64,000 bases of DNA from assembly GCF_001625195.1 (NCBI RefSeq), contig NC_054389.1, positions 3,840,520-3,904,519 of the forward strand, written 5' to 3'. Below are positions 1 to 64,000 of this stretch, piece after piece (position 1 is the first letter of the stretch; the number at the start of each line of letters is the position of its first letter). The notes under the pieces were generated by a model. It was not told where the DNA came from and made no database searches. It saw nothing but the letters and a program-made list of their open reading frames with translations. Made by a program: the position numbers and the translations under genes. Origin of the DNA: Drechmeria coniospora. Its lineage: Eukaryota; Ascomycota; Sordariomycetes; Hypocreales; Ophiocordycipitaceae.

Positions 1-1289
1 TCGTCCCTCGTCGGGGGCTCAAAGTAGAGGTCTCGGTCAATCTCGTCCAGAACGTCTGCCAGGAGCGCCCACTTCGGAAGCTCCTCGAGCGCCGGTTCGA
101 GGTGATCGATGCTGCCGGTTCGGGAGACGGTGCTCGGGTTGGCCGAGTAGACGCGCCTTCGGGCCGTGTCGAAGATGACCTGGGCGGCGTCGAGGAAGAG
201 CCAGGGGGACTGGGATTGACGGGTCGAGCCAGGAGGGGGAGAGTGCGCGGCGTGAATGGTGTCGAGGTGCTGCAGGAAGGAGACGGCATCGTAGGTGAGA
301 AGATTGTTGAGGAGGGCGCGGAGCACGGTGAGGTCGTTGACGATCTGCCGCGTCTTCCAGCTGACGCGATGCCAGTTGGGGTCCAGCTGGCGGCGAACGA
401 TGACGTCAAAGTTCTTGAGCAAGGCGCTGTCGAGGTTCCAGTCGTCCATCTCGAGGCCCGTGCTCCCCTTCTTGAGCTCGTGGATGCTGACCTCGACGCA
501 CTCCATGATGGCGTTTTGTATTTCCTTCATGGAATCCGTCATCGGGACCTCGAGCTCGATAACTTCGGCCTTTCTCTTTCCCTCGAGCGACTGGGCGACG
601 GTGAGGTGGAACCGTGGCCACAGCGAGGCCTTTCTGAGGAACAAGTTTCGCATCATCGTCGCCAGGGGTGAGAAGCCGGCGGCAAAGGGGTCGGGGTTGT
701 CGGAAAAGGCCTTGAGGAAGCCGACCTTGTTCTTCTGGCGGTAGACGCGAAGGATGAAGGCCTCGAGTGACGTGGCCACGACGCGGTCTGCGTGGAGGAG
801 GACGAGACCGGTGATGGTGACGGGATCGAGAAGACCGGTGAGCAGGTCGACGACGAGGATGCGGGAGGTGATGCTGAAGATGCCCCCGGCGGCGTACATC
901 TTCTCGCGGGCACCGACGGTTTGAAAGTCGGTATTCACAACGGTCAAGCCGCGGGCGTTGGGAGTCGCGCTGATGGCTGCGTGCTCGGCCAGGGCTTCGC
1001 CGATCCAGCCGTTTTCCCGTTCCTCGGCGCCGACGATGACGAGGAGATTGTTGCCGGCGGCATCGTACGAGTGGAGAAGGTTGGTGACGATGCGCATCTG
1101 GCCGAGGCCACGGGCGAGGATGACGAGCTCATCTTCGGACCGGAGTTCCTGGAAGAGGTTCTGCTGATACTCCTGTGGCGGGTTAGGGACGAATGGGCTT
1201 GGCCGGTGAATGGAACGAAGGATGGGTGGGCAGGATCCTACCAGGGGTAGCGAGAGCTTCACTGGTTGCGGCGCATTGCTTGCCGACAT
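1..1289 (-). CDS. RAD1: XPF/Rad1 family DNA repair endonuclease, N-terminal part (3' end cut by window edge)
   Basis: The gene encodes the large subunit of the XPF-ERCC1 (Rad1-Rad10) structure-specific nuclease of nucleotide excision and interstrand crosslink repair, a nuclear enzyme. The start is at 1289. Exon 1 is 1242-1289 (16 codons ending LSLPL) and exon 2 runs from 1172 past the left edge. The 69-bp intron 1173-1241 has GT-AG ends and restores the family motif LPL-EYQQNLFQELR. About 406 residues are visible and correspond to the degenerate SF2-helicase-like half. Diagnostic stretches include RGLGQMRIVTNLLHSYDAAG, GAEERENGWIGEAL, GIFSITSRILVVDLLTG and RQKNKVGFLKAFSDNPDPF. The ERCC4 nuclease and HhH domains should lie beyond position 1. 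No in-frame stop was seen in the visible part. Identification is by remembered family sequence and is strong. Confidence 0.93.
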   Translation of the reverse strand, partial: MSASNAPQPVKLSLPLVGSCPPILRSIHRPSPFVPNPPQEYQQNLFQELRSEDELVILARGLGQMRIVTNLLHSYDAAGNNLLVIVGAEERENGWIGEALAEHAAISATPNARGLTVVNTDFQTVGAREKMYAAGGIFSITSRILVVDLLTGLLDPVTITGLVLLHADRVVATSLEAFILRVYRQKNKVGFLKAFSDNPDPFAAGFSPLATMMRNLFLRKASLWPRFHLTVAQSLEGKRKAEVIELEVPMTDSMKEIQNAIMECVEVSIHELKKGSTGLEMDDWNLDSALLKNFDVIVRRQLDPNWHRVSWKTRQIVNDLTVLRALLNNLLTYDAVSFLQHLDTIHAAHSPPPGSTRQSQSPWLFLDAAQVIFDTARRRVYSANPSTVSRTGSIDHLEPALEELPKWALLADVLDEIDRDLYFEPPTRD

Positions 1290-2322
1290 GCAGGGCTCGC
1301 TTGTCGAGTTGAGATGGTCTTGTTGAGCAAGGCAAGGCGATGCTGGCAGGATGAAGCTAGCTTGGGAGTGCTGGGAGGTGCATGTAGCTATTCGGAGCAG
1401 TCGCTATCATTACAGCGCGCTTGCAGCAATCCTAGCGGGGAGCAAGGTACCCCTTAGGCTAATGATGAACGACGGCCCACTCTGACTGTACTGGCCTGGA
1501 CCTACTGTAGTTGCGAGTATGGTGACCCTGCAGGCACTAACCTCGGTCGTCATAGGGGACAGCACGAGCGCTGCGAGCACTGTAGGTGAAGAGCCACAGG
1601 AACGGCGTTGCAACCTGCTTCGATCTCAGTTGACCTACTAGGTATGTAGTTATGATTATTAGCACCGAGCACAAGTAAGATGCCAGTTCCTACCTACTAA
1701 CCTAGTATTCACTTGCCTCGCCTCTTGCCGGCCTGCTCGTTACTTGGGCTCACGGGCGGTTGCTCGATCTGAAGTCGGCCGGCCAGCATCCATGCACAGT
1801 AGGTTCAACTGTTCAGGCGAAGATGATGGCCTCAGTGTGAATGAATCATACATTGGCCGTGCAGTGCCTGCTTTGCCTCCATGACAAGTACGTACTGTGC
1901 AATCTGTACGTGTTTGCGGGTGCCTGCTCCGTGCCGTCATGTACCGGGCAGCTTCGGCGGAAACGTGACTCAAGCCAATACGTCATTCGTTGCACGTCAT
2001 CCGAGGGCACAGTTCAAGTAGTCCAGACTCGCCATCTGCTCTCAAACGAACTTTGTCCCCGTCCTTGACACCTCCTTTGACACCGTTAACACGCACACAC
2101 ACACACCCTCCCTCTCTCGCTCTCTCACTCCCTCTCTATCCTTCCTCTCTATCCTTCCTCTCTATCCTTCCTCTCTATCCTTCCTCTCTATCCCTCCCTC
2201 TCTCTCGCATTACACACACGCATACAGACGCAAACATTGGTACCCCGTCCTCTCGAACTCATCACCAGCCAACACCTGCATACTCAAGTGCATCTTTGAT
2301 CTTTCCTCGTCCGTCGTGCAGC
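1290..2322. other. Intergenic region between divergent RAD1 and a small gene
   Basis: This is the shared upstream region of two divergently transcribed genes. The right half is pyrimidine-rich, with an (AC)n stretch near 2093-2106 followed by a 13-bp tandem array. Such CT-rich tracts are common just upstream of start codons in filamentous fungi. No further gene was recognised. Confidence 0.6.
2131..2195. repeat. 13-bp tandem repeat (CCTCTCTATCCTT)x5
   Basis: Five consecutive 13-bp units, the last with one change, lie in the pyrimidine-rich leader about 130 bp upstream of the small gene starting at 2323. The array is a minisatellite within a promoter or 5' UTR. Confidence 0.9.
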
Positions 2323-2605
2323 ATGGATTCTGGCAAGGACCAGCAGAAGAAGGAGGTACGCGTCCATGCTCCGAAACGAGCACATCCACACTCCTATGGG
2401 TCCTTGTACCGAACAAGACGCACAGCGGCTAATGCAGAGTTGGCAGGGAGAGAATCAATTCTCCATCCAACCCATCAAGGACAAAATCGACGCCAAAGCT
2501 GCTCCGTTCCTCGCTCATCCTGGCCCGCCCAGGACCAAGGAGATGCCCGAGCAAGAGGGCAGCAAGGAGGACCGCCAGGCGCGAAAGGAGGCCTTGAACA
2601 AATAA
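2323..2605 (+). CDS. Small conserved-looking hypothetical protein, 63-66 aa, two exons
   Basis: Exon 1 is 2323-2355 (MDSGKDQQKKE), followed by a GTACGC donor. Exon 2 ends with TAA at 2605. Two in-frame acceptors are possible: AG at 2446 (63 aa) or AG at 2437 (66 aa). The branch-like GCTAAT at 2427-2432 lies about 15 nt from the first, so 2446 is preferred. The product is hydrophilic and lysine/glutamate-rich, with the core FSIQPIKDKIDAKAAPFLA and a charged tail ending ALNK. It has no signal peptide or membrane segment. I do not recognise a named family; it resembles short uncharacterised Sordariomycete proteins. The splice logic and pyrimidine-rich leader support a real gene. Confidence 0.6.
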
Positions 2606-3891
2606 TAACTATCCGACAATGACGGTTGTGCTACCGACGATGCGTTGACAAAGGGATGGCGCCAGCATGAATGCCGTCATGGAGGGAACACAAGGAGGCG
2701 GACGAGACGGTCCAAAGCATGCTACTACGGGCGAACAATCATTGTCCATCCGGGATTGGCAACCGTTACCATCCATGCACTGGAAAGGTAGCGAGATCTC
2801 GGGTGAGCAGCATCAAACTGTCGGAACCTTCTCGCTCGTTTAACTAGACAGTCCGACAAAGAGTCCTGTTCGTTGTCACCCTGCTTAGGCAGGTATCGAA
2901 ATGTACTTGGGTGTGATGATAATAGAGCACGCACCAGGACAAGTACAGGTATTACTGCGCGCAGGGTACATGTACTGTACATGTGGTGAGGGGTTCGCGC
3001 TCGCTCAAGGACCCGCATCGTTGCGCGGCTGTGCGGCTGTGCCTCCCCCTCAACCCTGCCGACCAATGGAGACGAGTAGATGTAGCGCTGGCACGGAGCA
3101 CTTGGCACTGTACATGTACATGCTAGGTATCAATTTCTTGTTGGTGGGTACTAGATAGGCAGCGCTCCTGCAAGTACATTTCGCCTACGCATAGGTACCT
3201 TAGTACTCAGTACTCAAAGCCTAATCCTTACTGTACGTAATAGCAGTAGACGTACTCCGTACAACAGTCCAGGTGTAGTACATGTACAGTATGTACTCCG
3301 TACCTACCCCGGCTTAGGCTGCGATTCCGCTGGTGGTTCCTGTGGAAGCCTGACACTAGCTCGGGCCCTTGGCGATGGTCTAGCGCCTACAGTACCTCGT
3401 TCTATCGTCATCTGCACAGTACCCTACCAGAGGTGCTCGCACATGCTCGGAGCCCAAACTGCTCCACCGCCGCTGCTGGAGTGGCCACTGCACCACTCCG
3501 TGCTACGATCGCCTTCGTTGACGGATCACCAACGAGCGTCGACACACTCGTCGCCACAATCACCTACAGCAGGTCCTATCCGCAAAGACTCCCTGCCGGT
3601 CGACGTAGCAGCACCCGCTCGTGCTGTTCCGGAAACCATTGTTGGCTCCGTCGCCCGCTCCGTATCCCAGCACAAGGGGCGGTCACCGACTCCTCGGAAC
3701 TGCTCGGCGGCACTCCATTCGCCCTCGCCCTGTCGGTCCATCACGCCGGCTGCCTCCAGAGCCGCGGGACTGTTGCCTGATCCGAGCGACGACGTCGCCT
3801 TGGGGCACAGACATTGACTCTCGCGTGCACACGAGCGCCGCAGACTCTTCATTGCCTGGGTTGGCCTGTTCATCGAAACGAAGTCGGCATC
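2606..3891. other. Intergenic region upstream of LAS17
   Basis: GTAC-rich words cluster at about 3180-3310, including two TACTCCGTAC copies. From about 3430 the sequence becomes GC-richer and pyrimidine-biased, probably the LAS17 promoter and leader. Overlapping open frames in 3430-3820 have no recognisable product and look like chance. Confidence 0.5.
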
Positions 3892-6033
3892 ATGCCTTCC
3901 ATCCTCAACGACGAGGACAAGGATACGGTCAAACGGTTCGTACCGAAGCAGTCCAACAAAATCCAAGCCGTCGCCGTCGCGAGGCTCTACGTTGCCTACC
4001 CGAATCGTTCGAAATGGAACTACACAGGCCTGCAGGGTGCCGTCGTCCTCGCCAATGACCTCGTCGGCAACACCTACTGGCTGAAGATGGTCGACATATC
4101 GGTACGTGAGCCTGCATTCATGACCACTGCGTACGGCCCTGAGGCTAACGGCGTCCTCTCTTCGCCGCTCCTCAGCCCTCGGCACGGGGAGTTGTCTGGG
4201 ACCAGGAGATTTTCGATAGCTGGGCCTACAACCAGGACAGAACCTTCTTCCACACCTTCGAGCTCGAGGACTGCCTGGCCGGCCTGAGCTTTGTCGACGA
4301 GAAAGAGGCGAAGCAGTTCAAGAAGAAGATGGACGAGCGCGAAAAGAACGCGAGCCGGGCGACGCGCTCCACCCCCTTCGGCGGCAGCGGAGGCGCGCAA
4401 CCGACGCACAAGCACAGCCTGCTCGGCGGCCTGTTCCATCGTCACTCGTCAGCACCGTCGCCTTCCCACGCGCCTCAAGCGGGTGCCCGCCCCTCTCTGT
4501 CGCAAGCGTCGTCGATACCATCGCTGAACCAGGGGGACGGCCTGTCACCTTCGGAGTTTGCCTTGCTCGATACTTTCGATCCGCTATGGCGGGAACACTT
4601 CGGCCAAGACCTTCGAGACAAGGGGCTGACGGATGATTTTATACGAGACAACCAGGAATTCATCGTCGACTTTCTGAGAGAGGAGCAGGCGAAGATGGGT
4701 CAGCAGAGGAGATCGCCTTCCTCTGCACACTCCGGGCCTCACGCGCCGCCTCCTCCGCCACCGACGAACGGCAACGGGCGCGCTCCTCCGCCACCACCCC
4801 CGGGTGCGGCGACGGCGACTTCGCCAACCTCGGCGAGAAGAGGTGTCCCCCCCCCTCCGCCTCCGGCCCCGAGAAGATCTGGAAAGTCGGAACAGGCACT
4901 ACGGGAACCTAGCCCTCCGGCAGAGCTCCCATCCCACCGGCCCAGGTTTAACGCTCCGCCTCCTCTTCCAGAGGCTGGCAGGTTCGCGCACGTGGAAAAA
5001 GCAAGGCCGGCAGTCGCCGACAATCCCGGACCTCCACCGCCGCCGAGACCGGCCAAGACGCCCCTCGATGGCGAGAACGGCGGTCCCAAGTTCCACGCCC
5101 CTCCTCCTTTCACGGGCCAGCGTCTCCCGCCGCCTACGCCAAACAGGAGCCCCGTACCGCCGCCTCCGCCGCCTCGCAGCAACGACCATCACGGCGCCAT
5201 GGCGGCGCACCCGGCCGCACCTCCTCCGCTGCCACCCAAGGTCGCAAACCGAAATTCTCCGCCGCCGCTGCCGCCGCCCGGTACGAGGCCTGCCCCCCCT
5301 CCGATTGCCATGGACGTGCCGCCGCCGCCTCCGCCTCCGCTGCCTTCGTCGAACCGGCCCCCCCCTTGCCGTCGTCGAGTGCCCCTCCACCACCGCCGAT
5401 GCTGTCTCCAACCCCCGGTGGTCCACCACCACCGCCGCCACCGATGCTGTCTCCAACTCCTGGAGGTCCTCCTCCGCCGCCGCCAATGTCGTCTCCGACT
5501 CCTGGTGGTCCTCCGCCGCCCCCGCCGCTTCCCCCTCCATCGATGCCACCTTTGTCCGGAGCGGTCCCTCCTCCACCACCCCCTCCGCCGACGTTGCCAA
5601 CGACTGGAGGTGGTCCGCCTCCGCCTCCTCCGCCTCCGCCGCCGGCCCCGAATCGGGATTCGGGTTACTCTTCCAGCGTACCTGCTCCGGCGTTGCCGGG
5701 CGCGGACAAGGGCCGATCGGCGATGCTGGGCGATATTCAGAAAGCAGGCGGAATCGGCTCTCTCAAGAAGGTCGATCGATCGCAGATCCGAGACCGAAGC
5801 TCCGTACAGGTCGGAGGCAGCAGCGATACCGGACCTCACGGAAGTGGCCTCCCGCCCGCTGGCGTTGTTCCCGGCAGTGGCGGCGGTGGCGGCATGGCCG
5901 ACGCGCTGGCGGCAGCGCTGCAGAAGAGAAAGGAGAAAGTCAGCAAGAGCGGCAAGTATACCCGTCGGCGAGCGATTCTGGCCAAGGCTAACTTGCGGCA
6001 ACAGACGATGAGGACGATGATGACGACTGGTAA
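3892..6033 (+). CDS. LAS17: WASP/Las17-type actin nucleation promoting factor, with an apparent frameshift in a C8 run
   Basis: The protein activates Arp2/3-driven branched actin assembly at cortical endocytic patches. Exons are 3892-4101, 4176-5951 and 6005-6033. Exon 1 and the start of exon 2 give the WH1/EVH1 domain (about residues 1-130, with FVPKQSNKIQAVAVARLYVA and WDQEIFDSWAYNQDRTFFHTFE). A conserved acidic/helical segment follows (SEFALLDTFDPLWREHFG), then a long polyproline region for SH3 and profilin ligands. Next come a WH2 motif (RSAMLGDIQKAGGIGSLKKV), a short helical connector (MADALAAALQKRKEKVSKS) and the acidic tail DDEDDDDW. The reading frame breaks at the C8 tract 5358-5365. 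One more C would join both halves into about 671 residues, and exon lengths also sum to one base short of a multiple of three. The last intron (5952-6004) starts with GC. Family assignment is certain; whether the frameshift is real is open. Confidence 0.9.
5400..5540 (+). repeat. Imperfect tandem repeat encoding (M-L/S-S-P-T-P-G-G-Pn) units
   Basis: Within the LAS17 polyproline region, three near-identical units encode MLSPTPGG or MSSPTPGG followed by 6-7 prolines. They are built on CTCCNACNCCTGGTGGTCC-type sequence. The array is a typical expandable SH3-ligand repeat. Confidence 0.8.
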
Positions 6034-6689
6034 GCTGTTCGCAGTAGCATGTTCTGGAGGAGCGGGACGAGCGTATGCCGCCTCGGTCCCAGTGGTCGGG
6101 CAGTGGCCATGGCCACGCGACGGCACGGATTTATGCGGGTCCCGGTGCCCTCTACGGGCCGGAACGGTGACGATACCGTTTGGAGAGCACGATTGGAGGT
6201 CTGCACGCTCGCGTCGCCGACCTTCACGGCGCCGCATCCGGCCCGGCCTTGTTGTACGTGGGCAACGAGTTGGGAGTCTGGATGCACCTCGTCGTGCCTG
6301 TTCCGTGGACGCGCAGCCAGCCACCTGTAGGATACCGCACAGGAGGGACAGGAAGCGAGCAATACAGCAGTATACAAAAGATGCATCTCTTGTTCTATCA
6401 CGTAACATGGTGCGCGACGCCCGATTGATGCAGGTCCTCTTGATTGCACGCGCGGATAGAGAAGACAAGACTTGGACAACAACCTGACGAGCCGTGACGT
6501 CTCTCCCACCACGGCCGTCTACCATTCGCCCCAGATACTGTCGTGGGACCGGTCGAGCCTTGGGGCCCGAGGGTTTGAGAGAGAAGACAGCGTACGATCC
6601 CCGGCCGAGCGGGCAGGGGATGCGACCTGGGGCGCAGGACGGGGAGCGGACCTGGGCAGTGGCCGACCCCGTCGTGGCCGACAGGGCCT
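6034..6689. other. Convergent intergenic region LAS17 / TIF11
   Basis: This region holds the 3' flanks of two convergent genes. I see no further gene, repeat or RNA here. Confidence 0.5.
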
Positions 6690-7551
6690 CTAAATGTCGT
6701 CAATGTCGACATCCTTCTTGCCGGCTCCGGCTTCGTCCTCGCCCGACTCGTCGTCCGAGTCGGCGTCGCCGAACTCGAAGTAGGCCTCGCCGTCCTCGCC
6801 CTGGCCAAAGGAGTCGGTCTCGTTGATCTTGGCATGCTCGGGAAGTTCGCCGTACGACTTGAGAGTTCGGGCCTCGTCGGCCGTGTACTTGAGGATGACG
6901 TCGCCCTTGTTATCCTGGAAGTCGCGGAGGGAGAGCAGGATGATGTCGCCCTGGTTGATCCAGACCTTTTTGCGCATCTTGCCACGGATCTGATATCGCG
7001 GTGTTAGCCTCATGTCATCGATTTTGCAACTATTTGCATGAAAGGATAACGCAGTAAAACACGGTAAAAAAAAAAAGGCTAGGGTCCATTGTCTGGGCAC
7101 TGAGGAGTTGACGCTGCGCGATGGCGGGGGCCAGCCGTAGCAGCAAGAGGGAGAGCGCGAGGAAGAGAGGAAGCCAAAGTGAGGGAGAGAGCGTGTGTTG
7201 TGTGTGTGAGGGGTTTCGGGGGCTGCAACAGCACGGCACGTACGTTGGCGAGACGCTTGCTTCCGTCAAAGCACATGGCCTCGAGGCGACCGTTGCCAAG
7301 CATCTTGATGACCTGAGCGTACTCCTGGCCGTCTTCCTTGAAGGTCAGCTCTCGACGCTGGTCGTCATTCTCCTTTGTTCCTCGTCTGCGGTTCTTGCCG
7401 CCCTGGAAGGGGGGTGGTGCTGCATGTCAGCGCCATTGCTCTCGATCGGTATCACGGCCAGGAGCCCTGGTGGGGGCGGGGCAGAGGCGAAGGAGGGGGG
7501 GGGGGGGGTATCGCTGGGGGGCGCACGCACTTTTCCCTTGTTCTTGGGCAT
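6690..7551 (-). CDS. TIF11: Translation initiation factor eIF1A, 159 aa, three exons
   Basis: eIF1A binds the 40S A site and supports scanning and ternary-complex recruitment. Exons on the minus strand are 7531-7551 (MPKNKGK), 7244-7402 and 6690-6989. All junctions are phase 0 with GT-AG introns of 128 and 254 bp. The basic N-terminal tail (GGKNRRRG) is followed by the S1/OB-fold ([60 protein letters not shown]). The protein ends in the acidic tail with the DVDIDDI terminus that contacts eIF5B. Length and every block match the family. Intron 1 contains a G14 homopolymer (7495-7508). Confidence 0.96.
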
Positions 7552-8936
7552 GGTTGACGGCGGTGGCGAGATGAATGTATTTCTCTGCGGAGGGGGAGAG
7601 CGCTCTCGTTGCGGCTCGCTGTTGTTTAAGCGAGGGTCCCGACTCGTTCGGTGGTGGAGGTTGAAGGGACAAAGGAGGGGAGGTGGAGGAAGCAAAGTGT
7701 TGATTTTGCACCAGCTTTCGATTTATTATAGGGAATAATAATACGCGATGGCAAGCGGCTCACTGTGGGGTGGGCGGCTGGTGGGCAGGCAGGTGCACCT
7801 AAAGGAAACTGCAGTGTTTACGGAGTACGGAAGTACTTAAGTACAGTACAAGTGTTGCAAAGCATGTTTGGGTGCATGAGTAATACGTGCAAGTACATAC
7901 AAGACCCACGAACATCTACTTACAGTATGCGTGGTACTGCAAGCAATGCTACCCACGGTGGTGTATCAATACATGTGCATGTAATGAGTATGACGACAAA
8001 CGAGTACAAGTACTCCGTAACGCCTATTACCTCACACAAGGAATCATGTAGGTGTACTTGGCACCTGTACTCGTACTGTACGGCACAGGACTGTACTAGT
8101 ACGTGTTCTGCAAGTACGGCGTACTGTACAGTGTACGGAGTACTTGTAGCAGCAATACGCCTTCGCACCTTGCAGTGCAGTTGAGTCACCAACGCTAGTT
8201 CGGCGCATGTGGCGCGCGTAAGTAATTATCTTCGTGCTATTACTCCGTGCAGCAAGGACCCTTCAGGGGGGGGAAGCCACATTACTCGTGCGGTCAGCAG
8301 ACGTTCATTGTTCATGCCATGCTGGTCAGCCGCAATTCCCAGAGGCGCGCGCTCTACTCGCCATGTTGCGGCCTGCTTTATACAATCGAGAATGATGGTA
8401 ATAATACGCCACTCTTACTGAGGAACATCCAAAAAAGAGTCCGTACGAGTGCAGATATCGTCTCGATGGTACTTTGCTGTTTACATGTGCATGCTTTGGT
8501 GTGTAGTTGTAAGCACTTACAGTATACTTGTACATGTACTGAGTGCTGAAGTATAATATACATGTGCAAGCAAAGCAAGTATTAATTATTACTGCAAGTG
8601 TGCAAGTTGGCGCTCGAAATGATGCCGGGCGCTAGCCTCGTTTGGACTTGGTAAGCGAAATCGTCAACTACGCGTACTGCTACAGCTGCCATTTGCAAAG
8701 CTCCAGCCTCTTCCACAGCAGCATGCCTCATGCGGCCATTGCCAGTGCATAGGATGCCGCTCCCAAGTGTCACAATCGAGTAGAAATCCATCACGCCGAC
8801 TCGTCGAGTCGAGGATGCAACTTGTTCTACCCTTTCTCCATCATCATCCTTCATCCTGCATCACCCAAGCCAACGTCGGCTAGTCAGCCAGCCTTGCCAT
8901 CGCCCTGCCTTCTCCTCGGCCTCGACGGCCCTCGTC
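7552..8936. other. Divergent intergenic region with GTAC-word cluster
   Basis: The stretch 7800-8170 and again about 8500-8590 is rich in GTAC, TACGGAGTAC, TACTCCGTAA and CAAGTACT words. From about 8800 a pyrimidine-rich leader precedes the next gene. No gene was recognised. Confidence 0.5.
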
Positions 8937-9629
8937 ATGGCCACCGCGCACGCTGCCTCGTCATTGGCGCCCGTCCTCCGTGTGCTGCCACCTGCACAAC
9001 GGCGCTTCGCCTCGACGGCGCTCCGGCCCCGGCCCCGAGGCACGACGGCGAAGCGTCCTGCGCCAGCGAGGAGGTTCATCCCCGAAGCGGCCGAGCGCTT
9101 CATCGGCCCCAAGGGCCAACTCCTGACGACACGGGAGAATGTCGACTTTATCGTGGCAAACGACCTCGAGCCAGACAATGGCACCATGGCGCGCTTCACC
9201 CCAGGCCCGGAGATGAAGCGGATCGCCGCCGACTTTGGCGTCGCCCTCGCCTTCAGCCCCCGGCACGTCATTCACCCGTTTGATCTGCGGGCCTTTGACC
9301 CGCGGGGCCACCCCCTCGCGGCCATGAAGCGCGCCCAGCTCGCGCGCAAGATCCACGAGGACTCCCTGTGGATCATCATGACATCCGCAGGTGGCGTCTC
9401 GGCCGTCGTCCGCTCCATGACGCAGAACAAGCTTGTCAAGGAACTACACTTGGCCTTGGAGGCGATGGGATATCGTTCCGGCACGGGCCGTGGGCCGACA
9501 AAGGAGATTCGGGGAACCTTTTGGGTCACGATATTCGATCCCGTCAAGGCGGCCGGACAGTCCGCGGAGCGATTTGGCAAGACCGTTGCGGCCGCTCTTG
9601 ACCAAGAATGCAGTCGGCGCCGCAGCTGA
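8937..9629 (+). CDS. Unrecognised protein with probable mitochondrial presequence, 230 aa
   Basis: This is a single-exon open frame with good coding character and a start at 8937. The first 45 residues are rich in Arg, Ala and Ser and lack acidic residues (APVLRVLPPAQRRFASTALR), as expected for a mitochondrial targeting peptide. The body contains blocks that look conserved: RFIPEAAERFIGPKGQLLTT, IHEDSLWIIMTSAGGVSAVV and the Gly-rich GYRSGTGRGPTKEIRG. I see no transmembrane helix and no motif I can name. A mitoribosome-associated or respiratory-assembly role would be a guess, so the function is left open. Confidence 0.75.
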   Translation: MATAHAASSLAPVLRVLPPAQRRFASTALRPRPRGTTAKRPAPARRFIPEAAERFIGPKGQLLTTRENVDFIVANDLEPDNGTMARFTPGPEMKRIAADFGVALAFSPRHVIHPFDLRAFDPRGHPLAAMKRAQLARKIHEDSLWIIMTSAGGVSAVVRSMTQNKLVKELHLALEAMGYRSGTGRGPTKEIRGTFWVTIFDPVKAAGQSAERFGKTVAAALDQECSRRRS

Positions 9630-9839
9630 GGCTGCCAGACAGTCCGCCGAGGCACGCATGCACATGGACGTTGCATGTCCTGTTCGACCATCATCTTCGG
9701 CGTGAGGGCACGCAGACGACCCGGTCACAGCTTGAGCACTTGTCCAAGGTGGAAGCGTAGCTGCCGCTCATGCGCGTCGTTTTTCATTGGCACGTACGCT
9801 GGTTGCGTACGCTGCTTCATTGTTGCTTTGCACAAAACT

Positions 9840-10440
9840 AGCTTGCTACGCACCCCAAGTCCATCTGCCACGCGCTCCGACGAGGCAGCATCCTCCCATT
9901 CCTCCTTGTGGACAGGCCCTCGCCCTTGGGTCGCCAAAGGAGGACCGTTTTGCCCTTGGCGGCAAGCAGGGCACAGCTCGTCAAAAAAGGATTGTCTGAC
10001 GAATTCTGGCTTGGAGCCGACAGCTTCACCGACAGCTCTCCCCACCAGAGAGTCGAATGGTTCGTGAAGCTCGATGGAGATGCGGGACGGTGGAAGATGG
10101 GCCTTGGATCGCATTTGAAGTCCTTGGCTACACTCGACAGCTTGGTCCACATATCATCAAGTTCCTTCTTCACCGCATCCGATGCTTTCACGGCAACGGT
10201 GCGCCGCCCGCAACGATGGGATTGAGAGGCGGCGTAGGACGACGGCTCATGACCGCCGCGGATGGTCGTGGCATGGACAAGCGGGCGTGGAGAATTGCTC
10301 CAATCCTGGCGGATGGCCACGGAGAACTTTTCCAGCTCGACGAAAAAGCGACAGCACTCGGCATGGCATCTACGCCCTCGTCGGGCATCGAGCCATGAGT
10401 GGCGGCGCCGTGGATGCCAACCTCGAGCCGATCGAGGCCG
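9840..10440 (-). pseudogene. Decayed C-terminal half of an M20-family peptidase domain
   Basis: Downstream of the stop at 10370 the minus strand still encodes typical M20 sequence, but in three successive frames. The blocks are GLDRLEVGIHGAATHGSMP (about 10440-10362), then FFVELEKFSVAIRQDW and ASDAVKKELDDMWTKLSS through LLAAKGKTVLLWRPKGEGL (about 10350-9890), then HKEEWEDAASSERVADGLGV (about 9915-9850). At least three frameshifts are needed to read it through. The region is the disrupted continuation of the fusion gene immediately upstream. Confidence 0.85.
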
Positions 10441-12132
10441 TGTGGGCGTGGACGATGGACTCGCAGGTCGGGTCGTTGGTGATGGCAGCGTCGGGGCGCC
10501 AACCTGGGCCGAGGATCATCTCGGTGCCGATGCTCATGCCCTCCTCGTCGTCGACGGTGGCGAAAATGACATGACCGGCTTGGTTTTGCATCTTCGCGTC
10601 GGCTAGGGCCACCAGGGCGGCGGCAAGACTACTTTCCACACCCATCGCGCCTCTACCGTGGAGCTCGCCGTCCTGGATGCTACCGTCGAAGGCGTCTCCA
10701 CCGTAGCCGAGGGTTGTGACGGTATCGATGCGGCCGCCGAGCATGAAACTCCTGTCAGCGCCGGAACCGGGGATTCGAGCGACGATGGAGGGATGGCCTT
10801 TCGCATGCTCAATCCAGTGCGTCTCGATGTCGCGATGCTCGAGCCATGCCGCAATGTAACGCGCCATCTCCGTCTCGCCCGGTCCTGGCGCGGAGCCTCG
10901 AGAGGGGTTGCCGGAGCCGACACGGGCGAGTGCCTGGGTCAGGCCGACGGCATCGTCCATGGACACGTCCATGGGCGTGTCGTATTCCCTCGTGCCTTCG
11001 GTGCAGAGCACGACAATGGTTGAGTTGCCGTCGAGGCTCAGGGCGGCCTTGTCCTTGGCGTCGAGTCGACAAAGGGCGGCGAGAGGCGCGCCGGCGCAAG
11101 GCCCCGCGAAGACGCCTCGGGTCTTGAGGTACTCGATGGCCTCGTGGGACTCGTAGTCCGACACGGTGACGCTCGCGTCGACGCCGGACCGGAGCGTGGG
11201 CCAGGCGGTGGAAGAGGGGGTTCCGCAATCCAGGCCCGCCATGACGGAGGCGCCGGTCGCAACCGACACGAGCTCGTTCCGTCGCAGGCTCTTGTAGATG
11301 CAGGCGGCCGTGTCGGGCTCGACCGTCATCACCCTAGTCCGCCGTCCTGCCTGCTTGAAGTGGGAGACGGCGGCTTGGGCGAGGGAGCCGACGCCGGCCG
11401 GGGAGACGACGAGGGTTGGGGAGACGGGGCCAAGCTGGCCGTCTATCTCGCGCATCATGGTCCGGTAGCCGTCGATGATCCACTGGCAAACGTCAGACAA
11501 GGAAGACCTCGGGGCACAGTTCGTCGCGGCGGCAAACTGACCTCGAGCATGTCTCGGTGCTCGTCAAAGGCAAAGTCCTGGATCAGGAGCCAGCGGTTTT
11601 CCTCGGCCGTTCGCCGGGCGCTCTCGAGGGCATCGTCGTACGTGCCCTTTCCGACGACCACCTTGGCGCCTTCGCTCTCGAGGCTGGCCACCGTCGACCT
11701 GTGCGTGTCGGACGAGACGTAGATTACGACGGGAACGGCGAGCAAGGCGCCCATGCGCGCAACCGCCCTTCCGTGGTTTCCCTTGCTCGCGGCGCAGAGC
11801 GTGACGGGCTTGCGGGCCAGCGTCTCGCTCAGGACGGCAAGGGAGGTGTCCGTGGGGAGCCGCAGCCGCTCGACGAGGGCGCGAAATGCGGCCCAGGAAG
11901 CGCCGAGCATCTTGAAGGACGGCAGGCCAAAGCGGCAGGTCTCGTCCTTGAGGTAGACGGCGGCGACGCCAAGTTCCCGAGCCAGGTCCTCGAGCGGAAG
12001 CAGCCTCGTCGGGCCCCCGGGGAACTGGAGATGGAACTTTTCAACGGCCATCTCCTCGGCGGGCTCGGGAGCGACGGCTGTCCATGATTGCGCCGCCGGA
12101 TTCCGATGCAGCGGACGACGACGGGAAGACAT
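10370..12132 (-). CDS. Diaminopropionate ammonia-lyase-like PLP enzyme fused to the start of an M20 peptidase, truncated
   Basis: Exons are 11542-12132 and 10370-11482, separated by a 59-bp GT-AG intron in phase 0. Residues 1 to about 370 form a fold-type II PLP enzyme of the diaminopropionate ammonia-lyase type. FGLPSFKMLGAS carries the Schiff-base Lys74; SKGNHGRAVA is the substrate/Asn loop and SPAGVGSLAQA the phosphate-binding loop. From about residue 400 an M20 (ArgE/DapE/ACY1-like) domain follows with GGRIDTV, GRGAMGVESS and DDEEGMSIGTE. Two expected metal ligands are altered: the His of GHxD is Arg, and the Asp of GRGxxDMK is lost. A frameshift near 10440 leads to a stop at 10370, giving 567 residues. 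The PLP half looks intact and could still act on diaminopropionate or another amino acid. The start at 12130-12132 is chosen because the family N terminus begins shortly after it; an in-frame ATG at 12165 exists. Confidence 0.8.
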
Positions 12133-15100
12133 GACGATGGCGAAATGCAGGACGACGGCCGTCACGTACCGTGCGAGTCGTTCGTTTTAGGGTGCCCTCG
12201 ATGAACCCGACGAGCTGGACGTAGGCAGAGCTGCCGAAGGGAGGATCCGTCCTGAACCGAGAGGGATTTCATGGTTTATAGGTGTACGCGGTACAGGAGT
12301 AGGAGCATGCCCACGTACAGTAAGTAATTACGTGTATTCCGTGTTTGGCCACGGTGTTGCGCGTCTCGGACAGCGTAGCAGCGTGCAGGGGCACTCCATC
12401 CGTCCGTCCCATCGTCGGCCGCCTCGTGCGGGTGTTTGTGTCCGCTTCAAAATTCACCGTCAGCCGCTTGGAGCGCCAGGATGGCGCGCCTTCCATGCTC
12501 TACATTTTCGCGAACGCACCTTCCGTGAACGCTTCCCCGTCGCGCCTTCCTGGCCCGCCTTGCCCGAACGTGCCTTCCCCGGATGTGCATTGATGGCGCA
12601 TGCACCATGAGTGACGCTCGGGGACTCGCTGGGATGCGATGGGAAACGAAGGAAACGAACGACTGCTGGCTGGACTCTACCAGTAGCACTCCGTACATGG
12701 GTGTATACATGCAATCCAAGTATTACTGTAGTATTCACATGACGTACTTATACTTGCCAGTACGGCGCATCCTACCGCCGTGCCGGCGGAGAGGTGGAGT
12801 GTGGAGCGTCGGGGAAGCGAGGGCTCGAGGTGGTATTTTCATTCATCTTCGCCGACGACGGCGGGACTTTGCTCGTTTATCGATTGTATTTTCCCTGTCC
12901 TGCCTATGCGACCTGATCGTATTTCCTTCCCCTTCCCAGGGTCCTATCCAAGCACCGTCTCACTGGGCAACGGTGCGATGACGGTCCGATGCCGCCCCAT
13001 CACTCCAAGTATTTTATTTTGCCTGTTTTACCCACAGATGCAGCATCCGATTTGGTGGGTTCGATTGTACAGAGTACTTGTAGGTGCAATGATATCATTG
13101 TCGTACTTGCTGCAGGACATGCAACGTACATGTAGTACACAAGGAATAGTGTACAATTACGAAGTGCCAGGTACTTGTTACTTACAGTACTTGTAAGTGC
13201 AAGTACTCGTACTTGCCTACCGTCGGTATCCAAGTACAATCCGCTGAGCGCACATTTACATGTGCTTAAGTAGGTATGTGCACTTGCTGATATTGTTCCT
13301 GCTTGCACTAGTAATAGTACCAGTATTTACGGAGTACGGAGTACGGAGTACTGTACACCCACAGTATTTACGGAGTACACCCAGAGTATTTGCACCCAGA
13401 GTATTACACCCACAGTATATACGTACTCAGTACTCCATACTCCGTACACCCACAGTATTTACACCCACAGTATTTACACCCACAGTATTTACACTCCACA
13501 GTATTTACCCCAGTACTACACCCACAGTATTGACACCCACAGAACTTACACCCACAGTATTTACACCCACAGTACCTTATTGACACCCACTACCTACTTG
13601 TAAAGAGCACCTCGTATTCTCCAGCAAATGCCCACCGCACTCGCATTGTCGGATGCGACTTGTTACACCGACGAACTTTAATGGCACCACTATTTCCTCG
13701 CCTCCCTTCCACATCCTCACTGCCGACATGGCCCTCGAGACGGCAAAGCAAGGATGGGACGATCCATGGCCGCCCGCCCACCTGGGGCGTCACCCTGGAA
13801 GAGACCAGACGAACGGTGCCTTTGTGAATTGCCCCAACACGTGAGATCCGGTTACGCAGGAGGACCCGGGTTGCTTGATGGAAGACGAATGCCCTGCTCC
13901 GTGTACGGAATAAAAGAGCTAGTATTATTTGCACACCTACAAGCAGGCATATACAGTATAATACTATTGCACGGGTGCATGTGTCTACTGTGCATGCACG
14001 AGTATTAATTAGTGATCCGTACGGAGTGTTATTTCCTTCCTGCAGGCCGAATTGTGCAGTGTAAGACTGCAAGTACAAGTCGATGTACTGTACTTAGTAC
14101 TGTAGGAGTAAGTAATTACCCGCAAGAAAAGGGATTAGTAGGTGTACTGTACTTGCGGAGAGTACGGAGTACATGTAAGTACTGAGTATACTCACAGCAC
14201 ACGTCCACGAGGCACATGGTACACCTGCCATGCGCTTCTAAGTACAGTAAGTACTTTCTTCCATGCACAGAATACGGCGTGCAGGTGCAGTTGTAAAGGC
14301 ATGTGTTGCACACCTAAGTACATGTGGGTGTACTTGTACCTTTGTACCACTACTACCCCGTACTCCGTCCGTGCTGTACGTGGAGTAGGTGTACTGTAAA
14401 GTACAAGTGATATCTGTGAGTAAGTACTCAAGTACGTAGTATGGAGTACGGAGTAAGTATTACTTGCATGTTAGTTGTGTAAGTAAGTAGGTGCGCTATC
14501 TATACGGTGTAATTACTCCGTACTTCAAGTACCCGTAATATATGCATGTACAAGTGTTCTTGCATGTACGCGAGAGTGTACTTACAGTACTCCGTACATG
14601 TAAGTACGTGTGCGTGTACAGTACTGTAGGCGAGTACATGTGCAAGCACTTGCAGGCGGAAATAATCAAGTATTACTTAAGTACATTCAAATACATGTAT
14701 GCACTATCGCCTCCATAACCAATGCAGGTACCATATGCGGATGCGGTATTTGAACGGCATCTGTGACCCTTCCGTGGAGATGCATGCCATCCTTGCTCCA
14801 TTGCAGAATCCGCCAAGGCTACAGTTGACTCCTACCTTACGTAAACGTAATATACATGCGATCCTGAAACATTCCATGGTGGGAAGATTCTGTGAGCAAG
14901 AAATTCCCAATCGAGCACCACATGTATTAATAGGGGAGTAAGCATTAGGTATGTGCTTCGGCCATGCCGTGATAATGATAGGGCCTGGGACAAATCCGCA
15001 AACGGGCGTCATTTAACCTTAGGTAACAGCAATAGATACGTATAAGTGTACTTAAGTATGTTGCCAATCGGAATACAATACTTCACGTAAATGCGCTTGT

Positions 15101-15841
15101 AAGCACAGTACTTGAGTGCACGCCCATGTACATCCACAGCCTACAGTACTTGAACTCAAGTAGCTGTGCACCTACCTGTACCTACTTGCATGTGTTCATA
15201 CCGTATCACGACATGTTTGAGACATGCAAGCATGCACAGTCTTGCGCGGATGCACATTTACTGCTGAGGAATCGCCGAGGAATCTCGCGATTTGACCTCG
15301 TACCACTCCCGCTGCAGGTGCAGTACTCGTACCTCGTAGGCCGACCAGTACTGTATGGCATACAAGCTTGATTCAACGTCGGACCAGGACGAAAGGATGA
15401 ATACGAACCATAACCCTGTCCGGTAGTCTCGGCCGTCTAGCCTCTACATACACCTACGTAGTGTTACTCGTACGTACTCTTCCAACTACTGTAAGTAAGT
15501 AAATACTGGACGAAATACAGCTCCATGTACGGAGTACTCCGTACAAGTACTTACTTAAGTACAGTACATCACTTGATCCAGTTTTATGTCAAGGCCTGCG
15601 CGCGGTCGTGCAGTACAATCACTTCCACCTGAGTGCAGTACAACAAGTACTTACTTGCATGTACTCCGTACGTAAGTACAAACAAATATATAAGTACAAG
15701 TTTGTGGTCAAATTCAAGACGAAAATCATAGCAGGATACAATTACTTACGTCGGCGATTTCTCCTTCATACCGTGCCGACTTCAAATTTCTTCTTCATCT
15801 CGTTTAAAAACATCAACGGCTGCGACAATCGCTCGTCCACC
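12133..15841. other. Gene-poor region of 3.7 kb with GTAC-word clusters and a minisatellite
   Basis: No convincing gene was seen. From about 13050 to 15690 the sequence is dominated by GTAC-type words (GTACTTAC, TACGGAGTAC, TACTCCGTAC, CAAGTACTT). It includes an exact TACGGAGTACTCCGTA palindrome at 15528-15543 and a 15-bp minisatellite at 13354-13590. Open frames here have repeat-like, Tyr/Cys/Thr-rich translations and are not coding. Confidence 0.6.
13354..13590. repeat. 15-bp minisatellite, unit ACACCCACAGTATTT
   Basis: About a dozen imperfect copies occur, several perfectly head-to-tail (13445-13495). Others are interrupted by TACGGAGTAC or TACTCCGTAC words. Degenerate units carry GAGTATT or GAACTTA instead of CAGTATTT. 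The array lies in a gene-free tract. Confidence 0.9.
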
Positions 15842-16207
15842 ATGAGGCCTTCGATATTGCTGGGAATTGTTCCGCTCGTTCTTGGTGCCGAACTCAAACT
15901 CAAACTCGACTGCTCCGATACTGGAAACCAGAATGTCAAGATTGAGCCAGACTTTCTGCAGAACATGTTCTCTTTCATCGCACCGCTCGCACCGCTCCAA
16001 TCGGAGGCATGGTGCAAGCACGAGAATGCCTGCAACAGAGAGCTTAACACGTACTCTTGTCCGCTGGATAGGCCCGATCCCTGCATGGTGCCTCGTGGAT
16101 GTTCTGGGGGCTTCATATCTACTACCTGCCGGGTCCCGCGCAAATGCCACGAAAGGATCAAACTCAAGGCAAGACCGGAGAAGCCAACATCACCGGCGGC
16201 GAAGTAG
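15842..16207 (+). CDS. Small secreted cysteine-rich protein (candidate effector), 121 aa
   Basis: The predicted protein starts with a short hydrophobic signal peptide (MRPSILLGIVPLVLGA, likely cleavage after Ala16). About 105 mature residues with eight cysteines follow, which would allow four disulfides. Cysteines fall in LDC, WCKHENAC, YSC, DPC, RGC, TTC and RKC contexts. The C terminus is Lys/Pro-rich. The ATG at 15842 is chosen over an in-frame ATG at 15608 because it has a CACC context and starts the signal peptide. No known domain is recognised. Size, Cys density and isolation in repeat-rich, gene-poor DNA fit a secreted effector or antimicrobial-like protein; that role is inference. An additional 3' exon cannot be excluded. 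Confidence 0.6.
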   Translation: MRPSILLGIVPLVLGAELKLKLDCSDTGNQNVKIEPDFLQNMFSFIAPLAPLQSEAWCKHENACNRELNTYSCPLDRPDPCMVPRGCSGGFISTTCRVPRKCHERIKLKARPEKPTSPAAK

Positions 16208-17470
16208 TGGGAATGCGAAAGACCTGCAGGACAGTACGACACTTCCTCCTACCCGGAATCCGCCCACCATTCCTGCCACAAGAACCTGGTTTGATACCAC
16301 ATTCGCAGCATGCGCTGCATTGTTCTTGGGAACAACAGCAGACGGGAGATATGATATCAGAAGAATCTTCAGTACGCGGCTACTTAGGAAAGAGCCCGCC
16401 GGAGCTACTATTACCTCCACCTGCAATAAACCTACAGCTAGAGTACGAGTACGAACGGCAGTACTGCCACTCCCATCAAACACTTGTAGCTTAATATTAT
16501 GACAACCTTTCGATTCTTCCCCGCAAGTGATTGAATGGTGCAACGCTCGGCGGTCAGATCACAGCGAGTCGCTGACAGTACAGCAGTATGCATGCAGGGA
16601 AGCGTCATGAGCGACACGGGCCAGGTCCTGTGGTGGCTTGCTCTCCTCGGTGACCCATTTGCACAACGGCTTTTGCTCAAATCTACACCCAAGATGGTGT
16701 TGCCAATCGTGAGCCCCATCCTGTCTTTGTCCCAACCAAAGCCCCCCGCGTTGGCCGACTTTGAACTGCCTCTCTACCACACCGGATCCTTTTGGGACAA
16801 CCTGATGGGCCCCAGGCCCGAAGCACGCGTCGTTCCACAGCGCAATCTCCATCATCCACCGAGTCCTTGGCCGGCTTGCCTTCCTTTTCATCCTCATCTC
16901 ACCGCACTTTGTTGCCACGAGGCTCGAGACAGACTGGGCCCAATCATCCGTGCTTGCATCGCGTCTCCGCCAGGTTTCCTCAGAGGAAGGGGAGAGGAAG
17001 GGGAAAAGATCCGGAGGTTGATTGTCGACAGGCAGCCATGTCGTGGATGGCTATCGAATCTGACCGTGGCTGTGACTACGGAGTGGTACCCTCGGCACCC
17101 GATTACGGCACACCTTGAGGTACGTCGTTCTGGCCATGCCAAAAGACCCCTTTTCGTCATTCGCTTGCCGGAAACGTCAAGCATAACATTGCGCGGGCAA
17201 CAAAGTATATGCGTAATTGTCTGTGTGGGACCATTGGGCAAGTAATCGGTTCTACTTGGGGCGGTTTTAGGACGGAGCGGCACCCGCTTGAGTTCCGAAA
17301 GATTGGTTCGGAGTGGGTCTCCGCCAACAGTATACTTACTTGGGGATATTACGGAGTATTAATACCGGTGAATATATTGGATCGGCGGCTTGATTGGTGA
17401 TGCCTAACGAATATTTACTGTTGTACACGTTGGCATAGCTTCATCTATGTTTTTGACCTCATTTTTATCG
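16208..17470. other. Intergenic region between the secreted protein gene and the ABC pseudogene
   Basis: The region holds a 236-codon open frame (16535-17245, +) of low coding character with no recognised product. A different + frame (about 16840-17020) contains a hydrophobic stretch, RLAFLFILISPHFVATRLE. It could be the remains of a membrane protein gene, but I cannot identify it. Confidence 0.35.
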
Positions 17471-20114
17471 CGAGCTCAAGTCGACGAAAACACAATGCAT
17501 GCAGTAGTGTTGAAAGCCGCGGCGCAGTCGTTTCCCAGCTCAGTCTTTGCCGTGCGCGGACTCATAGAGCAACCGGAACGCAGAGTCCTGCCCCAGGAGC
17601 TCTTGAGGATTGCCCTGCTCACTGATTCGCCCTTATCCAGCACCAAAACCTTGTCGTAACGGACAATGGTGTCCAATCGATGAGCGATTAAGAGTATCGT
17701 GACGTCTTGGAAGCACTCCGTGATGGGCTTGCTGCATAATCCTGTCCGTCTCAACATTGACGCTATCCCGTCAAGGGCGGGCGGCATGTCGGCCTTGTAG
17801 GCGACGGTCACCGCGTCCATGGCAATCGTGCCGTGCCGCGGCCAGTTCGCGGGCGGCGTGTGGGACTCCTGTGGCAAGTTTTCGCATGGAGTGGGCTCGC
17901 CAAAGCTCCTCATGCGTGCTACGGCACCTATGGATGTTTCAAAAATCGTCCATACGGAAATGGAAGCTTTCATGACGTCGCTGAGATCCATCATGTTGCA
18001 CAAAGCAACAACGGCAAAGGCTGCATTCGTGGATCCTCGGAGCAGCACGGCAACCGAGATCATAACGACGGCCAAGACAGCCACGATAAGGTCCAGGACG
18101 AGGTTGAGCCCTCTCCGAATGCTATACGACAGATAGGATGGCTTCTGTTACGAGTCTAGCCTTTCGTTCATAAGACTCGACAGATCATGCCGCCAGCCAA
18201 ATGCTCGAATGGTCGCTAACCCCTGCAAAGTTTCGATGAACTGGGAGCTGCAAGTGAAGTTGGGAGTTTGCGAACCTTTAGAGCCAGATGGCAAGCGGCA
18301 CATACTAATTCGGCGTCTTGGCATCGAGGTCAAGGAATCGTAGCTGTCGTGATGTGCAAAGATGAAACATTTGAACGAACCATAAGATGCCAAAGAGGAA
18401 GGGGAAGGCAGCTAGCAGCTTGCAGGAAGCGGGCAGGATCATTACAGCTTGGGCGACGCAGATGAGGGTGTCTGACCAGTACTAATCAGTACGTGGTCGC
18501 CGAGAGCGTACGAGCATGGCGGAAATTTGACGAAAATAGCAACCACATTCAGGAGAGCGATAAGAAGCTCGGCGTCTATCATTTGCATGTCTTGGCTGAA
18601 TCTAGGTCGGCATCGGCATACGCTCGGAACCGGGCAGGAATAGGGAGCGATCGTCACCTGTTCACAATGGATCCATTGTCAGTTGAACTAAGGAAGCTGA
18701 ACGGCGCTCTGTTGAAATCCGTCAGATCAGGCAAGCAAAATACCTGGCGCTTGGACGCATAGTGCTGCAACATACAGGATAGCCTTGGACAGTAGGGTCA
18801 AGTGTAGGTTCAGGCCAGATGTCACGGCCATTCTTAATACAGCCTGCCTAATACTCCATCAGTCTACGAGCGAAGGAAGCCACCGAGGAATGGATTCTGA
18901 AGAAATCTCTCACCAGCAAACAGCAGTCAGCGCAACGAGAGCGCCGAACTGCAAGGCAGCATATATGCCGATGTACTTTGCATTGTCCTTGTTGGGGTTC
19001 TGGTCGTTGGCATCGCCCCACCAAGATGGCCATGTTTCTGTAGGCACATGTCAGCGGCTGGCCAAAGTATCGGAAGGAAGCATAAGATGGCGGCGGCCTC
19101 TGCATACCTGGGATTTTTGTCAGAAATGCAAAGATCAATTGCAGCCCGGAGAAAACGACGATACTGCGGAGGCCGACGGAGCGGAAGTGACACACCTGTA
19201 AACCAAAGGATCACCGACTCGCCTCACCACCTTCGCAGGGCCTTTGCCACCCGTGCTTTTGCCTTGATCGGCTGCGGCCCCTCTCGATCTTGACTGAAGA
19301 AAATATTTCTCTTGATTCAGCAACTTTTCGTTGGTCTCCAGGCCATATTGACAGACGAAGTTGTCCTTTTGATTGAGATGGTCAAACATTCCTTGGCAGC
19401 CGATCGTTCCGTCCTTCTCGGGGGCGATGATAAATTCGGCTGCTGGTTCCAGAGAGGATCCATCTCCTCATCCTCGTCTCCTCAAGGAAAAGAACGGTGA
19501 TTTTGCACGCCAAGGAGGCTGTGCACAAGGCCGATATCGGTAGAAACACGTCTCTGAGCCACAGCGTTCGGAGCCGAGTGGCGCCCAAGATGGAGCAGAG
19601 CGTGAGGTTAGAGGCCCAAGACAAAAGAAGTCGCGGCCGATTTGCCGTGTTCCAAGAGGGACGGGGCGGCAAGAGCGAAGAAGTCGAGGATGGTCATGAG
19701 GCTGTCGGCCAGGGAAAGCCACTTGTTCTGGTCGGTACCGCTGCCTAAGGCCCAAAGGGCGGTCAGAGCGACGGTGCAGCCCAGCAAAGCGACGATAGGG
19801 AACTACAGGTGATCGCCATGGCCATGAGAAGCTGCGTCTCGCGATGCAGAAAAGGCGAGGGCGTGGTTGGGTGGGATGGTACGTCATACCAACTTTACCG
19901 CTCGCAAGATACTTCCTGACACTTGACGCGGCGCGGACGATGTCGAGAATAGTGTCGAAATGGCCAAGGCGTCCAAAACAGAGGAGGGGATGGCGGAAAG
20001 AACGGCGTCTTCGAACGAGAGGGCGAAATCGAAATGGCGAGCACATCGATCGACGGCGGGCCCAAAGGCACAGTAAGCCCATAAAGGGCACGATTCATTA
20101 CGGGCCATGCTCAT
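17471..20114 (-). pseudogene. ABCC/MRP-type ABC transporter pseudogene with internal deletions and frameshifts
   Basis: Minus-strand fragments in several frames follow the order of a full-length ABCC transporter. TMD0 begins at 20114 (NESCPLWAYCAFGPAVDRCA; further TMD0 pieces down to about 19440, including NLTLCSIL and TLWLRDV). The linker after NBD1 lies at about 19390-19200 (FDHLNQKDNFVCQYGLETNE). TMD2 covers about 19200-17990 (SIVVFSGLQLIFAFLTKIP; FSQDMQMIDAELLIALLNVV; IETLQGLATIRAFGW; VAVLLRGSTNAAFAVVALC). The NBD2 start is NWPRHGTIAMDAVTVAYKAD. TMD1 and all of NBD1 are missing between about 19390 and 19460. In NBD2, Walker A through the signature motif is deleted: SMLRRTG runs straight into ITECFQDVTILLIAHRLDTI. 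Multiple frameshifts and stops remain. The locus cannot encode a functional pump; family assignment is strong. Confidence 0.88.
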
Positions 20115-22335
20115 GCTGTCGGTCGTGTCGAGTGAGCGACGGGCCGGCGAAATGGATTTGGATGTATGGAGTATACAAGGACGAAATATATACGGACAGT
20201 GCCTGCCCGAGCGGCGAGAGCGTGGTGTTGATCTGGAGACCAGCGGAGAAGGGGCGACGGTGCAATTTGATGGATGAATTCCAGCTCAACGTGCTGGAAG
20301 TAAGCCGGCTTCCGTTCGGCCAGTATGCGCAAGTCCGTCAACGGCACAACATATGGGCCGTTCAAACTACGTGAGCAGAACTACGGCACAGGAGGGAAAG
20401 AGGGGAGGGAGCCGTTGCACGTTGCACTACTTGTACGAGTACGTGTAGGTGTCGGCACACGCTACCAAGGCGGTTTCCATGGAGTACATGCACGGTGCTC
20501 CTCTTTGGCTGAAGGGATGAGCGCATGATTCACTTCCATTTATCGAGCGAGCAATATTGGAGTGCGAGTGCACAAAACTGGAAACACGCTTGAATACTAT
20601 GGCTGGATAGTATTCGGAGAGGCCGAAGTGAGCAGTTTGGTCCCGGGCATCCTAGGCCAGTAACGTAGTCGACGGTGAACGGAGCCAATCGATGCTTTCC
20701 ACCAGGTATCGGGGTGTGCCTGCGTACAGGCATCAACAGCTCAACAAGCACAACCAACACGTTCACTCATGGACACTTGCAAAAGGCCCCTGCCCGAGAA
20801 GGACTGTTGGCGGGGCATCGGAGCGACCGTTGACTTGAGGCCATCTTCCGGCATCAAGAATAGCTGGCGAGCGTGTCATTCGATCGGTTTCCGTTTGGCC
20901 GGGTAAGCTCATGCATGCAAGGATATGAGATGGCCGAATAGTCTTGGAATAAAGTACTAGACATGGCGGCGTGTGAAGGCACAAATGGGCTTGATGAATG
21001 GTGCCTGCGTGGCAGTGGATGTTGGTTCGTCAGACCACTTTACTTGCTGCAAATCTCGGTCGACATGGTTGAGAACCGTTGGCGATGCCGATACAGAGAG
21101 CTCATCTCCACCTCATCTACAGGTAATGGTAGGTAGCTGTACAGTACGAAGTACAAGAAATACTTTAGGTGCAAGTTTGACGCCTTGACTGCGTCAATGT
21201 TCTTGAGCGTGAGGTACAGTAATAGTACCAGGCACGGAGTATTAATGCGTACCATAAGTAAGTACTAAGGTACTTGCAACTACAGTACTGTACTCTACAT
21301 GCGCGTGGCTGCGGATGCAAGTCCTTGCAATACGGACGACGGAGTGAATGAATTGTGCGGAGTACTCCGAGCTTATGGGTGCCTTCAAGGTATGACCTAG
21401 TAGGTATTAGGTACGTACTTAAGTACTGTACTCCGTACGCCATACTCCGTACTTTGACCGTACGGTAATTAAGTACTTACTGTACAGTAGTTGTCCTACA
21501 GCACTGAAGTGTACCTAAGTATACTCCCACATCCCTGCTGGAACGTGTGCCAGCGGGCACTGGGGCTCGCGCAGCAAGTACTGGTACAAGTGCATCTGTC
21601 TAGCAAATGCCTTTTTGCTTCGTTTTTGCTTCTTCTGCCTGCCTATTCGGGCGGAGCCACCTCATGGTGGCGTCCACCGCAGGCGCTCGTACTCGGGCAC
21701 GTAATTATATGTACCCGTACAACGTCAACAAGCCGCCCAAGTGAGGATGCCGGCGTGCACAAGGCCGTTTCGCATGTACCTGTACCTGTCCACAGGCATG
21801 CCGATACATGCGCCGTACATGTGCTCGTACAGTACTTGCAAGTAAGTACGAGGTAATACGGAGCAAATGCACTGCAGATGCCGTCTGCACTCGTATGACG
21901 GACGGTCGAAACGACAGTCTTTTCCTCGGATCCCGCGCGGAAATGGCCTTGCAACTAAACTTTTCGTCGCCGCGGCCATGCGCCCTGCGCTATAGAATGG
22001 CAATATCAGGAATAATGCGTCCGAGGTGTGGTTTTACCCTGAGGTCACGTGGTCTACGCGGGCATACCTTCCGTAAGAGGAATCGTCAGCGACACTGACA
22101 GCGGTATCGGCCCTCCATCGGCCCTCGTGGGCCATCCATTATAACCAGCGCAACGACTTATACACACCAACGGCAACACATTGGCTAAATAAGCGAAGGC
22201 GAAAACGAGACTTTCGACTCCTCCTTCCTTCCTCCCAACCTGGATGCTGCCACGATTCGTCCTCGTGCCCGTACATTGGCTCGTCGCGAGGAGTATGATG
22301 TAAATTTCCTCCGTACGCGCTGCTCCTCGGCGCTC
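20115..22335. other. Intergenic region upstream of the homeodomain/zinc-finger gene
   Basis: GTAC-rich words concentrate at 21120-21490 and 21700-21860. The last 250 bp before 22336 are CT-rich and act as the likely leader of the next gene. No gene was recognised. Confidence 0.5.
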
Positions 22336-24078
22336 ATGTCCTTGCACGATGCTTCCTCTCTAGGAGCAATCGGCTCTCCCCACGATCCCGATGCGCCGCT
22401 GACGCTCGCGCCCGCGCATGCGGCTGGTCACCCGGCCGGTCATTCGGCTGACCATCCGACCGGGCTCTTGGCCGGTCTCGCCTCGGAGCTTACGACGATG
22501 ACGATGACGACTCAAGACCTGAACCACGTGGGCTTGCACCACGTCGACTCCGACTGGCTCGATTCCCTGTGTTTTGCCCACGACGACGGGGGCCAGGCGT
22601 CGGCCTCGTTCGCGCCGGAGCTGCCTTTGCCGGGCTTTGTTGGCTCGCAGCACGCCGCTCTCGCCTTCCAGCCGTCGGACTTTGCTCTCGACCTCGGACT
22701 CGGACACGAGCCCACGTTCGGGCACGGGCCTCCCTCCGGCGCCGGCCTCGGGCTCGGGCACGGCGGCAGGCCCGAGCACCCCGCCATGGCCGAGTTCTTC
22801 CTCAAGAATGGCGGTTGGCGGCCGCCGGAGCCGTGCACGCACTGTCGCCGGCTGCGGCTGCAGTGCTTCATGCTGCAGACGAAGGAGGCGAACCCGAACC
22901 CGGTCAACTCGTGCTCCAGCTGCGTCGCCCTCTTCCGGCAGTGCAGCCTGGCCGAGAGGTCGAAGCGGCAGCCGTCGTACTTTGAGACGCTGTCACCCGT
23001 CATCGGCCGGCTCCACGGCGTCAACGAGGAGGAGGACCCGGCGGCGGCGGCGGCTGCGGCATGGAACGCGTCTCCTCCCGCCGAGCCGGCGGCGGCGGCG
23101 TCGAGCAAGAGGACGAGCTCGCGCTCGGTGCGGAAGACGCAGGTCCTGCGCGACTGGTTCTCGGCCCACCTCGACCACCCCTACCCGAGCGAGGAGGAAA
23201 AGTCGTACCTCACGGCGCAGTCGGCCCTGACGAGGACCCAGGTGATCAACTGGTTCACCAACGCGCGCCGGCGCCATCGGCTGTCGTCGCAGCCGCCGCT
23301 GGCCACGGCCACCTTTCGGTCGGGCTCCCCGATGCCGCCGCAGTCCCTGCTCTCGGGCATGACGCCGTTCGAGAGGTGGCGTCACTCGCCCCCCGACAGC
23401 GAGCCCGTGCCGGAGTCGGCGATCCAGCGCGCCATCGACACGGCTCGGTCGCGCAACGGCCTCGACGGGGGGGCCGACGGTGTGGCCCTCGGCGCCGACG
23501 GCGGCCACGCGACCGGCATGTTTACCGCCTCGGCCAGCGACGACTCCTCCATGTTCCGCGCGTCGGCGTACAACCACTCCTCGGAAGCCTCGCTGTCGTC
23601 GTACTCGCACCGCTCCAACAGCGACGTCGCCCTGTCGGCCCACAGCCACGAGGGTTGTCCGCCCCGGCCGGACTGGATCGACGCGGCGGGCAAGAAGAAG
23701 CGGGCCAAGGTACGAGCGTTCACGTGCGGATACTGCTCCCGCTCCTTTTCCAAAAAGTACGACTGGCTGCGGCACGAACGGTCGGTCCACGCGCCCGGCG
23801 ACGTCTCGTGGGTGTGCGCCATGCCGCTGCCGCTGGAGCAGAGCTTGGTCGTCTGGCGGCCGGGCCACGGTCAGCCCGAGTGCATCCTCTGCGGCACTCT
23901 CTCGCCGACGGAGGAGCACCTCGATTCGCACGAGTTCGAGGCATGCTCCAAGCGTGCGTTGAAGGACCGAACCTTTTCGCGCAAGGATCACATGTGGCAG
24001 CACCTGTACAAGTTCCACGGGTGCCGACGGTGGGAGGGGTGGAAGCCAGATCTTAATTCCCTCCGGCATACGGCCTAG
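22336..24078 (+). CDS. Transcription factor with Cys6-like cluster, KN homeodomain and C2H2 zinc fingers, 580 aa
   Basis: The intronless gene starts at 22336 (MSLHDASSLG). A Gly/His-rich N-terminal region precedes a Cys cluster at about 167-205: C-x2-C-x6-C, a longer loop, then C-x2-C-x6-C. The spacing is reminiscent of Zn2Cys6 but with a longer linker. A TALE/KN homeodomain lies at about 266-315 with the recognition-helix signature QVINWFTNARRRHR. A serine-rich linker and basic KKKRAK segment follow. Next is a C2H2 finger (FTCGYCSRSFSKKYDWLRHERSVH, about 462-487) and a divergent second finger (CILCGTL...H, C...HMWQHLYKFH, about 516-565). It is a nuclear DNA-binding regulator; its targets are unknown. 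Homeodomain plus C2H2 proteins of this kind occur in Sordariomycetes, and the exact orthologue is not assigned. Confidence 0.88.
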   Translation: MSLHDASSLGAIGSPHDPDAPLTLAPAHAAGHPAGHSADHPTGLLAGLASELTTMTMTTQDLNHVGLHHVDSDWLDSLCFAHDDGGQASASFAPELPLPGFVGSQHAALAFQPSDFALDLGLGHEPTFGHGPPSGAGLGLGHGGRPEHPAMAEFFLKNGGWRPPEPCTHCRRLRLQCFMLQTKEANPNPVNSCSSCVALFRQCSLAERSKRQPSYFETLSPVIGRLHGVNEEEDPAAAAAAAWNASPPAEPAAAASSKRTSSRSVRKTQVLRDWFSAHLDHPYPSEEEKSYLTAQSALTRTQVINWFTNARRRHRLSSQPPLATATFRSGSPMPPQSLLSGMTPFERWRHSPPDSEPVPESAIQRAIDTARSRNGLDGGADGVALGADGGHATGMFTASASDDSSMFRASAYNHSSEASLSSYSHRSNSDVALSAHSHEGCPPRPDWIDAAGKKKRAKVRAFTCGYCSRSFSKKYDWLRHERSVHAPGDVSWVCAMPLPLEQSLVVWRPGHGQPECILCGTLSPTEEHLDSHEFEACSKRALKDRTFSRKDHMWQHLYKFHGCRRWEGWKPDLNSLRHTA

Positions 24079-25212
24079 GTCTCGGGTCGGCTTGCCTCTT
24101 ATATATTCCTTGCGGCGTCAGAGTTTTTTTTTCGTCGCCGACACGTTGCGGGGTGGAGGGCGCAACGTGGGTGTAAGTAAGTAGGTGTAGTGCAGCAGGC
24201 GTAATGGTACATGTACTCCGTACGAAGTAAATACTTGCTTTGCTGGATCACCCGGCATGGGGCTTGAGGGGTTCTCGACACTCGACGTCAAATGACAGGC
24301 GCGCAGCCGTCAGGCCCACGGCGGGATTTCGGCGAGTTGAGGAGGAAATGGGCAGGGCATACGGAGCAGGATGGTGATGCATAGAAGTCCCATACGGAGT
24401 ATTCCGTACTTGTACACGATGTATTATACGCTTACACCCAAGGACAGTGCCTACCCGTACATGTACACTATTACACGTGCATGTCTACTGTAAATAATCA
24501 AGCAGTCTTGGATGGGTATTCGTCCGCTTGCGTTGCCAGCACGGGTTGGCTAGCAATAATAGGTTTGACTTCCTTGTGCTGCGGCAGTAAGACTTGCAGT
24601 GTCTACCTACTCATACTGTGCGGAGGGAGTACGGAATACTTGGGGAGTAGGTTGCCTATCGAGCAAGAAAAGCCGGGCATGCAAGTTGGACAAATCTCTT
24701 CTCATCTCTACCCGTTTCGTCATCGATATTAAGTATGTGCAACCTATTCTCCTCTTTTTTGCCTTTTCCCCCCCCAAATTGTTGAATCGCGTCCTCGGCG
24801 GTCGATTACATGGGACAAACTCATCCTTCACGGGGGAGTTTTGGTACCGAGTTTTGGCAAATGCAGCACCATGTACGGAGTACTCCGTAACACAATGTAC
24901 TGTAGAATCATACAACCACTTGCATACTACATTCGACACCCACTGATGCAAGGAACGGCGAGCTCGCGACGACCGTCAATGAATCTTGACCAAGGCGACA
25001 TGAAGGGGTGTTCAACTCCCCTTGGCAATTTGGAATCGGATTTTGCCATGTCCAAGCCCGCGTCGGCCAACTTCTACCCCACTTCTCATGCCTTTGCTGG
25101 GATGGGCTTCGTTGGCCGCAGTCCACCTCACGATATCTGCTCGCAGCCAGTTGTCAGCCTTTCGCACTCCGCCCTGTCTCGGACTGCTTCTGCCGGCGTC
25201 AAAATGAGCCAC
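24079..25212. other. Intergenic region downstream of the homeodomain gene
   Basis: Scattered GTAC words include an exact TACGGAGTACTCCGTA at 24874-24889. No gene was recognised. The 24960-25212 segment is GC-richer than its surroundings and may belong to the duplicated relic that follows. Confidence 0.45.
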
Positions 25213-25277
25213 ACGTCAGCCTCGTTTGCGCCCGCGCCGGCTACGCCAGACTTTGTCGGTTCGTAGCACGCCGCTCT
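25213..25277 (+). pseudogene. Decayed partial copy of the homeodomain/zinc-finger gene
   Basis: These 65 bp align without gaps to 22597-22661 inside the homeodomain/C2H2 gene. I count 51 identical positions of 65, and about nine of the 14 differences are transitions. The encoded peptide SASFAPAPATPDFVGS parallels SASFAPELPLPGFVGS in the same frame. The Gln codon CAG after it has become TAG. Flanking similarity was not established by eye, so the extent of the copy is uncertain. Confidence 0.55.
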
Positions 25278-26873
25278 ATGGTTGCTAGAGTACAGTACTT
25301 GTGCACGATCCACATTGCACGCAATGATGAACTGCTGGTAGAGAACAAACTTGCTCATGTATTGTGCACATGCTAGGTAGGTGACATGCTAGGTAGGTGT
25401 GAGCAGTACCGTGGTCGGCAGACGTCTTGGTGTTTGGCCACACCCTAGTTCTAGGAGCAACGTCAAGTGGTTGTGGACGCCATCTTCCGCTTGGATGCTG
25501 CCACTTTCAGATTTGAGAACCGACTTTTTTAACTAGCATTTTCAATATTGGTGTGCTGTATGCATATGAATGAAATCCGACGACGGACGAGTACCTGGGG
25601 GTAGTAGATTTAGTGTAATACTTGGAGCGCCTTCTACAAATGTTAATACTAGGAGGTATTACCTTAGTACTGCCTAGTAGTACCTAGTGTGCAACATGGC
25701 TGGCGCTGGTGCCGCTACGCTCTGTGCTGTAGTGTGCGGATATCTGGGAGATACAGTACGGAGTACTTTGACCTCATCTCCCAAGAAGGGTCTCGTACTG
25801 TACTAGTAATTACGGAGTACTCCGTACTTGCTTGTAAACACGCACAAGCACTTACAGTATATGTACAAGTACTCCGTATGTGCACAAACAGTAATTGGCC
25901 CGCCTTAGTTCCTACCTACTACATGTACTACAACTAAGTACATGTGCAACGACTACAGACAGTACTATACCAGGTACTAGGTACCTAGGTAATATCACAT
26001 AAATGATGCAATCCGGATACAAGTATTTCTTCCTTCAGAACTCTCGCTGCCTGTATTATTCCACTGGCTAGGTACTAGGTACCTATCAGTACCCACTAAT
26101 ACCACTAGGTCGGTGCCTACTAGGCTACCTACCTAGTAGTAAGCAGTGGTCAGCCAAACCACCAGTGACGTACGGAGTACAGTACACCTACCAAGTAATA
26201 CAAGAGAAAACAACACGACGAGGATTGAAACCCAACGTACGCCGTACGGAGCGCAGCGTAGTAATAGGTGAACAGGTAGAATGGACGCTGCATTGGAAAG
26301 TGTCCAGTACCTACCATAGTAACCCTAGTTATTTCTCGGTGAACAGAATGGGCAGGAACTGATGGTGTGCAAGAGAAGCCTCCCGCCTGAAACGACGTCG
26401 AACATGCTACGCAAAATGAACGTGGTTGATTCTTCAACATGTTGCACGACAATGCACAACACTTCTTCGCATCCACCGTCGTTTGATCCAAGAACGCAAA
26501 TATGCGTTCGAATGAACTGACGACGCGGACTGGCTTCTTCCTGCTAGTGCTGACATCGCCGAGGGCCGGAATGCGTGCGCGAGGTCCAGGGTAAGTCGGA
26601 CGTGCCAAGCCAAGGCGAGCACCAAGGGAGCGAAGCTCGTCCGACAACGTGTCTACGACAAGCCATGACCATTCCCTCCGCCAACCACAGCCCACGGTTG
26701 ACGTACGCGCCATCCATTCTCCCACGCACCCCGTCCGTCACAGAGCGAGGCGGCAAGCTTCCGCAGGGCAAAGGCACTCTCGGTCGGCAAGCATCGATTG
26801 AGAAGCAACCGACAACAACAATACACCGAGGAATCGCCTGGCCGGCCGTCGGTCCCAACAGACGATAGCGAGG
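25278..26873. other. Repeat-rich intergenic region upstream of CHS5
   Basis: The region holds a direct repeat of CATGCTAGGTAGGTG (25369-25403) and an exact TACGGAGTACTCCGTA palindrome (25811-25826). A dense cluster of CTAGGTA/TACCTAG words runs from 25620 to 26150. From about 26540 the sequence becomes GC-richer and is probably the CHS5 promoter. No gene was recognised. Confidence 0.5.
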
Positions 26874-28198
26874 ATGCTCGTCTCCCTCACCGTCGGCAAG
26901 GTCGACGCCGGCGTCACCGTCCTCCTGACGCCCGACAAGCGCCTGGTACCTACCTACCCGCCGACCTGCCCATCTTTCCGCCTGCGTGCCTGCCCGCCTG
27001 CCTACCTGCCTGCCCGGACGAGGAGTGGCGAGACGATTTTGCTGACGCGAGGGCCGCCTAGATCGAGTTCCCATCCATCCTCCTGCCGCCCAACATCTCG
27101 TCCGGAAGCATCGTCGACATCACCGTCTCGCAAAACTCGAACAAGGAGACGGCCGAGGAGCAAAAGTTCCGTGCGCTGCAGGACCGAATCTTCTCCTCCT
27201 TTGGCGCCTCGGCGCCGGCGACGCCCCAGCTGCGCTGCCGCAACGCGACCCAGACGTCGGTGGTGCTCGAGTGGGACCCCATCGTGCTCGCCACCGCCGA
27301 CATCATGTCCCTGAGCCTCTACCGCAACGGCCAGAAGGCGGGAAACATCCCGCGTCCGCTGCAGATGCACAGCACCAAGATCAGCGGCCTCGCCGTCGAC
27401 ACCGAGTACAGCTTCCACCTCGTCCTCCGCACGAGCGCCGGCACCCGCCAGAGCGAAAAGGTGACGGTGCGGACCCACAAGATGACGGACCTCAGCGGCG
27501 TCACCATCACGACGGGCATACTGCCCGCCGCCGTCAAGGAGCACGTCGCCCAGGCGGTCGAGCGCATCGGCGCCAAGATTGTCGACGGCGTCCGCATCGA
27601 CACGACGCACTTTGTCACGACCGAGGGCAGGGGCACCGCCTGGGAAAAGGCCGTCGAGACCAACATTCCGGTCGTGCGGCCCGAGTGGGTGGACGCGTGC
27701 GAGAAGAACGGCAGGATCCTCGGCGTCACCAAATTCTACCTCGACGCCATGCGGCCCGGACCCCCGCACGAGGGCCACCTGGCAACACCGGTGCGGTCGA
27801 GGGGGTCCGGACGCGAGTCGCGCGCCGACGAGGCCGACGAGGGCGCCAAGTCCCCCGGAGGAGCCGGAGCCCAGGCCGGAGCCAAGGCCGGCGGCGGCGA
27901 GGGCAAGGACCGAGGCCAGGACGAGGGGGGCGACGGCGAAGAGCAAGGTGCGACGCCGGAGCCCGAGTCGGAGCCGACCACCAAGCACACCCTTCCCGAG
28001 GAGCAAAAGATGCGGCTCGAGGAAAAGGAGGAGCACAAGGTGGCCATGCGACCGAAGAGAAGTTCACCCGAGCGGCCGGACGAGCATCATGGGCGCAGCG
28101 ACGACGACGACGACGGAGATGGGCATGACGGCGGCGGCGAGGAAAAGGAGGACGACGCGGCCAAGGATGGATCGTCGTTTCAAGAGGTCGAGCTGTAG
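26874..28198 (+). CDS. CHS5: Chs5, exomer core subunit (chitin synthase export), 402 aa
   Basis: Chs5 scaffolds the exomer coat at the trans-Golgi, which exports chitin synthase III and other cargo to the surface. Exons are 26874-26945 and 27062-28198. The 116-bp GT-AG intron restores LLTPDKRL-IEFPSILLPP. The N terminus (SLTVGKVDAGVTVLLTP) is the conserved Arf1/adaptor-dimerisation segment. An FN3 domain spans about 79-164 (NATQTSVVLEWDPI, TEYSFHLVLRTSAG). A BRCT domain spans about 167-253 (GAKIVDGVRIDTTHFVTTEG, VVRPEWVDACEKNGRI). The charged, low-complexity tail is rich in E, D, K and G and ends FQEVEL. The tail is shorter than in yeast (671 aa), which is usual in filamentous fungi. The gene is convergent with the downstream dehydrogenase. 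Confidence 0.93.
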
Positions 28199-28362
28199 AG
28201 GGAGTGGGGGCCTAGACTTGTTCTGTATTCTGTGCGTGTACAGTACTCGTGCGCGCTTCTGCCGTAGGCACAAAAGGCCCGCTGTTCCCCCCGACCCCCC
28301 GTTTCCCGTTTCCCCGATTCCCCATTTCCCCATGGCCGGCCGGATGGACCTTGGAACCTCGG

Positions 28363-28430
28363 CGACCCCCCTGCTCCCCCGACCTTCCTGCTCCCCCGAC
28401 CTTCCTGCTCCCCCGACCCTCCTGCTCACC
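28363..28430. repeat. 17-bp tandem repeat (CGACCTTCCTGCTCCCC)x4
   Basis: Four consecutive 17-bp units with minor changes sit in the short convergent space between CHS5 and the dehydrogenase gene. Confidence 0.9.
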
Positions 28431-28440
28431 CGACCCCCCT

Positions 28441-29313
28441 TTACGGCAAGATTTCTTCGCCTTTCCAATCCCAGCACCGGCCTCGTTGCCGTGGCTCCAA
28501 GGCGCCGAGGACACGGACCAGCCTGTCGACGGCATCGACCGGTTCAAACAGCTTGCCCTCGGCCGTGCTCGACCAAAACGGGCGGCTCAGGTCGGTCCTG
28601 ACGGTGCCCGGGTGGTAGGCGACGGCGAGGGCCTTGTCGCCGCTGCGGGCGGCAAGAAAGTGATCGAGGCTCTTGGCGAGGCTGATGACGGCGGCCTTGC
28701 TCGCTCGGTACGAGTACCAGCCGCCGCTGCGGTTGTCCGACGTCGAGCCGACGCGGGCGGCCACGCTGAGCCACGTCGCGTGCCTGGGCAGGCGAGCCAC
28801 CAGCTCGGCACCCGTCGCGGGCCCATCGAGGGCCTCCTCCTCCTCGCGGCCGAGGTTGGTGGCACGGCGGGGCAGGAAGCCGACAAAGTGCTTGGCGAGC
28901 AGCAGGGGGCCTAGGGCGTTGACGCGAAAGGACTCGAGGGCACGCTCGGCGTCGACGCGCAACGGCGACTTTTCGGCATGCAGAATGCCTGGGAGGACGC
29001 AGGCGAGGTGCAGGTGGTGGGTGGCGGGCGGGAAGAGCTCGGCGGCGGCGGCGGCGGCGTCGGCGATGGAGGATTCGTCGGTCACGTCGCAGCGCACGAG
29101 GGTGAGCCGTCGGGACAAGGGCGGGGACGAGGAGCCGGCGTCGGAGGGGGAGCATGGCAGGCCGTCGAGGAGCGCGGCCTTGGTGGCCAATGGGTCGCCA
29201 TGGCGAGTCGTCGCGAGGATGGGCAGGCTCGTGGCAAGCAGGAGATGGCGGGTGAGAACGTGGCCGATTCCGCGGCTCGAGGGACAGACCAAGATCCAGG
29301 GGAGCGAGGGCAT
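28441..29313 (-). CDS. Short-chain dehydrogenase/reductase (C-factor-like), 290 aa
   Basis: This single-exon gene encodes a Rossmann-fold NAD(P)-dependent oxidoreductase. The cofactor loop is VCPSSRGIG, a variant of TGxxxGIG at residues 9-17. A CDVTDESS acidic loop follows the next strand. The catalytic YxxxK is YSYRASKAA, preceded by the Ser of LSVAARVGS. The post-catalytic PGTVRTDLSRPF is typical of the CsgA/C-factor-like subgroup. The substrate cannot be deduced. No targeting signal is seen. The gene is convergent with CHS5. Confidence 0.88.
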   Translation of the reverse strand: MPSLPWILVCPSSRGIGHVLTRHLLLATSLPILATTRHGDPLATKAALLDGLPCSPSDAGSSSPPLSRRLTLVRCDVTDESSIADAAAAAAELFPPATHHLHLACVLPGILHAEKSPLRVDAERALESFRVNALGPLLLAKHFVGFLPRRATNLGREEEEALDGPATGAELVARLPRHATWLSVAARVGSTSDNRSGGWYSYRASKAAVISLAKSLDHFLAARSGDKALAVAYHPGTVRTDLSRPFWSSTAEGKLFEPVDAVDRLVRVLGALEPRQRGRCWDWKGEEILP

Positions 29314-31140
29314 CGGAAAGTGACGCGTGGCCGGCGACTCGCGCGTGCGTCGGTGACAGCGTTGCGGACAACGAAGACGGTGAGGGACGGGAGAGCTAAT
29401 GAAGGGCAGATGCCGGCGGTGAAGGGCTTGCCACTGTACGAAGCCGACATCACAGCCGGGAAAGAGTGTTGGTGGCGAGCGATGAATTCATTGACGTCAT
29501 AATCGCCGTTGGTTACAACAAGCAGGTAGCAGTACGAAGAGCGTTGGGACTCAAGCTTCGGTACCTGAACTAGTAAGTACTACTCCGTACCTATGAATAA
29601 TACTGCTAGGACGGAGTAAAACCTGCCTGTAACTACAGGTGGTTGTACTGGTACTGTGCCTAGTAGGCACTTGGAAGTACAATAAGCCGGGAGTACTTAC
29701 AAGTAGGTACGTGCCTACGGAGTACAGTACAAGTACACATTGTAAGTACTCGTCGCTGGGCATAACCCTTTGACAAGGTGTGGCGCCAAGTGTACAACTA
29801 AAACTTCACTGTAAGTATTTTGTCGTGCAGTACGGAGTACATGTGCGACTACTCCGTAATTACTCCGTGCTACGGAGTAGTCGTGATACACCTACACTGA
29901 CTGTAGCACCGCACCGCCACAAACACTTATTGAACATGTACTTACTTGTAGTACAGGAGCTTGGCAACTAAGTAGGTGTTTTTGCGCACATCCGTAGCGA
30001 CAATGACGATGAGATGCCTGTCCGGAGTCCTCCGTGGGTGTCCATGTAAAAGTATGCGTGAACCGTTCAGCTAACATGACTGCATTTACCATCGGTACGT
30101 GGCGCTGTGCATACATCCAGGCAGATATCTGTTAAACCATTCGAATAGTCGACAAGGCTTTCAGGCCACTGGGCGGCCTGGGCGTGCTTGTCTTTACAGT
30201 ATTCATCTAGTACGGAGTAATTACCAAAGTACGGGAAAGTTTAGTACTGGTATTACTTACTCCGTGCTCCGTACTTGTAGTAATAATCGCTTGTTACAGT
30301 ACTTACAGTCCACGAGTAGGTGGACAGGTACTAATAGAGGCAGGTACAGTACTTGTATTGTTTGCCAATGTAACAGTCCAGGACCAATTCATGGCATTAA
30401 AAGCCCTGGATTGTACTTACTGAAGTATAAGTATGTATATACTAAGTAAGTACACAACTACTTACATGTACACAATATTACAGTGGGACGTTGTTTGCCC
30501 GTGCAGCTCCAAAGGCCTTGGCACACATCTCTCGGATTAGTTGGTGTACGGAGTATTGCTGTAGGGCCAAAAGACAGAAGCTCCTGCAAGCACCTATTGC
30601 ACCCACAGTTACAAGCAAGCACTCACTGTAGCCTGTGCTTCAGCAAGCATATACTTAACTGCTTCGGCCTCGCGCCGTTTCGTGGAGCGAGTAGTAATAA
30701 TGATTCCGCACGCAAGTACACCATCCGGTGACGGGAGCCGCGCTTTGATGAATGCAGTCTGTTCTCAAACTATGGTACTACGAGCAGTATTACTTGCTCT
30801 ACCAGTGCTCCAGGCGATACTACCCAAAGCCCGTATAGGCAACGAACACTAGAATTTCTCCGTCACGCCAAGAGTGTTCGTCGTCGTCTCCGGTCGTCGA
30901 GCTGACGGGTCAGCACAACGAGCACGAGACATTGACCCCCCTCAGCACAACGCGGCCTCTCCTTTGCCGTCGGCATTCATTCACTTTCGAATCGGTCGCG
31001 CATCTCGCCCGAAACTCCTTTGACGCTCTCGGTTGTCTCTCTTCCTCGTCGTCAGTGCCCTCCTCTCAGGTCCGCTGCTGATTCGAGGTTCACCCGCCGC
31101 GAGGGGAGGGTAGCAACGAGCTTCGGTCACTCGCGCTCTC

Positions 31141-31520
31141 TCTCTCTCACTCCCTCACTCCCTCACTCACTCACTCACTCCCTCCCTCCCTCACTCACTC
31201 ACTCACTCACTCACTCACTCACTCACTCACTCACTCACTCACTCGATCACTCGCTCACTCACTCACCCCCTCATTTACTCACTCACTTACTCACTTTCTC
31301 ACTTACTCATTTACTCACTCACTCACTCACTTACTCATTTACTCACTCACTCACTCACTCGCTCACTCACTCATTCACTCACTCGCTCGCTCACTCATTC
31401 ACTCACTCACTCACTCACGTAGGAATTAGCACGCCCTCACTCACCCACCCGCCCACTCATTCACTCGCTCAACTCACCGCCTCACCCACTCACTCATCCG
31501 CTCAACCACTCACGCACCCG
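31141..31520. repeat. Long imperfect (ACTC)n microsatellite
   Basis: About 380 bp are built almost entirely of CTCA tetranucleotides with occasional CTCC, TTTA or CTCG variants. It lies about 440 bp upstream of the likely RdRP start codon. The pyrimidine strand is the coding strand of the downstream gene. Confidence 0.95.
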
Positions 31521-31849
31521 CCGATTCACTCGCTCGTTCTCGTTGCACCGACTTCATCGACCGCCTGCCTTGTTCCGTCAACGAGTGCATGCGCAGAAAG
31601 GCCATTTCCCGCAAGTCACGACATACGCTGCCGTGACTGTTTCTTTTCGTTTCTCCCCCTTCCTCCCTCGACTCCCCGCGGCTCTCTTGGTACCTTTTCT
31701 TCGCCTTCCATTCGTCCTGGAATTGCCCCCTTCTCGGCACCTGGCTGACTGCCTCAGGCCTTGCCGATTCTTCACCGCATAGGACCCTCAGAACATGCTG
31801 GTGCTGCCGAATGGTACCTGCCACCGACGACACCTGGCACCTTCCCTTC

Positions 31850-31917
31850 CATCTCCCCTCCCCTTCAATCTCCCCTCCCCTTCCATCTCCCCTCCCCTTC
31901 CATCTCCCCTCCCCTTC
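31850..31917. repeat. 17-bp tandem repeat (CATCTCCCCTCCCCTTC)x4 in the RdRP leader
   Basis: Four 17-bp units lie between the in-frame ATGs at 31795 and 31957. They would be translated as Ser/Pro/Leu-rich sequence if the upstream ATG were used. Their pure CT character favours a 5' leader and the downstream start. Confidence 0.85.
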
Positions 31918-31956
31918 GACCTCGTCCGGCTGATTTTCCCTCTTCCTGCGAGCCAG

Positions 31957-34900
31957 ATGGCTGCCTCCTCCCGCCCACCGTCGGCTCCCGTCTCGCCTTC
32001 GACCTGCCGACACCCTCGCAAGCTTCACTCGCTTCGTTCGCCGGGAATGACATGCTCGGGTCCGCCGCCGTCCGTCAAGAGCCCAACCGACAAGCACCAG
32101 GGCCGGCTCCGCACGGCCTCTCCGAATCACGGCCATGGCAAGCGTCCGTCGAAACCGCCCGGCTCCCCGTCAACTTCGCGGCCGCCGCCCAAGAAGCCCT
32201 CGCCGCCGGGTCGTGCTGAGTGGGCCGAGTGGCGCCAGCTGACTCTCCGGCTGGACAACCTGCCGCTCGACGTCACCATGGGCCATCTCTGGAGCTGGTT
32301 CTCGTCCGAGGGGACCATCGTCTGGATGGACATGCAGGACGCCGCCAAGGGCACCCGCGGCACCATGTCCGCGCGCATCCGTTTCGAGCCTCCGCCGAGG
32401 AGGGCCTTCTGGGCCGCCGGCACCATCGTCGTCTGGCACCCCGACGTGCGCAATTATCCCGGCGGCCTCTTCCTCCGAGCCTCCGTCAGCCAGGAGGGCT
32501 CTCGCGGGTGGTTCGTCAGCGGAAGCGCGCCGCACCAGCGCCGGTACCCCGTCAAGATGACGGCTCCTCTGCGCCAGCTCGACTTTGGCACCCTGGTGGC
32601 GCCGGCGGCCATGATGGTGATAAAGTCCCTTCGCCCCTGCTCCGCCCCGGGCGTCGACATGGAGCTCGAGCTCGACGTCGGCCACCGGCGTCTCACCGTT
32701 CGCTTCCCCGTCGACACGAAATCCAAAGACGGCGAGGGCGTCCGCCAGTTCTGCTTCCGTGTGGACCTGTCGAGCGTCAAGAGGATGCACCAGTCGACCG
32801 AGGGCGGAAACGCCATCTGGATCCTTCCCCTCTCGCGCCCTCCCCACTACTACTGGAAGGTCGAGGACGTGGCGTCGACCTTTGGCGACGACGACAGGGC
32901 CTGGAGCTCCGGCGACCTCTGGTTTCGAGCCACCGACATCGTCCGGGACGCCGACGCGCCCATGAAGCACCCCGTCGCCGTCCACAGCGACATCGACGAC
33001 CCGGGCCGCATCGACATCGGTCGCTGGACCGCCTTCCGCCTCGTTCTCGAAGCCCACCCGACCCGGGGCCGCGTCGAGTCCCCCGACCTGCTCCTATCGG
33101 CCCTCGAGGACTTCAATGTCTCGGTCCGACGCTGCGCCGACTTCGAGCTGCGCCCGCCGGGCCCGAGCGTGTGGCACTACTTGAACCACCCACCCATTCC
33201 CCGGGGCCACCCGGCCTCGGCCCTGCTCGAGCTCTCCGCCGCGCCCGTCATTCACCTCGCCTTCGAGGTCCGATACCAGCTCGAGGTTTGCGTCTCGCGC
33301 GGCATCCTGAACGAGTACACCATGACGCCCGGCTTTCTGCGGAAGCTCGCTGCCCTCGAGACCCTCGACGCCACCCGTCGGCTCGAGTTCCTCGTCGACC
33401 AGAACGAAGCCGTCCACGACCCCATGGAGCTCTTCACCCACGCCGACGCCGAGGCCTACATGCCGAATCTTCGCATCCCTCACTACTGCGCCGTCGTCCG
33501 CAAGGTCGTCGTCACCCCGACGGCCGTTCGGTGCAACTCGCCGACGGTCGAGACGTCGAACCGCGTCATGCGCAAGTACAACCACATCCAGGATCGCTTC
33601 CTGCGCGTCCAGTTCATCGAGGAGGCCGAGCAGGGACGCATCGCCATCAACAGGAAGCAAAGCGACGACATCTGGAAGCGCATCCTCCGAACCCTCTACC
33701 AGGGCATCCGCATCGGCGACCGCGTCTACGAGTTCCTCGGCTTCGGCAGCTCCCAGCTCCGCCAGTGCGGTGTCTACTTTTACTGCCCGACCGAGCACAC
33801 CTCCTGCGACGACATCCGCCGCTGGATGGGAGAGTTCACCCACATCCGCGTCGTCGCCAAGTACGCCGCCCGCCTCGGCCAGTGCTTCTCCACGACGCGC
33901 GAGATACGCGGCATCTTCGAGCCGAGCGTCAAGACCATAGCCGACGTCGAGCGGGACGGCCACTGCTTCACCGACGGCGTCGGCAAGATCTCCCCGTTCC
34001 TCGCGAGCCTCATCATCGAGGAGATGACCCTCGACGTCTTCGACGAGCCGACGGCCTTTCAGTTCCGCATGGGCGGCTGCAAGGGCGTCTTGACCGTCAG
34101 CCCCGACGCCCAGGGCATGGAGGTGCACGTTCGACGGTCGCAGGAAAAGTTCAAGGCGGCCACCAACTGCCTCGAGGTGATCCGCTGCGCCAAGTGCTCG
34201 ACGGCGACGCTCAACCGGCAGACCATCACCATCCTCGAGTGCCTCGGCGTCCCGGTCGGCGCCTTCCAGCGCCTCCTGGACCGGCAGATACGAGAGTACC
34301 AGCAGGCTATGAGGAGCAACGCCGTCGCCGTCGGCCTGCTCACCAAGTTTGTCGACGAGAACCAGTCGACGCTGATCCTCGCCGAGCTGCTCAAGGCCGG
34401 CTTCCGGACCGACGACCTGCAGGAGCCCTTTGCGCTGAACCTCCTGAACCTCTGGAGGTCGTGGTCGCTGAAGCTCCTGAAGGAGAAGGCGCGCATCCAG
34501 GTCGAGGAGAGCGCCTTTGTCATCGGCTGCGTCGACGAGACGGGCACCCTCCGCGGGCACTCGGCCGCCACCGAAGGCTCTCCGGCCAAGGACGTCGACA
34601 GGCTGCCGCAGATCTTCCTCCAGCTCACCGACCCGGCGCGCCGGCACGACGGGACCGTCACCGTCGAGGGCACCTGCATCGTCGGCCGAAACCCATCTCT
34701 CCACCCGGGCGACATCCGCGTCGTGCAGGCCGTCGACTGCCCGGAGCTGCGCCACCTCAAGGACGTCGTCGTCTTTCCCTCGAAGGGCGACCGGCCGGTG
34801 CCGAACATGCTCTCGGGCGGCGACCTCGACGGCGACGACTTCTTCGTCATCTGGGACCCCACCCTGATGCCGAGAGAATGGAACTTCCCGCCCATGAGCT

Positions 34901-36276
34901 ACGCGCTGTCGAAGCCCCTGACGCTGTCGAGGGACGTCGAGGTCAACGACATTCGGGACTTTTTCGTCAAGTACTTGAAGAACGACGTGCTGCCGCTGAT
35001 CGCGACGTCGCACCTCGCCCTGTGCGACGAGTTCCCCGACGGACCCAAGTCGCAGACGTGTAGGTGCTCCCACGGCCGCGCCGCGAGCCGCCCTTTGCTA
35101 ACACGACGTCGCGCAGGCCTCCATCTCGCCGAGCTGCATTCCAAGGCCGTCGACTATCCCAAGACGGGCGACCCGGCCGATTGGAACACCAAGCTGCAGC
35201 CGAAGCGGTGGCCTCACTTTATGGAGAAGAAGAACTCGTACAGGTCGAAGCGGGCGCTGGGCGTCATCTACGACAAGGTCGTCAAGCAGACGATCCAGTT
35301 CCTGCCCGACTGGGAGCACGCTTTTGACCAGCGCATCACCGGCAGATTTGAGCTCGACGATGGCATGCTCGAGGAGGCGAGGCGGATCAAGCGGCAGTAC
35401 GACATGGCCGTCCGCCGCATCCTCACGCAGCACGACGTCGAGACCGAGTTCGAGCTCTACACGGGCTGGGCCATGTCCCGCCCGGCGATTGGAAGCGACT
35501 ACAAGCGACAGGAGGACCTCGGGCGCGAGTACGACGCGCTCAAGTCTCGGTTCCGCGACATGTGCTACGAGGCGGCCGGCGGCAGCGGAGTCAAGACGAT
35601 GGAAAGGTTCGTCGCAGCCATGTACACGGTCACGGAGCAAGAAATAAAAATTGCGCTGCTCGAACACCACGGCGGCGCAAGCGACGACGGCGGCAAGCAT
35701 GAGCATGGCAAGGGTGGCGGAGGCAGAGAGGGCAACGGGCGTGGTCCCCGTCATGAGCTCAAGGCAAAGTCGATGCCGCTCATCAGTTTCCCGTGGATAT
35801 TTCACCGCATCATGATCCGCATCGCGACAGGCGATGGGCAGAAGCCGACAAAGTCGCTGCTGGCCGCGGCGCAAAGGAAAACACGCGGCGCCGCATCGAT
35901 GCCGTCTCCCGGCCCCGCCAGCGGCGAAGTTCCCGGCAGAGCCGCGGCGCCGCCCCCTGCACGGGACGGTTGCGCCGATGCCTACGCGGGGTGCGCGTTC
36001 CTCGATGTCGATGACTTGCTGGGATTTCCCGTCGTCGATGACGGGGGCGAGAAGCTGGGGGCCACGCACGTGGATGACGGCGAAGACTTGTTGGAACTTG
36101 AGGAGCAGGGATGCGACGACGAGGGGCTGATGACGCAGAGCCGCGAAGATATCAGCTTTGACGACGACTCGGAACTGGACAAAGTAGAGGAGGTCGAGGT
36201 AGAGGCCGAGGAAGGGGAGAGCGGCCCTGCCATGGACCGGCTCGCTGCCCTGCTTGGATTCGACGATGACGATTGA
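31957..36276 (+). CDS. RNA-dependent RNA polymerase of RNA silencing (RdRP/SAD-1-like), 1420 aa
   Basis: This is a cellular eukaryotic RdRP that makes double-stranded RNA for Dicer. Exons are 31957-35059 and 35117-36276. The 57-bp intron has GTAGGT, a GCTAAC branch site and CAG ends; its length is a multiple of three and it has no stop, so it can be read through. Splicing gives SQTC-LHLAELHSKAVDY. An N-terminal RRM-like fold lies near residues 92-165 (LRLDNLPLDVTMGHLWSWFS). The catalytic double-psi barrel region includes SPTVETSNRVMRKYN, DGVGKISPF, FQFRMGGCKGVLTV and the metal-binding SGGDLDGDDFFVIWDP (D956-x-D-x-D). The tail is acidic and ends LLGFDDDD. The N-terminal RRM and overall size favour the SAD-1/Rdp1 branch over QDE-1. 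The start could also be 31795. Confidence 0.92.
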   Translation: MAASSRPPSAPVSPSTCRHPRKLHSLRSPGMTCSGPPPSVKSPTDKHQGRLRTASPNHGHGKRPSKPPGSPSTSRPPPKKPSPPGRAEWAEWRQLTLRLDNLPLDVTMGHLWSWFSSEGTIVWMDMQDAAKGTRGTMSARIRFEPPPRRAFWAAGTIVVWHPDVRNYPGGLFLRASVSQEGSRGWFVSGSAPHQRRYPVKMTAPLRQLDFGTLVAPAAMMVIKSLRPCSAPGVDMELELDVGHRRLTVRFPVDTKSKDGEGVRQFCFRVDLSSVKRMHQSTEGGNAIWILPLSRPPHYYWKVEDVASTFGDDDRAWSSGDLWFRATDIVRDADAPMKHPVAVHSDIDDPGRIDIGRWTAFRLVLEAHPTRGRVESPDLLLSALEDFNVSVRRCADFELRPPGPSVWHYLNHPPIPRGHPASALLELSAAPVIHLAFEVRYQLEVCVSRGILNEYTMTPGFLRKLAALETLDATRRLEFLVDQNEAVHDPMELFTHADAEAYMPNLRIPHYCAVVRKVVVTPTAVRCNSPTVETSNRVMRKYNHIQDRFLRVQFIEEAEQGRIAINRKQSDDIWKRILRTLYQGIRIGDRVYEFLGFGSSQLRQCGVYFYCPTEHTSCDDIRRWMGEFTHIRVVAKYAARLGQCFSTTREIRGIFEPSVKTIADVERDGHCFTDGVGKISPFLASLIIEEMTLDVFDEPTAFQFRMGGCKGVLTVSPDAQGMEVHVRRSQEKFKAATNCLEVIRCAKCSTATLNRQTITILECLGVPVGAFQRLLDRQIREYQQAMRSNAVAVGLLTKFVDENQSTLILAELLKAGFRTDDLQEPFALNLLNLWRSWSLKLLKEKARIQVEESAFVIGCVDETGTLRGHSAATEGSPAKDVDRLPQIFLQLTDPARRHDGTVTVEGTCIVGRNPSLHPGDIRVVQAVDCPELRHLKDVVVFPSKGDRPVPNMLSGGDLDGDDFFVIWDPTLMPREWNFPPMSYALSKPLTLSRDVEVNDIRDFFVKYLKNDVLPLIATSHLALCDEFPDGPKSQTCRCSHGRAASRPLLTRRRAGLHLAELHSKAVDYPKTGDPADWNTKLQPKRWPHFMEKKNSYRSKRALGVIYDKVVKQTIQFLPDWEHAFDQRITGRFELDDGMLEEARRIKRQYDMAVRRILTQHDVETEFELYTGWAMSRPAIGSDYKRQEDLGREYDALKSRFRDMCYEAAGGSGVKTMERFVAAMYTVTEQEIKIALLEHHGGASDDGGKHEHGKGGGGREGNGRGPRHELKAKSMPLISFPWIFHRIMIRIATGDGQKPTKSLLAAAQRKTRGAASMPSPGPASGEVPGRAAAPPPARDGCADAYAGCAFLDVDDLLGFPVVDDGGEKLGATHVDDGEDLLELEEQGCDDEGLMTQSREDISFDDDSELDKVEEVEVEAEEGESGPAMDRLAALLGFDDDD

Positions 36277-36904
36277 ACGGCAACGGCTCATTGACGGTGT
36301 TTCGGGGCTCACAAAGGCAACATAGGTGCACGGATATACCATGGGGAGGCATTGCGTGGAGTTGGGATTTGGCGACGACGCATACATGCGTGGCAACGGC
36401 GGAGACGGTATCGCCAGACTCTGACGGCTCAGCATTGGACGGCGTTTTTATTTTTACGAATTAGAGGTAGAATTCTCTTGAGACCGGGGTACGATGCACG
36501 CATAGCAATCAAGCCCTCCTTGCCGTTGTAGAAAAGGATGATGCCGGGGCTTCGTGGCCAGCGGCCAGGTCTAAGTGCATGCACTGTGCGTCAAGGGTTT
36601 GGCTTGGTGCTCCGTCGGTGTTGGTGGTGCTCGGCTGGTACCGACGGACGGCGCCTCACCGCTTTCCGTAAAGGCGTGGCAGAACGAGCAACAGCGATGG
36701 GCGGAAATGGATGACGCCAGTCGGCATCGTCATGTCGCCGAGTTTTTGCGAGCCAAAAGCAAGAGGCGTGACTACTCGAGAGGTTCGAAACAACGGACGG
36801 AAGCGTAAGCAGCACGCACGCACGCACGCACCGGCTCGCAACCGCACGGAATAGACGGGGCGCGTGCACAGACACAAGGACAACGCAAGGCAGCCGTCGC
36901 GACG
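36277..36904. other. Intergenic region RdRP / CBP4
   Basis: The 3' flank of the RdRP gene merges into the CBP4 promoter, with a short (GCAC)n stretch near 36813-36830. Nothing else was recognised. Confidence 0.5.
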
Positions 36905-37389
36905 ATGGCGGCAAAGAAGGCGGTGAATTGGAAGCTCTGGTCCAAGGTGCTGATCGGGTACGTCGAGCGACACGACAGACACTCGCCGAGCCGAGGACTG
37001 ACATTTCTTGTCGCATACCAGAGGCGCGGCCGTCAGCGTCGGAGGGCCAGCGTTCACGTACTGGCTGACGCCGACGGAGGAGCAGCTGCGGGCTCGGTAC
37101 AACCCGGAGCTGCTTCAACGCAGCATCGAGGGCCGCGAGGAGAAGGAGCAGGAGTTTGACGAGTTCGTGACGCGACTGAAGGCGTACGCCAAATCGGACA
37201 AGCCGAGTTCGTAGCGTCCCGCGGTGGGAGATGACGCCCCTCGCTAACCGGCTTGCAGTCTGGGTCGTCGTCAAGGAAGAGGACGAACGGCGGAAGAAGC
37301 AGGCGCTCGCGGCGGGCAAAGCGCAGCAGCAAGAGGCGTCGGCCCAGAGAGAGGAGATGCGGCGGCAGGCGGGCCTCGGAGCGAAGTGA
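36905..37389 (+). CDS. CBP4: Cbp4, cytochrome bc1 complex assembly factor, 122 aa, three exons
   Basis: Cbp4 is a small inner-membrane protein that, with Cbp3-Cbp6, stabilises newly made cytochrome b. Exons are 36905-36957, 37022-37206 and 37259-37389. Phases join as [20 protein letters not shown] and [16 protein letters not shown]. The N terminus ([22 protein letters not shown]) holds the single membrane segment. The diagnostic [33 protein letters not shown] block follows. The tail is a charged Lys/Gln/Arg helix. Length and blocks match fungal Cbp4. The second donor (GTTCGT) is less canonical but is the only one that fits the phase. Confidence 0.92.
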
Positions 37390-38878
37390 GAGAGGTCCGA
37401 GGCGGACGATGGGGGGTAGGTGGTCGGGTGGGCGAGCACGATCACGGAGAATGCGACGGCAAAGACGCAGACGGCACCGCGCCGGTGGCTCGCGACAACA
37501 ACCACCGTTGAGCATGAGCGACGATATAGCCGACTGCACGTGACCAGAGGTCAGAAGCGGGAATCCGGCGTCGCAGGACTGTACAACACCAACGACGCAC
37601 AGGTCGGCTCGGCGGCGGCTGGAGACGGGACTGCGGAGGAATCACAGAGGTGGTGCTGGCCACCGGTGGCATCTCAGCTCGACGCGGACTCGAAGCGTCA
37701 TGGTCGATCTGTACGAAGCAGTACGGAGGACATTATGGCAGCGGCTACACATGATACTCGTAGGCGGTTTGGGAATACGAACTACCTACCTAGGCACCTG
37801 GTCCGAACTGGGGACGACGGACCTGCCTTGTACAGCAGTGCCGGACGGCAGGTATTTACTATTTGCTTTTCGAGCAGCAGGCTGGTGCAGATGTACAAGT
37901 CAGCGCAACCAGCAAGCGCACCAGCAAGTGTGCGCACACGCAAGTGCACGAGCTGCCGCTGTAGCAACGCTGCATTCCACCCTTACTTGTGGTTGCAGCT
38001 GCGGATGGCTCCCTCTGGCCGCACCGGTCAGCGCATCCTGCACCTCACATCCTCCCCGCGTCGTCTCCGCGTCTCGTCGTCGCAAAAAGGGAGCGTCAAA
38101 TGACCGAGGCAAGGTGGTCGAAAGGGTTCGCGATTCGTTCATGGGGGGGCGTGGGCAAAAGATCCAATAGATGCGGACAATTGTTCCTGGTGGGATTACG
38201 GCGGGTGCATGCACGACGGCGGCAAGACATGTCGACGACGCACCGCACGTCAGCCGCCCCCGCCCCCCCTGGACACTGCTCTCGGCCGTGGCTCGCCCGC
38301 CGTCCGGGGGTGGCGGAAATCTTGGCAAAAGTTCCTTTGTTCACAGGCGACCGGCAGCCGTCAAAGGTGCCGGTCGTCGGCCTCTCATCGATCATGAGAA
38401 TCTGGGTCCGATGGACGGGCGATGGACGGGCGATGGATGGGCGGCGGAGGTGGATGGTCCGAGGCTCGACTCCAATGGGCCTTGTTCGCGAAGGCATCAG
38501 GCCATCGTCTCGTCACACCGCCTATGCAAGGAACCCAACCGACGAGGCTAGAAAGGACTGTCGGTCTCTGCTGTCGGTTCTCGTCGCAGCTCGCGCTCTT
38601 GTCCCGGCGTTGGTGCCGTTTTTCTGGCTCTGGACGGCGCCAGTGCGGTGGGACGTGGACAGGATGGTACGAGGACGAGTATGGCCATGCACTTTGGGCC
38701 CTGGGCATGGGCATGCACATGTAGGCTTGAGAATGGCCTGTAGGTATGAGATGAGCATGTACTTTTACTGTAGGCATGAGCATACAAGCCCTTGCATACA
38801 GTAGGACGGTAGCTCGCACGTACATGTAAGTACTGTACATGTACAGGTAGGGGTGTACTTGGGTGTACGTTGTACCTG

Positions 38879-38926
38879 CTGGGGCGAGTGCTGGGGCGAG
38901 TGCTGAGGCGGGTGCTGGGGCGGGTG
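38879..38926. repeat. 12-bp tandem repeat (GCTGGGGCGAGT)x4
   Basis: Four consecutive 12-bp units alternate between GAGT and GGGT endings. They are flanked by GTAC-rich words in gene-free DNA. Confidence 0.85.
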
Positions 38927-39551
38927 CACTGGTACGATGAGAGGACGTGCAAGTAAGCGCAAGCACCTTGCGGGCGACGGAAAGCCGGGCAGAAGAATGC
39001 ACGTGCGTGGGCCTGCTGCCAAACGATGTTGCATTGCATATCATCAAGACCAATTGTACCGAGTACGCACTCGGCGCGGAGAAGTGCGATGCACGTACCC
39101 ATGGGACGAAACGGAGGGAGATGGAACGCTTGCAAGGAGCTGGTGCGGCGGCAGCGGCAAGCCACAGACACTTCTGCCATCTGCTCGGAACCGTCGAACC
39201 GTCTTGGCAACTTGGCGATGCGATGCCGGTGGACGGGGCAAGCAAAGGGCAGCTCGGATATCTGGGGAGGCAGAAGAAGCAGCCGGCGTGGTGTGTTGCT
39301 ATTGGCAGGGGAAGTCAGCATTTGGTGTATGCACTGCTCCTAATACCTGCACAGGGTAATCACTACAGTGGGAAGACAGGAACAAGGTAGTAGACGTGCA
39401 AGTATTTACTTACACTCAAGTACATACGTAAGTACTGTGGATGCGCGCAAGTACCTACTGTACTGTACTTACTCGCTCTCGCGGTAATATTGCCCATGGC
39501 AATGCCCCGACCAACCTACAACTAGACCGCATAGGGCAGACGAACCAACAT

Positions 39552-39663
39552 CATCGGCAGGCCACCAACATCGGCAGGCCACCAACATCGGCAGGCCACC
39601 AACATCGGCAGGCCACCAACACCGGCAGGCCATCAACATCGGCAGGCCAACATCACCGGCAGG
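39552..39663. repeat. 17-bp tandem repeat, unit CATCGGCAGGCCACCAA
   Basis: About six and a half units occur. The first four are essentially perfect, and later ones have substitutions (CACCGGCAGGCCATCAA) or small deletions. The repeat lies in gene-free sequence. Confidence 0.9.
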
Positions 39664-42600
39664 GCATTATCGTCGGCGAACCAAGCTCATCGACAGAGCA
39701 GGGTAGGAGGAGCGGTGCCATTAAACAGCCGTCGGCGTTCTCGCACCACCATGGGGCCTGTTGGTCGACCGGCCAGTGGAGCCACCAGGTGGGTGGTGCG
39801 AGCGACGGCGACAACGACGAACCGCACGACGGCTCACGGCTATACGAGAGCAGTGGGTAATACGGAGTCATCTGCCAAACCTTGTTCATGCAGCAGCATT
39901 CAGCCTTGTAGCGCTCCCGCAGAAGAAAGCACTGTACAGATGTGATATGGCCATCCGAGGCTCGGGGACTGGATGGATCTGAATCCCCGGCAAATGATAG
40001 GATACAAGTACGTATTAGTATTAATTACTTGGTGGTTGCATGCACCGCACTGCACATGCATTAATGAAGTGCAAAGTACGGAGTACTCCGTACATAGTAC
40101 ATGTACATGTACTTACGGCAGGTAATAGTAGGTAGGTACGGAGCACGGAGTATTGCTCAGATGCTCATTCCCGCCTTTATTTTGGTCGACGGCAGCTATA
40201 AATCCTTTGCCCCCTGTTCGCCGATCCCTCTGGCGGTCGAGGACGGAGGTACATGTACGTGCGTGCATGCTTCCATGTATTACCGACGTGCCACAAGTAG
40301 GCAAGTAGGCGTACTGGTACGTGCGAACCAGCGCTCGCCGGTACTCCGTACCCTGCACCTTCTTTCAATTACTGTAATACCAAGTACCTGCGTTTACAGC
40401 TAGCGCACCGCGCACTCCGCACGGAGCACAGCAAGCATGCCTGTATACGAGGAAACATGTGCTTCGCTGACAGGAGCACGCAGCTGCTTTCCGGCTGACG
40501 GCCGAGACCTGCGGAGACTAAGTACAGTCCAGCGACCGTCCCGTCTGCCGTTTCGAACCGTTGATGAATGGGAAGACGGCCTGTCCGGTGACCAAGATAA
40601 GCTTCTGGGTCCGGGCACTTTTGTCGGCTTGCGCCGCCGTCCTTGTGCGACCCTGTACGAGCACCAAGGGGAATACCGATGCAGTGGTATTGGTACTTGC
40701 GAGTGTGTCGTAGGACGAGCACATACGAATGCCGTGCCGCACAGTACTGTACGGAGAGTACTGTAAGTATTTACGCGCCAAACATCTCGCACGCGACGAG
40801 CCGAGCGTAGGGAGACACCTAAACTTGCTTTGTTTTTTTGGCCTTGCCATGTCGATCATGAGTCAGGACGTTTGCATGACATTGCCGGATTATGAGCAAC
40901 TCTCCATGATCTGACCTGATGGCTCTCGCAGGGGCGGCAACTCAACAGCTCGCAGAGTACACCCATGCAGGTACAGCAGGTGTGCCGCTAAAAATTGCAA
41001 TCGATTCAGACCACGACGTACAGTAATAATTAGCGAGGTTCAAAGCTTCCGCACAAGCACACCTACTGCTGCATTTTGACTCGAGGACTGTGCATGTAGG
41101 TGTACTTGTACAGAGTACGTCTACTAGGTACTCTTTCTCGACTGTGCCATTGCTTCGGCCAAGCACTTGTACAGTACTAGGCAGTATCATGACGGACGAC
41201 TCCCCAAGTGCGTACATATGTACACGTGCCACCATTCTCATGCAGGATGTCCCCGTGGAATTACTATTGGTGATGATCAGTAGTGCTCAAAGGTGTGTTG
41301 ATGGCTAGGAATCATTTCACATGCGCTTCCGTCGGCATCCCCCCCGCCCAGAGTCACGAGTACCTACAGTACATGGGACGCTTCTACGGTAAATGAAGCT
41401 GTTGGTTGGCAATACCTACTCGGTAGGTGATTTGTGCGGGCCACACCAATACCGAGTCGATCGTAGCCGACCAACCAACCTCCGCATGCAAGCACTGTAT
41501 AGGTAGTTATAATGCTAGCCCACAGCACCAACTCAACTACGCGTACGGAGTGCTGACTTAAGTACGCCTACATACCTAGTATACACCCACACATGTACTT
41601 GCAAGTGTACTTGTACTGTACTTACACGGACTTGAAGCAGGTATTCTAGTACGGAGTAATACTCCGCAAGTAAATTTCTCCGTACTTAGCTGGACAATGC
41701 GTACCTCTCTACTCCGTAGTTGTAGGTGTATTGATACTTGCAGGTAGGTGTATAGGTATACCCCTATTCCCTGCACAGAGTACTCCGTCCCCGGGACTGC
41801 AACCGACCGCCTGGTCGCGACATCGCCTTGCCGGAGAGAGCAACTGTGGCAGGAACTTTTCATCGCAGAGACGCGCGCCGCATGCCGATCTGCTCTCGTG
41901 GTCGCATCTACCCCAGATACTGACGGAACCATGTAAAGTCTGTCGTGTTGGTCGTCAGAACCTTGTCAATGTCGCACGCCGCATGGTTCGCCTGTCCTGC
42001 TGCCTCTGTGCAGGCAAGTATGCACCGTTGCCGTGCAAAGTACGGGGTACATAACATGTATGTGCACGATAAGTACTCCGTACTTGGGCACAAAAGAACC
42101 GCAACGAAAAGGAAGGCGCTATGAAAGGCGCCGTTCACAAAGGATCGCAGGCACGACCCACCGCGCCCTGATTCCCCCATGACCGACTGTGTTTTTTGAT
42201 TTTCGCCCCCCCCCCCAAAATTCACCACTCCAACGCAGCACCAACAAGCCGGATCGCTGGGAGATCGGATGCCACGTTTTTCGAATCTCCATCGCCCCAA
42301 TCGCAAGCTCGTTGCCTGTCTCGCTTTGGGGAACGGTGACAGCGTCTCACCTCCCACACCAGCAGATTGGCCAGCCAGCACGCCGACGACAAGGGAGGGC
42401 GGAGGAGGGCCATCCTTTGTCATGCTTCATCGAGCCAGAAGCCTAGCCGGATTTCTAGAAGCAAGCCGGTCTTATGCCTAGCGCATTTTTCCAAGGGGGA
42501 AATTTCTCTGACAGCTTTGCGAGGGCGGGCTCCGCAAGCCCGATGTCGGATGATTCACTATTTATGACTATTATTGCCACGCCCACATGAATGCTCGTAC

Positions 42601-43842
42601 GTACATGTGAAATGCCCCTGCAAACGAACCAATAACCAATAATGCCAACGAACACAGCAGGTCTGCCAGTGGGTTCGCCCGCTTGTCAGTGTGCCATGCT
42701 GCAGCCGCGTCGGCGCTTCGTCGCAACCCGCTCATCTCGCCGCATCGGGCTCGTTTCTGTCCTGCGTCATGCAGACCATGCAGCAGCCTTTGGCGTCAAG
42801 GTACCTAGATGTGTTGATGTGCCGGGCAAAACGACGGCCATGATTTGCCACGCACGCTCGCCATGGAGCACGCCCATCAACCCATCAACCCCCCCATTCA
42901 TTCAATCGTACATTCCTTCGCTACGCCGCAGAGCTCTACTCGGGAGGTGCCTGGAGAGGACGCGAGCGTCGTGCACATGATGCCTCGCCAGTCGCCAATA
43001 CGGGAATGCGGCAGTTCTGCAGTTTCCAAACCGGCTCGTCACCCTTGTTTAGGCAGGTCGCCAAGACGGACGCTTGGAGCTGCAACATCCAAACAAACGA
43101 CAGCCTGCCATCGTATTCTCGAGCCTAGCCTCTCGAGAAGCGGTACTTGTGCAATCTGATCTCACCGTACGGAGCACTTGCTGTCCTCGCAGCACCTCGC
43201 CCGACCCGGAGCCAGGGGGGCACACGGGTGACGGTGTACCGCTAGCGACGCTCGCTTGCACCTGCACCCGCATCCTGCAGGGATCTAGTCACACCCTCCG
43301 CTCCATGCTTTCATTTCCAATCTCGACTCTCGACGACGATCTCAACCCTCGCCACCGACCTACCAAGCATCCCCCCCGACGCCATCCTCCGTCGTCCCCC
43401 CCCTCCGGAGCCAGAGATCATGGACGTGGCCGAGACCCCCCCCCCCTCGTTGAGGCGACCTGCCGCCGCCCCGGAGCCCACACCCCATGGTCCGCCTCCA
43501 TGCTCACGCCCAACCATGGCCCGTCCAATGCCGATATTCGTCCTAGCGAGCCCGTCGAGGTTGCTTCCCGTCCACCTCCGGTCCAAGTCTCATCATGCCG
43601 CCTGGGCCTCGTGGTCTGCCGGTGCTGACTGTCGTAGCTGCGCTCCCTCCGGTCGGAGCGGACCAGTCATCGTTGCCCGCCGTGGAGCGAGCGCGCGAGG
43701 AGCTGTCGAGTCGGGTCGATATAAACTCCTGCTCCGTCGCCCTCGCCGACCTGGGCTCCCTCGGCTCCCACCGGACAGGATACCGCCTCCTCCCTTCCCT
43801 CCCCTTCCCGCAGCATAGCACCCGATTCCGGGATCCCGAATC

Positions 43843-46473
43843 ATGGGCGTCAAGGAGCGCTTCGCCTCCAAGTCGCACGACGGCCCCGTCGACGTCGCCG
43901 ACACCACGGGCACCGACATAATCCCCGTCGAATCCCACAACGCCGAGCGGGAGCTGCGAAACTTCAGGAAGCAGCACAAGTGGGATCCCTTCCTCGACGT
44001 CGACAAGCTCGACAACATCGACGATGCCCTCGCCTCCGGCAACGCCGAGAAGGAGGCGGCCATTGACGAGTCCCTCATCCAGGAGGACTCTCCCTACCCC
44101 GAAGTCCGCCAATCGGTATGCCGCCGCCGCCGCCGTCGCCGCCGCCCGAACGCGAAGCTGACCGGACCTAGGTGCCCCCCGTCGACATCGACGTGCCCGT
44201 CAACACCATCCGCGCATGGGCCATCGGCGGCTTCCTCTGCACCATCGTCGCCGCCTGCAACATTCTTCTCAACCTTCGCCGGACCCCCATCACCATCTCC
44301 TCCACCGTCGTCCAGCTGATTGCCTACCCGTACGTCGTCCGTCCCGCTTCCGTCCCGCGCCCGTCCCTCGCTCCCCCTCCGTGCTGCGTAGATGGCTCAC
44401 CTTCGTCCCTTGCCCCATTTGCAGCCTCGGCAGAGCTTGGGCCCGGTTCATGCCCGAGGCCACGTTCAAGCTCTTCGGCCACACGCTCGAGCTCAACCCT
44501 GGCCCCTTCAACGTCAAGGAGCACACCATCATCACCATGATGACGGCCGCCGGCTCCTCCATCAGCTACTCCATCGACATCCTGCTGGCCCAGGAGATCT
44601 TCTACAAGCAGCAGTTCAAGTGGGGCTTCCAGATCCTCCTCATGCTCTCGACGCAGGCCATGGGCTTCGGCGTCGCCGGCATCGCCCGCCGCTTCCTCGT
44701 CTGGCCCTCGTCCATGGTCTGGCCCGCGACGCTCATCACCTGCACCGTCATGTACTCGCTGCACGACCACAGCCACTCGGACCCGTCGCAGACCAACGGC
44801 TGGAAGATTGGCCGCTACAGCTTCTTCCTCCTCGTCGCCATGTGCACCTTTGGCTGGGAGTGGTTCCCCCTCGTCATCGCCCCCTTCCTCTCGAGCTTCA
44901 TGTTCGCCACCTGGATCGCGCCCAGCAACGTCGTCGTCAACCAGATCTTTGGCGGCAACTCGGGCCTCGGCCTCCTGCCCATCTCCTTCGACTGGTCCAC
45001 CGTCACCGCCTTCCTCCTCTCGCCCCTCCAGACGCCCGCCTTCGCCATCCTCAACGTCATGGCCGGCATCATCCTCACCGCCATCGGCGCCATCGGCCTC
45101 GCCTGGGCCGGCCCCGACTTCTACCGCTACCTGCCCCTCAGCGCGAACCAGAACTTTGACCGCTTCGCCGAGCCCTACAACACGTCGCGCATCCTGACGC
45201 CCGACTTCACCGTCAACGAGACGGCCTACCAGGCCTACTCGCCCATCCTCCTCGGCCCCACCTTCTCCCTCTCCTACGGCCTCTCCTTCGCCACCCTCAT
45301 CTCCACCGTCACCCACGTCGCCCTCTTCTACGGCGCCGACGTCTGGAACCGCGCCATGAACTCCAAGTACGAGGAGCCCGACGTCCACCTCAAGCTCATG
45401 CGCAGGTACAAGGAGGCGCCCGAGTGGTGGTTCCTCTCCATCTTCGTCGTCAGCTTCGCCTTTGGCATGATCGCGAGCCAGGTCTGGCGCACCCACCTCC
45501 CCTGGTGGGCCTACATCCTCTGCATCCTCATCGGCGTCGTCCTCTTCATCCCCATCGGCATGGTCCAGGCCATCACGAACCAGCAGACAGGCCTCAACGT
45601 CATCACCGAGATGGTCATCGGTTACATGATGCCCGGCCGACCTGTCGCCATGATGCTCTTCAAGTCGTGGGGCTACATGCTCTCCTACAACGGTCTGACC
45701 TACATCTCCGACATGAAGGTCGGCCACTACATGAAGATTCCGCCCCGCAGCATGTTCGCCGCCCAGGCCTTTGCCGTCATCTGGCTCTCCTTCGTCCAGA
45801 TATCCACCTACAACTTCCTCCGCGGCAACATCAAGGGCATCTGCACCCCGACCCAGTCCCAGGGCCTCACCTGCCCCAACGCCCGCACCTTTTACAACGC
45901 GAGCGTCATCTGGGGCGTCATCGGCCCCAAGAAGGTCTTTGGCGCCGGCAGCATCTACGCATGGACCAACTGGTTCTGGCTCATCGGCTTCGCCGTCCCC
46001 GTCGTCCAGTACTTTCTCGCCCGCCGCTACCCCCGCTCCTGGCTCCGATACGTCGTCACGCCCGCCATCTTCGGCGGCGCCGGCCTCATCCCCCCGGCCA
46101 CCCTCTACTACCTCTTCCAGTGGGTCATCGTCGGTCTCGTCTTCAACCTCTTCATCCGCCGTCGCTACTTTGGCTGGTGGTGTATGTTACCCCCCCCCCC
46201 CCCCCCCCCCCCTCCTCCCCCTCCCCTTGCCCGCCTCGTTCCCGCCGCTGACCGCGAATCGCAGCTCGCTACAACTACGCCCTGTCCGGCGCGCTCGACA
46301 TCGGGACGGCCCTCTGCACCGTCGTCTCGGGCCTCGGCCTCGGCCTCAGCGAGACGTCCTTCCCGAGGTGGTGGGGCACCAACGTCATCACCAACACCAT
46401 GGACTACAACGGCACCGCCGTCACGAGGGTCTTCCAGGAAGGCCAGGACCCCATCGGTCCGTCCAGCTGGTAG
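43843..46473 (+). CDS. OPT-family small oligopeptide transporter, 798 aa, four exons
   Basis: This is a proton-coupled plasma-membrane importer of small peptides (OPT1/Isp4-like) with many membrane helices. Exons are 43843-44115, 44172-44329, 44425-46181 and 46265-46473. Junctions restore VRQS-VPPVDIDVPVNTIRAW, LIAYP-LGRAWARFMP and FGWW-SRYNYALSGALD. The first 90 residues form a hydrophilic cytosolic tail. Family blocks include LNPGPFNVKEHTIITMMTA, SFDWSTVTAFLLSPL, EMVIGYMMPGRPVAMMLFKSWGY, MKIPPRSMFAAQ and the WGVIGPKKVFG segment with its Cys-containing upstream loop. The C terminus (ETSFPRWWGTNVITNTMDYNG) is typical. Intron 3 contains a C23 homopolymer (46190-46212). Substrate range cannot be set from sequence. 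Confidence 0.95.
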
Positions 46474-47472
46474 CCGACGGCGGGCGTCTCGCGGCTGCCG
46501 GCTCGAGTTGGCGTCGCCGCGGCCGCGCTTCTTTTTGTTTTAGCATACGACGCGCACGAGCAGTAATGAATGAAGTAAATATATGTGAATATACCACCTG
46601 CGCCATTGACTGACATGCGCATCTCTCGTTCTTGCCGAACCGTGACGTCGCTTCTGGTGCGGAAGAGGGACCGGCGTGATTTCATTCGTTCATTCAGGCC
46701 AAGGCAGGCTTCATTCGTCCCACCGAGCCGTCGTGGGCGGATACGACGGGCGAACCCTCGCAAGGTTGCGCTTGCGCCCCGTCATCACGGCAGCAGGGAA
46801 AATATCGCACGTGTGGCCCAACGAAACGGTGAGGGCAGCGCCCCCTCCCCTCTCGATGGTGTGCGGGAGAGCAAGTAGGTCGGCCGAGCCTTTGCTAGAT
46901 GGGCACGCTGCGCCAACGTACATGCACAGCGAGTGCCCGCCGCGTGAGAGGCGCACGCAAGCTTTTCGGCTGCAGATATGAGTCGTTCGTCGGGCGCAAA
47001 TACTTCCGCGAACAAATCCATTATGAAAAAGAATTTGAGTTGCGAGTGAATTTTGAACAGGAACCCGTAGTTCCTGACGTTGCCGTCGTGCCGTCAGCTG
47101 GCCTTGATGCTGCTACTACCCGTGCTTGATTGGGTCAAGGACCCGCTCCGCTCGGCAAAATACAAATTCCAGAGTGAAAAGTCTTGGCACGCACAAAACC
47201 TATACCCTCGTACCGACCTTTCCAACCGTCATCAATCCGAACCGCCGGCGACAAATCAGCCTCTCGACGCACCCCTCATCTCTCGGTACGTGTCATCGCT
47301 TCGGGAGCTCTCGGCGCCGTCCACCCGGCCCTCAGGCCTTCTGCGGCCTCGTTCTTGGATCTGCTTCGATCCGCATCACGCTCGAGGAAGCGCTGCTGAC
47401 GCAAGTGGCCGTAGCTAGCTTTCCCCCGAGTCTCTCCCCGACGCTGCTCGCCTCAGATCACCCTTGACCACC
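46474..47472. other. Intergenic region OPT / EGD1
   Basis: This holds the OPT 3' flank and a CT-rich leader before EGD1. No gene, repeat array or RNA was recognised. Confidence 0.5.
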
Positions 47473-48191
47473 ATGGCCGACATCCAGGAGCGCCTCAAGA
47501 AGCTTGGCCAGGGAGCCCGAATTGGTGAGTTGGCGATGGTGGCCCCCCGTGATGGGTCCGATCCGATCCGTTGCTAACCCACAATCCCAGGGTACGTCGC
47601 CACCGAAACACCAGGACCATCACATCCCTCCACTCCCCTCCCCCCGCCGCTGCCGTCCCGCCGACTTGTCCGAGACGCCGTCCTCTCTGCCCAAAGCCGA
47701 CCGCTAACGTTGTACCTTGTCTAGCGGAAAGGGAACCCCCCGCAGAAAGGTCAAGCGCGCGCCCGCCCGGTCCGGCGCCGACGACAAGAAGCTTCAGCAG
47801 ACGCTGAAGAAGCTCAACACGCAGCCGATTCAGGCCATCGAGGAGGTCAACATGTTCAAGTCGGATGGCAACGTCATCCACTTTGCTGCCCCCAAGGGTA
47901 CGTTTGCATTTCTTGTCGAATCGTCGTCGAAGCCTGCTGACGTACCCCTCCATCGCAGTCCACGCCGCCGTTCCCTCCAACACCTTTGCCATCTACGGCA
48001 ACGGCGAGGACAAGGAGCTCACCGAGCTCGTCCCCGGCATCCTGAACCAGCTTGGCCCCGATTCGCTCGCCTCCCTCCGCAAGCTCGCCGAGAGCTACCA
48101 GAACATGCAGAAGGGCGAGAAGGGTGACGACGACGACGACGAGATTCCCGACCTGGTCGAGGGCGAGAACTTCGAGAGCAAGGTGGAGTAA
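47473..48191 (+). CDS. EGD1: Nascent polypeptide-associated complex beta subunit, about 152-153 aa
   Basis: NAC-beta anchors the NAC heterodimer at the ribosome exit tunnel. The start has a CCACCATGG context. Exon 1 is 47473-47524 ([17 protein letters not shown] plus one base). Later exons are 47725-47897 ([52 protein letters not shown]) and 47959-48191 ([19 protein letters not shown] through ENFESKVE). The NAC domain and the RRKVKR ribosome-binding motif are intact. Phase between exons 1 and 47725 fails if they are joined directly. A tiny exon near 47591-47595 is needed: one G (GGC) with perfect GT/AG signals, or GTAC, which would recreate the family IGTGKG but needs a non-AG acceptor. The protein identity is certain; this junction is not. 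Confidence 0.9.
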
Positions 48192-48451
48192 AATGCGAGC
48201 ACGAAAGCGTTGGGAACTTTGTCAGCGGGAGTCGATCGGCCGGGGGTGCTGCCTACGGGCTGCAGCGTGCTCCCGTTGCAGTTTGCCTGCTACGTGCCGA
48301 CGCTCTCGCGCGAAGGCGGACGCACCCGCCGCCGTTGGGAGGAAGTCAGCGGTGCCAAGGAGCTGTCCTGGTTGATTGATTTGTACCAAATACGGATCAC
48401 GTCGAGAGAAATACCAATCTCTACGAGATGTCTCCCGACTTCGGTTGCCGG

Positions 48452-49808
48452 TCAAGATGCGACGTCGATATTGAAGTCTGCATCCTCGCGGCAAGGCACC
48501 CAGCCAACTAGGGCCGCCACCCGAACGGCCGCTTTGACGGCCTCTCTCTCTGCCAGCAGTGTCCCGCCCTTGACGTCGCGGTATGTCGGCTGGCTTAGGG
48601 GATGCGCCATGGCGTCGTGACCGTCGAGCCGCCGAGCGAGATGTCGGGCCGCCCTCCACATCTGTCGCCTCGACATGTGACTAGCCCCTCGTTGGTCCGA
48701 CATCTTCCTTCCTTGCAGTACACCATTGATGATGGACTCTTCGACACCGGACAAGGACCAGGCCGCGGCAATGTTGCTGGCCGAGATTCCTTCAGCCGCC
48801 CGAGCCAGGACCGCCCGCCGCGAGAAGTCGAATTCCACCGTCGTAGCCTCCACCGCAAACGGCCTAAAGACGTAGCCCCCCCGCCAGGTTTTGCCGCGCA
48901 CGCTGCTCATGCGGCCGGTCTCGGAGAAGGCACGGGCGCATGCGACGGACGAGTACTGCGACTCGGGAAGCACAAGTGTATCGACGTAGGCGTTGGCCGG
49001 CTCGACGTAGAGTGCCGTGAGGGAGCAGAGGAGCGAGGTAGCCTGCTTCAGAGCGAGCTTGTCGGAGCAGGACTTGGAGAGGGTCGGCTGGGCGTCACCG
49101 CGAGCTGGTTTGCGGCGGACGATTCCAAGCTGGGAGAAGTCGGCGCGTCCGGGAAGAGGATCCGAGCCGTCGGGCAGCGGAATGATGCCGGAAGCTGGTC
49201 TCTGCCATGGTGAGGCGTCGGGTTGGACGGCCATGGTCAGTTCCATGCTTGCGTCGCCGCCTCGAGAGCCATGTCAGCGGTGAGGATGCCGACGGGAGAC
49301 AATAAAATATATCATACAGGGAGCCTCCGAGCAGTACATGTGAATCTTGACATTGTCTCTGATTCGGAACGGCGGCGTGCGTGGTTTCTCGTCGCTGGTA
49401 CCGCCATGAGGCGCCGTCTGAAGAAGACCAGAATGGGGCCTGTTCTCGATCAAGCTCGAGCAGTCGTCCAGCAGAAATCGATTCAGTGTCCTGATGGCCA
49501 GGATCTCCGCGTGCCAGTCGTGAAGTGCATTTCCATTCGATTCGGGAAGTTTACATGCTGGCAGACATTTCATGCCGGTCCTACAACGCAACTCAGAACA
49601 TACGCTCTCCATCGGGTCATCGTGTCCTTGTGGGCGGGGCATACGCGAGGGCCAAGCAAGTGAACCTTCCATCCACTTCCGCGACGATGCCGCTCAGGGG
49701 AACCCAGTCGTGGAGGCCATTGTCGCGGACGGCTGGCTTTCGCTTTGACGGTAGTTTACCAAATTGGGTTATGACAACCTGCGCGATGAGGTCTGCTCTT
49801 GTGATCAT
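48452..49808 (-). CDS. TAD1: tRNA-specific adenosine deaminase 1 (Tad1/ADAT1), 411 aa
   Basis: The enzyme deaminates A37 of tRNA-Ala to inosine. Exons on the minus strand are 49645-49808, 49318-49580 and 48452-49260. GT-AG introns of 64 and 57 bp restore CLALA-TGMKCLPACKLP and SEAPC-GDASMEL. Zinc and catalytic elements are HAEILAIR (His and proton-shuttle Glu), CSEAPCGD and the third zinc Cys in LSKSCSDKLALKQATSLL. Other family blocks are GRADFSQLGIVRRKPARGD, LVLPESQYSSVACARAF and GVLQGRKMSDQRGAS. The start at 49808 (MITRADLIAQVV) is chosen because homologues start just before this block; an in-frame ATG at 49886 exists. The gene is divergent from RPL24 across 433 bp. Confidence 0.92.
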
Positions 49809-50241
49809 AGCTTGAGCGAGCAAAATTCCATCAGAGAATGGCGCAGAAGGAAGAGGATATTTCGATGGATATACTCGCACATCCACGGGACGCAGATAAT
49901 ATCATGCATCATCCTTCACCAGCGCTCCCAACACACGCGTACGGCAGTAGTTATGATACAAGTAAGTACGGAGTAATACGGCAAAGGGCGATAAGACGTG
50001 ATTGGGCCAGGCTTGACAATGAAATAGGCTCTTTGGCCCACTTCAATCTCGAAAGTCAGTCACGTGCAGACGATTGGCACCACGAAAGTCCCTTCTGCCC
50101 TAGGCGCTTAGTCATGACCACACACCTCCAATTCGAGGAAATTGTAGGCGCCATCGAGCTCATCTTTTGTCATCGCCAAACCCCCACGTCCAACGACCAC
50201 CACAACACCTTGTCGCCCGATACTCCGACAGCAGCGACAAC
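49809..50241. promoter_or_regulatory. Divergent TAD1/RPL24 promoter region
   Basis: This 433-bp space separates the divergent start codons of TAD1 and RPL24. It contains a TACGGAGTAA word near 49966 and a C/A-rich leader before RPL24. No specific factor site is claimed. Confidence 0.5.
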
Positions 50242-51059
50242 ATGCGTACCTACGACGATACCTTCTCGGGCCAGAGAATCTACCCCGGCAAGGTACGCTT
50301 TCCTGCCTTGCCGTCCCCTTTCTGCGGTGGTGCGTTGCTCGGGCTCAGGAAGAAAAAAAGAGTGGAGGATTGGCCATGAGAGGAGCACGGTGTCACCGCA
50401 GGAGGGCGAAACTGAAATTGGCGGACGGCACAGGCTGGCTAACGAAATTTTCCTCGTGCAGGGTAAGATTTACGTCCGTGGCGACAGCAAGGTGTTCCGA
50501 TTCCAGAACGGCAAGTCGGAGTCGCTCTTCCTGCAACGAAAGAACCCCCGTCGCATCGCATGGACGGTCCTCTACCGCCGACAGCACCGCAAGGGCATCT
50601 CTGAGGTACGATAGAAGTGGCACGGCGCGATTCTAGGCCGAGAGGAAGCACCAATGGCCGTCCCCTCCCCGCCGTCGGATGTCACTGCGGCTTCCGACAG
50701 AGCTGCAGGGCTCGACGGCGGACGGTGCACCCCTGTGGCGAGAAAGAGAGCAGGACTGACGAGGACAACAGGAGGTTGCCAAGAAGCGCACGCGCCGAAC
50801 CGTCAAGGCCCAGCGTGCCATCGTCGGTGCCTCGCTCGATGTGATCAAGGAGCGACGCTCGATGCGACCCGAGGCCCGATCGGCCGCCCGCGCCGAGGCC
50901 ATCAAGGAGAGCAAGGACAAGAAGGCGGCTGCCGCGGCGGCCAAGAAGGCCGACAAGGCGAAGAGCGCCTCGCTGGCTTCCAAGGGCCAGACGCAGCGAA
51001 ACGTCAGCAAGCAGGGCGCAAAGGGTGCGCCCGTCAAGGTCGCCGCTCGGACTCGCTAA
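50242..51059 (+). CDS. RPL24: 60S ribosomal protein eL24, 160 aa, three exons
   Basis: eL24 is a large-subunit protein at the subunit interface. Exons are 50242-50292 (MRTYDDTFSGQRIYPGK), 50462-50605 and 50772-51059, all phase 0 with GT-AG introns of 169 and 166 bp. The L24e core is evident: GKIYVRGDSKVFRFQNGKSE, LFLQRKNPRRIAWTVLYRR and HRKGISE-EVAKKRTRRTV. The basic Ala/Lys-rich C-terminal extension is typical (RAIVGASLDVIKERRSMRPE, ending KVAARTR). Early introns behind a short first exon are usual for fungal ribosomal protein genes. Confidence 0.96.
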
Positions 51060-51508
51060 GAGAGACGAAGGGGAGAGAAAGGAAAATGAGGGGAGAAGAA
51101 GAAGAGAGTGGTGGAGTCCGTGGTTCTTGTGTCTTTCCGGCCGGTTCTTCTACAATCTCGGGTGCATGGAATGCCATGGTTTGGTTGCATTTGGTAGTTG
51201 AAGCAAATTGACATGCCAGTGCAATGGCCCCTACAAGTACAATCAACGCAGCTCGCACGTCTTGCTCGGCCTTGTCATTGTCATTGGAAAGGTGGGATGG
51301 GTGGATGATGGCTGAAAGGCTGATGAATGCCCATTCATTGATTGACTGGCCACAGGGTTTTGAGAAGGACGAATATCACATTCGCGTGAGGAGAATCAAT
51401 ACGGCTGGGCGGGTGAGGGCTTGAATTCCTCTGCAGGGAGCTGACTCTATCTCCTCCCGCTCAACTAGTCCATCGCCATCCACGACCACGGCCACGGCTA
51501 TGTTGGAT
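51060..51508. other. Convergent intergenic region RPL24 / peroxiredoxin
   Basis: This holds the 3' flanks of two convergent genes. No further feature is seen. Confidence 0.45.
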
Positions 51509-52153
51509 CTACAGCTTGGCCAGAACAGCATCGGCGCCCGAATGCGTGATCAAACCCTTACCTTTGTCCAGGCCAGCGTAGACGACCTTGCCGTGGTCAA
51601 CGGCGATGGCGTATCGAGCGGTGCGCTCGCCATTGGTCCAGCCGATACTCTTGCTGAACTTGGCATCGCTGTCGGAGGCGAAGATCTAGCGATTGGTATT
51701 CTGTCAGCGTCTGGTATCGTAATTATAGGAATAGGAATGCAAGTCGCAAAGGGGGCCAGCTCACGAAGTAGTCGTCCTTGACGCCGTTTGCTTTGCACCA
51801 GCCAGACATGACATAGGCGTCATTGTAGGCGATGATGACGACCTGGTCGACACCCTTGGCCTTGAGGGCCGCCCTGTTACCGAGGTAGGACGGGAGGTGG
51901 GAGACGTGGCAGGTGGGAGTGAAGGCGCCAGGGACGGAGACGAGGACGACCTTTTTGTCCTTGAACTCTGCAGGTTCAGGAAGAGACGTAGCGTCTGTCA
52001 GCGAGGAGCGGTCGTCTGCAGAGGGGGACACGAACCTTTGCTCGCGTCGAAATTCTGGGCAACGCCGCAGGTTTTATCGTCTCCGGCCTCCTCGGCGGGG
52101 ATGTACGTGAATGCGACATCGTCGGGGAACGAGTCTCCGGCATTGAGAGGCAT
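51509..52153 (-). CDS. Peroxiredoxin of the PMP20/Asp f 3 (Prx5-like) type, 165 aa
   Basis: This thiol peroxidase reduces hydrogen peroxide and alkyl hydroperoxides. Exons on the minus strand are 52036-52153, 51765-51967 and 51509-51685. Introns of 68 and 79 bp have GT-AG ends and consistent phases. The peroxidatic Cys lies in VPGAFTPTCHVSHLP (PxxxTxxC motif), followed by the family block GVDQVVIIAYNDAYVMSGW. The third exon encodes FASDSDAKFSKSIGW and ends DAVLAKL. The start at 52153 (MPLNAGDSFP) matches homologues of about 168 residues. The C-terminal AKL resembles a PTS1 peroxisomal signal, as in PMP20-type members. Location is an inference from that tripeptide. Confidence 0.94.
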
Positions 52154-53487
52154 GGTGACGGTTGATGCGTATGGGGATGGTGCTTCTTGGAAAGGTGAAG
52201 GACGGACCAGGGTGTTCAAAGATGCAAAGACAAGCTTCGACGTCGCACACAAACAAAGACCTTGCAACAGCAGCACATCAACAGCGTAAGTATGATGGCA
52301 GGATCAGGGGGGAGAAAGGGAAGGGGGGGGGGGGGGTTCATTCTTATTAGTAATACTACTACTTGATGCAGAGGTACTCCGTATTACTAGGGCACGGAAG
52401 TCCGGCGACGGTGCGTCCATACCATTATCCACAGGTAAGCACTTCTTCCTTTCCAACACACGGGTGCCCGAGCCGCCCCGACCGGGACCGGGACCGTCCG
52501 GGACGGCGCCGAAGGTGGCCGGTGTCTGTCCGCCGCACGGAGAGGGGAGGAATGTGCGGGTGGCGGCCCCAAACTTTCGATGGCGTGCACCCCAACGACC
52601 AGCGATTGCGAACTCGGCTGCGGCTGACAATTCAATTTCTACCTCGGCCTGCCTCGCAGCCGGGCGGCGGAGGAGGGAGACGAAGACGGTGGGTGTCGTG
52701 GGGGATGAGCTTGGCCAACCAGTCGAGACCCTAGCAGGCGTATTCGACAAGTTTATCGCCATGTCCAGGCCGTCTTTTGACGTCTCTTGTCACCGGCTTG
52801 GGTGGGCGAGAGAGTGGCAGCGGACCATGCCAGCACTTATCCCGGCGTTTGAAACGGAAAGCTGCGATGATGCATGCAATGACTGCAGCTACAAGTCCCC
52901 TTGCCATACCTTCCTTCTCACTACAGCATGGATCGACAATAAGCCAAGACAAGACGTCTCAAACTCGCCGAGCCGGTAGAACATGCGCACACCGTAACAG
53001 GAAATCATCTACTCCAACTTTTCTCTTCGCTACGAACTGGTTGACGATGTCGGTCTCTCATCTCTGATCCTGGCCAGGTCGACTTGCACGTCCACCATTG
53101 GTCATCATGGAGAGTCGATCCATACTCTCAACTATCAGCGCCATCCTCTCTTCCCCTGGCAAGGCCAGCGAGCCATGACGGATCCGACGGCAACCGTCCA
53201 AGACATATTCACCAACGGTGACATCGGAGCGTGCATTGTCCCATCACACCCGGTCACGGTGGGTGGAGATGATGCACCGCCAAGCAGGGAAAACGAAAAC
53301 AGAGTGCTCTTCTTCATCTGGTATCCATGCGTCGGAGCTTGGCTCAAATTCTTCTTTTTTTTATCATTAGCCTAAAGGGGCTGGCCTCCATGGCTGGCTG
53401 GCTATCTCGGGCTGGTCTAGCCCCTAAACCCGAAAATGAAAAACCGTGACTCCGTTAGCATGCCGTCCTCTCGACGTCAACACACAC
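52154..53487. other. Intergenic region peroxiredoxin / RPS4
   Basis: This region has a G homopolymer near 52323-52336 and GC-rich unique sequence. No gene was recognised; a few open frames of 60-170 codons lack any recognisable motif. Confidence 0.45.
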
Positions 53488-54523
53488 TTAGTTGCCTCGT
53501 CGGCGATCACGCTCCTCGGCAATGGTGAGCTTGACGCCCTTGCCCTTGGGCAGCGAGATCCACGGCTTCTCCTGGCCGATGACGAAAACGTTGCTCTCAC
53601 GGGTGGCGAAGGAGTTGTCGATGGCGTCCTTGATGTGCACAATGTTGAAGCCACCATCGTGGCGCTCACGGTGGACGATGACGCCGACACGACCCATGTT
53701 GCGACCGCCGGTGACCATGGCGACGGCGCCAGTGTCGAACTTGATGTAGTCGCTGATCTTGCCGGTGCTCAGGTCAATCTTGACGGTGTCGTTGACCTTG
53801 ATGCTGGGGTCGGGGTAGCGGATGCTGCGCCGTCACGTTAGCGAGGGCCGACGCGGAGGGGAACATACAGCCAGCCGTCAAATGAAGCTCCCGTCGAGAC
53901 GACGGCTTCGAATCTACCAAAGCTTGATTCAACGGCTGAATGATGTCTGACAGAACTCACGTTCTCGCATCGTGCGTGACCAAGAATGGGATTCCACCAC
54001 GGCCGAGCTGAACGCGCTTGACCTTGCCGAGCTTGTACTCGGCCTCCTCCGTCTGGATTCGGTGGACGGTGAAGCGGCCCTTGGTGTCGTAGATGAGTCG
54101 GAAGTTCTCGCCCGTCTTCTCGATGGTGATGACGTCCATGAAGCCGGCAGGGTAGGTCATGTCGGTACGGACCTTGCCGTCGACCTTGACCAGGCGCTGC
54201 ATGAGGATCGCCTTGGTCTCGCGGTAGTTGAGCGCATACTTGAGACGGTTTCGGATGAACACGATCAGGGGCATGCAGTCGCGGAGCTTGTGAGGACCGG
54301 CCGAAGGCTTGGGCGCGTAGGTACCCGACAGCTTGTCGAGCAGCCAGTGCGAGGGCGCGCTGAGGCGCTTCTGGTGCTTCTTGCTGCGAAAAGGTCAGTC
54401 GCCGTAGGCTGGCAAGAATGTGTGTATATCCAACTCGGCCATGGGAAAGAAAGAAGAGTCTTTTCCCGCAGCCGAGGGATGCCCGCATGTCAATCAGTCT
54501 TGCACTTACATTCCCTTGGCCAT
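53488..54523 (-). CDS. RPS4: 40S ribosomal protein eS4, 257 aa, three exons
   Basis: eS4 is a small-subunit ribosomal protein. Exon 1 is only 14 bp (54510-54523, MAKG plus two bases). Exon 2 is 53961-54383 and exon 3 is 53488-53824. Junctions give [19 protein letters not shown] and [19 protein letters not shown]. The S4 RNA-binding region ([20 protein letters not shown]), the central eS4 block ([21 protein letters not shown]) and the C-terminal KOW-like part ([31 protein letters not shown]) are complete. The protein ends ERDRRRGN. Length is normal for the family. The very short first exon is typical of fungal ribosomal protein genes. Confidence 0.96.
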
Positions 54524-55962
54524 GGTGTCGTTTGCCTGTTGTCCTGGAGGTGTTGAGGAAAAGTCGAAAGCTGGCCGATACCGTTGCAACAGTGGGCAGG
54601 AAATCCCGGGCCACAACTTTTTGCCATTCGCCTAGCGTCAGCAGCGGGGGCTTTCATGCCCTATGTCAAGTCGGACAAATTTTCGCGAACGCACGTGGGG
54701 TGGCACGTGACTAGAAAACGCGCATTTAGCAGGATTACCTAAGTACTCCTAAGTAAGTACAGTACAGTACAGTACTTCCATACAGTACTTGTTCCGGTGC
54801 GGAGTATTAATACTTGAATATGTACTGTACTTAAGTAAGTACAGTACAGTATGCGTACAGCTCTATTACTTACTTCCAGTACTCCGTACTCCGTACTGTA
54901 TTCCGTATATCTGCTTAGTACTGACATTACAGTAGGTTCTTACGTATATGCTCCGTACTCCGTACTCCGTACAAATACAGTACAGTACAGGACAGTACTT
55001 AATTCACCCAGTACTTGCCCGTACTTGTACAGAAAAGTACGTACGGAGTACGGAGAACTGTATGGTAGTCACAGTAACAAAACCATTGATACTTGCTACC
55101 CACCTAATACTTGTACAGTGCTCCGTACGGAGTAAGTACTGTACTGTATTAATGCTTCGAATATGCTCTGCTCTCTTGTCACATGCAAACCTTGCGGCCC
55201 TCCACTTCACCGTTGGCCACTCCACCATTGGGTAATGGTGGGTGCGGCCCGTCCCAACAATCCCTTACTACCTACCTACTTACGGAGTACAGTACTCCTT
55301 ATTGCACCTACAGTTCCTACTGCACTCACTGCTATTCTCAGTGCTCGTATAGAGTAATTACTGTGCTTACACGTCGTATACAAGTGTGCATGCTAGTATA
55401 CGGAGGACTGACCATCGGTATTGTTGAGCTTCGTTGTCCAATGGCATGTGAAAACCTGTCTACCCCTGTCGCTTGCGCGCCACCGCCATATTGTCATGGC
55501 AGGGCAGAGTGATCATGAAAGCACGCAATGCCCAGCCTTTGGCAGCCTTCGATCGTCACTTGCTTCGTGATGGGGATGGATCAGGTTGCACGGCGTACAA
55601 GGTAGCGTAGAGTGCACAGTTCGTGCGCGTACGTGCAGCAATGAATTCATGAGAGGGGTATCAAATCAGGAGCTCGTGTTTCCTGTTCTCGGACCGACAG
55701 AAAGCCGAGGCAAAAAAGAACGCTTCTCGCTTCAAGAAAAAACCAGCTACTTGGAGGTAGGTGCACGATGGTCCCTCGCGGCGTGCTTGCCTGAGACGCT
55801 TCATCCTGCGGCTCTGGGTGAAGGATCCGAGATTTCGTCCCGGTCGTCCCATCCTGCCCTCCCTCGCCCTGGCTAAAGTCGGACGAACGGCGAGGTAGAT
55901 GCGAGGGGGAAGCTCGCGAGTCACGGTACAGATTGTCCGTCCAACCGTCGACCCTTTTCCTT
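54524..55962. other. Intergenic region RPS4 / telobox gene
   Basis: A dense GTAC-word cluster occupies 54730-55150 (AAGTACAGTACAGTAC, TACTCCGTACTCCGTAC and similar), with further copies to 55390. No gene was recognised. Confidence 0.5.
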
Positions 55963-57684
55963 TCAGCATTTTACAGGGTGCACCCTGTGACGGTCCCGGC
56001 GATGTTCGGTGCCGGCGACGGAGGAGGAGGATGAGCCCGAGTAGGCGTCGTAGGGACGAGTGGGCGTCTGGGAGAGCCTCGATTCGTCGAGCAGCAGTCT
56101 CGCAATGTCCATCTCGCCGCCCAACAAGTGAGGCCCGTTGAGCTCGGCAAACTCAAAAGTGGCGGGTGAGGGGGTGTGACCGTACTCTAGCATCTGCAAC
56201 GGCCACGAGCTCAGGTCCTCCTTGGAGCTGCTGTGGCTTATCGGCTGGTTTCCCGACGTCGACGGCGGCGGCGGCTTGAGCGAGTCACCGATGGACAGGG
56301 TGACGGACGGCTCGAGGGTGTCGTTGCCCCGGCCGTCGTCCTTGGCCGAATGGAAGGTGCATTTTTCGATGCGTTGAAATACGGCGGGATACTTGTTGCG
56401 CACTCGGTCGCGCAGGTCCGTCGGCTGCCTGCTCGAGAGGTGATATCGGGGATCTCGCTGGATCTTGGACCAAGCAGGGCCGTATATGTCGAGGCCTTCG
56501 AGTATTTCACGGTCGTCTTGGTCCGAGAACGGTCGCCTCTCCCGCCGCGGCGACTTCTTGAAGGGGCCGTGTATGCCGAGCTCGGCCAGATCCTCCACCT
56601 TCTTCCGGTGTGCCCGACTCTTCTTCTTCGGCGGACGGTCGGCCTCGTGCGGCGGACTCTGGCTGTCGGCCGGCGGCTGCGCGTCTTCCTCGATGAGAAT
56701 GTTCTCCGAGTGGAGGCCCTTCCTCGCCTTCCCCGCCGTCGGCCGTCTCGAAGCGGCCGGGGGCGGCAACGTCGGCTTGGGAACGCCCGACGGCTCGCAG
56801 AGCTCGGCCGGGCAGCAGGTTCTGAACCTATCCTTGAGGTCGCCGGGGGTGCGATGGTTGAAGGTAAAGTCGCGGTCCTCGATGATGCTTGTCCACTTCC
56901 CGACGCCGTATCGGCTCACGCCGAGGAGAAGATGCCTCGTCTCCTCCTCGGTCCACTTCTTCCGCGGCTTCGTCGCTCGTTTCCGCGTCTTGCGTCCGCA
57001 CCGTTCGACGTCGGGCGAGGACGGAGGGGCGTTGTTGGCCTTGTCTCCCGATTCGCGAGCGAAGTCGGGTGGCAGGTTCGGCTGGCCCATCTCGGCATCG
57101 CAGTAGGAGCCAAAGGCAATTGGCGGAAACATGGCGGCATGGGGTGGAGGCTCGTGCAGGCCGTTGATGATGGGCGGCACCGCAGGCGCCTGCTGGGCCG
57201 CCATCTGCTTCATCAACGGCTGCGGCAGCTGGACAAAGTCGTCCTTGGCGCCGCCGACGCTTCGTTTCTTGCTCCAGCCATCGTCGAAGGCGTCGGACGG
57301 TTCGTTGAGGATGATGGAGTGTGCGTGGGGCGATGCCGTGTCGAGAGCATCCATGTAGCTCAGGAGCATCCGCAGAGGGTGGGAGGCTGCCCATCGACCG
57401 CCGTCCTCGCGTCGAGCCGCGGCGGTTGGATCATCGATGAGGGAGGAGAGAGGGTTGCTGGCGGCGGCGAAGACGGCCGAGTCGGCCCGGTGGCTCGCCT
57501 CCAGCTCGATGGGCGGTAGCGGGCGATCCGAGGAGGATGTCGACGTCGTCGTCGTCGAGGAGGAGGAGGAGGAGGTCGGCAGGGTCAGGGCATGGAGAGG
57601 CGGCAGGTCAGGGTGCTGGATCTGACTTTGGGGCGTCGTCGAGTCATTCAAGAGATGGATAAGGCGCGGCTCTATGGTGGCCAT
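55963..57684 (-). CDS. Two-telobox Myb DNA-binding protein (Teb1/Tay1-like), 573 aa
   Basis: This single-exon gene encodes a protein with two Myb/SANT repeats separated by a basic linker. Repeat 1 lies at about 242-295 (KKWTEEETRHLLLGVSRYGVGKWTSI, ending with the telobox-type DLKDRFRT). Repeat 2 lies at about 381-437 (RRPFSDQDDREILEGLDIYGPAWSKIQ, ending TDLRDRVRNKYP). A KKKSRAHRKK stretch between them may act as a nuclear signal. This two-telobox layout is that of S. pombe Teb1 and Yarrowia Tay1, which bind TTAGGG-type sequence. The N-terminal 230 and C-terminal 130 residues are low-complexity. A telomere-repeat or promoter-binding role follows from family knowledge and is not proven here. 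Confidence 0.87.
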   Translation of the reverse strand: MATIEPRLIHLLNDSTTPQSQIQHPDLPPLHALTLPTSSSSSSTTTTSTSSSDRPLPPIELEASHRADSAVFAAASNPLSSLIDDPTAAARREDGGRWAASHPLRMLLSYMDALDTASPHAHSIILNEPSDAFDDGWSKKRSVGGAKDDFVQLPQPLMKQMAAQQAPAVPPIINGLHEPPPHAAMFPPIAFGSYCDAEMGQPNLPPDFARESGDKANNAPPSSPDVERCGRKTRKRATKPRKKWTEEETRHLLLGVSRYGVGKWTSIIEDRDFTFNHRTPGDLKDRFRTCCPAELCEPSGVPKPTLPPPAASRRPTAGKARKGLHSENILIEEDAQPPADSQSPPHEADRPPKKKSRAHRKKVEDLAELGIHGPFKKSPRRERRPFSDQDDREILEGLDIYGPAWSKIQRDPRYHLSSRQPTDLRDRVRNKYPAVFQRIEKCTFHSAKDDGRGNDTLEPSVTLSIGDSLKPPPPSTSGNQPISHSSSKEDLSSWPLQMLEYGHTPSPATFEFAELNGPHLLGGEMDIARLLLDESRLSQTPTRPYDAYSGSSSSSVAGTEHRRDRHRVHPVKC

Positions 57685-60600
57685 GTTTGCGCAACCGACG
57701 ATGCCGGAAACTCAAGCGACAGCGCAGGGAGACGAAAACTGGACAGGGTGCAGGACCAGCAGACCGGCCAGGGCCGACATGTCCCCACGAGGCCGTGTCG
57801 AGTCTGACCAGCAGCGCAATGAAAGGAGGAGGGTCTGGCTCGGAACTGGCAGTGGTGACGGAGCCAGCGATGGGGCAAGAGCAAGAAAAGGAAGAGATGT
57901 GCGTGGTCGACGATGGTGCCGGTGCGTGGGAAGTGCTGGTTCTCGGCGTCCTCGAGGATGTCCTTGGATCTTGGAAGAAGGTGGTCAGCGGTGGTGCCCC
58001 ATCAAGTATATGTATCATAGGAGGTAGGGAGTACAAGTACGGAGTGCTGGTGCTGCATTACGGAGTAAGTACGGAGTACCGAGTACTGCAACGCAAGTAC
58101 CATGTTGTGCAGCACGGAGAACAAGTACAAGTACTTGCATGCAAAGAAGTGTACTTGCAGTACGGAGTACTGTACTGTACTCTGTCCAGAACGGAATATA
58201 CTTTGGTGCAGCAGTAAGTAGACTCCGTACTCCGTGCTTGGGGCAAAGGTATCGGTACGTAAGCTCCTTTACATACTTACGTACCAGGTACTTGCTTGGA
58301 TCTGCCGTGCCTCAGCTAGGTTGGTACGTACCTGACGGTGTGCCGCTAATTACTCACTTCCACTTAAGTATATGTACACGGTACCGGTGAAGTTGGGTAT
58401 CGGCGATTAGGCGGCCATCGCAGTACCAATAATACCGGGTACCTAGTAGTAATACCAGGTAATAATAGTTGCAAATGCATGTACAAGTACTTGTACCTAT
58501 TTACAACGTACAGTATTACTGTACTTACGTGTACGGAGTACTTACTTGGGTACGTGCATGGTACTACAGTACGGAGTACTCCGTACAGTATTTAATACTT
58601 AGGTTGGTAGGCGCGCATTAATATTGATTGTAAGTACGTAAGTAAGTACGGAGTAAGTATTCCGTACTGTACTGTACCTGTAGATGTACACGTAAGTACC
58701 TGTGCTTCCCTATGCCACTGGACGGGTCGGAACGGACATTCACGTGAAACCAGGCCTTCTCATCACATGTCTTTGGTCACCGTTCGTCCGGACTCCCTCG
58801 TACCCCGTACCTGCATGTACTGTACAGTACTGTATCTGTAAATGGGTTGTCTTTTCCGCTGTCCTTTGACCAGTCTTACTAATGGTTATTGCATTGTATG
58901 AGCAACTAGAAATTGTTGGGGCTTCGGGCTTCCCTTGCCACGTCAATCAACGGCATGCCAATGTTTGGTGCGCTTGCCAGTGCCAGCTGGGCACAAGGCA
59001 CCTACAATATGGGTGTCCGACCGAACACACGTAAGTACTTGCACAGGCACGAAGTGCGTAGAAAGGAATACCTACTGTCCAAGTAAGTGTACTGTACATG
59101 TACATGTACTCGTACTACACAGGCCCAATCCATCAAAGCAAACGTACTGGTACGTCCAAGTACATGTTAGTGGATGCGTATCCTGCAGCACATGTACTTG
59201 CAGTATTCCTCAACTCTGTTCCTATCTAGTAGTTGTCCACGAGTCTCGGCGAACACTGGAGTCCACCTCACTGTCCTGCTTGCGTCCTCTTTGGTGCTTT
59301 GCAAGCACCTGTACGTTGATTTGGGCACAGTTGGGCTGCCGTTGTGGTACCGCGCGCGGAGTGCCAGCTATCGGAGTTGAGTGACAGCCTCTACACTGCA
59401 CAGCCAGGGACGGAATGTTTTCACGTAGTAAGTTGGAAGGCAGCGACGCCAACAGGTCGCGGCTGCATCCGCATTCCCGTTGATTGATCACCGTGAGCAC
59501 CGTGAGACGGCGGCAGTCGATCGGATCATGCCATGCCAGCTACTTGCATGCATTACTTGCCGTCCGTCCGCCCGTCCTGTTGGGCGACAGCCATTACCCT
59601 GTACCTAGGACTGTAGACCCACCGAATGCTTGCTGCAGTTTATTAGTATACGAGTACAACTAAAGGTACATGATGTGACTTGGGTACCCAGACCTTGGTA
59701 GAGGTAATTAGTACTGTACTTGCTGTAAATGGACCTCGTGTGAAACAACACCTAGGTGTATCTGTCCCTGAACTGTACTGTAGGTACTGTACATGCACGC
59801 ACAGAGTACTACTTATGTTGGTGTGCTATAAGTGTGCATCAATAGCAAGCACATGCCATGCGAGAGCCGGCGATTGTATCCCCGGCTGCCGCTAAAGCTC
59901 CGACCCCGGTCGCTTCCAGAGCAGATGCCGTTCCGATCCTCATTTCCCTCACAAGTTAGTACGGAGTACGGAGCAAGTACACTCAAGTACAGTAAAAGTG
60001 GTATTTGAAGGTGCAGCACTCCGTACTCCGAATATTAATAATACTTACTCCGTACCTACGTCCATGTACTTGAATGTACCCATGTACGGAGTACTCCGTC
60101 CTCCGTCCTCCGTTCTCAAGTGCAGTGTTACAAGTAAGCACAAGCACACCGTACTGTACATATACATGTACAAGAAGCACTCCAGTGCTATTAGTGAATA
60201 ATACCGCTGTATCCGTACGGAGTAATAATATTCAATGTCCATCGACTTGACCTTGTTCTTTTCGCTTCCTCTCGGCTGTCCCGTCCGTGTTTGGGTCGAA
60301 CCCACCCCCTCCTTTTTCGTCGTCATAGCCTCAGCTCTGCCGTCCATCCCTCCTCGGGTGCTGTTCACCGACATCGTCGAGTCATTTCGCGGTCCGTCCA
60401 CATGGTTACCGAGCCTGTTATCCCCTCGCCCCCTCACTCCAAGTAAGTATTATTGGGGAATGAAGTAGTACATACTACATGGTATCAGAAATAAGGTGTA
60501 CACGTAGTACTGATGATCCAAGTGCAAGTACATGTGCTCTGTACGGAGCGCTCGCATGTGTATACCGAGTATTACAGTACAACTACAGTACTGTACATGC

Positions 60601-61016
60601 ACGTGCACGTGCACATGGACTTACAGCACGCTTCCGCCAGCATTGATTATGTATGCCTGCTTGGATTAGTACCTAAGTAATAATTACATACTTAATTAAG
60701 TAGTAATACCTGGTATGCTGTACAAATACATGCGAATATACAACTATTACTCCATACGGATTACATCAACTCCCTGTTGTTTCGACCACCAGTTCTAGCA
60801 TCACCATTTTTCACGACCTCATTCATTGGTGGAATCGGTATTATCAGTATTTTCTCAAGTCTTCTTCTCACTCCCTGCTCGCAGCACACAACTACTCTAC
60901 GCCTGCATGCACCGGACCGTCGGCGACGGCCATTGGTCCACGCTTTCAGATGCCGACTTCGCACTCTGCCGATCCCCCGCTGGCCACGGCGGTCCAATCG
61001 ATCGTCGACGACGGCA
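57685..61016. other. Gene-poor region of 3.3 kb with GTAC-word clusters
   Basis: GTAC words are dense at 58020-58700, 59030-59170, 59650-60240 and 60430-60760. They include an exact TACGGAGTACTCCGTA at 58570-58585 and a one-mismatch copy at 60084-60099. No gene was recognised. Confidence 0.55.
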
Positions 61017-62615
61017 TCAAGTTCCTGACCAGTGCGGATCCGACAGATACATGTACGGGTAAGCCAGGTGCCGACGGTAGCGGGAAGCCATCTCGCCGCT
61101 CACCCACTGCCCCCATTGCCTCAGAATACCCTCTCGTTCGTGAAGCAACGACCACGCCCGCTGCCTATACATGAGGATGAAATGAGCGTGGTATGCGTCC
61201 CCCAACATGAACCAGGGTGTTTGGTTCCCGCTCGCATCAAGGCTGCCCCAGTTACCATGCATGACCGCCTCCGAGACTGACCGCCAGGGAGGAAAGGTAG
61301 GCGCCAGTTGGCGCGGTGATGAAAAGAAGAATGGCTTGCCATCACTCTTGATCCCGGTCATGACGAATTCGACAAAGGCTCTGCAATGCTCGGCTCCAGA
61401 CTGAAGGAGATGTTGGACTCGGTCAAGGCCCCAGAGGCTGATGGAATAGGTCCAGGGACTCGAGCCGACCTGGGACAATGACGGGCTCGAAACAACAAAG
61501 CAGGGCCGCCGTTGCAAGGACAGCATCATCCAAGAATCCGCGACCAGCTCGCCGCCGCATTCGTTAAATGGCAAGAGAGGGGCCGCCTTCCCCTTGCCGG
61601 AGCCTTCGCTCTTGAGCCGAGCCGAGATGGCGACGTAGAGGCCGTGAATGTACTCTAGAACGCACTGCACCGACTCTGTATCCCGACCGGTCGAGCGCCT
61701 GCGTTGATACCTATCCAGCATGTCCCAGCTCCAGGCGGGTAGCGTGCCTGGCTTGTCCCACACGCTGGGCCGCATGTCAACAGTCGCCGAGCATCGTGTG
61801 TACATCTTGCACAGCAGCTCGTATCGAAGGAAGGCGCGGAAGAAGCGTCGTCGTTCCGACCCTCTCAGCGAGCCAAAGCGGACGACACCTTTGCCCTCGC
61901 CCTCGACGGCACGCAGAGACTCGTGGCACCAGTTGGGTAGCTGTCGATAGGCCTGCCACTGATAGGAACTCGTCGCTTTGCCGAGGAAATCGTTGATGAA
62001 GAGGCGAAGCTGCCGATGGAGCCGACCGAGTTTCCTCAACAGGCACGATTGCTCGCCACGCCGCCGTGTCGAATCGGGAAGTGTGCCGGCGGCCCAGGAT
62101 ATGAGGTGGTGATGGACCAGATTCGCGTACTCGGCCCCGTCCGCCGTCCCGTCTCTGTCGGGAAAGAGGACAACGGCTGTGGCGTCGTGCAATAGATCCC
62201 CCGGAAACTCCTTGGGAAGAAAATGCTCCCAAATCGTAGTCTCGAACTTGGCGCGCAGCCCAAGGATGGCGGGAGATGCGTAGCTCCATCGAACCAGATC
62301 GCTGTACGTGTCTGCCTGTAGGACCATGGCGAGTTGCATCTCCGCCGGGAGCTTGTCGAACGGATCCGTCCCATCCATCTTCCTTTTTTCTGGCGTCCCT
62401 TTCACTCTCCTAGCGCTCGCCATTCTTTTTTCCATCTCTGAAACCGAATCGATCGGCGGTTGGTCACTTGGAGATGCCACCGAGGCCTGCGTAGGAGGGT
62501 CGAGGTTTGGGTGCAACGGCAAGAACAAGGATTGAAACCAGCCGCCGGCATTTGACAATAAATAAGTGTGCAGGAGCCGAACAAGCTTTGCATTCATCCG
62601 GGGATCAGTCATCAT
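61017..62615 (-). CDS. Uncharacterised F-box-like fungal protein, 532 aa
   Basis: This is a single open frame with a start at 62615; an alternative in-frame Met at residue 61 is possible. Residues about 85-130 (DPFDKLPAEMQLAMVLQADTYSDLVRWSYAS) resemble the degenerate F-box found at the start of many expanded Pezizomycotina proteins. Long helical, Trp- and Arg-rich sequence follows (WEHFLPKEFPGDLLHD, LRGSERRRFFRAFLRYELLC). The C-terminal part (LLHEREGILRQWGQWVSGEMA) has no named domain. A substrate-adaptor role for SCF ubiquitin ligases is possible only if the F-box binds Skp1, which cannot be judged. Members of this group have usually no known function. Confidence 0.75.
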   Translation of the reverse strand: MMTDPRMNAKLVRLLHTYLLSNAGGWFQSLFLPLHPNLDPPTQASVASPSDQPPIDSVSEMEKRMASARRVKGTPEKRKMDGTDPFDKLPAEMQLAMVLQADTYSDLVRWSYASPAILGLRAKFETTIWEHFLPKEFPGDLLHDATAVVLFPDRDGTADGAEYANLVHHHLISWAAGTLPDSTRRRGEQSCLLRKLGRLHRQLRLFINDFLGKATSSYQWQAYRQLPNWCHESLRAVEGEGKGVVRFGSLRGSERRRFFRAFLRYELLCKMYTRCSATVDMRPSVWDKPGTLPAWSWDMLDRYQRRRSTGRDTESVQCVLEYIHGLYVAISARLKSEGSGKGKAAPLLPFNECGGELVADSWMMLSLQRRPCFVVSSPSLSQVGSSPWTYSISLWGLDRVQHLLQSGAEHCRAFVEFVMTGIKSDGKPFFFSSPRQLAPTFPPWRSVSEAVMHGNWGSLDASGNQTPWFMLGDAYHAHFILMYRQRAWSLLHEREGILRQWGQWVSGEMASRYRRHLAYPYMYLSDPHWSGT

Positions 62616-63396
62616 TGGCTTAGCTTGCCCCCCAAGGCAGACAATTTCACTTCGAATTTAGCGTTGCAGATTGCAAGCGTCCAGAGGTTGGCCCCAGGTG
62701 GTTGACATCACTCCGGCGCCGACGTCGACGTTGGAGGGCTCAAGATTGGACCCGGGGAGGAAGCAAAGGTCTGAAGCAGCAGACGTTCACAGGAAGGAGT
62801 GCGGAAGGACATCCAACCATTCGTTTTGATTCGATACCAATGAGCCATTTACGTATTGGATCGAAACCGCGTGGAAGCGAGAGTCCAGGTGGGCGTCATC
62901 GATGTCGATGGTGATTGATGGAGAGAGAATCAACGCCGGCCGCTGGGTTCCCGTCGCGCCGCAGTGCGTTTGCGAAGAAATCGTATAAAAATGACATAGA
63001 TATTTCGGGAAATGTTTTTGGACCATATTCGAGGATAGACAACCGGAGAGAGACAATTGTTGCTGAGGCATACGAAGGTGTACATCTGGGCGCACCATAA
63101 TCCTGAGGCACCAACTTGCGCTGTACATGTACGAGTGAATACTATTATTACAGTATTATACAAGGAACCCAACAAGCGCAGCACAGTCACCTCAGCACTT
63201 GCGCCGTCGTGAGGTACTTGCTCCTTGGTATCCATCCCACGTGCTCTGCACCTGCTCCCTCCGCACACCGACTATTTTCAACCCAATCGCATCTCCATCC
63301 ATTTCCCTGCCTCATTGTCGCCTCTCTCTCTTGCCCATCTCGAATGAACCGTTGCCGAACCCGTGCCGAATCTAGTCATCATCCTGAGGCACATCC
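62616..63396. other. Divergent intergenic region F-box gene / DUF7704-like gene
   Basis: This is the shared upstream region of two divergent genes. The right part (63240-63396) is pyrimidine-rich and probably a leader. No gene was recognised. Confidence 0.45.
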
Positions 63397-64000
63397 ATGG
63401 CTTCCTCCCTGCCCTTCATCCCTCGGGTGGTATTCACCGTCATCGAGCCTGTATCGCTGTGAGTTCACTTCCGCCTTTGACCTCGTCAACCGACCGCTAC
63501 CTGGTCGACAGATTGCTTAGTTGATGAATGATGGCAGCCTCGCAGGCTTCGTCGGCGCCGTCCACGATCCCGCCTGGTTCGTCGCCGAGCAGGTGCCCCA
63601 AGCGATCCCGCCGCCTGCGGCCGCCTCCTTTGTCCCCGTGAGCAGCCTCGTCATTGGCTGGCAGCTCGGGAACATGTATCTGCTCGTCGGCCTCGTCGGC
63701 CTCGCCGTCCTGCTCTCCACCTCCGAGGTCAAGGTCGTCCGCAACTACCTCGTCGCTCTCTGGATCGGCGACATTGGCCACGTAGCCGCGAGCTGTTACG
63801 GCTTGGGCCGCGAGCGCCTCGTCCATCCCTCGACATGGAACGCCATGGCCTGGGGAAACATTGCAGTGACGGTCGGTTCAACCCACCTCTTTCTGTCTCC
63901 TTGTCCGCCGCCGTGATGCTCACACGTGCTACGTCGACAGCTCTTCTTGTTCCTGACGCGCTCGGCCTATTTCCTGGGTGCCTTTGGTCCCGACAGGCCA
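63397..64000 (+). CDS. DUF7704-like four-helix membrane protein, N-terminal part (cut by window edge)
   Basis: Exons are 63397-63458, 63538-63871 and 63941 past the right edge, with GT-AG introns of 79 and 69 bp and matching phases. The product begins MASSLPFIPRVVFTVIEPVS, a typical start for this fungal family, and continues LLAGFVGAVHDPAWFVAEQV. Hydrophobic helices follow (SLVIGWQLGNMYLLVGLVGL, VVRNYLVALWIGDIGHVAAS, AMAWGNIAVT-LFLFLTRSAY). The function of the family is unknown. It resembles small fungal integral membrane proteins of unknown location. At least 152 residues are visible. Confidence 0.82.

Follow-up and report, generated by a model that had tools for sequence, protein, structure and literature searches.

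Palindromes and half-sites in the window

The window, a 64-kb stretch (C1:3840520–3904519) of the genome of Drechmeria coniospora, a fungus that kills worms, carries a CHS5-like gene, an RdRP frame, an OPT transporter and a Myb-domain gene, together with repeated copies of the 16-bp palindrome TACGGAGTACTCCGTA (Table 1). No Rfam family matches the window at the gathering score, and no tRNA was found in it. The palindrome consists of two half-sites TACGGAGTA that overlap by TA. Five exact copies are present, all at the positions given in the preliminary description, whereas about 0.7 would be expected from the genome mean, and so the window is richer in palindromes than the genome on average. 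The preliminary description also listed one copy with a single mismatch; such a copy exists, but it lies at 60085–60100 and not at 60084–60099, and a second one at 24393–24408 had been overlooked. When up to two mismatches are allowed, the window contains seven matches, compared with 0.01 on average in 100 dinucleotide-shuffled versions, in agreement with the earlier claim that the copies are beyond chance expectation. The dozens of half-sites said to surround the palindromes have been confirmed as well, the window having 62 half-sites against 0.38 expected and at most 4 in any shuffle. None of the 62 half-sites falls within the 22,950 bp of the window that were scored as coding.

Table 1. Palindromes, half-site arrangements and gene frames in the 64-kb window
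Feature	Position	Strand	Remarks
Half-site cluster, n = 3	7819–8142	.	
Three half-sites, head to tail, 7-bp spacing	13328–13350	+	
Half-site cluster, n = 9	13328–14596	.	Includes the head-to-tail triple
Exact palindrome TACGGAGTACTCCGTA	15528–15543	.	About 300 bp 5' of an in-frame ATG (placed by eye); open frame ends at 16207
Half-site cluster, n = 3	15528–15670	.	Includes one palindrome
Half-site cluster, n = 9	24214–26179	.	Includes two exact palindromes
One-mismatch palindrome TACGGAGTATTCCGTA	24393–24408	.	
Exact palindrome	24874–24889	.	About 1.95 kb 5' of the coding segment with the CHS5-like gene
Exact palindrome	25811–25826	.	About 1.0 kb 5' of the coding segment with the CHS5-like gene
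CHS5-like gene frame (CHS5_N, fn3_2, BRCT)	27062–28195	+	Downstream of palindromes at 24393, 24874 and 25811
Half-site cluster, n = 7	29581–30555	.	
RdRP frame	31783–36276		98% identity of residues 150–1150 to a protein of D. coniospora
Exact palindrome	40077–40092	.	About 3.2 kb 5' of the coding segment with the OPT transporter
Half-site cluster, n = 6	40077–42082	.	Includes one palindrome
Two head-to-tail half-site pairs (54880–54895, 54956–54971)	54880–54971	-	
Half-site cluster, n = 7	54880–55289	.	
Half-site cluster, n = 11	58059–60224	.	Includes one exact and one near palindrome
Exact palindrome	58570–58585	.	About 0.6 kb upstream of a coding segment with a minus-strand Myb-domain gene
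One-mismatch palindrome TACGGAGTACTCCGTC	60085–60100	.	

Abundance of the word in the genome

The palindrome TACGGAGTACTCCGTA occurs 363 times in the genome and its reversed control does not occur at all. The half-site TACGGAGTA occurs 16,386 times (8152 + 8234 on the two strands), compared with 196 (100 + 96) for the reversed control, and the full 11-mer GTACTCCGTAC occurs 8,489 times (4288 + 4201), compared with 15 + 6 for the control. Such genome-wide repeat counts are possibly minimum values. Extrapolation from 23 evenly sampled loci (230 kb) gives 18,414 half-sites, in agreement with the number counted. Since the genome has 8,281 genes (PMC4792172), the density of half-sites is about two per gene. 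Markov models of order 1 and order 2 predict 0.0038 and 0.03–0.04 palindromes, respectively, in the scaled non-coding genome, and so the number observed is far higher than dinucleotide composition predicts. With simple repeats excluded, TACTCCGTA ranks first among the 9-mers of the non-coding sample, in which it was seen 191 times, 40 times the order-3 expectation. The enrichment of the word is therefore real, very strong and genome-wide. The 18-mer GTACGGAGTACTCCGTAC has no match in viral contigs and three matches in prokaryote genomes. No report of the abundance of the word in Hypocreales was found among the matches listed in an open full-text literature search. Primers holding TACTCCGTAC are known for Aspergillus flavus, A. 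oryzae, A. carbonarius and Coccidioides, an anecdotal observation.

The repeated unit

The preliminary description took the 16-bp palindrome family as the unit, and the arrangement of half-sites does not bear this out. The only possible overlap between half-sites is TA, which gives a 7-bp spacing, and all three arrangements with this overlap occur in the genome: 1059 tandem pairs (513 + 546), 363 palindromes and 227 inverse palindromes TACTCCGTACGGAGTA. Random meeting of half-sites would give a ratio of 2:1:1 (chi-square 156), indicating an excess of tandem pairs and a deficit of inverse palindromes. Overlapping pairs account for no more than 3,298 of the 16,386 half-sites (20%). Markov models trained on non-coding DNA (the loci L011, L024 and L025 being left out in the first run) show how much of this pairing follows from the half-site itself. 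An order-7 model trained on 21 loci, with the window left out, predicts 709 tandem pairs, 248 palindromes and 95 inverse palindromes, so that the excesses seen are 1.5-fold, 1.5-fold and 2.4-fold, respectively. When the window is added to the 21 loci, the predictions become 870, 380 and 180, which are partly circular because the window is rich in palindromes. The excesses over an order-6 model are 3.7-fold for the tandem pair, 3.8-fold for the palindrome and 2.9-fold for the inverse palindrome, and an order-8 model predicts 1,220, 434 and 112, respectively. There is thus some extra half-site adjacency, in which the palindrome is no more favoured than the tandem pair, and the equal excess of about 1.5-fold indicates that the palindrome is largely explained by the half-site plus a GTA/GTAC junction.

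The half-site extends to 11 bp, with G at position -1 in 74% of the copies and C at position +9 in 69%; biases beyond these positions are mild, reaching 47% at most. The resulting 11-mer GTACTCCGTAC, read from the opposite strand, is GTACGGAGTAC. TCC or GGA stands between the two GTACs in 8,489 (59%) of the 14,365 places in the genome that match GTACNNNGTAC. Copies with a single mismatch outnumber exact copies for the palindrome (491 vs 363), for the 11-mer (15,363 vs 8,489, with a total of 686 for the control) and for the 9-mer in the sample (265 vs 219, raw counts without background correction), and 146 of these 265 one-off copies are transitions. This excess of one-mismatch variants looks like loosely constrained, decaying copies. 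The palindrome is mainly what results where copies of a SomA-type motif overlap; the relation of this motif to the word is described below.

Position of half-sites relative to genes

Position was analysed in a 304-kb sample made up of the window and 24 loci of 10 kb each. Among these loci are L024, chosen because of its four palindromes, and the AT-rich L011 and L025. All three were included in the counts of coding overlap, one-off variants and 11-bp edges, and L011 and L025 were left out of the GTAC-dyad, half-site clustering and strict 5'-flank tests. The Markov models behind the expected counts of the palindrome and the 9-mer, and the count of palindromes without GTAC, used none of the three. 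Genes were called by a home-made codon HMM, which gave 73 segments in the 304 kb and misses segments below 250 bp and genes of unusual codon usage. None of the 219 half-sites lies in predicted coding DNA, which makes up 93,458 of the 304,000 bp; the binomial p value is about 1e-35 if sites are independent, which clustered sites are not. Direct reading shows that the 9-mer contains no complete stop codon in any frame, and so its absence from coding DNA is not a trivial stop effect.

Intergenic regions differ in half-site content according to the orientation of the genes on either side. By the HMM call, convergent gaps contain no half-site in 10.4 kb (15 gaps), whereas divergent and codirectional gaps contain 110 in 82.4 kb (37 gaps); convergent gaps were likewise empty by a cruder gene call. 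Within 500 bp of a gene, the 30.0 kb closest to a 5' end yielded 27 sites and the 21.1 kb closest to a 3' end yielded 4 (Fisher p = 9e-4, the sites being clumped). Stricter tests gave p = 0.058 for a length-matched permutation and p = 0.12 for a rotation within codirectional gaps. A preference of half-sites for 5' flanks, and with it for promoters, is therefore only suggestive, the strict tests falling short of significance. The orientation of half-sites relative to the downstream gene is even (51 vs 59), which is what a factor binding double-stranded DNA would give. Half-sites are clustered on a scale of about 200 bp. The 3-kb loci around the gene segments of SomA and PtaB (L032, L033 and L036) contain no half-site.

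The SomA motif and candidate genes for SomA and PtaB

The SomA/Som1/Flo8 family of regulators is activated by the cAMP–PKA pathway. In A. fumigatus, SomA interacts physically with PtaB (PMC4631450). ChIP-seq of SomA in A. fumigatus has yielded the MEME motif GTACTCCGTAC in 119 of 476 peaks, and mutation of a SomA site abolishes binding in EMSA (PMC7667024); a later study includes EMSA of SomA at meaB (PMC10900910). This motif is letter for letter the same 11-mer that is found in the non-coding DNA of D. coniospora. The 8,489 exact 11-mers of the D. coniospora genome and the 119 motif-bearing peaks of A. fumigatus are unlike quantities. Overlapping palindromic and tandem pairs are a feature of D. 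coniospora, none being described for A. fumigatus SomA in the available portions of the two reports (PMC7667024, PMC10900910). Among the matches listed in the literature search there was no DNA motif for Som1 of Hypocreales or Magnaporthe. Cell-wall genes are under SomA regulation in A. fumigatus (PMC7667024), and the palindromes upstream of the CHS5-like gene, set beside this, are a single anecdote.

Both partners of the A. fumigatus complex seem to be encoded in D. coniospora. A stretch of yeast Flo8 matches one place in the genome, C2:7462041 (E = 4.3e-4). With the frames at this place as query in turn, the matches include Purpureocillium SOM1 (81% identity) and, in D. coniospora itself, RJ55_01524 (98%). 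The N-terminus of these frames looks LisH/LUFS-like by eye, a feature in common with the LUFS-domain regulators of the Flo8/Som1 type in yeasts and Magnaporthe oryzae (PMC4631450). The Pfam LisH profile gave no match to this frame at E 0.01. LisH searches for the factor pointed to five other places, which were rejected as candidates because by eye they look like GID8-like, RanBPM-like, TAF5-like and other LisH proteins. Sequence similarity thus identifies RJ55_01524 as the predicted SomA orthologue of D. coniospora. A protein with LIM_bind, the domain of PtaB, is encoded at C2:8475702 (E = 1.3e-61) and, judged by this domain alone, is a putative PtaB orthologue, referred to here as PtaB-like.

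Possible function and origin of the word

The preliminary description suggested that the palindromes could be binding sites of an abundant factor, products of a mutational or replication process, or remnants of a foldback element. Factor binding is the best supported of these suggestions, since the half-site, extended by a G on one side and a C on the other, is identical to the motif published for SomA, although the 16-bp palindrome is not supported as the unit. The word may therefore be read as the binding site of a SomA/Som1/Flo8-type regulator, the palindrome being two overlapping recognition words GTACGGAGTAC that have one GTAC in common. The orthologous SomA–PtaB complex would bind the word where it lies in non-coding DNA, for the most part probably in 5' flanks, and the bound complex may switch adhesion, cell-wall and spore genes. 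Two complexes could then occupy a palindrome next to each other, possibly with cooperative reading. Because there are about two half-sites per gene, many copies would have to be weak, decaying or decoy sites, and many of the SomA-type sites are probably decoys. We put the chance that SomA recognition is the purpose of the word in D. coniospora at about even. Several observations stand against the SomA reading: the 16,386 half-sites are far above the need of one factor; one-mismatch copies outnumber exact ones; the preference for 5' flanks falls short of significance in strict tests; the loci around the SomA and PtaB gene segments contain no half-site; and SomA accounts for none of the other GTAC-bounded words GTACTGTAC, GTACATGTAC and GTACTTGTAC, which are also enriched and distributed alike.

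The mutational or replication process stands as the main rival, in that the presence of several GTAC-ended words, the one-off copies and the transitions fit it. It is a real possibility, if not the favoured one, that the GTAC-bounded words are a neutral or selfish dialect that spreads between genes through short duplications and through template switches at GTAC microhomology and later decays by mutation, factor binding being incidental. In line with this, GTAC dyads in 284 kb of the sample have a narrow range of spacers: GTAC-A/T-GTAC makes up 129 of 137 dyads with a one-nucleotide spacer, GTAC-AA/TT-GTAC and GTAC-AT-GTAC make up 53 and 45, respectively, of 154 with a two-nucleotide spacer, and GTAC-GGA/TCC-GTAC makes up 113 of 190 with a three-nucleotide spacer. 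The head-to-tail pair as the commonest overlap arrangement, one-off copies at least as common as exact ones with an excess of transitions, and the clustering of half-sites within about 200 bp are consistent with such turnover. The flanks of palindromes also have more short words in common than random non-coding pieces have (26 hits vs 2), and palindromes without GTAC are mildly in excess, by 1.3- to 1.65-fold for lengths of 10–12 bp. A general palindrome-making process is a weak candidate, the excess without GTAC being only 1.2- to 1.65-fold for 8–12 bp. Against neutral turnover, the spacer is constrained, a single trinucleotide accounting for 59% of the three-nucleotide dyads genome-wide; the edges of the word are sharp at 11 bp; the word is absent from predicted coding DNA though no frame of the 9-mer has a complete stop; and a protein with this word as its motif binds to it in vitro.

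The like distribution of the other GTAC words implies that either several factors read GTAC dyads or a copying process makes the whole lexicon. It is conceivable, though rather doubtful, that the non-coding DNA draws on a small lexicon of words (GTAC-T-GTAC, GTAC-TT-GTAC, GTAC-AT-GTAC and GTAC-TCC-GTAC) that are chained by common GTACs and are either produced by copying or read by complexes that recognise GTAC, in which case the thousands of SomA-type sites would form a distributed docking or buffering layer rather than single switches.

It is improbable that the word is read by a different factor, such as a zinc-cluster dimer. CGG-N6-CCG, which is present inside every exact palindrome, is the spacing recognised by zinc-cluster (Zn2Cys6) factors of the Ppr1/UaY type; GTAC edges are not known to be part of zinc-cluster sites. 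A. fumigatus AtrR sites are described as CGG-N12-CCG-like. No single dimer geometry stands out in D. coniospora, because the tandem (CGG-N4-CGG), palindromic and inverse arrangements occur at 1059:363:227, which disfavours a fixed zinc-cluster geometry, and at least 80% of the half-sites lie outside any overlapping pair, so that the common form is the non-overlapping half-site.

Remnants of a foldback or miniature inverted-repeat element, which would account for a perfect inverted repeat in hundreds of copies, are highly improbable: the 300-bp flanks of 18 of the 363 copies have only short scattered words in common (26 short hits, of which the 25 listed are 16–53 bp long, at unrelated offsets and in both orientations), no common carrier element surrounds these copies, and the large share of half-sites outside overlapping pairs also argues against such an element.

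Implications

Genuine SomA sites would mean that a genome of 33 Mb offers about 16,000 candidate sites to a master regulator of adhesion and the cell wall, and both the choice of targets by such a factor and the persistence of its sites would become testable. If the word is neutral, motif finders applied to fungal ChIP peaks may pick up a word that intergenic DNA contains in abundance in any case, and genome-matched backgrounds would be called for. Because the word is easily counted, Drechmeria is a good system for separating the regulatory reading from the neutral one.

GTAC-bounded words in non-coding DNA

Several GTAC-bounded words other than the half-site, the 9-mer that makes up half of the 16-bp palindrome, are enriched in non-coding DNA across the whole window, namely GTACTGTAC, GTACATGTAC and GTACTTGTAC, and also TACTAGGTA and TAGGTACCT. 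As with the half-site, almost no copies of GTACTGTAC, GTACATGTAC and GTACTTGTAC fall in predicted coding DNA or in the gaps between convergent genes: the coding DNA has one copy of GTACTGTAC, the convergent gaps together have one more, and neither has any of GTACATGTAC or GTACTTGTAC. No half-site is present in L011 or L025, two sampled AT-rich genomic loci of 10 kb each (GC 0.31), which are perhaps RIP-affected or heterochromatic DNA.

Other features of the window

Two repeat arrays are present in the window: the TACACCCACAGTATT-like array adjoins a half-site cluster, and the TCAC array lies a short distance ahead of the RdRP frame. The overlapping PALP and peptidase M20 frames are possibly a single fused gene.

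Repeat arrays and domain-bearing frames in the window
Feature	Position	Strand	Description
TACACCCACAGTATT-like array	13375-13575		Tandem, 15 bp x about 13 copies
TCAC array	31127-31496		Tetranucleotide, 370 bp
PALP (pyridoxal-phosphate enzyme) and peptidase M20 domains	10373-12186	-	Overlapping frames, domain matches
Adenosine-deaminase (editase) domain frame	48455-49273	-	Domain match

Conserved block of the SomA orthologue

In an alignment of 32 SomA orthologues, among 120 listed, the longest nearly invariant block spans some 30 residues, SNHALQDYQ...RQEQ (residues about 410-439 of the SomA orthologue P0121). This block could be a DNA- or partner-contact helix.
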